Below are positions 1 through 64,000 of a stretch of 64,000 nucleotides of DNA, in pieces (positions within the stretch are counted from its first letter, which is position 1; every line of letters begins with the position of its first letter). The notes under the pieces were generated by a model. The model made no database searches, was not told where the DNA came from, and was given only the letters and a program-made list of their open reading frames with translations. This DNA comes from Catonia carolina (taxonomy: Eukaryota > Arthropoda > Insecta > Hemiptera > Achilidae), in the NCBI GenBank assembly GCA_035578175.1, contig JAQMRL010000010.1, forward strand, positions 35,968,784 through 36,032,783. Reading direction: 5' to 3'. Position numbers and translations under genes: made by a program.

Positions 1-793
1 TTACCACTGAGGGTGGATAAAATGGTAGAAGTTTTCAAGACTAATCAATTTTTATAAACTTACGTCTACAGGTTAACCTAGATCATAAGGTAAATTTAGA
101 ATACAGAAACATGAGGCTTGTTTGGTTTAACAATCGTTTTTAATTAAAAAATAATTCTTCTTAAACTATATAAAAATTACCACAAAATATTATTTTACAT
201 TTTAACAAAATTAAAGAATAATTGGTTTAAATATTGGGGTAAATATTTTTTTATCCCTAATGTGTGTACGTTGCAATCTGTTCAATTCAGAACAATAAGC
301 AACCCCATGACCCAATGAGATGAGAATGATATGTATGACGTGTAAATGAGGTGTAGTCTTGTACAGACTCAAGCCAACCATTCCTGAGAGAATATATAAA
401 ATTGAACCCTAACCATCAAAGTCCACCGGTAACCACTTTCTAGCATTCAAATCCGTATAAAAGTACTACCTTTACTCTAGTAACTAACTACCTTTACTAG
501 AATTTGAACCAGGAAACTTTGTCTCTGTAAATCAGCTGTTAAACAGCTTATTCTGGCGACGGTTTTACTTCTAGACCAACCCGGTGGGCCGGGCTAAACA
601 TAAATAAAAAAAGTTAAAATATTACCCAATAAAGTAAAATTGAAGCCAAAACAAAAAATAAAGTAAAAAATTATTCAAAAACAAAAAAAAATTATTGTTA
701 TAAAAAACAATATTTTAGTATTTACTGTTATGGAAAAGTAGGCCTACTAAAAATAGCTACACACATTTAAACTAGCTTTTATCGTATACTTAC
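1..793. other. Start of intron 1 of gene 0; no recognisable feature
   Basis: AT-rich sequence following the exon 1 donor of gene 0, in its transcription direction. I see no further exon, repeat with clear ends, or coding signal; the next exon must lie to the left of the window. Confidence 0.5.
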
Positions 794-973
794 TGTAATC
801 TCCATTATAGTGTAAATTTTGAATTCCACAATATTCTCAGTATTTTTTTCTAACAAAACTATCATCGAAATTTCATGTAAGTCCTTATCTGTGTTTTCAG
901 GTGTTGTTCCTTGACAGTTTACAAATTTTAGTAGATACATCACACCAAAAACAAGCATTGGTAATTTTGCCAT
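794..973 (-). CDS. Gene 0, exon 1 (partial gene): secreted truncated M1-aminopeptidase-like protein, diverged paralogue
   Basis: First coding exon of a gene that continues beyond the left end of the window. The ATG at 973 opens exactly 60 codons that end in phase 0 at a GTAAGT donor (788-793), the same exon length and phase as gene 1. The first 20 residues (MAKLPMLVFG, then VMYLLKFVNC) form a signal peptide matching MEKLPIFVF...INC of the other copies. The rest (for example HEISMIVLLE and IVEFKIYTI) aligns position by position with the YNIDMN...IVHFKATLSI segment of the paralogues, the first strands of the M1 N-terminal domain, but is clearly more diverged. An antisense SINE sits directly upstream in the leader. 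An in-frame ATG in that SINE (1087) would add 38 residues in front of the signal peptide. Later exons are not visible. Confidence 0.7.
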
Positions 974-1003
974 GTGTAAATTTCTCATTTCTGAAGATAC
1001 GTT

Positions 1004-1186
1004 TTTGCCGGCCGCATTGGCGCAGTTGGTAACGTGCTCGCCTCTCATCATGCGGTCTTGGGTTCGAATCCCATTCAGGCACGGCATATTTTCATACGTT
1101 ACAAAAAATCATTTCATCCTTCACCGTCTGCATTAGCAGTAATTGCACAACAGTCGGACGTTAAAAAAAAAAAAAAAAAAAAAAAA
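1004..1186 (+). mobile_element. tRNA-derived SINE with poly(A) tail and 12-bp target duplication
   Basis: The head (1007-1085) is tRNA-like, with an A-box (GGCGCAGTTGGTAAC) and a perfect B-box (GGTTCGAATCC). A short body ends CGTCTGCATTAGCAG...CAGTCGGACG, followed by about 24 A. The insertion is flanked by the perfect 12-bp duplication TGAAGATACGTT (992-1003 and 1187-1198), the signature of LINE-assisted insertion. It lies antisense in the leader of gene 0. The same body and tail motif recurs at 3812-3898 and at the 3' end of the intron 3 repeats. Confidence 0.9.
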
Positions 1187-1263
1187 TGAAGATACGTTCT
1201 GTACTAAGTCACCAATTTCACTGCCTGTGTTTGATTTTATGGTGAATGACTATAACTTCCGTG

Positions 1264-1273
1264 TCAATTTATA
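1264..1273 (-). promoter_or_regulatory. Probable TATA box of gene 0
   Basis: On the minus strand CTATAAATTGAC. The same TATAAATTGAC stands upstream of gene 3 and TATAAATT upstream of gene 2. Without the SINE insertion it lies about 105 nt before the ATG, comparable to the distance in genes 2 and 3. Confidence 0.5.
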
Positions 1274-1370
1274 GCGACACTCTTTGTTTTGTAGGCATTT
1301 TGTTTATTGCTCTGCATATGTTATGCCCATTACACATTTTTCATTGTATTCTGTAAATTTGGTTTTAATA

Positions 1371-1590
1371 TACAGGGTGTTTATAACTGAAATAGACACT
1401 TTCGGCAGCTTCTTAAACATCAAACTGGTGTATTTGAATATAGTACATGATATAGGTTTGTAGGGAATTTTTTAAAGTTTATGTTGGTATAACTGTTGCT
1501 ATCATTTTGTTGTTGGCTGCTGTTACAACGACCAGTCTAGCAAAATGGCCGCTACTCAAGTGCCGCTATTCTCCATAAGCGGTTTAAACA
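1371..1590. other. Intergenic segment with a mobile-element-like start
   Basis: Begins acagggtgtttataactg, a start often seen in degenerate insect transposon copies, and runs into the border of unit 1. No ORF or paired end is visible, so the assignment is weak. The spacer between gene 0 and gene 1 is only about 0.6 kb, far shorter than the roughly 8-11 kb between the other genes. Confidence 0.25.
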
Positions 1591-1904
1591 ATCATTGGAT
1601 GCAGTTTTGGGGTTCCAGATGTGTAACTTAATTTCACTTTGTAATACCCTGTATTGGATTGAAGGTTCATTTCTTAATATTCCCAAAAATATTTAATAAA
1701 TACTACACATATAATTTACATATTTTATTTATTTTATGGTACATTACAGAGAACGCTAATTTGTCATAGTAGATAAAAACAGAATATCAGAAAATCCATA
1801 CTATTACTGCATAATCATGAACCACTTAATTTTCATAGTATTTCATCTTATTTTTTATTTATCGGAAATAAATTTCTGTGGTGTAATGATTAATCATTTA
1901 CTTG

Positions 1905-1910
1905 TTTATT
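1905..1910 (-). other. Polyadenylation signal overlapping the stop codon of gene 1
   Basis: Minus strand GATGAATAAAC: the TAA stop lies inside AATAAA. The overlap is preserved at 22806-22811, 39537-39542 and 59199-59204 in genes 2-4. More AATAAA copies follow downstream, so the true cleavage site is not fixed by this alone. Confidence 0.45.
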
Positions 1911-4900
1911 CATCGATTAAAGATGACTTCCTGTTAACAGAACATTAATCACCTCAGTAGAATTATCAGATTTACATCCAATTCTAATATTACTATAAAC
2001 CTCTTTGTATAAAATGTAAAGACACTTAACTTTTCCCTAATAATTACTCATTAATGACTAGGCCTAGTTTAAATCTGAATGATAGTTTAATTTCCAGATC
2101 CGTTACGTTCATGTTACGTGCAACAGTTATGCACATTGGCTAAAATAGACGCTGAAGGCTGGTAGAATATATAAAAATGCTTGTTGAGAAAATATGGTAC
2201 TGATTACTCTGAGCTGCCCAAAATTAACCCTGGAGTTCTTAGAAGAGATAATATTATCCCTTTTTTGTGAATAGCGTATTTGCATTGGATACACCTATTT
2301 AGGAAACATTGGTAATCGTAACACATGCTGACGACACCAAAATTCTTGAATAAGGAAAGACCTCTGATGAAACTTCCAGGTTGGCGCAGAGACTTCTTTT
2401 ACTACTAGCCTAATATAGAACTGGATTACCCGTTCGCTTGTTAAAATAAAACCCAAACAAATCATCTCAAGTTACGTTCAAATTACAACGTTGAACTTGT
2501 CCACCTGTGATGTGAATAACGTTCGAATCCCCCAGGCGAGAATGGTGCGATATCTTGGCTCGAGGTTTTGACAGGCAACTAACTTAGAAGCATCATCTGG
2601 GTGCAAAATTTTTAAACCTTATCCACAACCAAACGCAACTCTTCTGCTTAATAAACCCTCGATAAAAATGAAATTCCGTTGCAATATTTTAATATAGAAA
2701 CACCTTTTGAAAGCACTCTTGACTTATTGTGTCCAGCTTTTTGGAGTAGCGGCAGAAAGTTATTTAAGTCGATGCAGGCTTTACAATCAAAGGTTTTAAC
2801 AATTGCTTTTGACACTCTTTTATGTAACCATTAAAACTCATCTCGACGGTATAAAAAATCCGCCAGTAAAGAGCTACCTTAACGCGTACGTTAGTATGGA
2901 ACCCGTCTTCTATTGGGAATTTTGTGATCAACTAGATGACCATCCAAAGCAACTAATCTCTGACCTAGCTACAAGGAACTTCCTAACGATGCGAGGTCTA
3001 AAGTGAAAATGGAGCGGAGACATCTTGGTTTGAATAACGGACAACAACCGCTTTATAAACGGAGAATGTACCACTTGGTACCTTTACTCCTAAAAGTAAA
3101 CTACCCCACCACCCGTTAAATTTAATTTAATATACGGAAAAAAGCCAGCTTAATAAGTAACGTGAAAAAATTTATAGACAAAAAAAAACATTTTTAGGTC
3201 GACTTCGTAGGTTTACGTAAAATCAACGAAACTAGTTGGCACTGAATCTTTTGTTATGTTATCACTTTAAAAATGTAATATTTTTTTCTCGAATTAGTTA
3301 AAGAAAGTAATTTGTGATTGATTAGCTTTTTGTTACAAGTATAATTGAGGTCTGTGTAAAAATTTGTAATTTTAAACGACATAAAAATCGTGTATCTATT
3401 TCAAATACAGTCGACTAAGTCATCTGCTGTAAACCTTTTACAATGGTCGATTTGCAATTTGTAAAACGATCTGCGAATCATTTCAACGTAATCAGTGTTG
3501 GTTTGAATAAATTTCGTTTTACTTTACTTAAAGACGTATGAATTTTATGTTTATTATCAACTCTCTAGCGAATAACCGTTCAAAGTTTAAAGCGTACATA
3601 ACACGGTCTAAAAAAATTTGGTTCTGTATGTGAGACAATTTTAAACGATGTTTAATATATAAAAATATATTGTGGCAATATCTAAAAGGAGTGTTGGAAA
3701 GAGTTTATAGATGTGTGAATGTGAATAATAATAGTTAATAAGTTGGGTGATTTCCAGGAAATGTTTAGAATTATGGTGTATAAATATATAGGTATAGTAT
3801 AAGTATGGTTGGTGAAAGATGAAATGATTTTTGTAACGTATGAAAATATGCCGTGCCTGAATGGGATTCGAACCCAAGACCACATGATGAGAGGCGAGAA
3901 GACAAATGAAAGACGTTTTATATTACGTTATTCTAGAATTTCTGTTAAGTTAGGTATTCATGCTCAAGCCGGTTTCGTTTGGCAGTCAGTCTTGACGTCT
4001 CAGCAAGGAATTGTGTACTGTGTCTCAGTGTAAGTATCGGAAAAGGTTTGTAAACATCTTTTAATGGGCTATAAGTAGGTTTTAGTTAGCCTACATGAAG
4101 TGTGAAATAATCCAGAACCTAGTTAAGTTCATTATATGTCATTAATTATAATAAGTTTATCGTTTATAATAATGATAATATTGTAACTTATAAGGTGATT
4201 GAAGTTTGACTTTATTTGTTATGATAGTGTGTTACTTTAATACTTATAATGTTATTAGTTTGATAATTATTTATTTTACCCAGATCCCGAAACGGACCTT
4301 AGCAATAAGTGGTACAATTTTTTTTTTCTTCTTTTTTTGTCAAAAACTAACAACTTGACTCTTTTAATTTTTGTTACATCTACTTTACAAGTAATTTAAA
4401 CATAATATTTACCATATGAAAATAATTCCAGGATAAATTATAGGATACTGAAATTGGGCCCCAAGGTCTCTAGGTACAACAACAATTTGCGGGGACGTGA
4501 AAATTTGTGACCAGTTGTTTCTAGTATACATCTGTTGGTAGAGTGCTCCAATCTGTTTCACTTTATTACCAGTTGAAGAAGGATATAAACTTGGTATTAC
4601 ATTCTTGGCACCAATTGCAAAGATTAAATCTTTAAGTTTTAATTTGGAAGTGACGTGTAATAATGTGTTGAGGTCTCCGGTTCTTCTAAAAGAAAATTAA
4701 AATAAAATAAATATGTAGCGTAAAGTTATATTACGATTTATTACAATATAGTTTCTCGAGTTCCACGTAAGACATAAAAATGCTGCCCTCTTAGTGTAAT
4801 GAACTTATTCATTACGTCAGAGTTATTAATTGCAAAGGGTTGAATATTACTTGCCAACATTCTACCAGAATCACAAGACTGAGCGCACCTTCTTCTATCT

Positions 4901-7900
4901 GGTGTTATTTTCATCAAGAACAAGTTTAATTTTGGTCGACATAAGGTTTTTTGATTTTGTATATTTCTTTATAGTACATCTAATATTTTGGTTCTTTTCA
5001 TTTCTATAGTTAAAAATAGAAACAAATGTTTCAAATTATAACAAATTTATACACTTTTTCTGTGTTGAAGTAAATATATTACTGTCCATGTATTGAACAG
5101 ATTTGGTTGACGTCTGCTTCTATTGTCATTTTATTAATAGGTGAACGTAATAAACGTGCCTCATGACTTTCATAAAAGTCCCACAAGCAAGTAAAATTAA
5201 ACTTGTGGATGGTATCTGTACCTGTCTAATGGCAATCAATTAGCCTACTCAAAAATATGACGAAAAGACGAATTTATCCGTCCGCTTGACAGTTCAGTCA
5301 ATTTATAATTCAGATAATGCATTCTTGTGCATCAAATCCGAAACCAATAAAAAGAAAAAGTGTTTCAATTACAGGATAAAAAGAATTTTTTAGAACGTAA
5401 AATGAAGCAATGACAACTTTAAACACATGTATCAGGTTTTATTCATTACATGAATTACTCATTCAACCCTGAAACAAAACATCTGTTAGTGGGTAATTTT
5501 CAATCGTGTCACTATCCATTTATTGTATATATTTTTTTTTGTATTTCGTCTGACTGTTTTGCCATTCCTGCTAATGCAGACGGTATTTGTTTTTAGAGAT
5601 AATACTTAAAATATTTTTATTAGACTTTTTTTACTTTCTTTATCGCTGTATGAATATATTGGGAATGAAAGTACCTATTTGTTCATGTCTAATTTTTGAA
5701 ATTGTGTTTTCACCGGAATTACCGTTTTCAGGCCCCTGAACCAAAAAACACATAGTTTTAGCGAATAATCTGGGTCTCTGTGTGAGTGCGTGAACAAAAA
5801 TTCTCAACATATTCCGTTCTTGGGATATCCTACAAACTTGATAGTTAGAACATAAGTTGGGTAGTCTACTCATAAGGAACCCGACTGAGCATTTCCATCG
5901 ATATTGCTCAACGGGAAGTAGTTGGTTATTGGGGTAATCTTTATCTTTCTTGTGATTTTCTCAAAACGGCTCCTACGATTTTTTAAAAATCTTTGTACTA
6001 ACTACATATTAATTTTTACACGAAAGAGTAATTTTTTTTTTGGTTTAAAAAACGAAAGAGTAAGCGTCATCTAAAATTCTTTTAAAGGTTGTGCTCTCTC
6101 TTTCTAAAGGCTGAGTTCTCGTAGTAAAAACTGGTTAAACCAAGACTGCAGCCGCAATATGTATTTTAAGGCAAAAGTTTCTAGACTATTATACGTAATT
6201 AAAGTTGTAGGAAATAGAAAACCAACAATTTTTAATTTATAATTTTTTTATAACGTTTAGTTTAACGTCAATTATTGATTTTCTGTTTTTTGCTCATTAA
6301 ATTCGGTAGAATGTGCGACCTTTAACACTCAACTGGTATCATCATTTTTTGTGACATAACTGGTATCAGCGGTCTGACAGACCTCCAAATTTGTTTTTTT
6401 TTAAGTTCTTCATACTCATTTAATTAATTTGTTTTAATATTAAACTTATAAAACCATGTATAATCGAAGATGTAAATGTAAAATACTTAGCATAAATGCA
6501 AAATTACTATTTAAAAAAGTAAAAAACGAACACTAAGCATTTTTTTGACTTTTACTTCCATTTTGAACAGAACAATAAAATTTTTGGGCCCTAGAAACAT
6601 TCTGTGGTCTAATAATTATAAATAAATAAGTATTTAATATGATAAAGACAAATTTATTTACAAAATTATGATGTACAACTTACATTTTGGTTCCGAGTTT
6701 TGCTATTTATGTCTATTGTTGGGCAGTACACTCTGACAAACATTTATTAAAATTTATTCGTTCTTTTTACTTTTTGATTATTTACAATAAAATTTAAAGA
6801 TTTTTATGTTAATAAAAATTCACATCATTAACACGTACAACTTGTTTACGTGATGGATCTAGTTGTGTTGAAGCCGCTTCAGAAATTTTAAATGTATCAT
6901 CCATAATGAAAATTTTATAAAATTACATATGAAAATATTTTATAATAGTACTAAACAAAGAAATGATGTATGAAAAATTATTGTATATTCATTAAAACTT
7001 TAAACAATCCATGTACTACTTGGTTTTAAAGTCGTCAAAAAGTTACACAACTGGTATCATAGGTCCAGGAGACCGCCAGTAGAAAACAAAATACAAATAA
7101 CTCGCAACTTGTTAGCTCGTACCGAAAACGATCTTGATCACGCATAGTTCAAACAACAGTTGAAAGGTATACAAAATATACGTGATGTCGGGCCATTGGG
7201 AGGGAAGTGTTGGAGGGGTAAAAAATGACAGCGGTCTCACAGACCGCATGATACCAGTTGAGGGTTAAGATTGCAGCACGCCAACCACTAGACCACGGAG
7301 GCGGCCAAAAAAATGCCAGACCTGACCGGGCATTGATAGAACACCGTTTTAAAATCCAGATACTCTGGCCATCGGGCTGGCTTTAAATATTTTGTTGTAT
7401 AAGGCATTGTGAATTTATTGATTAATCGTTCGGCTCATTCAGTTGTCCTGTATTAGTGCAATAAAAATACCCAAACAATATTCAGATAGGAACTTTTTCT
7501 GACTAATGTAACGAGAAAAGTTGTTTTTTCTCAGATTACATAAAAATATACTTTTCATATTTCGTTTAATTTGTGAACTTACGATTGTTTTGCTGGTTGT
7601 TTTTCCTTCGTATTACTAACTCCTGTTAAATTCAAGTTGCTTCTGATATTTAGTGTAGTATTTACTTCCTGATCTATTTCAAAACAAGGTATCAGGTAGC
7701 CAACATGACAGTTGCGAAAATCACTTATGGCAATTACGCTGTGGAAAAACATACATTTTAGTTTCTTTTTTTCTATTTAAGTATTATGTTTACCGTCTAC
7801 GTTGTAAAGTAGTCAGCGTAATGTAATACAAATCGAAAGTTCCGCGTTAGATTGCCAGATAAGATTTGGAAATTACCTAACCCCACTGTCCCATAACCAA

Positions 7901-10703
7901 CAGAGTTAATATGTTGATGCGCAGTGAAAGCTAAAAAAATAAATAATGTAAAGTTATGTACCCACAAATAACTTGGATGCTAAGCAAACAAACAAACAAA
8001 AAACTGTCATGTCTGTGACAAAAACAACATCTATGACTCTAATGGTATTTAGATCAGATAAATAATCATGTGCTGAAGATTCAGGTATGAACTTCATTTC
8101 ATAACATTTCAAATCACTCAACGTAGTAGTGTTCAGAATGTCAAAATTATCAGAGGAAAATGGCAATATAATTTACATGTAGACCATTGCATTTACATTT
8201 AACAAATTGTCAAATGGCATTTAATGTGAAATGCATCGTGAAGTTCTTGAACAATTCTCTCAAGTAATTTTTAACCGTTCCAAATTGAGGCTTGGCGAGA
8301 TTAATCGTGGTGCATAAGTTAGGGACAGCCTATCGGAGGCATCCAGAGATTAGGTCATAAACATTTTTCTGTACAAAAAATTATATTTGCTTTAACTATG
8401 AGAATATCGGGATTTTAATTTTTAACCATCATTGTGTGGTAAGATTCCTAGCAAATAAAAAATTAGAATTTTTGTGTAGATGAGCAATTGGAAATAAGAA
8501 TTTATCGTAATTTGTTTTTCCTCAAAAAAGGAACATAAGAAAAATATGCATACAAGTATATATGTATTTTAATGGCAGTGATATTTTATATTGTGATGAA
8601 TAAAGATGCAATTATTATTAAAATTAAATATAGTACATCAATTTACTTTATCCGATTTAAAAAATATTTAGGATTAGATATTGTCGTAATTCCTGTGGAA
8701 CGTCTATCATCTCATCTTTTCTATCTTCTTTTCGAACCCTGAAGGATGTTATATAAACAGTCGGCTCCTCTCGGCTAGTTCCAGTTGAAACTCGGTTATG
8801 AATAAAGAAAGTGCAGTTAAGAATTAATGACGGTTAACCACAGGATCTTTGAGTTTTCAGTCTATCAATCAGTTAATCATTGTGGAGGTGACCATACACT
8901 GTTGTTTCAGTACTCTTAACTGATACTTAAACTATTTTTACACAGAAGTAAAAGAAAAACTTTTTCTATTCACAGAAGGCCTATCTAATGTGAAAAATAT
9001 AACAGTAGTATATTTTGGCATAAAATATTTACTATTACTAATTTTGTCCATCACTTTTCTAGAATTGTAAACTTAATGAAATCGGTACAAAGTCGACACA
9101 AACGTTGAAGACCAGTTACAAAAGATTTTTTACACTCCTATTAATTTTTACAGTTCAATTTTCGTTATTAGGAGTAGAAATATTTAGTTTTACTTACTTC
9201 TCACTAGCCACTAGAAATGCTGGATTCCATTGATTTTGGGATTCGTAGGTTATTTTGAGTAAATACTCGTGTTTTCTTTTTAAACTGTTCCTCAGTTTAA
9301 TTCGGTACCTGGATGGTTTTATTAAATTAGATGTACTCCTAATCTCTTTTATTTTTTTCTTCGTGTAACTACTTAACGAAACTATTTCTACTCCAGTTAT
9401 TTTTATAAAATTCCAATAAGCGTTAAGTAGTACTTTGCGAACGTTTTTTAAGCATATTAACTGAAAAAAAAATTAATTTTAAAATTTTTACAAACGGTAT
9501 TACAATCCAGTTGGATTATCTGCTAAACAAATTCTTTATCTGACTAAGCCTCTTACACCCCGTGTTCCAGAATGGGTTATTATGCACTGTTTTAGTTTTT
9601 CCTCTCAAAACTTGTGATACTGCAATATGTTCGTTCTGCTCTCCTGAACAGTGTTAATTTGGATTAGCTATACTTTTTTCACAAGTTTGGTTTGCGCTTA
9701 TCACTAGGCACCCAATTAACTAGCATCTTTTGAACTACTTCAAAGCAGAAACATATCTGTATTTGTACTACATCCTAAGAGGAGAGTAATGCTCGTACAG
9801 GTTCACAGGCGGTTGACTTTAGTAAAAGGTATATTGGTAGCATTAACATAATTAAAGATTCAGCATCAAATAAATGCAGGTTATGAGTTTCTCGTGTAAA
9901 ATGTTATGCTGCTAGTCAATCGATATCATGAACTTCTAAACGACATTCAATATACACAATATAGGTAACGTTTAAACATTAATAACCGACCGTATTTATT
10001 TGAGAATTCGTTGAATAGAATTCAGAAGCTACATAAATTAGTTCTTCCACGTTCTAAAAGAGCGATTGGGTGGCGGCAATTCTGATTAAAAACGTAAAAA
10101 ATATGGTCTACTCAATGAGTAAATGGAGGACGCTAACGCACTCTATTGCGGTAATACTGACTTTAGTTAATAATTATTTTTGAATAAAGAATGGGCTTTC
10201 GATTCACAGTTAAATCTGCCATTTATATTTACTCATTTGCATCGTCCTTCATTCTTTCAATTTGCAAAACAGGATGACAGATAGGAAACCACTATCTCAA
10301 TTGTTCTTAAGATCAAGAAATTATGTTGTTTAATGATAAACTACAGGTCAATGCATGTTAAAACTATGTGATACAAATTCACTTCTTAAAAGAGGTATTT
10401 ACCCACCTCAGACCACATCTATCGTTTCGACTACAGAGGTTATTTTTGACATATATTGTGTAAGTCATTGTTATAGATCAGTCACATTTAATTAAACTAT
10501 CATAACTTCTACAGCCTACTTACATGTATACTCAATGTAGCTTTGAAATGAACAATTCCTTCCTTATTATCCAAATTAGTAATATTCATATCAATATTAT
10601 AGAACGTCGGTTTTAGTTCATTAGATGTTGTTATAGTACTCCTACAGTTTATAAATGCTAGCAGATTTATTACAAAAAAAACAAAAATCGGCAATTTTTC
10701 CAT
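1906..10703 (-). CDS. Gene 1: five-exon secreted, truncated M1-aminopeptidase-like protein (298 aa)
   Basis: Joined exons: 10524-10703 (60 codons, phase 0), 9198-9460, 7583-7738, 4413-4685, 1906-1930. Every intron has GT/AG ends (GTAAGT donors; GTAAAT after exon 4) and all phases match, giving 897 nt. Residues 1-20 are a signal peptide ending FINC. Then follow LKPTFYNIDM (30-39), KVLLNA, YRIKL, HEYLLKI, LIPCFEID (163-170, family PCFDEP), LTGVSN (family ALSN), LIFAIG, SPQIVVVP, GAQFQY (275-280, in place of GAMENW) and the end ESSLIDE-like KSSLIDE. This is the order of the M1 peptidase N-terminal beta-domain. The protein stops before HEXXH, so no zinc site exists. N-glycosylation sequons (NIT, NTT, NLT, NWS) fit secretion. 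Exon 2 has no Met and is invisible to simple ORF searches. Probably a pseudoenzyme; its role is unknown. Confidence 0.85.
2090..3125 (+). mobile_element. Degraded Jockey-like non-LTR retrotransposon (unit 1, intron 4)
   Basis: Conceptual translation with many stops and frameshifts still shows reverse-transcriptase landmarks in order: ADD (2327-2335), a KSSQVTF-like stretch near 2460-2480, RYLG near 2548-2560, and LTYCVQLFG at 2719-2745. These are typical of the palm and thumb region of Jockey-clade ORF2. The small ORF at 2803-3006 lies inside it. Homologous remnants occur at the same place in all units, so it predates the duplications. Confidence 0.7.
3671..4316 (+). mobile_element. Solo LTR, family A (unit 1, intron 4)
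   Basis: Starts TGTGGCAATATC and ends AAGTGGTACA, preceded by ATAT and followed by ATTT (decayed 4-bp target duplication). Orthologous to the LTRs in units 2-4. The middle is replaced by an antisense SINE fragment (3812-3898). Confidence 0.75.
3812..3898 (-). mobile_element. SINE fragment lacking both ends, inside the unit 1 LTR
   Basis: Antisense copy of the 1004-1186 SINE from its CTCGCCTCTCATC segment to the TTCATC...TTCACC segment, including the B-box. It lacks the 5' tRNA end, the 3' tail, the poly(A) and a target duplication. It replaces, rather than interrupts, LTR sequence that is still present in units 2 and 4. Confidence 0.75.
5530..7400 (-). repeat. tRNA-headed composite repeat in intron 3 (unit 1), interrupted by a MITE
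   Basis: On the minus strand it opens with two tRNA-like promoter segments (CCCGATGGCCAGAG, then CCTCCGTGGTCTAGTGG), continues through an AT-rich body, and ends with the CGTCTGCATTAGCAG...CAGTCAGACG tail motif shared with the SINE at 1004. Copies lie at equivalent places in the other units. It is interrupted here by the TTAA-flanked insertion at 6326-7264. That both ends belong to one element is inferred. Confidence 0.5.
6326..7264. mobile_element. piggyBac-like MITE, TTAA target duplication (unit 1 only)
   Basis: Flanked by TTAA at 6322-6325 and 7265-7268. Units 2-4 show the uninterrupted site (GACCTTTAAGATTGCAG in unit 4). Terminal inverted repeats: CACTCAACTGGTATCAT at the left, and CCCTCAACTGGTATCAT as the reverse complement of the right end. 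ACTGGTATCA and the palindrome-like GGTCTGACAGACC recur just inside both ends. No transposase ORF was found. Confidence 0.85.
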
Positions 10704-10826
10704 GTAAAACTATGAAATTATAATTTTTTGTACGAATATTTCTCTTCTCTTGTAATAAGCACTCAGTTAAGTTGACTGAATCTTCTGCGCCTGTATAGTT
10801 TTGTGGTAAATAACTAAAAATTACCA

Positions 10827-10836
10827 CTTAATTAAA
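10827..10836 (-). promoter_or_regulatory. Position of the TATA-like element of gene 1 (degenerate)
   Basis: Where genes 2 and 3 have TATAAATT, gene 1 reads TTTAATTAAG on the minus strand, followed by the conserved AATTTTTAGTTATT. The core promoter may be weakened, or another start may be used. Confidence 0.3.
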
Positions 10837-10899
10837 GAAGCAGATACTGTAAATTGTGTTGAAATAATGGAAGTTGTTATGAATACGTTAGCCAATCAT

Positions 10900-12040
10900 C
10901 GTTTTACAGTTTTTGATGTAATTAATAAATGCTAGTGATAAAAACAGCAATGGTTAACAATTTGCATTTTTTAAATTATAACGTGCAGAAAAACAACCTG
11001 TACATGCGAAGTTACGTACTATAACAAGTACAGTTTTCAACGTTCATTAATACTAGTTAATAAAAATTAAAAAGTGTATAATAATGTGTTTTATATAGCC
11101 TATAACACATTGGACGTGGTCAACTGAAAAATATTTCGTACAAACTTAAGTAAATTTTATGTATCACAGAAACAGTACAGCAATAACCACATCAATCACA
11201 ACAATGGTAAAATAACATTATTAGTTTTTATAAAATTCATTTAATGCGTTTTGCAAGTTAGCTCTTGTCTAGACACGAACAATATCATTACTTGGATTCT
11301 CCAACGGCGTCTAAATATCGAACGGTGGATGAAGGAAGCGTAAGAAGTCACAAAGATCGACTTCTAACTAAAGGAAAAGGCATGTAGCCAAAGAGAGGCT
11401 CATGAGCGTCAACAGCCCCCTCCCGCCCACAACGCATACCGAAAAGTACAAATTGCTTACCAAAATAATTTGCCGTGGTTCCCGGAATATTTTATTAAGG
11501 TTAGGTGTGGTAGATGATCATCAGTCATTTTCATCTACCACCCTTCTCTTCCTTAACGGGTATTAGAGTCGGACGCAAAAAAAAAAATATTTTTTTTTGA
11601 TTCAGATCCTTTCCATTACTAGAAAAAAATGTTCAGGCACTATAAATCAATTCAGACCTCAAGAGAAGTCTAATGAGGCAGAACCTAAGATAATAAGGAT
11701 GTCCATGAGGTTATTTTTTAATGGCATTTTACTATTTTTATCGATTTCATATTATTTATTATTATTTTAGTAGTACATTAAAATTTAGAGTAGCTATGAT
11801 GCTATATTTAGGTATGTTTACCATCAGGAAATACGAGAAGCAATTAGGGATTTAACTACTAATAGATGTAAGATTAGCGTTCAGATTATATGTTAGATTG
11901 TTGAATTATTAATATCAATTCCCAGTTCTTTTTTAGAACATTCGTTCTAATAATGAATACAGGGTCAGAGATTCTATGCGTTAAACCGGCTACCTCAAGG
12001 TACGAGGCACCATTCGGATGACATGGCAAGCATAACGGAT
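10900..12040. other. Conserved intergenic block upstream of gene 1
   Basis: Present upstream of genes 2 (about 31850-33000) and 3 (48500-49140). It contains a coding-like stretch in + orientation (TVDEEKVRSHKDRLL at 49000 in unit 3) that is broken in units 1 and 2. I do not recognise it as a gene; it may be the edge of an old mobile element. Confidence 0.4.
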
Positions 12041-12729
12041 CTCGCCGATCGATTTAGCTTTGGTTCTGGAGCTCTTATTGAGCCCCTTAATATGAACTGT
12101 GTGAACAAAAATTGAATATGGGAAATCATTTCTATAATTGCCTTCGAACTAGTTCAGATGTTACAAAAATCTCTTTCGAGTCTTCTCACCGATTTATTTA
12201 AAAAGAAGAGTCTTATTCTTTCGCTGAAATACATGGGATCCGAAAAAGGAGTAAATACCATTTCATGGAAGGCCAGAAGACATTTGATGAGGCTCTCACT
12301 GAGGCCTTGAGAATAGAAGTCGTCACCATGTCATTAAATCTATCGATGAGATTTCGGAGAGTGACCGCCAACAGCAAAGAATACTCAATACGTCACTGAA
12401 GTACTTTTGGCTCCAGCCAACACCGACCAATAAACGGCAACTGAGCTGGCTCTAATAGCAACCCGGTTACTTTAGAAAAAAAATTGCAAACAGGTTAAAG
12501 CTAAAAAGCGCCCTGGGAAGGGACATTAAAATGCGGACGCTTTGTTGAAAAGCCCGTGCGCCCACGACAGTAACTGCTGTCAAATGATAGACGGTCGATA
12601 TGATGAAGATGCAGTACAGCAAATTACGAAAGAATCGGCAAATCAATTTACAAAGAATTGGAAAGCTGGGGCTATGGAAACCTTGTAGAGGAACGGCCAG
12701 AAGACTCTGATGTTTGTCTATTTCTAAAC

Positions 12730-12910
12730 GAAATTGTGGCAGGTTATCTTCCCAACGATCAACTTGGGAAGATATCAGACTGCGGAGTTTTGGAGTATAA
12801 AACTATTGGGTGCAGTGGGACTCGTTCTCTTTGAAGGATATTTTGTACCGAGAATGGCAGTCAGTGAATGGAAGTTTGATACATAAGATTTTGATAAAGA
12901 ACTTTTCAAA
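12730..12910 (+). mobile_element. Gypsy-type pol fragment (unit 1)
   Basis: Translation gives YWVQWDSFSLKDILY across about 12800-12850, resembling the segment between RNase H and integrase of Gypsy-like polyproteins (the YWxxWDxLxxxDGxLYRxW pattern). The frame is broken before and after. The same fragment occurs in unit 2. The 12010-12700 stretch upstream may be part of the same remnant but has no motif I can name. Confidence 0.5.
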
Positions 12911-12936
12911 AGGGTGAACAATATTTTTCTTATGCC

Positions 12937-13224
12937 GTAATCTTACAATCTCACATGCAAACTTTTTTTTATGACACAATATCGAACACATTTTTGAATC
13001 GAGGAAAACCTTCAAAATTCTTTGTACACTTTCAATTTTATATTACGTTATTCTTTTCATATTCATTTTTTTATATTCATAATTTATTTTTTTATGTTTT
13101 TTATATTCGTTATTCTTTTTTTTATGTAATCTTACAATCTTACATGCAAAATTTTATGTGACACAATATCGAACACATTTTTGAATCGAGGAAAACGTTT
13201 AAATTTTTTTTACAATTTCAATAT
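12937..13224. repeat. Local direct repeat
   Basis: A segment of about 95 bp beginning taatcttacaatc and containing cgaacacatttttgaatcg occurs twice (about 12937-13033 and 13126-13224), separated by AT-rich filler. Only seen in unit 1. Confidence 0.75.
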
Positions 13225-14137
13225 CTAATTACATTAACTTCATTATTCCTATTTTCTTCAAAAATAATTTAGGACCAGTTTAAACAAATTCAAAAATAAG
13301 TTTAGAAATGTACTTTATCAAATTATGTTCAAATTGCTATACAAATTAATTATTATTTGTATATAATATGATTTTAAATTAAGTTCATAACATTGTACAA
13401 ATTAATTATTAGTCTATTAGTATTTTTACGTGTTTTTTTGTTAATTAAAATGCTAACTGTTTAATGGACAAATAATGAATTTAGTTAAATTATTTAGTTA
13501 GTTTGTAAATATAGATACAACACTATTAAGGTCCATCCTAAACATTTTCAATTGTCATAATTATGTAATACACATTATTTTTATGAATTTAACTTATTAT
13601 ATTAATAACTTTACTTAATTTATTATATTATATTATTGACTTGTCATAATTTTTATAATTTTACATGATAACGAAGTTTATTTATTCATGTATTTATTTA
13701 GTTCATGATCAGTAATACATAATTTTGCTTCTCTAACATTTTACTTTAATAGTAGTTGTACGATTAGAAAAATACATGTGAAAAATGTATTCCTTAGCAT
13801 TGCGTTTGTTTTCAAACATAAACAAATTTTCATATTTTCGGTAAATGTTTTTTCACTTTTGTTTTCGGAAGTAATTTTTGGTAAAATTTCAGATTTCTTC
13901 CGTAACTACATCAAGCCCCGGTGCTTGATTAAGTCTTATTTAATTTGCCAAAAAGGTAGAGACCTCTTTAGGCCTAATAGAAATGTCTTTTAACGCAAGG
14001 TCATCTAAAATGGCGTTCTAAGTATTAAGCAATACCCCTTTAGCCCAGCTGATTTTTGGTAGAAAAAGTTTAAATACCTTTGCCGTAAGTTCAGTAAACT
14101 TTACCCCTTTTTCTGTGCTATCTTTGCCCCAGCTATC

Positions 14138-14138
<1 letters not shown>

Positions 14139-14197
<59 letters not shown>
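14139..14197. repeat. (AAT)n microsatellite
   Basis: About 20 uninterrupted AAT units, followed by ATCATCATCATC. A shorter AAT run ends the neighbouring retroelement fragment near 14490. Confidence 0.95.
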
Positions 14198-14214
14198 CAT
14201 CATCATCACTTGTT

Positions 14215-14500
14215 AATGGGGCGGAATGGATACAAAGTGTTAAAAAAGATTTGGAATTGGCCAAAATCACTAAAGAAGAAATTCTCATAAGAGACAGTTT
14301 TAGAACAAAAGTTAAAAAATGGGAGGTTAAACCAGAGACAAAAGCTCCAAGAACCGGAACAAAGTGGAGTGAACAGAGAAAAGCTGAATTCTCACAAAGA
14401 ATGAAAAACTGGTGGGCGGATAAAAATGACAAGAAATCCCAAAAACAAACCAGATTTACTTAGCGTCTTCCACTTCGGGAGCTTTACGACTAATAATAAT
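14215..14500 (+). mobile_element. 3' end of an RTE-like non-LTR retrotransposon (tentative)
   Basis: An open frame at 14251-14463 (70 codons from its first Met, readable further upstream as WIQSVKKDLELAK) is lysine-rich with the pattern KWSEQRKAEFSQRMKNWW before a stop. It resembles the basic C-terminus of some RTE-type ORF2 proteins and is followed by a short (AAT)n tail. The family assignment rests on this pattern only. Confidence 0.4.
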
Positions 14501-14699
14501 AATAAATTAATTCCCATAATATTGCACATTACATAAAAAATTAATTACGATAATATAACATTTTATACAGTAAACTTACTTCCAACTTACTTGCCAAAAA
14601 TTACTTCCGAAAACAAAAGTCAAAAAACATTCACCGAATATATGAAAATTTGTTTATGTTTGAAAACAATGCTATTACGCTAGAGGTGGTGGAAATTAT

Positions 14700-16380
14700 C
14701 TCATCCAACTATGGACAAAACCATGTACTAGGATGGGTTAATACTTCGTAAGGACGTAGCACTGTGACGTAGTTTTTTTTAAACTTTTTTATAATTTTGC
14801 ACAATTTCTTATTAGAAAATAAATGCCAGGTTAGTTGAATTAAATTAATTAGTTGAATTAAAACAGGTCCTGTCAGCTGGTTAAGGAGAAATTTAATATT
14901 TGTCTTAAAATACATGTTTAATGTATTTTGTCACGGTGATAAAGATATATTGGTTGTGACTTGTAATGATATAGTAGGGAAGGAGCTCAAGCGGCAAGTT
15001 GAACAGTCGTCGGAGTACTAACAGCCTCAACATGAATGTTGTTGTAAACATAAATGTTATCTAGCACAGTTTTAAAGATCTATAAATCAACATTTAATCT
15101 GGCTAAAGAAAATTCCAAATATCTTCATCCATTTCAAAATGGCGGCCAAAATTCCAAAGAAATACGTTTCACATTATGGTTTTTACGAAAAACCTTGTAA
15201 ACTTAATTGTTAATTTTTAATTTCATTTTATTCAGAATTGAATAAGCTTTTAAAAACTGTGCTGCAAGGCTGTATTCGGGAAAATTTGGTTGAATGCCCC
15301 GAAACTGGTTTTTGAAAAAATCGAAATGGCCGTAACTCAAAAATTTCATATCGAAGGGCAGGTCGTGTGGCACATCGACTTACAGGTATTTAAAAAATAA
15401 AACAAATGTTTTATTTAAAATTTGTTTTTAGCTATTGCGGTTATCTAGGAATAACGAAAAATGTAACTTTTTTATTTCATTTTCCGAACTAGATGCTTAA
15501 AAATTTTAAATCAAATTAAATAGGCAAATTTTCAGTACTTTCAAAGAAAACTTGTTTCTATCGAAACAGAAAAGTAATTTTGGCATCGGGAGTTGGCATA
15601 TTAAAGTACTAGCTGTTTTTTTAATAAATAATGTATTAATTAAAACTAACATATTTGTTGAGACCAAGGGGAAAATGTACAGAAATAATTTCCTATAATA
15701 AAGAAACAAGTAAAATAATACGTTTTTATTTTTAAACTTGGGTTTAATAAGCAGTGTAAATTATTTTTATTTTTCATTACATATCTCAACAATACCATTC
15801 CACACCTGTAAACGTGTAACCGTTTACTAAACGTGAGTTGCAAACAATCTTATCGATTTTTTAAATTTATCAGTTTGTTTTCATTTATGTTGTTCCAGTT
15901 TGTAATTGTTACGTTACTACTAATTAATTTCATTAAATTTACAATTCAAATGGAGAGGCCTTTAACAAGTTGAATGTATTTGGCGAATGTTTGGGTAACG
16001 GTCAGGCTGCTAAAAAATTATATTGTAAATTACAACCAATAAATATAAATAGTCAATTACAAAAGATACAAAAATTGTCAACGCCTTTGGGAATGAGTAA
16101 CGACTACGGGACAAGTTCAGCCTTCGAGAAAGCTGAATTGTTTGATGTCATTTTGATGAAGTTAATTAGTAATAACTTAACAAATATAAAGTGCAACAGC
16201 ACAAAAAAAAAACAAACTAATAAATTTAAAAAATCGATAGGATTGCTTGCTACTCACATTTAATAAACGATTACACAATTACAGATGTGGAATCGCATTG
16301 TGGAGATATGCAATAAAATAAATAAAATTTTATATTCAGTTTTTTCAACACATGTTTTAAAATGCTTTTAAAAAGGTTCT
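14700..16380. other. Unit 1-specific DNA with a 97-codon ORF (15970-16263, +) of unknown nature
   Basis: Not present at the matching place in units 2 or 3, so probably inserted. The ORF (starts MNVFGECLGNG, Asn/Lys-rich C-terminus) matches no family I recognise and has no visible domain. A neighbouring stretch (15110-15370) is somewhat richer in GC. I do not claim a gene. Confidence 0.35.
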
Positions 16381-16383
16381 TTA

Positions 16384-16470
16384 AAACGACCACAAAGCTG
16401 TTTCAAAGAGCAGTGGATAAGGTTTAAATTGTTAATGGTTGCTAACATCTGGAACGGATAGGAACCTAAG
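16384..16470 (+). mobile_element. RTE-like retroelement 3' fragment (unit 1)
   Basis: Matches the end of the better-preserved fragment at 49200-49470 (TTTKLF, then broken VxxxNIWN-like ending). It is an older copy, present in units 1 and 3 only. Confidence 0.45.
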
Positions 16471-16639
16471 GAGGAAGAAGATTGTGTTGATAATGAAGTC
16501 TTATTGAAGACACTAAAATTCATGAATCATTAAAAGTTAGAGATTTGGAACTCAAACGGTTTCAGCCCTACAGTCCATCATAGATGCAGAGAAGGTAGCA
16601 TTAAATAAAGATTTTTGGGTGAAAACTTTTACCGTTGTT

Positions 16640-17335
16640 AAGGCCGATGTACCCCCGTCGATTAGTCTTTTGTATTCACTTCGTTGTTTTTAAATATACG
16701 CGCCGCGGCTGGCATATTCTGATTTATATTTCAAGTATTGCAGTGTCATGACTGCCTTCTGGATCGTATATGGTAAATTTACTCTTCCTTCCTTATGCGT
16801 CCACACCACACCCTAGATCCTACATCCGTTTCTTCTTCCAATGGTGCATTAACTTTTGCCACGGACACACCGTTACGCTCGAGGCTTTTCTTCGCCCACG
16901 CGTCTGACAGGACGCGTTGGCAATTGCTGTATTCTGTTTCATAACTATAAAGTTTAAGTGTACTCATGTGTGTAACTATTTGTACAATATTATGTTTTGT
17001 GTGTTTATTTAAATGTGCCGTATTCGCTAAGGTATTTATGGAATGCTTAACCAACGCAACGAACTTCACGTGTGTTCTTCAACTGGACTCTATCCTGCAG
17101 TATTCAATAACAAGTAAGTGTATGTTTTGTTTGTGGCTTTAAGTTTAATTGTACAAGTGACTATTCCTTTCCGTATTTGTTTTCCCTTGTCATTCCATTC
17201 TTTCGTTCTGGTCTTAGACAGGACCCCGATAACCTGTCTTGGTCCTCTTTCGATTGTTTTTGTGTAAAACGTGGGCTGCGACTTGGTAATTTCTACGTAA
17301 AGGCTTTAAACCTTGGAACCGGGCTGCGGTGCCCT
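16640..17335. mobile_element. Unit 1-specific insertion of about 0.7 kb with a TSD-like flank
   Basis: Unit 3 reads straight through (taccgtcataaagtgcaaac, near 49615). Unit 1 has accgttgttaagg before and accgttataagg after the insert, an imperfect 12-13 bp duplication. The insert is relatively GC-rich and holds small ORFs on both strands without recognisable domains. Element type unknown. Confidence 0.5.
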
Positions 17336-17339
17336 AGCA

Positions 17340-18850
17340 ACCGTTATAAGGTGCAAACAACCTTTACAGTAAACAAATATAGTAAGTTAGTTTTACTATA
17401 ATTTCTAAGATTTTTGTTAAAACGAAACCATGTGTGAAGGAAATGTTTTCCTTCATACATGAATTTCATATTTATAATAATTTAGGCATATCTTGGTGCA
17501 GTAATTAGACTATAGGTTGTAGGCTAAATTTTGGAAACGCAGTTTTTCTAATTAAGTAAATGTTCCAAAACAAATAACTGTTCCAAGAATTTAGGTAAAA
17601 AAGTTGACACTGAACCGTCTATTTACTAGATTTGAACGGCCGTTAAAATTTTACCATTGTGGGGTATTTTCATTGTGAAGAAGGCTAATATATTTTAAAT
17701 GAACTACGCTATTTTTTTTATTTTATGACGTACATTGTTATGACGTACGTTTATATTTTTTAGTAATGTTCTTCAATTAGTTAAAGTAAGTCAACGTTGT
17801 AGTTGACAGAATATTATAATGAATAAAAAGTAAAAACATTAAAAATGTACTGGGTTTTTTATGTAAGTTACTATGTGCCCTAAATATATGCTATTATTAA
17901 GTTTTTCTATCAAAAAACTGTACATGGGTAGTGTACCATGCAAAAATTGGTCAGCTGTTGTAGGCGTATATAATAATTAACTATTATACTACTCCAAATT
18001 TCAATTCTGGAAAATGGAAAAACTGTTTCATATATTTTTTTTTTAATTTAAACGGGCTTACTTTTCCAATAATAAAAATGTCCAAATAACGTTTTGGTTT
18101 CGATAGAAAATGGTATAAATTATTACTTTTTCGTTTAGAGCTATTTTCGACCAGAAGAAGTAATTTTAGAGATTTGTAGAAGCTCTTTTTGCAGCCCACA
18201 CTTTCATCATCTTTCAATGTAGGATTTTCTCCGTCCGACATTTGTTCTAGTCAATTCATCTGTAAGGCTTCCAGCAAGCACCGATATGTTTGTACATATT
18301 GGTACAACTTCGCTAATTCCGACGGCTTATGGATGTTACTGTGGAATTTTACCTGTAACACCTGGGGTAGTTCTATTTAAGAAAAATCAAGCATACTAAA
18401 ATTACTTTAGTAAAACGTAGATGGAACATTTAATGCAACTGATTTTGGCACTACGCTTGTAAGCCATAGCGCATTATGTTTTAGTTCAGTAGAACAGATA
18501 GTCCGTTCATCACAGGCCACCACATGGAAAACCTCAAAATCTGCACTTTACGAAGAACAAGAAATCGAGCGTTTAGAATACTGACATTTAACTGTTTGAT
18601 CATTTGTTTACTTTTATTCTTTATCCTGGTACACTAGCTTTATTTAGGGTACATTCCATTGAAATATATTCTGATGTATTATATTCTGATTTAGTTGATT
18701 TGTAAGTACTGTACAACTTACAATAGTTCTTTTGTAAGCACTGTTCTACTCTTCAAAATATTTTGATGCGTTCTTTATGTATCAATCGGTAACAATATTT
18801 TGCTGATGTTACAGAATAGAATGAAACTTTTAGAGAAATTTTCGTTTTTG
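17340..18850. other. Conserved intergenic block shared by units 1 and 3
   Basis: Aligns with 49630-51060 almost end to end and is absent from unit 2. It contains stretches such as ctgtaacacctggggtagttc that are unusually well kept. Short ORFs (17984-18241 on -, 18189-18380 on +) are not preserved in the other copy, so I do not call a gene. Confidence 0.5.
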
Positions 18851-18853
18851 TAA

Positions 18854-19515
18854 TGTCGCTGACCGTGGCCGACGCCACGTGGCCAAGCCTCGCCTTGCAG
18901 GAAGTTTGGCCCTCGAAAGGGCTGTTTCTTCTTTAAACGGTGTTGCTGTTGGTGGCGATCGAACGCGTCAAGCCGGCGTGTGCAGCGCAGTGTCCGAAGG
19001 GTGACGGCTCGGCTACCGGGTTCAGGCCTAGCCTTCCCACAGCGGCAGTTTGGTCCTCACTTCAGCGAGGCAGTGGTGGCTGCTAGAGCCTTACAGTGTC
19101 GGGTTGGCGTAGGCCGTCGGCTGATGGCGCGGCCGAGGCGGTTCCCTCCGGGCTTGCGCCGGACTCACTCTTCATCATGGTGCCTGCCGGCACGCGCGGG
19201 CTTCTTCGGCTGACCGGAGCGGGAATTAGGCGTCCGCCACCGGTAGCGTCAACCGGGGATGGCTGCACCCTGTCCTGTCTCTGCTGGGCTGTTCTCCTCG
19301 GCTGGGCTGGGTTTTCTTTTCTTTTATTGTTCCTTTCTGGTCGGGAGCTGGCGAGTGAGTGACGCTCGCAGTTTAAAACACCTGTTTATATACTCTGCCG
19401 GCGAGTCCACTACAAGTTGGAGGAGAGCCACTGCTTGTTGCGTGTTGGAAGCGCTCCCTGTGGCAGGCTGCGGGACCGTCTGTAGGTGACGATATTATTG
19501 GGGCATTTGGCGACA
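18854..19515. mobile_element. GC-rich solo LTR (unit 1 only)
   Basis: Begins TGTCGCTGACCG and ends TTTGGCGACA (inverted TGTCGC/GCGACA ends), flanked by GTAA and GTAT. Unit 3 has the empty site at about 51060. Its GC content contrasts sharply with the surrounding AT-rich DNA. A TATA-like TTTATATACT lies near 19385. Four overlapping small ORFs here follow from GC content and are not genes. Confidence 0.7.
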
Positions 19516-22500
19516 GTATGTAAGAAAAATAAAACATAAAACACAGATTTTTATAATTTGTTTCTTAGGGCATTCTCGACATAAAAAAGGAATATATTAA
19601 ATTTCAGTAAAATTACTGAACCTTTTATATGTAATATAAAAATTGAAGGTGAGAAATGCATGTTCATACAAATGACTTCCTATCGTACATAAATTTCATT
19701 TTCGTCGTGAAAAAATTGACAACGTACAATCTGCATCCGAACTAATTTGCGCAAAGTTCGTAACGTTACCTGGACATTTATTTTTAATGGAAATTATGTT
19801 ATATTTAATTAAAGTTATAGTCAATTACAACCCCTGTAACATTTTAATTCGAGCATTTACGTACACAAAGGTACGTTCAGGGACAATAAGTGATTTTTCA
19901 TACTTGCTTCTTGAAATCAGCAATAAATGGAAATTTGCTAACATGCTAAATATTTTACATTAAACTAGCACAAGGAACTCGTCGCTGCGAATTTTTAGTG
20001 TTACCAATTTAGTATAAGTAAAATCAGAGTTTTTAAAATTACAAACTTTACATATATTATTTGAACTTTATTCTTCTATTCTAATCCCTTTTGTGAGAGT
20101 TTGTAATATTACATAATACTGCAAATCAAAACTGGTTATTTACAATGGCAATAGAACGTCGTATGGGTGTATCATACCAGTTTTTTTCTTACTGGACTCT
20201 TGTATTCCTCGTAAGTGTAGTTATTACTGTATGAACAATATAAAAGTTTAATTGGAACAATTGATTTTACTTGGTTGGGGTTAAAACTAACTTTATTTAC
20301 TAAGAATAAACCACATAAGTAAAATTTTAAGTTTATCATCTATGACGTTACATATTTTTTAAATCTATTAGTTCCATTTTTACGTAAAATATTAAACATG
20401 ATAAACATTCGTGTTAATATTTTACGTTGTCAAGGTCATACATTACGATGACGATTTAGTGCCCTGTTATTTCTGTATTATAACAGAATAAATTTTGCAT
20501 TAAATTTTTGATATACCTGTTTCAATACTTTTTTTTAAAATACTCTATTAAAAATTAACCGCTAGGACTAATATATTACTTTGGATGCACATAAGAATGT
20601 AAAATTGTGAAAGTTCAAAGATTTGTTGAACACCTGGAAGGTATATTCCAACTGCATTCTGTCACTAACGAATAAAAAATCATGGAAGTTACTGCTTGCA
20701 ACGTGACGTTTCTTCTCTGTCTATTGCATACTTTCTCAGGCTATTATAGTTATTTAGCTATAGACATAAAACTACATCTGTTCATATTATATTGTTTGTT
20801 TATATTTTTTCTAATTTTGTTTATTTTATGGTATTGTACTTAACTATAGAATAAGTAATATTATAACATTTTCTTTTACAAGTTAATTTTTTTTTAAAGA
20901 ATTGACTACCTTACGTTCAGTAAGTTTGGTCTCTGTTTTCCTCCCCTTCATTTTTTAAAAACTGCAATGCTTAATTTCAATATCAAGGTAATACGTTTCA
21001 AAACCGTATCACTCTGTCATTTTTTCCATACGCTGCACTCCTTCTTAAACACTATCAAAATCATAACCCTATAACTGTTCTACAATTGAGATAACGTGAT
21101 CATTTATAAAATTGTTAACATTCCCAGGTTTATTATAACCACAAGGCACACATTTAAATCTTCTCACCTGTTCATTTCCTATATGAAACAGTAGAGTTAA
21201 ATATTTTTATCACAATACTCAAATCAATCTTAATTCTTATTTACTTGTATATACTATTTTATGAAATGTTACAGCATGTTGTAAAAAAGGAATGACAGCG
21301 ATTACCGAAACTTGGAGGATACTGACGATCAGGAGAGTCAAGACATCACGCCTTGTACATTACAGAAAATAAGGAAAGACATAAACAATAAGGTTAATTC
21401 AAAAACACGACAGGTTTTTTATTGATAACTGGGTAAATATTGAAACAATTGCCTATGAAGGCATTGATTAAGCTAAATAATTTTAAAAATGTTTTTCAGA
21501 GTAAAATACGTTCCTGGCATGTAGAAGATAGTAAAGGTCACAATGATACTGAAACCAGGAATACCGCCAATTGAAGCTTCATCAGACTGACCGATATCAC
21601 TATTATCTCTATTATCTAAAATATTGAATGAAAACACCTAATTCCAAACCACAGATTTATCTGTGTTATCAAAATTATTGAATGAAAACACCTCATTCCA
21701 AACCATAAATCAAGAAAAGGACCCGGCATAAATAATTTAACTATATTATTTCTAAAATTTTTATTCAATCAGGTTATAAAAGTTTTAGTAAACTAAAAAT
21801 GCCATGTTTGTAATATGACAAAAGTAATAAATTGTGATTGTCAATGTTGAAAAAGTACTGGCGGTTATATCTATTATTCCAGCTATCTTATAAATGCTGC
21901 AGTAGTTCGTTAATAATTCTTTTTCCTATTGCAGGTTATCTCACATTATATTGGGATCACGTGTTAATTTGTGAATTTTCCGTTTTAAATTTCAGGTTTT
22001 GTTGAATATAATCTGGGTTTATTTCTAATTTATATAATGTATTGCAGCAATAATAATCGTAAAAAGGCGAAAGAAACCTGCGCTGCCGATGAGGGACGTT
22101 CGTTGCGGATTTTATGATTATCTAACTTCATTGATTAGTTGTTAAATGTTTTTGTTTCTAAATATGTTATTAATTAATTATAATTTATATATTATATAAA
22201 TTACGATTAACAATTGGCTATTATCACAATATCTGAAGTTACGATACTCTAATCTCCACTTTTTATTCTAATCAAAACAAGAAATTTGAGTATGCACTTG
22301 GATATGAATTTACATTGGTACAGTAGTGGTACAAATGCAACGTTGAGAGTTCGAAATATTACGCACTCTTACAGTTTACGTTACTGTAATTTATAAAAAT
22401 CTAGTGTATTCCAAGTAACTTATACGGTGTTATGCTTGCGTCACTATTGCTTTTAAATGAATAAAAATAACTGTAGAAAGTCTATGCTAATTCCTGTATT

Positions 22501-22555
22501 TTTCTTAAAATAAATCCATATTCAGGTGCTATTCTCTGTAAGCAGTTTAAACTGC
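19516..22555. other. Conserved intergenic DNA, end of unit 1
   Basis: Aligns with 34140-39278 and 52990-58938. It includes a local tandem duplication near 21605-21712 (attgaatgaaaacacc twice). No coding signal is seen on either strand. Confidence 0.5.
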
Positions 22556-22806
22556 CCTGTATTGGCTTGAAGGTTCATTTCTTAATATTCCCAAAAACAT
22601 TTAATAAATACTACACAATTTTATAATTTACATATGTTATTTATTTTATGGTATATTACAGATTTTTAATTTGTCATATTAGACAAAAACAGAATATCAG
22701 AAAATCCATACTGTTTCTGCATTAACGGGCCAGTTAATTTTCATAGTATTTCATTTTATTTATCGGATATACATGTCTGTGGTATAATGATTAATCATTT
22801 ACATGT

Positions 22807-25800
22807 TTATTCATCGATTAAAGATGACTCCCTGTAAATAGAACATAAAAATCACCTCAGTAGAATTATCAGGTTTATATCCAATTTTATTGTTACTATA
22901 ATTAAACCTCTTTGTATAAAAATGTAAAGATCCTTAACATTTCCCCAATAATTACTCATTAATGACTAGGCCTTCATTAGATCTGGAATGATAGTTTAAT
23001 TTCCAGATCGCTGCTTTTTTAATGTTACGCATGTCAACAGTTATGCACATTGGCTAACTCTGACGCTGAAGGGCGGTAAAATACATTAAAATGCTTGTTG
23101 AAAAATACGGTACTGATTACTCTCGGCTGCCCAAAATTAACCCCGGGTACCTAGAAGAGACAATACTATTCCCTATTTGTAAATAGCGGTATTTGCATCG
23201 GATACACCTATTTAGGAAACATCAGTAATATAACACATTCGGACGACACCAAAATTCTTGTATGGGAAAAGACCTCGGATGAAACTTCCAGGTTGGCGCA
23301 GCGACATCTTTTACTACTAGTCTAATATAGAACTGGATTACCCATTGACGTATTAAAGTAAACCCAAACAAATCGTCTCAAGTTACGTTCACATTACTAC
23401 GTCACACTTGTCCACCTGTGGTGTGATTAACTTTCGTATCCCCAGGCGAGAGTGGTGTGATATCTTGGCTCGTGGCTTGACAGGCGACTAACTTGGAAGC
23501 ACTATCTACGTGTAAAACTTTTAAACCTTATCCACCGCTAGTTGCAACTCTTCTGCTTAATTAATCCTCGATGAAATTCCGCTCCGAAATTTTAATATAC
23601 AAAACCTTTCTGAACCACTCTGGACTTATTATATCCAGCTCTTTGGAGTAGCGGCAGAGAGTAACTTAAAGTCGATGCAGGTCTTTCAAGCTGGTATTTC
23701 CTAACCTGCTTTCAGCAGGTGTTAAGGAGCTACGTTACCACATCCGTTAGTAAGGAACCCGTTCTTCTATAGTGAATTTTGCGATCGACTAGATGACCAT
23801 CCAAAGCAAATATCCCGTGACCTAGATACAAGGAACTTCTTAATCCTGCGAGATCTAAAGCGAAAATGGACTGGAGACCTCTTGTCTGCATAACGTACAA
23901 CACCCGTGTTTCTAAACGAAGAATGTACCACGGGGTACCTATACTCCTAGAAGTAAAATACCCCATCGCCCGATAAAATTAACATCATATACAGAAAAAG
24001 GGCAGCTCAATGATGTACCGTAAAAAATGTATAGACAAAAACAACATATTTAGGTCAACTTCATAAGTTTTCGTAAAATTAACGAAACTTGTACTGAATT
24101 TTTTGTAATGATATCACTTTAATAATATAATTTTTTTCTCGGATTAGTTAAAAAAAAGTTAATTGATTAGCGTTCTATTGTATGTGTAATTGAATTCTGT
24201 GTAAATTTGTACTTTCAAATGTCATAAAAAACGTGCATCTATTTCAAATACCCAGTCGCCAAAGTCATCTGCTGCAAACCTTTTACAATAGTCGATTCTT
24301 AATTTGTAAAACCATCTGCGAATCATTTTATCTTAAACAGAGTTGGTTTAATGAATTTTGTTTTACTTTACTAGAAAACGTAAGACGCCTCTTACAAAGA
24401 AGAAAGAAAAAGAAGAAGATCTCTTGCGAATAATAGACAAAGTTTTAAGCGTACATAATACCGTACAAAAACTGTTATGTTCTGTATCTCAGACAATTTT
24501 GAAGGATGTGTAATATATGAAAATATATTGTGGCAATATCTAAAAGGAGTGTTGGAAACTGTTTTTAGATGTGTGAATGTGAATAATAGTAGTTAATAAG
24601 TTGGATTATTTCCAGGAAATGTTTAGAAATATGGTTTATAAAATATATATAGGTATAGTATAGGTCTATTGTTGTGACGGTACCTAAGAAGAGTTGGTGT
24701 ATCTATTTAGATAATAAGCTTTTTTTAATAGTGTTAATAAGGTATGTAACATTTATTCAATTTACCTATTTTTTAGTGGAGCGATCCAGAAGCCAAAAGA
24801 ACGACGTTTTATAATACTTAATTTTAAAATGTTTTGTTAAGTTACTTATTTATGCTCAAGCCGGTTTCGTTCGCCAGTCAGTCTTGATGATAAAGCAATT
24901 GAATTGTGCACTGCGTCACAGTGTACGTACCGGAACAGGTTTGTAAACATCTTTTAATGGGCTGTAAGTAGGATTTAGTTAATCGACGTGGGGAGTATTC
25001 TAGTTACCGTATTTACTCGCGTACCCCACGCCCCCGCGTAAGCCACGCACCCGAATTATACGAACTAAAAAAATAAAAAAATAAGTACGGTAAAAAATAC
25101 AAAGGTCAAACTTACATACAATATTTATTATAATAATTTTTTCACAATAAATTTAAAAACAACAGTAATGGTTAAATTCAAGTCAAGAGGCAAGTAGGCT
25201 ATTTATTAGTTAAGTGAACATAAAAATGCATCTTATGAGTCCATATACCCGATAGTTTATTTTTCACAGCCTGGTTGACCTATAAAAAATAAAATGATTA
25301 CTGCAAGTTTTCCTAAATATAGGAAGTTGTTATTTGCTCCTCATATTCATCCGGTAACCTTTGTGCAATACGTGTTCGCTTTCTTAAACTTAAATCATTT
25401 CTTTTGAAAAGCCTAACTATCCATCCTCTGCTGGCCTTGAAATTAAGAATACCTTTATTTTCTGCTATTTTTATACCTTTATTTTAGCACATTTCAACAG
25501 AAATACCATAACCAAATTGGCGTTTTTCTAATATAAACTGCACAAGTTCTTTTTCAATTTCATCAAATTTTGTTTACATCCTCTGAAAGCTCTCCTGTTA
25601 GCAGAAGTTTTCAAGAGAAGATTCTTTTTCTTCCTCCAATCTCATATACATGCTTCATTTAGCCTATATCAAATTTTCTACCTGCTGCTCGGTTTCCGAT
25701 ATTCTCAACTTCTTGCACTACATTTAATTTCTCACTCGCGGTAAAAGAACGCAAACGTAAACCTTTGGTTGTACTCATGATGTATGTTATACAAGAACAA

Positions 25801-28800
25801 ATAAACACGCTGTGAAACACTGCTTACTTCAAGATGACTAAACGTGTTATAGGCCTAGCTAGCAATAATACCGGTATTATGAGTCAACAAAAATTCTGTG
25901 GTAGGAGTTGAGGTCGTTGACCTTGACCCAGTGTGTTAAAATCAGAATGTAAGAAGTGAAAGCATGGGTGAAGTTATGGCGGATATGGTAGTACGCACGT
26001 AAGCCACGCACCCTTTATTTTCAGGCGGCAATTTTAAAAAATATCTGCGTGGGGTACGCGAGTAAATACGGTAAGTTCATTACATGTCATTAATTTTTTA
26101 TAATTTTATAGTATTATTTATAATAATGATAATATTTGTAACTTATAAGCTGATTGAAGTTAGACTATTATTTGTAATTACAGTGTGTTACGATTGTTTT
26201 TTAATTTATTTTAACCAGATTCCGGAACGGACCTTAGCTATAAGTGCTACAATAATTTTTTTGTCAAAACTAATAACTTGACTCTTTAAAATTTCTATTA
26301 AAAACTACTTTACTAGTAATTTAAACACAAAAATTACCATATAAAAATAATTCCAGGGTAAACTACAGGGTTCTGAAATTGGTCCCCAAGGTCTCTAGGT
26401 ACAACAACAATTTGCGGAGACTTGAAAATTTGTGGCCATTTGTTTACAGATTGTTTTGTTTGGTAGTCTGCTATAATCTGTTCCACTTTATTACCAGTTG
26501 AAAAAGGATGTGAATTATGTAATACATTTGTGGGACCAATTGCAAAGACTAAATCTTTAAGTTTTAATTTGCAAGTGACATTTATTAATGTGTTGAGGTC
26601 TGCGGTACTTCTAAAAAAAATATAAAAAAAACATAATATAGCGAAAAATTATATTACGTTTATTACAATATAGTTTCTCGAGTTCGACGTGAGCGTATGC
26701 TGCCCTCTTAGTGTAACGAATTTATTCATTATGTCAGTGTTATTTTTAATGAAAAAGCGTTGAATATTACTTGCCAATATTCTACTAGACTCACAAGACT
26801 GAGCGCACCTTCTTCTATCTGATGTTGTTTTTGTTTAATTTTGATCGACATGTTTTTTTTTGTTTTGTATATTTAATATAAAACATCGAAATATTTTGGT
26901 TCTTTTCATTTCTATCGTTAAAAATAGAAACAAATGTTTAATTACTTCAAATTTATACACTATTTCTGCGTTGAAGTAAATACATCACTGTCCATGTATT
27001 GAACACATTTGTTTGACTTCTGTTTCTATATTACATTATATCAATAAATGAACGTAATAAACGTGCTACATAACTTTTATAAAAGTCCCAGAAGCAAGTA
27101 AAATTTAACTTGTGGAAGGAATTTGTACCTGACCAATGGCAAACAATTACTCAAAAATATGACAAATAGACGAATTTATCCGTACGCTCGACAGTTCAGT
27201 TAATTTTAATGCAGATAATACACCCTTGTGCATAAAACCCAAACCAATAAAAAGAAAAAGTGTTTAGATCACATGATAAAAAGAATTTTTTAGAACATAG
27301 AATGAAGCACTGACAACTTTAAACATATATCAGGTTTTATTCATTCGACCTAACCAAAACATCTAATAGTGAATAATTTTCAATCGTGGTAATAATTATT
27401 TCCTATAAGTATATTTTTTGTATTATGTCTGTCAGTTTTGCAAGTTTTACCGCCTGATATATAACTTCTGCTAATGCAGACGATATTTCTTTTACAGAGA
27501 TTGTTTAAAAAGTTTTATTTGATTTTTTTTACTTTCTCTATCCCTGTATGAATATAGTGGGAAGGAAAGTATCTATTGGTTCATGTCTATTTTTCGACAT
27601 TGAGTTTTCATTGGCATTACCGTTTTCAGGCCCCTAAACCTAAAAACACATGTTTTTAGTAGATTGATCTGGGTCTCTGAGTGAGTGCGTGAACAAAAAA
27701 TCTTAAGATATTCCGTTCTTGAGAAATCTTACAAACTTGAAAGTTAGAACATAGGTTACGTACTACTAAGGAACCGGCAGAGACATTTCTATCGAAGTCA
27801 GTCCGCCGGCAGCAGTGGGTTATTGGAGTAATCTTTAACTCTCTTGTGATTTTCTCAACACGGCAGTGTTTAGTGTAAAATGTAAGTGTATAGCCTATTA
27901 TATATAATTAAAGTTGTAGGAATTATAAAAAACTACAATTTTAATGGATGCTTTTTTATAACGCTTAGTTTAGCGTCAACTAGTGATTTTCTGTTTTTTG
28001 CTCTTCAAAATGGGTAAAATGTGAGACCTTTACGATTGCAGCACTCTAACTACTGGGCCACGAAGGCGGCCAAACAAATGCCACAACTGACCGGGCATTG
28101 ACGGAACACCGTTTAAAATCCAGAGACGGTGAACATTACGATAAACATATCGGTCTGGTCTCAAATAATTTGTTGTATAAAGCATCGTGAATTTATTGAT
28201 TAATTATACATTTCATTCAGTTGCGCTGTATTAGTGCATTAATAATATGCAAACAATATTGAGTTAGGAACTTTTTCTGACTAACGTAATGAGAAAGTTG
28301 GATTTTGTTCAGAATACATAAGAATATATTTTTCATCTTTCGTTTAATTTGTGAACTTACGGTTGTAGATTCATCGTGTTACTAACTCCTGTTAAATTCA
28401 AGTTGCTTCTTATCTTAAGTACAATATTTACTTCCTGATCTATTTCAAAACTAGGTATCAGGAAGCACACAGGAACTTGGCGAAAATCACTTAACACAAA
28501 CAATCTGTGGAAATAACATACAATTTAGTTGATCTTTATATCTACGTAATTGTTATGTTCACCGTCTACGTAGTGAGGTAGTCAGCGTAATGTAATACAA
28601 AGATAAAGTTCCGGGTTTGGTTGCCGGTTAGGATTTGGAAATTACTAAAACTCACTGTCCCATAACCTAGAGTAGTAGTTAATATTAGATGACGTTGATC
28701 CGACGAAAAATCTAAGAAAATAAATAATATTAAGTTATGTAGACAGAAAAATAACTTAGCTGATAAACAAACAAACAAAAACTGTCATGTCTGTGACAAA

Positions 28801-31654
28801 ATCATCTATGACTTTATGGTGTGTAGATCAGATAAATAATCATGTGCTGAAGATTCTGATATGAACTTCATTTCACAACATTTCAAATCATTCAACGTAT
28901 TATTGTTCAGAAAGTCTAAATTTCACAGGAAAATGTTAATGTATTTCACTATCATCATTACTATTATCACTATTATCATTAAGTCCGTTCCAACCAGTTA
29001 TCGGCTACCATTCCAATCGCTTACTGACGTTTTGACATCATTTTTTCGAGCAGCATTAATCCCGATTGACTTCACATCTATTTCCCTTTTCATCTTCGTT
29101 TGCACGATTAGTTTGGCAAATTTATATTTGACAAATTGTCAAATGGCATTTAATGTGCAATGCATCGTGTAGTTCTTGAACAATTCTCTCAAGTAACTTT
29201 TAAACTTTCGAAATTAACGCTTGGCGCGAGTAATCGTATTGCTGAAGAGAGCAACTGCCAGTCGGAGGCATCCAGGGGTTAAGTCATAAACATTTTTCTG
29301 TTCAGAAAATTGTATTTGTCATTATCTATGAGACTATCGGGATTTTTAATCTAGATCCAACTTTGTGTGGTAAGATTCCTAGGTAATAATAAAATCAAAA
29401 TTTTCGTGTAGATGAGCCATTGGAAGTAAGAATTATCGTAACTTGTTTTCCTCAAAACAGGAACAAAAGAAAACCACAGAAATATATGCATACAAATATA
29501 TATTTATTTCAATGGCAGTGATATTAAATATTGTGATGAATAAATTATTATTAAAATTAAAATGTAGTACGTAAATTTACTTTATCCGATTAAGAAAATG
29601 TTTAGAATAAAATATTGTGGAAACTCATGTGGAATGTATATTATCTCGACATTTCTATTTCCGTGTCGAACCCTGAAGGAATTTATATAAACAGTTGGTT
29701 CCTCTCGGCCAGTTCCAGTTGAAACTCGGTTATAAATAAAGAAAGTGCAGTTAAGATTTAATGACAGTTAACGATAGGATCTTCGAGTATTCAGTCTATT
29801 AGACATTAATCATTGTGGAGGTGACCATACACTGTTGTTTAAGTACTCTTAACTGATACTTAAACTATTTTTACACAGATGTGAAAGAAAAAACCTTTTC
29901 AAATCACAGTAGGCCTATCTAATGTGAAAAATATAAGAGTGGTATATTTTGGTATAAAATAATGTTGAACATCGCTTTTCTAAAATTGTAAAACTTAATG
30001 AAATCGGTACAAAGTCGACACAAACGTCGTAGATCCAGTTACAAAGATTTGTTACACTCCTATTAATTTTTACAGTTTAATTTTCGTTATTAGGAGTAGG
30101 AATATTTAGTTTTTACTTACTTCTCAGTGGAGACTTTAAATGCTGGATTACTTTGATTTTTGGATTCGTAGATTATTTTAAGTGCATACTCGTGTTTTGT
30201 TTTTAAACTATTTTTCAGTTTAATTTTGTACATGGGTGGGTGTTCCAAAACATATTCACTCTTAATCTGTTTTATTTTGTTCTTCGTGGAACTACTTAAT
30301 GAAAATAATTGTACATCAATTATGTTTATACAATGCCAACGAGCGTTAAGTATTATTGTGCCAACTTTTTTTAAGCACACTAACTGAAACAAAATTATAA
30401 TTTGAAAAATTTTACAAACGGTATTACAATCCAATTGATTTATCTGCTAAACAAATATTTTATTTGACTAAGACTCTTCCAGCCCGTGTGCCAGAATGGG
30501 TTATTATGCACTGTTTTAGTTGTTTCTATCAAAACTTGTGATAATGCAATATGTTCGTTCTGCTATCCTCCACAAATATATCCAGTGTTAATTTGGAATA
30601 TACTTTTTCCACAAGTTTGGTTTGTGCTTGTCACTAGCAACCAATCAACTAGCACCTTTTTGAAGTACATCAAATCAGAGACGTATCCGTAATTCTTACA
30701 TCCGAAGATGAGAGTAATACTCGTAGCCTTAGCACGAGAGTACCGGTTCACAGGCGGTTGAGTTAAGTAAAAGGTATATTGGTAGCACTAACATAATTAA
30801 AGATTTAGCATCAAATAAACGTATCGTATGAGTTGCTGCTAGTCAATCGATATCATGAAATTCTAAATGACATTCAATATACACAATATAGGTAACATTT
30901 AAACATTAATAACCGACCGTATTTATTTAAAAATTCGTTGAATAGAATTCAGAAGCTACAGGAGTTAGTACATACAAGTTCTGATAGAGCGATGGGGTGG
31001 CGGCAATTCTCATTAAAACGTAAAAAAATATGGTCTACTCAATGAGTAAATGAAGGACGCTCACGCACCCTAAAGCAGTCATACTGTCTTTTGTTAATGA
31101 TTATTTTTGAATCAAGAATGGGCTTTTGATGCACAGTTAAATTTGTCATTTTTATTTACTCATTTGCCTCGTCCTTCATTTTTCCAATTGCAAAACAGAA
31201 TGACTTAGAATGAGAAAACCTTATCTTAACTGTTCTTAAATCAAGAAATTTTGTTCGTTAATGATAAACTACATGTAAATGCATGTTAAAACTATGTGAC
31301 ACAAAATCACTTCTTGAAAGAGGTATTTACCCAGCTTAGACCACATCTATCGTTTCGACAACAGAGGTTCTTTTCAACATACGAGTATATTACTCGTATA
31401 TTGCGTAAATCAGTGTTATAGATCAGTCCTGCCATCACATGTAATTAAACTATCATAGTAATCTATAGCCCACTTACATGTACAATCAATGTAGCTTCGA
31501 AATGAACAATTCCTTTCTGAGTATCCAAATTAGCAATATTCATATCAATATTATAGAACTTCGGTTTTAGTACATTAGATGTTGTTGTATTAGGCATACA
31601 GTTCATAAATGATAGATTTATAACCCAAAAAACAAAAATCGGTAATTTTTCCAT
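22807..31654 (-). CDS. Gene 2: five-exon secreted, truncated M1-aminopeptidase-like protein (293 aa)
   Basis: Joined exons: 31478-31654 (59 codons), 30121-30383, 28361-28504, 26338-26610, 22807-22831; 882 nt. All acceptors (TTTCAG, CCACAG, TTTTAG, TTTACAG) and donors (GTAAGT; GTAATT after exon 4) are intact and phases agree. The signal peptide is MEKLPIFVFWVINL then SFMNC. Landmarks: VLKPKFYNIDM, TIILNA, YKIKLKNSLK, HEYALKI, FLIPSFEID (the family Cys of PCFDEP is Ser here), LTGVSN, LVFAIG, SPQIVVVP, GDQFQN in place of GAMEN, IFIWESSLIDE and stop. Exon 3 is 12 nt shorter than in genes 1 and 3. Intron 4 holds a solo LTR with a nested pogo element, yet splice borders and frame are clean, so I read it as functional. 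Confidence 0.85.
23010..23990 (+). mobile_element. Degraded Jockey-like remnant (unit 2)
   Basis: Orthologous to 2090-3125 with further indels. The ADD-encoding stretch is decayed (cggacgacacc near 23240). The minus-strand ORF at 23730-23966 is a shadow in this remnant. Confidence 0.65.
24529..26251 (+). mobile_element. Solo LTR, family A (unit 2), with nested pogo element
   Basis: Starts TGTGGCAATATC and ends AAGTGCTACA, preceded by ATAT. Removing the nested 25007-26071 element leaves an LTR of about 660 bp that aligns with the LTRs of the other units. Confidence 0.8.
25007..26071 (-). mobile_element. pogo-like DNA transposon, internally deleted, TA target duplication
   Basis: Perfect terminal inverted repeats (CCGTATTTACTCGCGTACCC at the left; its complement at the right) between TA dinucleotides (25005-25006, 26072-26073); unit 1 shows the empty site. 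On the minus strand an ATG at 25778 opens STTKGLRLRSFT, continuing through GNRAAGRKFDIG to a stop: the N-terminal helix-turn-helix of pogo/Tigger transposases. Further on, FKASRGWIVRLFKRN (about 25400-25445) and RTRIAQRLPDEYEE match the CENP-B-type HTH domain. The DDE catalytic domain is absent, so it cannot move by itself. Confidence 0.85.
27425..28165 (-). repeat. tRNA-headed composite repeat in intron 3 (unit 2)
   Basis: Orthologous to the unit 1 copy, without the MITE. The tRNA-like head lies near 28030-28165 and the tail motif (tgctaatgcagacg) near 27470. Confidence 0.5.
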
Positions 31655-31770
31655 GTATAAATTTATAATTTTTTTGTATGAATATTTTGTAATAAGCTTT
31701 CCGTTAAGTTGACCAATTCTTCTACGCCAGTGTGTTCAGTTTAGTGGTAAATAACTAAAAATTACGAATT

Positions 31771-31778
31771 AATTTATA
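31771..31778 (-). promoter_or_regulatory. Probable TATA box of gene 2
   Basis: Minus strand TTCTATAAATTAATTCG followed by the conserved AATTTTTAGTTATTTACC. It lies about 117 nt before the ATG at 31654. Confidence 0.5.
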
Positions 31779-32269
31779 GAAGCGGATAGGCCTACTGTAA
31801 ATTGTGTTGAATTAATGGGAGTTGTTATGAATAAGTTAGCCAATCAACGTTTTATAGTTTTTGATCTAATTATATGCTTATGATAAAAATAGCATTGGTT
31901 AATAATTTGCATTTTTAATTGTTTTATATTATCACGTACATAAAAACAAGCTGTACATGCGAAATAATGTTTTATAACAGGTACAGTTTTCAACATTCAT
32001 TAGTACTGGTTAATAAAAATTAAAAACTTTATAATAATGTGTTTTATATAGCCTATAATGTAATACATTAAACGTGGTCAACTGAAAAATACTTCGTACA
32101 AACTAAAGTAAATTGCATGTATCACAGAAGCAGTACAGCAATAACCTCATCAATCACAACAATGGTAAAATAACATTATTAATTTTTTATAAAATTCATT
32201 AAATGCGTTTTGCAAGTTAGTCTTCCCTATAAATGATTAATACCATTACTCCACCGGCGTCCAAATATC

Positions 32270-33930
32270 GAACGGTGGATGAGGAAAGCGAAAAAGTCAC
32301 TAAGACCGACTTTTACCAAGAGAAAAAGGCACGTAGCCAAAGAGAGACTCATGAGCTTTAACAGCTCCCTTCCACCAACAACCCAGACCGATAAGTACAA
32401 ATTGCTTACTAAAATAATTTGCCGTGGGTCCCGGGATAGTTTTTAAAGGTTAGGTCTGGTAGATGATCATCAGTCGTTTTCATCTACCATCCTTCTATTC
32501 CTTAATGTGAATAAGAGTCGGACCCAAAAAAACAGATTTCTTTATTCAGACCCTTCCCATTGCTAAGAAAAATAATACTGAAGAAATGTTTAGGCGCTAT
32601 AACTCAATTCAGATCTCAAAAGATGTCTAATGAGGCAGAACCTTTCGAATTTTTATGACTAGGATAATAAGGATGGCCATGAGGTTGTTTTTAATGGTAT
32701 TTTACTATTTTAATCGATTCCATATATTTGTTATTGTTTTAGTAGTACCTAGATTAAAATTTAGGGTAGCTATGATGCAACATTTAGGTATGTTAAACAT
32801 CTGGAAATACGAGTAGGAATTAAGGATGTAACTCATAGATGTAATGATCGATGTAAGATCAGGGTAAGGATTATATTGATAATTAACTTTATCAATTTTA
32901 TGAATTCCTAGTTCTTTTTCAGAATATTTGTTGTAATAATGAACACGGGGTCAGAGATTCTATGTGTTAAACTGACTACCCCAAGGTACGAGGCACTATT
33001 CGGATGACATGGCGAGCATAACCGATATCGCCGATCGATTCAGGTTTGGTTCTGCAGCTCATATTGAGGCCCTTAATATTAACTGTGTGAACAAAAACAG
33101 AATATGAGGGAATCCTTGCTATATTTTGCCTTCGAATTAGGTCAGATGACACAAAAATATCTTTCGAGTCTCCTCACGGATTTCTTTAAGAAGAAGCGGC
33201 ATATTCTTTCGTGCGAGGCCGAAGACATTTTATCAGGCTCTCCCTGAGGCATTGAGGAGAGAAGTCGTCACCGCGTCATCTAATTTATCGATGAGTGTAA
33301 TGAGACGAATTTAATGGACATCTGGATTTGTTTATGTTTGAGTATATTGAAATAAATATAAATAATTCCAGCTGATTAAAATAAAATATTTTAAAATTAT
33401 TTAATTTTCATAAACAAAACATGGTTACTAAGCAACTAAGAAGAAGAAAATAAAAATTGTTGTAAATTAATTTAATGGAGCGTAAAACCTCAAGATAACA
33501 ACATGTTTTATTAGACGTCCCATTCATACATTCATTTATTCGTTCATTCATTCATTCATTCATAATTATTTAGAAAAATATATATTAGAAGAGGAGTTGT
33601 GTGTTCATTATATTGAGTATATGAGAAAATGATAAATGTACAAAGATTAGTTGAATTTTGTTTTATAAATAGTAACTTATTTATTGATAAACTAACGATT
33701 GTTGAGTTGTTTTATATTTGATTATAAATATACATAAAAAGAAAGATTTACGTAACAAATAAATTATTTAATGTGAATAATGTTTTATTGAACGAAATAG
33801 GAGACAAGGTAAATGGAAAAATAATAAAATCAAACTTGAAAGCTGATGCAACACCAATAAAGAATATGATATTAAATAATAATCTATTACAAATTGGCAT
33901 ACCTTTGTGAGGACTAATTTAATTATGTTA
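32270..33930. other. Intergenic DNA of unit 2 with mobile-element debris and an ATTC microsatellite
   Basis: 32270-33300 aligns with 11310-12350 of unit 1. 33300-33930 is unit 2-specific, very AT-rich, and holds a short (ATTC)n run at about 33530-33562. No gene is seen. Confidence 0.45.
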
Positions 33931-33939
33931 TATGAGATT

Positions 33940-34110
33940 TCCAGGGCAACGATCAGCTTGGGAAGATATCAGAGTGCGGAGATATAAAATCTATTGGGTG
34001 CAGTGGGACTCGTTCTCTTTGAAGGATATTTTGTACTGAGAATGGCAGTCAGTGAATGGAAGTTTGATACGTTAGAGTTTGATAAATAACTTTTCAAAAG
34101 CGTGAATACT
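33940..34110 (+). mobile_element. Gypsy-type pol fragment (unit 2)
   Basis: Same fragment as at 12730-12910, reading YWVQWDSFSLKDILY at about 33992-34036 and then a stop. It shows the retroelement remnant predates the split of units 1 and 2. Confidence 0.5.
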
Positions 34111-35239
34111 TACGTTTTTAAAATACTTTCTTTTTGAAATCAGTAATAATTTTGTTATTCAAATTGAAATTTGCTAACATGCTAAGTATTTTACATTAAA
34201 CTAGCGCATGAAATTCGTTATTCTGAATTTTCAGTGTTACCAATTTAGTATGGGTAAAATATACAGCGTTTTTAAAATTTCAAACTCTACATATATTATT
34301 TGAACATTATTCTTCTATCCTAATCCCTTTTGTGACAGTTTGTAATATCACATATACTGCAAATCAAAACTGGTTATTTACAATGGCAATAGAACGTCGT
34401 ATGGGTGTATCATACCATTTTTTCTTACTGGACTCTCGTATTCCTCATCAGTGTAGTTATTACAGAATGAACAATATGAAAGGTTAATTGGACCAATTGA
34501 TTTTACTTGGCTGGGGTTTAAAACTAACTTTATTTACTAAGAATAAACCACGTAAGTAAAATTTCAAGTTTATCGTATATGACGTTACATATTTTTTGAA
34601 TTTATTTGTTTAATTTTTACGTAAAATATTAAACATGATAAATATTCGTGTTTTTTTTACGTTGTCAAAGTCATAAATTACTATGACGATTTTTGTATTG
34701 TCAAGTTTAGTACCCTGTTATTTCCATATGATAGCAGCATTCATTTTACCATCAGCTGTTGATATACCTTGTTCAATAAATTTTTCTAAATACTTAATTA
34801 AAGATTAAACGCTAGAACTAAATATATTACTTTGGATGCACATGAAAATGTTATAATTATGATAGCACAAAGATTATTGCTGAACACCTGGAAGGGATAT
34901 TCCAACTGCATTCTGTCAGTAGTGAATAGGAAATCATGGAGGTTACTGCTTGCGACGTGATGTTTTTTCTGTGTTATTATATATTTTCTGAGGCCATTAT
35001 AATTTAGATATAAAAATAAAACTACATCTATTTATATATTGTTTTATATTTTTTTTAAATTTGGTTTTTTATGGTATTATACTTTACTTTAGAATAAGTC
35101 ATTTAATAACATTATTTTACCAGTTAATTTTTGTTTAAAGAATAGGCTACCTTATGTTCAGTAAGGCTGTCACTTTGGTTGCTTCTTTTCTCCTCTTCAT
35201 TTTTTAAAAACTGCAACACTTCATTTCAATATCAAGGTA

Positions 35240-36232
35240 TATTGTTCGCCAACTACGGTGGCATGTAAGGAGGGTAGCGAGACAGAAAGAGAATGTGTTG
35301 CGTCCGCCGTTCCCCTCAACTCATTTCAATCAGTGCAAGGTGTTCAAGCGCAATAGTGACAATTCGCGATATGGTAGGGCACTCTGCTGGCCGGTTCGTT
35401 CACTACACTCTGACGAGCTTATTTTTCATAAAAAAATTCTGAAAAAATTACTTTCGCTTCCTAATGAATCTTATTTTATTACACTATAAATTTTAGTATT
35501 ATACTCTGATATTTAGATAAGATACACTCGTACAAAGTTAGACGTTTAAATCTCATCGCATTTTTTGCGTATCACGTAGGCTAATATAACTTCTTTTCCG
35601 GGGCGACATAATATGCGTTTTATTATTTTGTTATAAAATATAAAATTTTGTCTATAATTTGATATATGTTGAGTCACATGTTGTGCAGAATAGAAATAAT
35701 AAACGAGCTTGAAAAAAATCAGTCTTTGAAAGGACGTCAAAGATAGATCGTCGTGTCTGGTGTCTCCTTCCTGTTAGTATTCCAAGAAGCGGAATAATCT
35801 TTTATAGTTGTGAACTTTATACCAAACATACGTCAATTTTTAGAAATCAACTACGCATGCACAATATCAGTTGCATGAAATTTCTACAAAAAGAACGGCA
35901 TAGTAAATATAACAGAAAGAGGGCATGACGTCCGTCTCTTTCGGGCCAGTCAAAACGTATGAAAGGGACATCATTTAGAAAAAATCTTATTTTATATTAC
36001 CCCAAATTGAATCGCAGACATTTTCCCCTGTATTTTGTGCGCGCGCAACAAATTTCGACGGCGTAAGGCATTCGACAGCAATACAAATGTCAAAACGATA
36101 ACTGCACGAACAGAACACAATGAGTAGTGAGCACTTCTTTAGAGGCAGCCTGTATCAAACTACGACGCTGTGGTGGGGGAGCTACTTACTGCGCACGTGC
36201 GGTCCGCACGCCACCGTAGTTGGTTATAGTTA
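35240..36232. mobile_element. DNA transposon-like insertion with inverted ends and TA duplication (unit 2 only)
   Basis: Unit 1 has the empty site (caaggtaatacg). The insert has inverted ends containing CCAACTACGGTGGC (left) and GCCACCGTAGTTGG (right), with TA at 35238-35239 and 36233-36234. About 993 bp, internally heterogeneous. Its ORFs (35295-35489, 35546-35740, 36120-36353) show no transposase motif. Confidence 0.75.
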
Positions 36233-37451
36233 TAATACGTTTCAAAACCGTATCATTCTGTCAGTTTTTCCATACATAGCAATGCTCTTCAAACACTATC
36301 AAAATCAAAACCCTATAACGGTTCCAAAATTGATGTACTTTGATCACTTGTAAAGTGGTTACCATTTCTGGGTTTATATAACCACAAGGCATAAATTTAA
36401 ATCTTACCACCTGTTAATTTTGTATAGCAAACAGAAGAGTTAAATATTTATCACAATACTCACATCCATCTTAATTCTTATTTACTTGTAAGTATCATTT
36501 TATGACATGTTACAGCATGTTGTAAAATAAGAATGACAGCGAGTATCGAAACATCGAGAATACTGATGATCAGGAGAGTCAAGACATCACGCCTTCTACA
36601 TTACATAAAATAAGCGAAGACATCAACAATAAGATTAATTCAAAAATACCCCAGATTTTTATTGATAACTGGGTAAATTTTGAAACAATTATCTATGAAG
36701 GCATTGATAAAGCTAAATAATTTAATAAATGCTTTTCAGACTAAAATACGTTTCCCGCATATAAAAGATGGTAAAGGTGTAAAGATTCTGAAACCAGCAA
36801 TACCGCCAAACGAAGCTTGATCATACTAAACTATATCACTATTATCTGTGTTATCTAAATTATTGAATGAAAACACCTAATTCCAAACCATAGATCTAGA
36901 AAAGGACCCGACATAATAGATTCAACTACATTATTTTCTAAAATGTTTATTCAGTCAAGTTATAAAAATAGTAGTAAATAAGAAGAGCATGTTTGTTATG
37001 TGACAAAAGTAATAAATTATGATTGTCAATGTTGAAAACAGTACTGGCGGTTAAAGGCCGATGTCAAAATAATGATCAGTCTTTGTCCAACTGTGGTAAA
37101 TTAACTTTGTATATTTGTAAATAAAATAAAGTCACACGTAGTGGAATAAAAGAGATGCAAATATAAAGTGAGGAGTGTAAACTGTTGAAAGTAAAGTTAA
37201 AATGTGATTGGTTGAAGCTATTCCGAAAGCATAGCGTAATTGGCTGTTTCGAATTTATCGGAAACCTTGAAGGCCAAAGTAATGACGCTAAGTTTGGTAC
37301 CAAGTTAAAAGAGTCCTCATCTGAACAGCGAGCTGAAAAGACGTGACTGCACCAGTTAAAAAATGTATAGTGTAATTAAAAATTAACATGTTTAAGCTCA
37401 ATTCCAATCTTAAGTGTAATGTATAATATAATACTCTATTTAAATGTAAAG

Positions 37452-38131
37452 TACTATTGAAAATAAAGTACTCGTATACAAATTAATACTAAAACCAGTT
37501 TGGACTTATGGTTTTGAACTATGGGGTACAGCTAGTTCATCAAATATTGAAATACTGCAGTGCTTCCAACCGAAATGCCTAAGACTAATCACTGCAGCCC
37601 CATGGTATGTAACCAATTCATTACTATACAATGACCTAAACCTGCCCTTTATAAAAGAAGAAATTAAACAACATAACGAAAAATATTTACAAAAATTAGA
37701 AGACCATCAGAATCCATTAGCGATTAACCTCCTCGACAACAGCGAAGATACTCACAGACTAAAACGTTTTAAAACTCTCGACTTACCTCTACGATTTTAA
37801 ACTTAACGATTTACTTTTTTTTTCTTCTGCACTTCAACTACTAATCAGCGTCATCTCATAATAGACATCGTTATCGTCTCTATCATCGTCATCATCTCCA
37901 GCTTCACCAACTTTATGATTCGAGGTGTTGATTCACAGTTCATCAAGTTTAGGTTTTGTACATAAATTATGATCTATTTTTCTTCATGTTTAGTCTCGTT
38001 GAAACACACTACTGAGTGTGTTTTTTATTTTTAATTCTAGGGGCACATTTCTCAGATTTTTACGTCTTTGCTTAAAGTTTTTGTATTTATAAACTGATTG
38101 TAAAAGAAATACGTACACTGTTACAAAACAA
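37452..38131 (+). mobile_element. 5'-truncated Jockey-type retrotransposon with 14-bp target duplication (unit 2)
   Basis: An open frame from 37453 to the TAA at 37798-37800 gives the C-terminus of a Jockey reverse transcriptase: YKLILKPVWTYGFELWG, NIEILQCFQPK, LRLITAAPWYV, then DTHRLKRFKTLDLPLRF and stop, followed by about 330 bp of 3' UTR. ATTTAAATGTAAAG stands on both sides (37438-37451 and 38132-38145), and unit 3 lacks the insert. No stop interrupts the remaining frame, so this is a recent insertion. Confidence 0.9.
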
Positions 38132-39537
38132 ATTTAAATGTAAAGAACCGAACTCATTATATTATATTTCATCGGCGGAACCACTGTATTCCATCATATA
38201 TCTATGGACATCAACTGCAGTGAATTTCAAGCAACAGAACTAACTAATTATTATATATTGATTCTTTATTTAAAACTTAGTATCCAAAAAACTGTCACCA
38301 ATAAACAGAATAGATTTATGCAAATAAATTAAATTCTTTTGTAAACTTAAAATAATTTGTATTTAATAGATTTCCTATGTTATTAAACGTTTTTATCTTT
38401 TTATTTAAAACCGTGTTAAATTTACTTCTAGTTTGATTGTTAGTGTCTAGTGTATTTCGCAATCATCAATATTGTTTTCGTATTTGGTAAAATTAAAATC
38501 GCGCTCCGAACACAATTACAAGTAAGCTATAACCAAAATGATAATTTAAGAATTCAGTAAATAAGCCAGTTATGTCTATTATTCCAGCTATCTTATAAAT
38601 GCTGCAGTAGTTGGTTAATTCTTTTTCTATTGCAGGTTATCTCACATTATATTGGGATCACGTGTTAATTTATGAATTTTCCGTTTTAAATTTCAGGTTT
38701 TGTTGAATATAATCTGGGTTTATTTCTAACTTATAATATGTATTGCAGCAATAATAATCATAAAAAGGCGAAAGAAACCTGCGTTGCCGATTGTCTAACT
38801 TCATTGATTACTTGTTAAATGTTTTGCTTTTTAACTATGTTACTAATTAATTATAATTTATATATTATATAAATTACATTAACAATTGGGTATTATCACA
38901 ATATCTGAGGTTACGACACTCTAATCTCCACTTTTTATTCTAATTAAAACAAGAAATTTGAGTATGCACTTGGACATGAATTGACACTGGTACAGTGGTA
39001 CAAATGCAATGTTGAGAGTTCGACTTATTACGCACTCTTACAGTTCACGTTTATGTAATTTATAAATCTAGTGTACCCTATTCCAAATAACTTATGCGGT
39101 GTTATGCTTATGTCATTATTACTTTTAAATGAATAAAAATAACTATAGAAAGCGTTTGGTAATTCCTGAATTTTTCTCAACGTAAATGCATATTTTGGTG
39201 TAATTCTCTACAAGCAGTTTAAACAATCATTGGACGAAGTTTTGGGGTTCCAGATGTGTACCTCTTTACTTTGTAATACCGTGTATTGGCTTGAAGCTTT
39301 ATTACTTAATATTCCGAAAATATTTAATATTTACACATATAATTTACATTTTTTTTTTTATTTTATGGTACATTACAGAACGTTAATTTGTCATAGTAGA
39401 TAAAAACAGAATATCAGAAAATCCGTACTGTTACAGCATAATCATTGGCCAGTTAATTTTTATAGTATTTCATTTTATTTTTTTTTTTATTTATTGGACA
39501 TATATTTCTGTGGTATAATGATTAATCATTTTCATGT

Positions 39538-42500
39538 TTATTCATCGATTAAAGATGACTCCCTGTAAACAGAACATAAAAATCACTTCAGTAGAGTTAT
39601 CAGCTTTATATCCAATTTCATTGTTACTATAATTAAACCTTTTTTGTATAAAAATGTAAGGACACATAACTTTCCCTAATATATACTCATTAATGACTAG
39701 GCCTCCTTTAGATCTGGAATGACAGTTGAAGGTGACCTCTAACAAATCATCTCAAGTTACATTCAATTTAAAACGTCGAACTTGTCCACCTGTGATGTGA
39801 ATAACGTTCATATCCCCCAGGCGAGAATGGTGCGATATCTTGGCTCGTGGCTTGACAGGTAACTAACTTGGAAGCATCATCTAGGTGCAAAATTTTTAAA
39901 CCTTAACCACCGCCAAATGCAACTGTTCTGTTTAATTAACCCTTGATAAAAATGAAATTCCGTTGCAAAATTTTATTATAGAAAACCCTTCTGAAATCAC
40001 TCTGAACGTTATGTGTCCAGCTCCTTGGAGTAGCGGCACTGAATGACTTAAAGTCGATGTGGGCCTTTCAATCAAAGCTTTTAACAATATTGCTTCTGAC
40101 ACTTTTTTATGTAAGCAATAAAACCTTTAGACGGTATAAAAATTCCGCCAGTAAAGGAGTTACCTTAACGCGTCCGTTAGTAAGGAACCCGTCCGTCATG
40201 GTGAATTTTACGATCGACTAGATGACCATCCAAAGCAACTATCGCGTGACCTAGCTACAAGGAACTTCCCAACCGTGTGAGGTCTAAAGCAAAAATGGAG
40301 CGGAGACCTCTTGGTCTGCATAACGGACAACACCCGTGTTTCTAAACGAAGAATGTACCACTAGGTACCTTTTCTCCTAAAAGTAAAATACGTCACCGCC
40401 GGTTGAAATAAATTTTATATACGGAAATAGTGCAGCTCAACGTAGTACTGTTAAAGCATTTATAAACAAAAAACAGAATTTTTCGGTCGACTTCATAAGT
40501 TTTCATAAAATCAACGAAACTACTTTTAAATCTTTTGTAATGTAATCACTTTTGAATTGTCATTAAATGACATTTCAAATAAATCGAGGAAAAATTTTTT
40601 CCTCGATTTATTTATAAAAAATAATTTGTGATTAATTTCCTTTCTATTACATTTATAATTGAGATCTGTGTAAAAATTTGTAGTTTCAAACGCCATAAAA
40701 AATGTGTGTCTATTTCAATTACACAGTCGACAAAGTCGTCTGCTGCAAACCTTTTAAAATAGTCAATTTTCAGTTTGTAAAACAATCTGCGAATCATTTT
40801 TACATAGTACTTAGTGTTGGTTTAAATGAACTTCATTTTCTTGTATAGAAGTCGTTTGAATTTTACGTTTATTATCATCTCTGTTGAGAATGATCGATTA
40901 ATATTCTAAGCGTGCATAACACCGTCTAAAAACTGTATTTTGTTCTGTAACTGAGACAATTCTGTAGAATGTTTAAATATATTGTGACAATATCTAAAAG
41001 GAGTGTTGGAAAAGTTTGTAGAAGTGTTAGTGTAAATAACAATAGTTGATAAGTTGAGTTATTTTCAAGAAATGTTTAAAAATAAAGTGTTAAATGGTTA
41101 GGTAAAGTATAGGCCTATAGTTGTGACGGCTACTGAAGAAGGGTCGGTGTATTTAGGCAATAAGCTCTTTATAAGCTCGTGTAACTTGTTTGTAACCTTT
41201 ACTTAATACACCTTTTGTTAAGTTGTACCATCCAGAAGCCGAAAGAAAGACGTTTCATTTGTTGATATTCTAGAATTTCCATTAAGTTAGGTATTTATGC
41301 CCAAACCATTTAGGTTAGGCAATCAGTCTTGATATCACAGCGAGTGAATTATGTACTGCGTCACAGTGTAAGTATCGGAAAAGATTTCTAAACATCATTT
41401 AATAGGGTGTACGTAGGATTTAATTAGGCCTACATGAAGTAAGAAGTAATTCTTTTACTAGTTAAGTTCATTAAATGTCATGAATTTATTATAAATTAGT
41501 TTATTATATAATAATGACAATATTGCAACTTATAAGCTAATTGAAGTTAGACTATTATATGTAATTATAGTGTGTTATAAAATACCTACTTGTAATTTTA
41601 ATAGTTTGTTAATTATTTATTTTATCCAGAACCCGGCGGAATGGACCTTAGCAATAAGTGCTACAATAATTTGTTTTTTCTTCCTTTGGTCAAAAACTAG
41701 CAACTTGACTTTTTAAAATTTCTATTAAAAAACTACTTTTCTAGCAATTTAAACATATTTATTTACCATATGAAAATAATTCCAGGATAAACTACCGGGT
41801 TCCGAAATTGGTCTCCAAGGTGTCTAGGTACACCAACGATTTGGGGAGACTTGAAAATTTGTGGCCATTTGTTTTCAGTATGTATCGTTTGATAGAGTGC
41901 TCTAATCTCTTCCACTTTATTACCATTTGGAGAAGGATATGAATTAAGTACTGCATTTGTGCCACCAATTGCAAAGACTAAATCTTCAAGTTTTAATACG
42001 CAAGTGACTTTTATTATTGTTTTGGAGCCTGCGGTACTAAAAAAAATTTAAACAAAATAAACACATAGCATAAAATTATATTACGATTTATGACAATATA
42101 GTTTACCGGGTTTGACGTAAGATGTCTGCTGCCCACCCAGTATAATGAATTTATTCATTACGTCAGTGTTATTTAATGACAAAGGGTTGAATATTACCTG
42201 CCAACATTCTACCAGACTCACAAGACTGGTCGCACCTCTTTATAACTGGTGGTGTTTTTGTTTTCATCAAAAACAAGTTTAATCTTGTTCGACATCAGTT
42301 TTTTCTTTTGATTTTGTATATTTCGTACATTACATCGAAATATTTTGGTTCGTTTCATTTATAGCAATCGTTTCATACACAAGATACTTTATACTATTTT
42401 TGCGTTGTTGTCGTAAATGTTTTTTGCTCTCCATGTATTTATTAAACAGGTTTGTTTGACGTCTTCTTCTATTGCCATTATTATCAACAGGTGAACGTTA

Positions 42501-45500
42501 TAAGGTGCTACAAGATTTATAAAAGTTCCACTATATAAAATTTAACTTGTGGAAGGAATTCGTTCCTGACAAATTGCAAATAATTAATCCAAAAAATGAC
42601 AAAAGGACCAATTCACCCGTACATTCGACAGTTCAGTTGATTTATAATGCAGAAACTGCATTCATTGTGCATAAAACCAAAACCAATAAAAATAAAAAGT
42701 GTTTAGATCATAGGACAAGAAGAATTTTCTAGAACATAGAATGAAACAATGACAACGTTAAACACATATCAGGTTCTATTCATTACACGAATTACCTAAA
42801 ACAAAACATCAGATAGTGAATAATTTTCAATCAGGTCAATATTTATTTCTTTTATATATATTTTTTGTATTTCGTCTGACTGTTTTGCAATTTCTGCTAA
42901 TGCAGACGGTATTTCTTTTACAGAGGTTGTTAAAAATTTTTATTCGATTTCTTTTACTTTCTCTATCCTCGTATAAATTATATTGGGAAAGAAAGTAGGC
43001 CTACCTATTGGTTCATGCCTATTTTTCGAACTTCAGTTTTACTGGAATTACCGTTTTCAGGCCCCTGAACCCAAAAACACATGTTTTAGCGATTAATCTG
43101 GTTCTCTGTATGAGTGCTGAACAAAGAATCTCAAGATATTCCGTTCTTGAGATATCCTACAAACTTGAAAGTTAGAACTTATGGCAGGTACTACTAACGA
43201 CCCGACAGAGACATTTTCATTGAAATCGGTTCATCGGAGGTAGTAGGTTGTTGGGGGTATTTTTTAACTTTCTTGTGATTTTCTCAAAACGACTCCTACG
43301 ACTTTTTTTAAAAAAAATCGCTGTATTTACTACATTTTTATTCTTTACAAAATAGAGTATGCGTCATGTAAAATTCTTGCGAATGTTAAAGGTCTCTCTG
43401 TATAAAGGCTGAACTCTCGTAGTAAAAACTGTTTTGATAAGGACTGCAGCCGTACTACGTATGTTAAGGCAAAAGTGTATAGACTACTAAATATATAATT
43501 AAAGTTGTAGGAAATAGAAAAACCTACTATTTTTAATGTATGCTTTCTTACATTGCTTAGTTCAGCGTCAATTAGTGATTTTCTGCTTTTTGCTCATCAA
43601 AATCGGTAAAATTTTGGACCTTCAAGATTGCTGTACTTTAACCACTAGGCCACGGAGGCGGCTGAAAAATGCCAGACCTGACCGGGCATTGACATAACAC
43701 CGTTATAAGCTAAAATTCAGATGCGCTAACCATTACACCATCGGGCTGATCTCAAATATTTTGTTCTATAAAACATTGTGAATTTTATTGAATAATTATT
43801 CACTCTACTCAGTTTTCCTGTATTGGTGCATTAATAATACAATATTTAAATGGGAACTTTTTCTGACTAACGTAACCAGAAAGTGGTATTTTCACAAAAT
43901 ACATAAAAACATATTGTGCATTTTTCATTTAATTTTTGAACTTACAATGGTATAAGTGGTTTTAAATATCTCTTGTTACTAACTCCTGTTAAATCCATCT
44001 TGCTTCTGATTTTTAGTACAATATTTACTTCCTGATCTATTTCAAAACAAGGTATCAGAAAGCCAACATTATAGTTGCGAAAATCACTTATGGCAATCGA
44101 TCTGTGGAAATAACACACAATTTAGTTTCTGCTTTATGTAAGTATTATGTTCACCGTCTACATGAAGTAGTCACCGTACTGTAATACAAAGCGAAAGTTG
44201 CGGGTTTGATTACCGGCTAGGATTTGGAAATTACTAAAACCCACTGTCCCAAAACCCACAGTAGTAATTAATATTTAACATGTTGATGCGAAGTGAAAGC
44301 TAAAAAAATAAATAATATAAAGTTATGTAGAAAGAAATAACTTAGCTACTTAAATAAAACAACAAACAACAAAAACTATCATGTCTGTTACAAAAACAGC
44401 TATGACTAATGGTTTAGAGATCAGATAAATAATCATGTGCAGAAGATTCAGATATGAACTTCATTTCACAACATTTCAAATCACTCAACGTAGTAGTGTT
44501 CAGAATGTCAAAATTATCAAAGGAAAATGTTAATATATTTATATGTAGGCCTACATGCCGTGATTAAAAATTATTATTATCATTAAGTCTGTTCCAACCA
44601 GTTATTGGCTATCGTTGCAACCAATTACTGACGTTTTGACATCAGTTTTCGAGCAGCATTAATCCCGATTAACTTCACATCTATTTCCCTTTTCATCTTC
44701 GTTTGCACGATTAGTTTGGTAATTATATATTAGACAAATTGTCAAATGGCATTTAATGTGCAATGCATCATGTAGTTCTTGATTAATTCTTTCAAGTAAC
44801 TTTTAAGCGTTCCAAAATGAGGCATGGCGTTATTAAGCGTAGTGCTTAAGTGAGGGACAGCCAATCGGAGGCATCCAGCGGTTCGTCATAAATATTTTTC
44901 TGTTAAAAAATTTATATTTGCCTTTAACTATGAGACTATCTGGATTTTTAATCTATATCCATTATTGTGTGGTAAGATTCTTAGCAAATAAAAAATTAGA
45001 ATTTTCGTGTAGATGAGCAATTGGAAGTAAGAATTATCGTAACTTGTTTTTCCTCAAAACAGGAACATAAGAAAAACACAGAAATCTATGCGTACAAGTA
45101 TATATTTATTTTAATGGCAGTGGTATTTTATATTGTGAAGAATAAAGATGCAATTATTAAAATTAAATATAGTACGTTAATTTGTTTTATCCGATTAAAA
45201 AAATGTTTAGGACAAGATATTGTGGAAATTCCTGTGGAATGTCTATTATCTCGTCTTTTCTATTTCCACACACACGCGTGCGCGCGCGCACACGCACACA
45301 CACACACGCCACAAACTCAAAACATGCTTCTATCAAATGAAACGCTTACTCGATAAACGTTCTAAATTAAACATGTCACACAAATTAACAGTCTACAAGA
45401 CAGTCTTACGAAGAATCTGGATATATGGAGTTCAACTTTAAGGATCTGCTAAACCTTCACACACGAAACGTATACAAGCAATTCGAAACAAGATTCTACG

Positions 45501-48348
45501 GACGATAACTCAATGCCTCTTTTATATCACAAACACTATGTTGCACAAAGACTTACAAATCCCATACGTAATTTATGTCACGAAACAGCTATATGAGACG
45601 ATGCATGATAAATTTTAATTACATGGCAACCCCCTCATACAAAAAATGTACTTTAGAACAATACCGGGTACTCAGCACAGACGTTTGAAACGCCTCTGGA
45701 CAAGGGATCTTCTTGGCCAAATGTAGGAATGTGGTGATGACTGTACACTCCTTCAAGTAAATCAAGTTTTGGAACATTAGCTTCACATATGAAATTGTTC
45801 TATTAATATAATGACAGATACTAAATTTCAATTGAAAGTGTAAAAAAAAAGTTATAGTAACTTACGTTAATTTATTTTATGCAATTAAAAAATGTTTAGG
45901 ATAAGACATTGTGGAAGTTCCTATGGTGCGTCTATTTCGTCTTTTCTGTTTCCTTTTCGAACCCTGAAGGAAGTTATAAAAACAGTCGGCTCCTTTCAGC
46001 CAGTTCCATTTGAAACTCGGTTATAATAAAGTAAGTGCAGTTAAGAATTTATGACAGTTAACGTTTATATATTGTAACAAGTATGTTAGGAAGACAGATC
46101 TACGTGTAAATATTTATACAATTGGATTCAGGTACGAGTGAATTATTAAGGGTAATAACTATTATTATTTTTGTTTAAGTTTTGTGTTAACTTTAAATAT
46201 GTAATTTTTTTGTAATTAAATATTCCAAGTACATAATTTAATTATAAATCATAACTAATTTTATCACAGTAATTCATGTTTTTTAATAATACTATTATTT
46301 TTGCTTTCCAATTTCCAAAACAAGCAATCTATACAACTGAACCGATGAGTGTCTGTTAAAAATTTAGTAAATTTGTAAATTTTTAAAAAATTTGTACAAA
46401 CTGATTGGTTTATTAGCATGTATACTGTATACTTAGAAACATTATCAGTGGGTTTTGACAAGTTAATATTTCACGACTTTACTGGAGTACTGAAGACAGG
46501 ATTGTCCAGTTTCTAGTCTATCAAACAGTCAATCATTGTGGAGATGACCATTCACTGTTGTTTAAGTACTCTTAAAAGATACTTGTATATTTTTACACAG
46601 TTGTGAAAGGAAAATAATTTTCTGTTCACAGTAGGCCTATCTAATTAGAAAAATATAAAAGTAGCATATTTTGGCATAAAATAATATCACTTATCTAGAA
46701 CATCACTTATCTAGAATAGTAACACTTAATGAAAACTGTACAAAGTACACAAACGTCGTAGATCAAGTTACAAAAGATTCGTTACCCTCCTTTTTATTTT
46801 CACAGTTTAATTTTTGCTATTATGAATAGGAATATTTAGTTTTACTTACTTCTCACTAGCCAAGCAAAATGCTGGATTATATGCATCTTTGGATTTGTAG
46901 GTTATTTTAAGTGCATACTCGTGTTTACTTGTTAAACGATTCATCAGTTTGATTCGGTACGAGGATGGGTTTATCAAAAAATGTTTACTCTCAATCTGTT
47001 CTATGTTGTTTGATATGGAACTACTTAACGAAACTATTTCTACTTTAGTTATTTTTATATAATACCAATTAGCGTTAAGTATTATTGTGTCAACGCTTTT
47101 TAAACACTCGAACTGTAACAAAAGTTTAATTTAAAAATTTTATAAACGGTATTACAATCCAATGGGATTATTTGCTAAACAAATACTTTATCTGACTAAG
47201 ACTCTTACAGCCCGTATACCAGAATCGGTTATTATGCACTGGTTTAGTTTTTCCTATCAAAACTTGTGATAATGCAAGATGTTCGTTCTGCTCTCTTGAA
47301 CAATAATACATCAAGTGTTAATTTGGATTAAACTTGTTTTTCACAAGTTTGGTTTGTGCTTATCACCAGGCACCCAATCAACTAGCATCTTTTTGAAGTA
47401 CATCAAATCAGAGACATATCCGTAATTCGTACATCCTAAGATGAGAGTAATGCTCATAGCCTTAGGACGAGAGTACCGATTCACAGGCGGTTGGATTTAG
47501 TGAAAGGTATATTGGTAGCAGCGTATGAATTTCTCATGTAAAACGTTATGCTCCCAGTCAATTGATATTATGAACTTCTAATCGACATTCAATATACACA
47601 ATATAGGTAACGTTTTAACATTAGTAAACGACCGAATTTATTTGAAAATTCGTGGAATACAATTCAGTACCTACTGGATTCAGTACTTGCAAGTTCTAAA
47701 AAAGTGCGATGGGGTGGCGGCAATTCCGGTTAAGAAGTAAAAATATATGGTCTATTCATGGAGTAAATGGAGGACGCTCACGCACTCTAGTGCGGTTATA
47801 CTGTCTTTTGTAAATGATTGTTTTTGAAGAAATATGGGCGCTCGATTCACAGTCAAGTCTGCCAATTTTCTTCACTCATTTTTATCGACCTTCATTCTTC
47901 CAATTGCAAAACAGAATGACTTAAAACAAGGAAACACTATCCTAATTGTTTTTCAAATCAAGTAATTTTTTGGCTAATGATAAACTACACGTAAATAGAA
48001 GTTAAAACTAGTGATACAAAACCACGTTTAGAAAGAGGTATTTACCCAGCTCAGACCACATCTATCGTTTCGAGAACAGAGGTTATTTTTTACTTTTATT
48101 GCGTAAATCAATGTTATAGATCAGTCCTGACATCAAATGTATTTAAACTGTCATGTATTCTAAAGCCTACTTACATGTATAATCAATGTAGCTTTGAAAT
48201 CAGCGATTCGGGTCTGAGTATCCAACTTAACAAATTTCATATCAATATTATAGAGCTTCGGTATTAGTGTATCAGATGTTGTTATACCACAGTTTATAAA
48301 TGCTAATAGATTTATTACCCAAAAAACAAAAATCGGTAATTTTTCCAT
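39538..48348 (-). CDS. Gene 3: five-exon secreted, truncated M1-aminopeptidase-like protein (295 aa)
   Basis: Joined exons: 48175-48348 (58 codons), 46850-47112, 43946-44101, 41767-42036, 39538-39562; 888 nt with consistent phases. I start at the ATG at 48348 (MEKLPIF) because it begins the signal peptide shared with the paralogues; an upstream in-frame ATG at 48426 would bury it. Landmarks: LIPKLYNIDM, TIILNA, YRIKL, HEYALKI, FLIPCFEID, LTGVSN, LVFAIG, SPQIVGVP, GDQFRN instead of GAMEN, IFIWESSLIDE and stop. Exon 4 is one codon shorter than in genes 1 and 2. Exon lengths change only by multiples of three between copies. Intron 2 is lengthened by a Jockey fragment and another insertion. As in the sister genes there is no HEXXH zinc motif. 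Confidence 0.85.
39740..40430 (+). mobile_element. Degraded Jockey-like remnant (unit 3)
   Basis: Orthologous to 2455-3125 of unit 1. The front part, including the ADD region, is deleted at about 39730. The small ORF at 39542-39745 crosses the deletion border and is not a gene. Confidence 0.6.
40551..40613. repeat. Two adjacent palindromes (unit 3 only)
   Basis: 40577-40594 and 40596-40613 are perfect 18-nt inverted arms (AAATAAATCGAGGAAAAA) around one T. Directly in front lies TTGTCATTaAATGACA with imperfect extensions. The same place in units 1 and 2 has only the sequence around ttttttctcg. It could be a relic of a small inverted-repeat element. Confidence 0.8.
40983..41665 (+). mobile_element. 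Solo LTR, family A (unit 3, intron 4)
   Basis: Starts TGTGACAATATC and ends AAGTGCTACA, with ATAT before and ATAA after. Orthologous to the LTRs at 3671, 24529 and 60015. Confidence 0.75.
42860..43755 (-). repeat. tRNA-headed composite repeat in intron 3 (unit 3)
   Basis: Best-preserved head: minus strand CCCGATGGTGTAATGGTTAG (a clear A-box) and CTCCGTGGCCTAGTGGTT, near 43610-43755. The tail motif is near 42890-42910. Confidence 0.5.
45174..45953 (+). mobile_element. Jockey-type fragment within a long direct repeat (unit 3)
   Basis: 45300-45730 translates with a few breaks to LDKRSKLNMSHKLTVYKTVL, then IWIYGVQL, HTKRIQAIRNKILRTITQ, and later TQHRRLKRLWTRDL: a Jockey-clade reverse-transcriptase C-terminus. 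Preceded by a CA/CG microsatellite (45267-45309). The block is flanked by a direct repeat of about 90 bp (45174-45268 and 45864-45953, beginning acgttaattt), which appears once in units 1 and 2. Confidence 0.7.
45267..45309. repeat. (CA)n/(CG)n alternating purine-pyrimidine microsatellite
   Basis: Runs of CACACA and CGCGCG in strict alternation, at the 5' edge of the Jockey fragment. Confidence 0.9.
46066..46490. other. Unit 3-specific insertion in intron 2
   Basis: Units 1 and 2 continue from gacagttaac directly into the aggatctt...cagtctat block; unit 3 has about 420 bp of AT-rich DNA in between. No inverted ends, target duplication or coding motif can be seen. Confidence 0.5.
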
Positions 48349-48480
48349 GTATAAATTTATAAATTTATAATTTTCTGTACGAATATTTCTCATCTTTGGT
48401 ACTACGCTCTCCATTAAGTTGATCAATATTCTTCTGCACCCGTTTGGTTAGATTTACGGCGAATAACTAAAAATTATGAG

Positions 48481-48490
48481 TCAATTTATA
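48481..48490 (-). promoter_or_regulatory. Probable TATA box of gene 3
   Basis: Minus strand CTATAAATTGACTC, identical to the gene 0 element through TATAAATTGAC, followed by AATTTTTAGTTATT. It lies about 135 nt before the ATG at 48348. Confidence 0.5.
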
Positions 48491-49199
48491 GAACTAGATA
48501 TTTTAAATTGTGTTGAATTAACGTGAGTTGTTAAGAATAAGTTAGCCTACTAACGTTTTATAGTTTTTGATCTAATTAATATGCTATTGATAAATATAGC
48601 CATGGTTATGCTAATAATTTCTACTTTTAATTTTATTTTAATAAACACATGCAGAATAAACAAGCTGTACTTACGAAGTAATATATTGTAATAGGTACAG
48701 TTTTCATTATTCATTATTACTGGTTAATGAAAATTAAAACTGTATAACAATGTGTTTTATGTAGTCTATAATATAACACACTGAATATGGTCAACTGAAA
48801 AATACTTCGTACAAACTTAAGTAAAGTGCATGTATCACAGAAACAGTACTGTAGTAACCAGATCAGTCACAACAATGTGAAAATAACACATTAGTTTTTA
48901 TAAAATTCATTAAATTAATGCGTTTTGCAAATTTGGTCTTTCGTAGACATGATTAATATCATAACTAGGATTCTCCATCGGTGTCCAAATGTCAAACGGT
49001 GGATGAGGAAAAAGTAAGAAGTCACAAAGATCGACTTCTACCTAAAAAAAAGGCACCTAGCCAAAGAGAGGCTTATGAGCTTCAACAGCCCTATCCCCCT
49101 ACATCAACGCAGACCAACAAGTACAAATTACTTACCAAAATAATTTGCAGAGAAGAGCTCATTTTTTCACTTACAATATTAATAGTCACATGAACTACA

Positions 49200-49470
49200 T
49201 TTTACAGATTTAATTGAGCGATTGCAAAGATTTTTCGTATGGTCAAATCAAAGAGACAAGATGTGGCTTGCTGCAATCTATATTACAAGGAAGAATACCT
49301 GTACAATGTAGCGTAGGGAGAAGACCTAATTCTTGGTTGAAGAATCTGCGAATGTGATATTCGAAAACGACAACAAAGCAGTTTCGAGGAGCAGTGCCTA
49401 AGGTTCAAATTGTTAATATGGTGGCCAACATCTGGAACTCATAGGAATCTAAAGAAGAAGAATTTGTGTT
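49200..49470 (+). mobile_element. RTE-like non-LTR retrotransposon 3' end (unit 3)
   Basis: Translation reads LLQSILQGRIPVQCSVGRRP then NSWLKNLRM, and after a break TTTKQF, VPKVQIVNMVANIW. This is the pattern of the extreme C-terminus of RTE-like ORF2 proteins in insects (GRRxxSWLKNLRxW ... LFRAAxxKVxIAxMIANI). Stops and a shift show it is dead. Confidence 0.6.
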
Positions 49471-49629
49471 GATTATGAAGTCTTATTCAGGAAACTGTTA
49501 TCCTTGAATCATTAAAAGTTAGAGATGTAAAACTCGAACAATTTCAGCCCTTCAGTCCATCATAGATAGAGATATGGTAGAACTATTTTAAAGATTTTAG
49601 GGTGAAACTTTTTACCGTCATAAAGTGCA

Positions 49630-51060
49630 AACAACCTTTACAGTAAAGAAGTATAGTAAATTATAAATACCATAATTTCTGAGATTGTGTTATAGCCCAA
49701 CCGACATGTGTGAAGGAAAACACCATGACCTCTATATTTATAATTAGTTAGGCATAATTATGTTAGTGTAGTAATTAGACTATAGATTGTAGGCTAAATT
49801 TAGGAAACGTAGTTGCTCTAAATAAATAAATGTTCCAAAAATTTAGTTAAAAAAATGATACTGAACCGGCTGTTTACTAGATTTGAACGGCCATTAAATT
49901 TTACCAGTGTAAGGAATGTACATTGTGAAGAAGGATAACATTTATTTTTAATGAACTAGGCAATTTATTTTTTATTTTATGTCGTACATTCGTATGACGC
50001 ACTCTTATATTTTTTTTTTGTAATGTTACACATTCAGTCAACGTTGTAGTTGACAGAAAATTAAAATTAATTAAAATAAAAACATTAAAAATGTATTGCG
50101 TTCTTTATGTAAGTTATTTTGTGCCTAAATATACGTTATTTTATTTTTTCTAACAAAAAAATGTACGTCGATTGTGTATCATGCTAAAACTGGTGAGCTG
50201 TTATGGGCCTATACCAAAATTTACTATTATACTACAAATTTCAATTCTGGTGGATGGAAAAAGTTTTTATATAATATTAATTTTGATTATTTAAACGAAT
50301 TTAATTTTTTAAATAATAATAATAATAATGTTCAATTTACCTTTGGTTCCAATAGAAAAATGTCTAAATTACTTGTTTCGTTTAGGGCTATTTTCGACCA
50401 TGAGGTTTAATTTTAGAGGTTTCTAAATGTTCATTTTGCAGCCCACACTTTCACCATCATTCAAAGTAGGATTTTCTCCGCCTGACGTTTATTCTAGTCA
50501 ATTCATCTGTAAAGCTTCCAGCAGGCACTGATTTGTAAATGTTGGTACAGCTTCGCAAAATCCGACGGCTTATGGATGTTACTGTAGAATTCTACCTGTA
50601 ACACCTGGGGTAGTTCTATTTAAGAAACATCGTGCACGCTAAAATTACTTCAGTGAAACAAAGGTAGAACATTTACTGCAACTGATTTTTGAACTACGCT
50701 TGTAAGCCGTAGGGCATTATGTTTTAGTTCAATAGAGCAGATAATCCGTCCATCACAGACCACTACATTGAAAACTTCAAAATCTGGACTTTACCAAGAA
50801 CAAAAAATTAACATTTAGAATACTGACATAGGCATGTCTTTTGACCATATTTTACTTGTATTCTGAATCTAGGCACACTAGCAATATTTAGTATACATTC
50901 TATTGAAATTTATTCCGATGTATTTGTTCCTAATTTAGTTGATTTATAAGCATTGTTCTAGTCTTCAGGACATTCTGATGTTTTCTGAATGAATAAATTG
51001 GGAGCAAAATTTTGCCGGATATTACAGAATAGAATGAAGCATTGAGAGAAATTTTCTTTT
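49630..51060. other. Conserved intergenic block (unit 3 copy)
   Basis: Counterpart of 17340-18850. An ORF at 50174-50410 exists only here because of indels relative to unit 1, so it is not supported as a gene. Confidence 0.5.
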
Positions 51061-51649
51061 TTGTAAATAAGAAAAAATAAAACATAAAACACAGATTTTT
51101 ATAATTTGTTTCATTTGGGCATTTTCGAGATCCAAAAGCAATATTAAATTTCAGTAAAATTACTGAAATTTTTGTATGTAATATATAAAAATTTAAAGTG
51201 AGAAATTCATGTTCATACAAATGACTTCTTATCGTATATACTTTTTACTTTTGTCGTAAAAAAATTGATAACGCACAATCTACATCCAAACTAATTCGCC
51301 TATTCTACTTACTATTTTAGAACCCTATTCTAGAAACTATTCGCCTATTCTAGAAACTAGTTCGTAACGTGGCCTGGACATTTGTTTTTTACTGGAAATC
51401 TTAAAACTAAGTTTTTTTACTTATATTTTACTTAAGCAAGAGAAAGTAAAACTGTTTGGGAAAAAGGTTAGTTTTAATATTATTATCTCGTTATGTAATA
51501 GGTAAAAGTGGCAAACGTAATTACGGATAAGAAACAATTTAGTTTGTATTAAAAAGATAGTTGGAATTTCCACATTCCTCAATATCGGTCCTTGTGAGTC
51601 TCATTAGTATCTATAACTACCTGCTGTGCTGTGGTTACACGCGGGACAT

Positions 51650-51900
51650 CACTAAAAGGGCGATGAACCGTACACAATGAACTAGAAGATGATCAAAGGA
51701 ATATGGAAATTGAGCAGTGGAGATCCTGGGTTGTCAGAAGGTATATGTCGTACACAAACAAGGTGGGAAGAAAACTTGAAACTGGTGCCGGAGTTAATTG
51801 GCTACGAAAAGGTTAGAGCAGAGAATTGCGTTGACAAGTAGAAAAGGCCCGTATATAAAAATGGTTGATGACAGGCTGATAAAGAAGAAGAATCTCACAA
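51650..51900 (+). mobile_element. Non-LTR retrotransposon 3' fragment (unit 3)
   Basis: Contains a TRWEENLKLV-like stretch (about 51755-51790), resembling the RPxTRWxDDL segment near the end of several insect non-LTR ORF2 proteins, then a broken tail ending in GAAGAAG repeats. It is part of a 1.6-kb block (51401-53005) missing from units 1 and 2. Confidence 0.45.
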
Positions 51901-51978
51901 CTGCATTTAGTAATTCTCTAACCTTGTTTTTCCTCTTTCCTTGACTAGGATTTTTCCTTGGATTTTAAACAAACATAT

Positions 51979-52625
51979 TGTGACAATATCGAAAAGGAAA
52001 GAGTGTTCGAGAATTTCCGAGACTTTAAAAATGTTAACATAAATAATAAGAGTGATGTATAGACTTTCAAAGCAATTGAAATTTATGAATGGTCTTGTAC
52101 AGTTAGGTAGGCTTGCCTATTGTTGTATGGGTATTGTGAAAGAGCAGGTACGTTTTAGATAATTGGTCGTTTTTTACTATCTTTTATTTAATTCTAATTT
52201 GTTTACAGTTGTTAAGATTTATCCAGAAGCCGTCAGAAGGATTTTTTTATGTTTAGTATTGTATCAAAAATCTTCATTTTTCGAAATCTCCATTAGCCCA
52301 CCTATATAAGCAGCCAGTTTCTTTTCGGTCAAGTCAGTTTCGTTTTTGTGTGTGTACCAGTGAGTGAATTGTAACAGTGCGTTAGAAAAGGCCAAAGTTA
52401 CTGTGTATTGTTTAATGTTATTTATGTATCTTTTGTGAGTAGTATTTAGTAAATTGGTTAAGTTATTTAGTTAATTATAATTAGTTTATTATTTTATTAT
52501 AAGTAATTTACGGGTAGATTTTAATCATTTTATTAATTTTATAATTTCTAGTTGTAATAAATACCCAGATTAAATCTAGTTGTTTTACCCAGATTCCAAA
52601 ACGGACCTTATAGATAAGTGTCACA
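51979..52625 (+). mobile_element. Solo LTR, family A, second independent insertion (unit 3 intergenic)
   Basis: Starts TGTGACAATATCG and ends AAGTGTCACA, with perfect ATAT duplications (51975-51978 and 52626-52629). A TATA box (CCTATATAAGCAGCC, near 52300) is kept. It is related to the intron 4 LTRs and shows that the family prefers ATAT targets. Confidence 0.8.
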
Positions 52626-54581
52626 ATATTCATTCAGTTACAATCAAGTGATAAGTATATTTCTTAAACTAAACTACTGAATGAGAACTGGAAAGTTATT
52701 CCCGTCGTTAGAGCTGAAAATTTGTTGCTGAATGTCAAGTTAGGTACCACTAGTAAACCCTAAATAAAATTGGTGAACCAGAAGTAGTAGTTTATTAATG
52801 CAATAACTTTATTGTTTACTGATTTTCTCAAAAACAACTCTGATTATTTTGATCAAATCCGCCTTATTTACGACGATTTATTTTGCGCTCTACAACATAT
52901 GACCAGCAGCCACGTCTTCTGACATTGGTGTGGGCTGTGATCTTTTGGTAAAAATGGCTTTTTAAGATTGCAGATTTAAATACCCATATTAGGATAAACT
53001 TGCAGTTAATTGAAATTATAGACAATTACAACCCCTGTAACATTTTAGTTTAAACATTTACGTACACAGAGATACGTTTAGCGTCAATAAGTGATTTCCA
53101 TAATGCTTTTTGAAATCAGTAGTAAATTCAAATTTAAATTTTTTAACACGCTAAATATTGTACATTAAAATAGCACAAGAAATTCGTCGTTCTGAATTTA
53201 CAGTGTTACAAATTTGGTAAAGGTAAAAATTACAGAGCTTTTAAAATTTAAAACTTTGCAAATATTATTTGAACATTATTCTTTTATCCTTGTAACCCTT
53301 TCTTGTATCCCTTTCTTTTTCTTGTATCCCTTTTGTGACAGTTTGTATTATTAATTATATTGCAAATCAAAACTGGTTATTTACAATGGCAATGGAAAGG
53401 TTTAAGAGTGTGCATACCAGTTTTATTGTTACTGGACTCTTGTATTCCTGGTAAGTGTAGTTTTTAATGTGTAAACAATATTAAAGGGTAATTCGACCAA
53501 TTCATTTTATGTGGCAGAGGATTAAAAGTAATTTATTTACTAAGATTAAACCACGTAAGTAAAATTTTAAGGTTGTCATCTATGACGGTAGCCCTACATA
53601 TTTTTTTGGATCTATTTGTTTCATTTTTACGTAAAATATTAAACATGACAAACATTCGTGTTAATGTTTTATGTTGTCAAGGTCATACATTACAATGACG
53701 ATTTTTATCATTGTCAAGTTTAGTGCCCTGTTATTTCCATATTATAAAAGAATAAATTTTACATTAAGTTTTTGTTAGGTGTAGCCTACCTTATTCAATA
53801 GTTTTTCTAAATACTTAGTTAAAGATTAACTGCTAGGCCTAATGTTACTTTGTATGCACAAAAATGTTAAAATTGTGAGAGCTTAAAGATTTGCTGAACA
53901 CCTGAAAGGTATATTCCAACCGCATACTATGAATAGCGAATAGGAAATCATGGAGGTTACTGCTTGAAACTTAATGTTTTTGTCGTGTCTATTATATGTT
54001 CTCAGACTATTATAATTTAGATATAAAAATAAAACTACATCTATTCATATATTGTTTTATTGTATTTTTTTTAAATTTTGTTTATTTTATGGTATTATAT
54101 TTAAATATAGAATAAGCAATATTATAATATTTTCTTTTACCAGATAACTTTTTTTAAAAAAGAATAAGCTACCTTACGTTCTGTATGGCCGTCACTTTGG
54201 TCTCTTCTTTTTCCCCCTTCATTTTTTAAAAACTGCAACACTTAATTTCAATATCAAGGTAATACGTTTCAAAACCGTATCTTTCTGTCAGTTTTTCCAT
54301 ACATAGCAATGCTCTTTAAACACTATCATAGTCAAAACTCTATAACTGTTCCAAAATTGATGTACCTTGATCGGTTGTAAATTGGTTACCATTTCCGGGT
54401 TTATATAACCACATAGCACTCATTTAAATCTTACTACCTTTTCATTTTCTATATCAAACAGCAAAGTTAAATATTTATCACAATACTCACATCAATCTTA
54501 ATTCTTATTTACTAGTAAGTATCATTTTATGACATGTTACAGCATGTTGTAAAATAGGAATGCCAGCGACTACCGAAACAT

Positions 54582-56158
54582 TGTAACATTTTTATTTCAA
54601 TGTTACAATTTAATTATTACTTTTCCTGGTTCTGTTTTGTTTGATTTAAATTTTCGTTATCTGCTGTGCAGACGTTAATTAGTTATCTCGTTATCGATTT
54701 GCACTTCTTTTGCCTTTGTAATACCGTCCGCTGCTATCTGATTTATCTGCCGTGTCGGTTCCCTTTCTTCTTTCTTTCATGTTTTTACTTTCATGATTAG
54801 CTAGTTGGAGGGGACCCGTGACGTCAGACCCAAGTTTTCCTTTTGTGAAATTTTTGCATCCCTCGTTCTTCTTGCTGCAAATGGTCATGTCGCTGGACGT
54901 GTTTTCTGGTACTTGTGCCGTAATTAATTTTGAGTTTTTCGGGGTGCGTTATGTCGCCTTTTTTTGCTTGACCATTTTGCTTTCCCGTGTATCGGTAATT
55001 TCTTCTCCTTTTATTTTGTAGTTAAAACCCATTGAAGCCGAAAATGTTTTATTTTAAATTTTTGTAAATTTTGTAAACCCTTTGGGTAATTTAAATTTTT
55101 TTTAATTTTAAATTTTTATGCTTTTCTTAAAGCGAACTGTTAAAGTTTTTTTTCTCTTGTTGTGCCGGTGGGATTTAGCTACCTTTTTATTTTTGTGTTT
55201 TGCGGTTGCCCTCATTTTCTAAGTCCTGGTTTTTCTGCTCTTTGCAGGGACCCAGTTTGGGATGGCATTAACCTAGTATGGGATGGATTAAATCAAGTTT
55301 GAGCGAATATTAACATGTTTGAAACATAAATGTAACCAAGTTTGGGCGAATGTTAACAGCATGAATTTTCATATGTAACCCGAAAACTTTATTTCTCAGC
55401 GATTTGATTCTACTTTTCTTTTAAATAAAATTATCTACTTTTGAAGCATCCTATATATATTTATACATACATAAAAAATCCATCATTATTTTGTAATTTA
55501 TAATTAAATGATTTCTATTTTTAATTTTATTAAACTATGTTGCTAAGCATGGTTTGGTCAGGACTTAACTGGCATCCATGCATCTCATTTTTATAGCATA
55601 ATTTTGATTTTTTTAGCATAATTTAATTTTTAAATAAAAATTATTTAAATTAACAGAATTATACTCTTAAAGCCAAATTAATTATGCTTTCTTATAAATT
55701 TGAATTATTTTAAATATTATCTATCTGTTATTCAAATGGCCTATCCTAATTAAATATTAATTCTATTGTTTCATTTTTAAATAATAATTATTATTTATTA
55801 TCGATCTTCTTTCTTAAAATTAAATATTTTTTTTAACTGGATCCAGTATAAAACATACAAATTTAAATTGAGCTCTTTTTGTCTTTCTCATTAATTTTGG
55901 CTATTTATGTTTATTAACATTTAAGTGCTTATGTAACTTTTCTCTGTCAACTTAAAATCTATATGTAACCGTATCTATTAAGTATTCTCTCTATAAATTT
56001 AATATTTTATTAAATTTTTTTTACTAATTTATATTTTTTTTGGTTTATTTTAACACCACATCACCGCAGTCTCTCCTGTTGGAGTTTTTTTGTTCCCCGT
56101 GCCAATTTTGTTTTGTAGCGATCCTTTTGTTGTATCGCTCGAACAAAAAGGGGTTACA
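54582..56158. mobile_element. Long LTR or LTR-bounded element, 1.58 kb (unit 3 only)
   Basis: Starts TGTAACATTTTT, ends GGGGTTACA, with the perfect 4-bp duplication ACAT (54578-54581 and 56159-56162); units 1 and 2 have the empty site. No gag or pol is visible, so it is a solo LTR or a non-autonomous LTR element. The ORFs at 54691-54888, 54818-55021 and 56040-56225 lie inside and have no recognisable domain. Confidence 0.75.
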
Positions 56159-58040
56159 ACATCGAAGATACGTACTAACGATCAGGAGAGTCAAGATATC
56201 ACGCCTTGTACATTGCAAAAAGTAAGCAAAGAAATAAAGAATGAGGGTAATTCAAAAATACGGCAGATTTTGAATTGAAAAGTGGGTAAATAAAAAATTG
56301 CTTATGTACATTACTTTCTTACATTATTTACTTTCTTTCTTTGTTTGAATAAACAGTAACTTACTTGAAATAAATAATAAGATTAATCGAAAAATACGCC
56401 AAGTTTTTGTTGATGACTGGGTAAATATTGTACCTACAAAGGCATTGATTAAGCTTAATCATTTAATAAATGCTATTTCAGACTAAAATACGTCACCGGC
56501 ATATACTAGAAGATAGTAAAGGTCACAATGATACTGAAACCAGGAATACCGCCAATTGAAGCTTCATCATACTGACCGATATCACTATTATCTGTGTTGT
56601 CTGAATTATTGAATGAAAACACCTAATTCCAAACCATAGATCAAGAAAAGGACTCGCATAAAAGATTCAACTGTAATATTTCTAAAAATTCTATTAATTC
56701 AATTTATAAAAATTGTAGTAAACTAACAATGGCATGTTTGCTATATGATAAAAGTAATAAGGTATGACTGTTAATGTTAAAAAAAGTACTGGCGGTTAAA
56801 GACCGATGTCAAAATAATGATGAGTCTTTGTCGAATTGTTTTAAATTAACTTCGTGTATTTGTAAATAAAATAAAGTCACACACGTGGTGGAAGTGAGAG
56901 ATGCAAATATAAAGTGAGAACGAGTGTAAAACGTTAAAAGTAGAGTTAAAATGTGATTGGTTGAAGCTATTCTAATAAAATGGCGTAATTGGGTGTTTCG
57001 AATTTAACGGAAACCTTGAAGGCCAAAGTAATGATGCTAAGGTTGGTTCCAACATGAGAAGAGTCCTCATCTGACCAGCAAGCTGAAAGGACGTGTGTGC
57101 ACCAGTTAAAAAAAATGTTTAGTGTAATTAAAAATTAACATGTTTGAGTTGAATTCTAAAGTTTAATGAATAATATAATTCTCTAAATGTAAACAACCAG
57201 CGAATTACCACTCATTATATATTTTATCGACGGAACCACTTTATTCCATCATATACCTATGGACACCAACTGAAGTGAATTTCAAGCAACAGAACTAGCT
57301 AATTATATTATTATTTCTCTTTTTAAACTTAGCATTCTACACGTTGTCACCGATAAACAGAAAAACATTATGGAAATTAATTAAATACTTTTGTAAAATT
57401 AAAATTGTAATTAAACGTTTTTCTCTTATTATTTAAAATCGTCTTAAATTTAAATTTTAAGTTTTATTTTTAGTGTCTAGTGTATTTTGTAATCGTCAAT
57501 ATGGTTTCATATTTAGTAATTTTAACATCACGCTCCACAATCAGTTACAAGTGGGTTAGGAACACCGAATTCAACGAATTATTGAATTAAAGACTTCAGT
57601 TAATAAGCCCGTTATATGTTTTATTTTAGCTATCTTATTAATGCTACAGTAGTTGGTTAATTCCTTTTCTATTGCAGGATTGATCTCACATTATATTAGA
57701 TTCACGTTTCTCTGCTTCTGAATTTGCCGTTTCAAATTTCAGGTTATAGTTGAATATAATCTTTGTTTACTTCTAATATTTATTGCAGCAATAATAATCC
57801 AAAAAAGCGACAAATGCGCTGTTATACAAGAAACTTGCGTTGCCGATGAGGGACGATCGTTGTGGATTTTATCAAAATCTACCTTGAGTGATTAAATATA
57901 TGAGTTGTTAAATATTTTGCGTTTTTAATATGTTATTAAATAATTATAATTTAATTTTGATACAGATGCGATGAGAAATTGGCTATTATCAAAATATCTG
58001 ATTTTACAACACTCTAATCTCCACTTTTTATTCTAATTAA

Positions 58041-58592
58041 CCCTTTATAGGGCAGTACTACGGGGGAAATATATATGTTCTGAAACATTGAAAATTTTGC
58101 TGCACAAGAACTTAAAAAATAATATATTTCTAGTGCCAGAACAGTAAGATATTTTTTTTTATGTTAAGCCCTGGTAAGAATACTTACCAACGAACATTTT
58201 ATTGAAATGGAAATCACGTAATGTTTAGTGGTAAGAATGCTTGTTAAAACAACTTGTAGTACTATATAACAAAATAATGTGTAGAATAACTTATCTTAAC
58301 TTTGTATTAGAATGAATTCTTGCTTTCCTGTAAAAAACTTGAATTTTCTAGGCACTGTACAAACGTAACATCAAAAAAAGCGGTTCGTACGCTGTTATAA
58401 ATCCTTACCACATCGTGCAAATCACGAAGGAAATGGCCGCTGCGCACTAATTTCAAAATATGGATAGCCTACTTATCAGAAAACATCTATAACAAAATAA
58501 AATGCCAATAAGGTTCAACTGCATAGCTTATTCTTAAATAAAAACGACCTTATTGCTAGTGGTAAGTATACTCACCAAGGTCCTATAAAGGG
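58041..58592. mobile_element. piggyBac-like MITE, TTAA target duplication (unit 3)
   Basis: Flanked by TTAA (58037-58040 and 58593-58596); unit 2 has the empty site (ctaattaaaacaag). Ends CCCTTTATAGGGC and its inverted partner CCTATAAAGGG. Inside are several copies of GGTAAG(A/T)ATAC, one in the palindrome TGGTAAGAATACTTACCA. No ORF. Confidence 0.85.
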
Positions 58593-59199
58593 TTAAAACA
58601 AGAAATTTGAGTATGCACTTGGATATGAATTTACATTGGTACAGAAGAACAAGTGCAATGTTGTGAGTTCGACTTCTTACGCAATCCTGCAGTTTACGTT
58701 ACTGTAATTTAAACTTTTAAATCTAATGTATTGCAATTAACTTATACGGTGTTATGCTTGTTTCTTTATTGCTTTTAAATGAATAAAAATGACAGTCGAA
58801 ATTGTTTGCTACCTAGTATACTTTCTGTTTTGTTTTAGAGATGAATACGTACTTTGGAGTGTCTACAAACATTTTAAACAACCATAGGACACAATTTTGG
58901 GATTCCAGATATGTAACTTAATTTTACTTTGTAATACATTGTATTAGCTTCAAGGGTAATTTCTTAATACATAAAAAAATATTTTATGATTAATAAACAT
59001 ATATAATTATCATATTTTATTTACTTTATAGTACATTACAGAACGTTAATTTGGCATAGTGGTTGTAAACAGAATATCAGAAGATCCATACTCTTGCATA
59101 CTACATAATCATCGGCCAGTTAATTTTCATAGTATTTCATTTTATTATTTATTTATCGGAGATAAATTTATTTGCTCTAATGATTAATCATTTACATGT

Positions 59200-62100
59200 T
59201 TATTCATCGATTAAAGATGACTCCCTGTAAACAGAACATAAATCACCTCAGTAGAATTATCAGATTTACATCCAATTCTAATATTACTATAAACCTCTTT
59301 GTATAAAATGTAAAAACACTTAACTTTTCCCTAATAATTACTCATTAATGACTAGATTTAGTTTAAATCTGAAATGATAGTTTAATTTCCAGATCGTTAC
59401 GTTTATGTTACGTGCAACAGTTATGTACATTGGCTAAAACAGACGCTGAAGGCTGGTAGAATTCATAAAAATGCTTGTTGAGAAAATACGGTACTGATTA
59501 CTCTGAGCTGCCCAAAATTAACCCCGGAGTACTTAGAAGCGATACTATTATCCCTATTTTGTGAATAACGTATTTGCATCAGATACACCTATTTAGGAAA
59601 CATCGTTAATCGTAACACATGCTGACGACACCGAAATTATTGAATGGGAAAAGACCTCGGTGGAAACTTCCAGGTTGGCGCAGCGTTATCTTTTACTACA
59701 AGCCTAATATAGAACTGAATTACCCGTTGGCATATTAACGTGAACCCAAACAAATCGTCTCAAGTTACGTTCAAATTAAAACGTCGAACTTGTTCGCCGT
59801 GACTTGAAGAACGTTCGTATCCCCCAGGCGAGAGTGGTACGATATCTTGGCTCGAGGCTTGACAGGCAACTAACTTGGAAGCATCATCTAGATGCAAAAC
59901 ATTTCTCTTGTGAATGATCCTTCAAAGTTTTAAGCGTACATAACACCGTATAAAAACTATTTTGTTCTGTACCTGAGACAATTTTAAACGATGTTTAATA
60001 TAAAAAATATATATTGTGGCAATATCTAAAAAGAGTGTTGGAAAGAGTTTATAGATGTGTGAATGTGAATAATAACAGTTTATAACTTGGGTTATCTCCA
60101 AGAAATGATTAGGAATAGTGTATAAATATTTATGAATAGTATAGGCCTATTGTTGTGGTGGCTACCTGAGAAGGGTTGGTGTATCCATTTAGATAATTAG
60201 CTCTTTCATGTTAGTGTTAATAATGTATGTAACCTTTATTCAATTTACCTATTTTTTAGTTGAGCCATCCAGAAGCAAAATGAAAGACGTTTTATATTAC
60301 GTTATTTTAGAATTTCTGTTAAGTTAGGTATTTATGCTCAAGCCGGTTTCGTTCGGCAGTCAGTTTTGACGTCGCAGGGAGTGAATTGTTTTCTGCGTCA
60401 CAGTGTAAGTATCGGAGAAGTTTTTTAGGCATTTTTAATGGGCTGTAAGTAGGTTTTAGTTACATGAAGTGAGAAATAATCCGTTTACTAGTTAATTTCA
60501 TTATATATCATTAATTTACCATAATCAGCATATCATATATAATAATGATAATATTTGTAACTTATAAGCTGATTATAGTTAGACTATTATTTGTTATTAT
60601 AGTGTGTTACATAATACTTGTAATTTTAATAGTTTGTTAATTATTTATTTTATCCAGATCCCGAACGGACCTTAGGAATAAGTGCTACAATATTTTTATT
60701 TCTTTTTTGTTTGTCAAAAACTAATAATTTGACTCTTTAAAATTTCTATTAAATCACTACTAATAATTTAAACATATATTTACCATATGAAAATAATTCC
60801 AGGATAAATTACAGGGTTCTTAAATTCGGAATCGAGGTCTTCAGGTACTTCAACAATTTGCGGAGACGCGAAAATTTGTGGCCACTTGTTTTCAGTATGT
60901 ATCGTTTGGTAGACTGTTCTAATCTCTTCCACTTTATTGCCAGTTGGAGAAGGAAATGAACTTTGTATTACATTCTCGGCACCAATTGCAAAGACTAAAT
61001 CTTTAAGTTTTAATACGCAATTGACATATAGTACTAATGAATTGGGGGCTGCGGTACTTCTAAAAGAAAATTGATATTAAATAATATACTTAAAAGGTAA
61101 TATTGTATTAAGGTTTATTGCAATATAATTTTTCGTGTTCGACGTAACATGTATGCTGCCCACCGAGTATAACGAATTTATTCATTACGTCAGTGTTATT
61201 TAATGACAAAGGGTTGAATATTACCTGCCAACATTCTACCAGACTCACAAGACTGGTCGCACCTCTTTATTTCTGGAGTTGCTTTTGTTTTCATCAGGAA
61301 AAAGTTTAATCTTTCTCGACATCAGATATTTTTGTGGTTTTGTATATTTCGTATAGTACATCAAAATATATTGGTTCTCTTCATTTTTATCGTTAAAAAT
61401 AGAACCCAATGTTCATCTAGAACAAATTTTTGTACTATTTCTGTGTTGTCGTAAATATATTACTGTCCATGTATTGAACAGATTTGTTTGACGTCTGCTT
61501 TTATTGTCATAATATCAATAGGTGAACGTAATAAACGTGCTACATGACTTTTATAAAAGTCCCACAAACAAGTAAAATTTAACTTGTGGAAGGAATTTGT
61601 ACCTGACAAATGGAAAATAATTACTCCAAAAATGACAAAAAGACTAATTTATCCGTCCGCTCTACAATTCAGTCATTTTATAATGCAGATAATGCATTCT
61701 TGTGTATAAAACCGAAACCAATAAAAAGAAAAACTGTTTAGATCACAGGATAAAATGAACTTTCTAGAACATAGAATGAAGCAATGGCAACTTTAAACAC
61801 ATATCAAGTTCTGTTCATTACATGAATTATTCATTCAACCTAAAACAAAACATCTTGATAGTGGATAATTTTCAATCGTGTCACTATCCATTTACTGTAC
61901 ATATTTTTTTGTTTTTCGTCTGACTGTTTTGCCGTTCCTGCCAATATAGACGGTATTTCTTTTAGAGATAATGTTTAAAATATTTTTATTAGATTGTTTT
62001 ACCTTCTCTATCCCTGTATGAATATATTGGGAATGAAAGTACCTATTTGTTCATGTCTAATTTTCGAAATTGTGTTTTTACCGGAATTACCGTTTTCAGG

Positions 62101-63113
62101 CCCCTGAACCAAAAAACACATAGTTTTAGCGAATAACCTGAGTCTCTGTGTGAGTGCGTGATCAAAAATTATCAAGATACTCCGTTCTAGAGATATCCTA
62201 CAAACTAGATAGTTAGAACATATGTTAGAGACCCGACAGAACATTTTCATCGATATCGCTCAACCGGAATTAGTAGGTTGTTGGGGGTAATGTTTATCTT
62301 TCTCGTGATTTTCTCAAAACGGCTCCTACGACTTTTTTTAAAAATCGCTGTATTTACTACATTTTAATTTTTAAATGAAAAAGTAAGCGTACTCTAAAAT
62401 TCTTATACAGGTTGTGCTCTCTCAATCTAAAGGCTGAGTTCTCGTAGTAAAAACTGGTTATACCAAGACTGCAGCCGCAATATGTATTTTAAGGCTATTT
62501 CGAGACTTTTATACATAATTAAAGTTGTAGAAAATGGAAAACCGACAATTTTTAATATATGACTTTTTCATAACGCTTAGTTTAGCGTCAACTAGTGTTT
62601 TATGTTTTTGCTCATCAAAATCGGTAAAATGTGGGACCTTTAAGATTGCAGCTCCCTAACCACTAGGCCACGGAAGCGGCCAAAAAAATGCCAGACTGAC
62701 AGGGCATTGACAGAACACCGCTTTAAAATCCAGATACGCTGACCACCATCGGCCTGGCATCAAATATTTTGTTGTATATAAAGCATTGTGAATTTATTGA
62801 TTTATTATTTACCCCATTTAGTTGTCCTGTATTAGTGCATTAATACGCAAACAATATTCACATAGGAAATATTTCTGACTAACGTAATGAGCAAATTGTT
62901 TTTTCTCAGAATACGTAAAAATATATTTTTTATCTTTCGTTTAATTTGTAAACTTACGATTGTTTTGGTGGTTGTTGTTCCTTCGTGTTACTAACTCCTG
63001 TTAAATTCAAGTTGCTTCTGATGTTTAGTTCAATATTTACTTCCTGGTCTATTTCAAAACTAGGTATCAGGAAGGACACAGGAACTTGGCGAAAATCACT
63101 TATGGCCATCTCT
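59200..63113 (-). CDS. Gene 4 (partial, exons 3-5): truncated M1-aminopeptidase-like protein
   Basis: Exons 62958-63113, 60784-61059 and 59200-59224 are present; exons 1 and 2 should lie beyond the right end of the window, since in gene 1 exon 2 starts about 1.46 kb upstream of exon 3. Exon 3 reads EMAISDFRQVPVSF then LIPSFEID and LTGVSN, so it resembles gene 2 (Ser instead of the family Cys). Exon 4 reads LVFAIG, YQTIHTENKWPQIF (as in gene 3), SPQIVEVP, then DSEFKN in place of GAMEN. It is one codon longer than in genes 1 and 2. Exon 5 again gives ESSLIDE and stop. Splice sites and phases are intact. Catalytic inactivity is inferred from the lost GAMEN motif and the stop before HEXXH. Confidence 0.8.
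59400..59905 (+). mobile_element. Degraded Jockey-like remnant (unit 4)
   Basis: Orthologous to 2110-2620 of unit 1, including the ADD-encoding stretch (acatgctgacgacacc near 59620). The rest is deleted at about 59905. Confidence 0.6.
60015..60689 (+). mobile_element. Solo LTR, family A (unit 4, intron 4)
   Basis: Starts TGTGGCAATATC, ends AAGTGCTACA, with ATAT on both sides (60011-60014 and 60690-60693). It is the best-preserved intron 4 copy and carries no secondary insertion. Confidence 0.8.
61905..62765 (-). repeat. tRNA-headed composite repeat in intron 3 (unit 4)
   Basis: Orthologous to the copies in units 1-3. Head near 62640-62765, tail motif near 61925-61955. The minus ORF at 62008-62250 lies in its body and is frameshifted in units 2 and 3, so it is not a gene. 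Confidence 0.5.
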
Positions 63114-64000
63114 CTGTGGAAATAACATACATTTTAGTTGTTCTTTATATCTATGTTAGTATTATGTTCACCGTCTACGTTGTAAAGTAGTCAGTGTACT
63201 ACAATACAGAGCGAAAGTTCCGCGTTAGATTACTGGCTAAGATTTGGAAATTACTTAACCCCACTGTCCCATAACTAACAGAGTAGTTATTATTTAAGAT
63301 GATGCGAAGTAAAAGCTAAAAAAATAAACAATATAAATTTATGTAGACAGAAATAACTTAGCTGCTAAACAAACCAACAAAAACTGTCATGTCTGTGACA
63401 AAATCATCTATGACTCTAATGGTATATTGTATATAGATCAGATAAATAATTATGTGCTGAAGATTCAGATATCAACTTCATTTCACGACATTTCAAATCA
63501 CTCAACGTAGTAGTGTTCAGAACGTCAAAATTATCAAAGGAATTAAAAATTATTATTATCATTATCTCCGTTCCAACCAGTTATCGGCTATCGTTCCAAA
63601 CACTTACTGACGTTTTGACATCTGTTTTCCGAGCATTATTAATCCCGATTAACTTCACATTCTCTTTTCTTCTTCGTTTACACGATTAGTTTGGCAAATT
63701 TATATTTGACAAATTGTCAAATGGCATTTAATGTGCAATGCATCATGTAGTTCTTGAACAATTCTTTCAGATAATTTTTAAGCGTTCCAAAAAGAGGCAT
63801 GGCGTTTTAATCGTAGTGCTGAAGTGAGGGACAGCCAATCGGAGGCATCCAGCGGTTACGTCATAAACATTTTTTTGTTCAAAAAATTATATTTGCCTTT
63901 AACTATGAGACTATCGGGATTTTTAATCTATATCCATTATTGTGTGGTAAGATTCTTAGCAAATAAAAAATTAGAATTTTCGTGTAGATGAGCAATTGGA
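63114..64000. other. Intron 2 of gene 4, to the window end
   Basis: Aligns with 7739-8490 of unit 1 (for example gatcagataaataat, tttcaaatcactcaacg). No exon is expected before about 64570. Confidence 0.6.

Follow-up and report, generated by a model that had tools for sequence, protein, structure and literature searches.

What are tandem copies of an aminopeptidase-like gene kept for if their products end before the catalytic domain? This question is raised by a 64,000-nucleotide stretch of Catonia carolina DNA, referred to below as the window. Gene modeling revealed three complete five-exon genes on the minus strand, c1 (10703-1906, 298 residues), c2 (31654-22807, 293 residues), and c3 (48348-39538, 295 residues). 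Of a further copy, c4, exons 3 to 5 lie inside the window (63113-59200, minus strand); its exons 1 and 2 were found in open frame just past the right window edge (contig C2, 36035050-36034871 and 36033750-36033488) and complete a protein of 299 residues. These lengths bear out the figure of about 295 residues given in a preliminary description of this DNA, which had also listed four genes and a partial fifth. The four genes stand, c4 being completed outside the window, but the fifth is reduced to an orphan exon 1 (c0, 794-973, minus strand), a divergent paralogue with an open frame and a GTAAGT donor. On its strand, the 75 kb of array to the left contain no match to exons 2 to 4 (tblastn, E values up to 1); with exon 1 only, c0 looks like a remnant rather than a fifth gene. 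The window belongs to an array that extends beyond it and comprises about ten related loci (258 kb examined), and a related block, 0.1 to 1.7% divergent, is located on another contig (C13). This second block is probably the other haplotype.

In c1, exon 1 (10524-10703; all features of c1 to c4 are on the minus strand) carries the start codon, the predicted signal peptide, the first strands of the M1 N-terminal domain (M1_N), and a GTAAGT donor; the Pfam M1_N match starts at residue 32. M1_N continues through exon 2 (9198-9460) and exon 3 (7583-7738), the latter with the motifs PCFE and LTGVSN. Exon 4 (4413-4685) covers the end of domain I and the presumed start of domain II, and the coding part of exon 5, including the stop, occupies positions 1906-1930, with AATAAA at 1854-1859, 47 nt past the stop. 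The corresponding exons 1 to 5 of c2 are located at 31478-31654, 30121-30383, 28361-28504, 26338-26610, and 22807-22831 (coding part including the stop), with AATAAA at 22755-22760. Those of c3 are located at 48175-48348, 46850-47112, 43946-44101, 41767-42036 (acceptor moved by 3 nt, frame preserved), and 39538-39562 (coding part including the stop), with AATAAA at 39486-39491. Exons 3 and 4 of c4 occupy 62958-63113 and 60784-61059, the coding part of exon 5 with the stop occupies 59200-59224, and AATAAA is at 59148-59153. In the window copies, every modeled intron has GT..AG ends, and intron phases are equivalent between copies.

The preliminary description had assigned only the N-terminal part of the M1 fold to these proteins, and a Pfam search confirmed this: exons 1 to 3 match Peptidase_M1_N (PF17900) in all of c1 to c4. 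Scores exceeded the curated Pfam cutoff of 25.8 bits for c1 (27.6 bits; E = 3.7e-6) and c4 (26.5 bits; E = 8e-6) and fell below it for c3 (23.9 bits; E = 4.9e-5), c2 (19.7 bits; E = 9.7e-4), and gL (24.1 bits; E = 4.3e-5). All five full proteins tested were thus matched, two of them past the cutoff. When c1 exon 3 was aligned with the pig APN segment, 3 of 2,000 shuffled sequences scored equally well in global alignment and 2 of 2,000 in local alignment. The similarity of the family to canonical APN is very low, and an exon-wise genome scan for PF17900 placed none of the 43 matches listed on C2 or C13.

None of the proteins compared with Pfam matched the catalytic domain (Peptidase_M1, PF01433), and none of the 50 matches listed from a genome scan for this domain (70 candidates scored) was located on C2 or C13. 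A tblastn search of the 258-kb array with four M1 proteins revealed no catalytic-domain match and nothing below an E value of 0.5 except exon 3 of g7 to g9. The claim that HEXXH is never reached also held, as the motif does not occur in any minus-strand stop-to-stop open reading frame (ORF) of at least 18 codons in the window. In the 258-kb array, seven HEXXH motifs occurred in ORFs of at least 20 codons, none of them in M1-like sequence as judged by eye, and no GAMEN-like string was found. Full-length M1 enzymes with overlooked catalytic exons might be suspected, as the models derive from genomic sequence and the narrow pattern used found no terminal exons for g6 to g9. Besides the missing catalytic matches, this explanation conflicts with a stop position common to c1 to c4 and gL, with an AATAAA at an identical offset in c1 to c4, and with a TAA that read-through into intron 4 meets at the donor in four of four window copies; it is most improbable.

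The preliminary description had further stated that GAMEN is replaced in the copies, which the window copies alone do not show. Their exons 4 and 5 gave no significant score against a bacterial M1 profile, in anchored global alignment, against the pig APN segment, or in Pfam; the best single case of the anchored alignment was c2, for which 15 of 1,000 shuffles were as good, out of 24 comparisons. In hhalign, 13 exon 4 sequences were aligned only with the end of domain I (P = 0.008), and an AlphaFold prediction of exon 4 alone was uninformative (pLDDT 43.8). Support came instead from paralogue g5, in which a candidate terminal exon comparable to that of c1 to c4 and gL was found. Over 14 positions, the g5 tail read via this exon agrees at 6 with the APN strand that follows GAMEN; none of 20,000 shuffles did as well. 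This suggests, mainly through one divergent paralogue, that exons 4 and 5 originated from that strand, and g5 likewise offers the best support for a GAMEN-equivalent position in the family.

Frames and splice sites had been described as intact amid indel-rich introns, and comparison of the copies agreed with this. Coding-exon indels preserve the frame: among 13 exon gaps, 3 were not divisible by three, and these represent the single three-base acceptor shift of c3 exon 4, split by the exon boundary, whereas 299 of the 379 gaps in flanks up to 350 bases from the exons were not divisible by three (both pairwise counts, not independent). The neutral odds of frame survival per full copy amounted to about 0.06 to 0.07 for stops, multiplied by 0.001 for indels. 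Chance survival of the open frames is excluded, and the pseudogene reading of the window copies was rejected on these odds. Outside the window copies, exon 4 of g7 is interrupted by an in-frame stop in its C13 allele, and g5 has a candidate exon 1 that is open only if a stop is read through; therefore, not all array members are intact.

Analysis of substitutions revealed dN higher than dS in 10 of 10 gene pairs. Model M2a (positive selection) was preferred over M1a (nearly neutral) in all four overlapping gene triples (2dL of 32.7, 27.1, 46.8, and 25.4). In null simulations of the first triple, 0 of 80 reached 32.7 (maximum, 6.1), and 2dL was still 25.6 once indel zones were removed. By the site models, the mature region is under diversifying selection: 39 sites had a posterior above 0.8, none of them within the last 42 residues, and the last 40 codons were constrained (omega, 0.34; 2dL, 4.25). 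Constraint on the signal peptide was not significant (2dL, 2.97; 19 codons). The excess of dN over dS and the support for positive-selection models are new for this array. Exon divergence exceeded alignable noncoding divergence in six of six pairs, in one of them barely (0.161 versus 0.158). This excess was driven by exon 2, with a p-distance of 0.215 versus 0.107 to 0.111 in the adjoining intron (three copies); exons 3 and 4 diverge about as much as their flanks, and exon 1 is not faster.

The preliminary description had proposed dN/dS as a check. The one-ratio omega of 1.45 to 1.57 is superficially near 1, but the site models attribute it to slow sites mixed with fast ones rather than to neutrality. 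Such a ratio, together with the orphan exon c0 and the stops in g7 and g5, is what neutral relics, i.e., pseudogenes open by chance, could produce. Against this, frames, splice sites, stop, and poly(A) signal are preserved in all four window copies despite the neutral odds, the tail is constrained, and M2a is strongly preferred; we regard relics as very improbable. The earlier view is supported in that the M1-like family is multicopy, predicted to be secreted, catalytically dead, and maintained intact by selection. Diversifying selection agrees with the idea of an effector or binder more closely than that description could know.

The type of selection also bears on two other functions. Domains that pair with, or compete against, active M1 enzymes of the insect itself would be endogenous regulators; canonical M1 exons are present elsewhere in the genome, and a pseudopeptidase review states that inactive homologues sometimes regulate active cousins. 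A conserved internal partner, however, would favor purifying rather than diversifying selection; this function is improbable. Seminal-fluid or egg-interaction proteins that diversify through sexual conflict could carry the same selection signature. Reproductive proteins typically show secreted-type sequence, tandem duplication, and positive selection. The closest positively selected M1 expansion found in the literature is nevertheless salivary, and a reproductive role appears unlikely. Immune proteins could likewise show such selection.

Secretion of the array proteins is predicted from the mean hydropathy of residues 4 to 18, which was 2.5 to 2.8 in c1, c3, c4, and gL, 2.0 in c0, and 1.67 in c2, whose start is less hydrophobic. 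Besides the predicted signal peptide, c1 to c3 contain no second stretch above a mean hydropathy of 2.0. The exon 1 matches of g6 to g8 have no obvious signal peptide by eye. Searches with the four-copy alignment, and with a 298-residue region in a three-copy concatenate, revealed no relative among 5.8 billion proteins from public genomes and metagenomes; viral contigs contained no relative of the family, and PDB sequence searches gave no match. An unrelated methyltransferase match in NCBIfam (E = 0.005, one of four proteins) was dismissed as chance. Soluble proteins of this kind might act as decoy receptors, i.e., shed-type gut aminopeptidase fragments that catch pore-forming toxins or viruses using membrane APN. 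The predicted signal peptide, the lack of a second hydrophobic stretch in c1 to c3, and fast evolution would fit, and publications identify Bt Cry toxins as binding to insect APN. With so little similarity to canonical APN, however, mimicry of its toxin-binding surface is doubtful, and decoy receptors are a rather unlikely solution.

Our preferred answer, with a probability of roughly 0.5, is that this array of intact tandem genes, which combines M1_N with a tail of about 100 residues, lacks a zinc site, and diversifies, encodes predicted-secreted noncatalytic binders engaged in an arms race. The opposing party is likely a host or another opponent, and, by analogy with aphids, saliva would most likely be the delivery route. 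A duplicated aminopeptidase would have lost all sequence beyond the strand after GAMEN, and the leftover domain would have become a soluble scaffold. Selection would then alter its exposed positions but hold the C-terminal tail fixed, and perhaps the signal peptide as well. Binding would occur via variable surface positions on the conserved domain I scaffold. More tentatively, this lineage may have made the aminopeptidase N-terminal domain a stand-alone secreted variable scaffold, with about ten loci, a fixed tail, hypervariable positions, and haplotype-specific copy number, from which nonenzymatic effectors or decoys evolve.

In their likely function, the array proteins are comparable to salivary effectors of aphids and the Hessian fly. 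For the pea aphid salivary Aminopeptidase-N family, PMC6818229, which cites Boulain et al. 2018, reports lineage-expanded M1-type genes with 27 predicted effectors and episodic positive selection in one clade; in one biotype, read coverage of one of these genes is very low (PMC6818229, PMC7495047, PMC13256243). The expansion of M1-type genes and the positive selection resemble the array, but the six M1 entries in the saliva table of PMC7495047 are annotated as M1 metalloproteases of 70 to 106 kDa, whereas the array proteins have about 295 residues and no catalytic domain. Literature searches turned up no recognized M1 salivary family in truncated or inactive form. Positively selected, expanded M1 genes are thus already reported for aphid saliva, with enzyme-sized tabulated products; a diversifying family without the catalytic domain, if real, would mean that selection acts on the N-terminal domain by itself, and whether salivary aminopeptidases bind rather than cut would become testable. 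The SSSGP salivary families of the Hessian fly, as portrayed in PMC2955719, share with the array a tandem cluster, a signal peptide (conserved in SSSGP, predicted here), a variable mature region, and dN/dS above 1. They are different, small proteins, whereas the array family derives from an enzyme, and their mature region varies more than the noncoding parts, while in the array only exon 2 clearly exceeds the adjoining introns. The yeast M1 pseudopeptidase Tma108 is bound to nascent chains at the ribosome and, according to PMC11266112, retains all but one active-site residue. It too is thought to bind rather than cleave but, unlike the array family, is neither secreted nor truncated and forms no array.

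Between the two probable haplotypes, the copy number likely differs, with four copies on the C2 block and one on the C13 block. This likely difference and the fast sites would be direct handles for genetics. Comparison of exon 4 between the two blocks revealed 17 nonsynonymous and 3 synonymous differences, a ratio that does not exceed the neutral expectation (p = 0.28).

Self-comparison of the window revealed tandem units positioned 15-22 kb apart, measured from exon 4 to exon 4, with identities between their aligned pieces of mostly 74-91%. Alignment of the exon regions combined with splice-site modelling gave five coding exons per gene for four minus-strand copies (c1 to c4). The c1-c4 family is real. 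The gene models of c1, c2 and c3 encode 298, 293 and 295 residues; c4 has exons 3 to 5 inside the window, and its exons 1 and 2 were located just past the right edge, giving a complete product of 299 residues, in agreement with the length of about 295 residues proposed in the preliminary description. The modelled exons have GTAAGT, GTAAAT or GTAATT as donor sites and acceptor sites ending in AG. The stop codon has the same position in all four copies and is followed at equal distance by AATAAA. Hypothetical retention of intron 4 would introduce an in-frame TAA from the donor itself in each of them. The four genes described previously were modelled, and the supposed partial fifth gene (c0; 794..973, minus strand) consists of exon 1 alone: no match to exons 2 to 4 was found on the same strand within the 75 kb searched to its left. 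The frames described as intact are open in all four models; if the copies evolved neutrally at the rate of the introns, a complete one would remain without new stops with P 0.06-0.07 and without frameshifts with P of about 0.001.

In a whole-genome search, the window mapped to G000:C2:35968784-36032783 of the 1.47-Gb, 142-contig assembly. The exon 4 query gave 22 matches among 30 candidates scored; those listed include 12 on C2, at 35.90-36.13 Mb, and 8 on a second contig, C13. Dispersed exon 4 relatives lie far from the array at G000:C58:89532760-89532963 and at C2:29466149-29466301 (29.47 Mb). The array sequence examined comprised 200 kb around the window (258 kb including it). To the left, on the plus strand, gL is a complete five-exon gene encoding 307 residues. 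Two further plus-strand loci, gA and gM, are exon 4 matches. To the right, five minus-strand loci (g5 to g9), known from exon matches rather than full models, have exons 2 to 4 in open frames, and g6 to g9 also have an open exon 1 match. All 19 hits examined in these loci are free of stops; the candidate exon 1 of g5 (36082216-36082392, E 0.003), outside these 19, contains a stop near its start, which the match reads through. No obvious signal peptide was seen in the exon 1 matches of g6 to g8, and a narrow pattern search for terminal exons yielded a candidate for g5 and none for g6 to g9. The array comprises about ten related loci with exons 2 to 4 and three fragments in approximately 235 kb.

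The N-terminal M1 homology claimed earlier was borne out by a Pfam profile search, in which Peptidase_M1_N (PF17900) was the sole significant family in c1 (E 3.7e-6), c2 (9.7e-4), c3 (4.9e-5), c4 (8e-6) and gL (4.3e-5); two of these five proteins passed the curated cut-off. When exon 3 of c1-c4 was aligned globally with an aminopeptidase N (APN) segment, 1-16 of 2000 shuffles scored as well or better; with local alignment the number was 2-97 of 2000. The distal copies show PCFDE in exon 3, and exon 3 of g7 to g9 gave 48-54% matches to APN spanning some 30 residues (E 0.02-0.07). Against M1, no convincing score was obtained for exons 4 and 5 of c1-c4. Alignment of 13 exon 4 sequences with hhalign placed their LAFAVG stretch on LAYIVS of APN (P 0.008, single comparison). 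In the g5 tail, read through the candidate terminal exon in a register picked by eye, 6 of 14 residues equal those of the APN strand after GAMEN, a match reached by none of 20,000 shuffles; the c2 and c1 tails were equalled by 76 and 160 of 20,000. Because of the hhalign alignment and the g5 match, the tail most likely descends from this strand, and we infer the same for the window copies.

As predicted, the M1 fold was detected in its N-terminal part only. With four M1 proteins as tblastn queries, no catalytic domain was detected in the 258 kb, where only distal exon 3 matched. No GAMEN string occurs in this sequence, and the seven HEXXH strings in its open reading frames of at least 20 codons do not lie in M1-like sequence by eye, so that the reported absence of both motifs holds there. 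A genome-wide scan for the catalytic domain (PF01433) gave no match on C2 or C13 among the 50 listed, and a companion PF17900 scan of the same design listed none of the array genes. The PF01433 scan scores the best 70 candidates only; the tblastn search weighs more. Canonical M1 exons elsewhere in the genome (at least 43 PF17900 and at least 50 PF01433 matches, on G000:C91, C1, C69, C55 and C35) are a separate APN expansion; many are grouped at 66-70 Mb of C91, and some contain stops.

For c1-c4 and gL, NG86 dN was above dS in each of the 10 pairs (omega 1.22-1.57). In the four triples of c1-c4, which overlap in sequences and are not independent, the one-ratio omega was 1.45-1.57 (2dL against omega 1, 3.85-5.22; threshold 3.84, one degree of freedom), and M2a was preferred over M1a in every triple (2dL 32.7, 27.1, 46.8 and 25.4; threshold 5.99), using an in-house implementation on three-taxon trees rather than PAML. 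For c1-c2-c3, removal of the indel zones left 2dL at 25.6, and 80 simulations under the fitted M1a reached at most 6.1. The 39 sites with a posterior above 0.8 were assigned to exons by hand and include five within the indel zone 192-205; 19 of them lie in exon 2, and the last 42 residues contain none. Omega was 0.34 over the last 40 codons (2dL 4.25) and 0.22 in the signal peptide predicted in the preliminary description (2dL 2.97, not significant). K80 was 0.161-0.217 in exons versus 0.127-0.168 in the alignable part of the non-coding sequence, with exons higher in six of six pairs, once barely. The clear local excess is confined to exon 2 (0.215 versus 0.107-0.111 adjoining); exons 3 and 4 diverge about as much as their own flanks, and no acceleration is seen in exon 1. 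Gap openings number 2-6 per kb in exons versus 17-22 outside.

Locus order and orientation agree between the C13 and C2 blocks; at the eight exon 4 loci that correspond, each compared over about 2-3.3 kb of alignment, the divergence is 0.1-1.7%. The c1-c4 region, 89 kb on C2 from c1 exon 4 to g5 exon 4, corresponds on C13 to 28 kb with one c1-like copy. The simplest reading is that the blocks are two haplotypes carrying four copies and one; the alternatives are a recent segmental duplication and an assembly error. In c1 exon 4, 7 of 273 bases differ between the contigs versus 24 of 3006 in the flanks (Fisher p 0.012, uncorrected, one of eight loci). Over the eight loci, exon 4 shows 17 nonsynonymous differences (one a stop) versus 3 synonymous, a proportion that does not exceed the 77% expected under neutrality (p 0.28). 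The C13 counterpart of g7 (G000:C13, L023) carries an in-frame stop in exon 4; g7 on C2 is open.

The analysis shows intact truncated genes with an M1_N domain, no active site found and a signature of diversifying selection, and it shows a copy-number difference between two near-identical blocks. For the pea aphid, 27 predicted effectors are reported in the Aminopeptidase-N family, with episodic positive selection in one clade (PMC6818229). The pattern observed here resembles these salivary effectors and the SSSGPs, salivary effectors of the Hessian fly (PMC2955719). Because of this likeness to two kinds of insect salivary effector, we favour secreted, probably salivary, binders; gut decoys and reproductive proteins are live rivals. 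As salivary binders, the products would be secreted and would act by binding, possibly directed at an opponent. Lineage-specific, positively selected secreted proteins derived from an M1 enzyme have a published parallel in aphids; the domain-I-only form of such a family appears to be new.

A probable SINE, short and with a tRNA-like head, is present in two copies that are 97% identical. The copy at 1037-1125 lies upstream of the c0 start codon at a distance of about 64 bp; that at 3811-3898 is inside c1 intron 4. An open frame at 37450-37800 (plus strand), which seems to resemble the C-terminal region of a Jockey-type LINE, had no match in Pfam or other databases. This resemblance suggests that the DNA comes from an insect. 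A GC-rich island at 18863-19400 (41% GC in its 2-kb bin versus 28-34% in other bins) is possibly part of a mobile element. At 14138-14197, an AAT microsatellite consists of 20 perfect copies.
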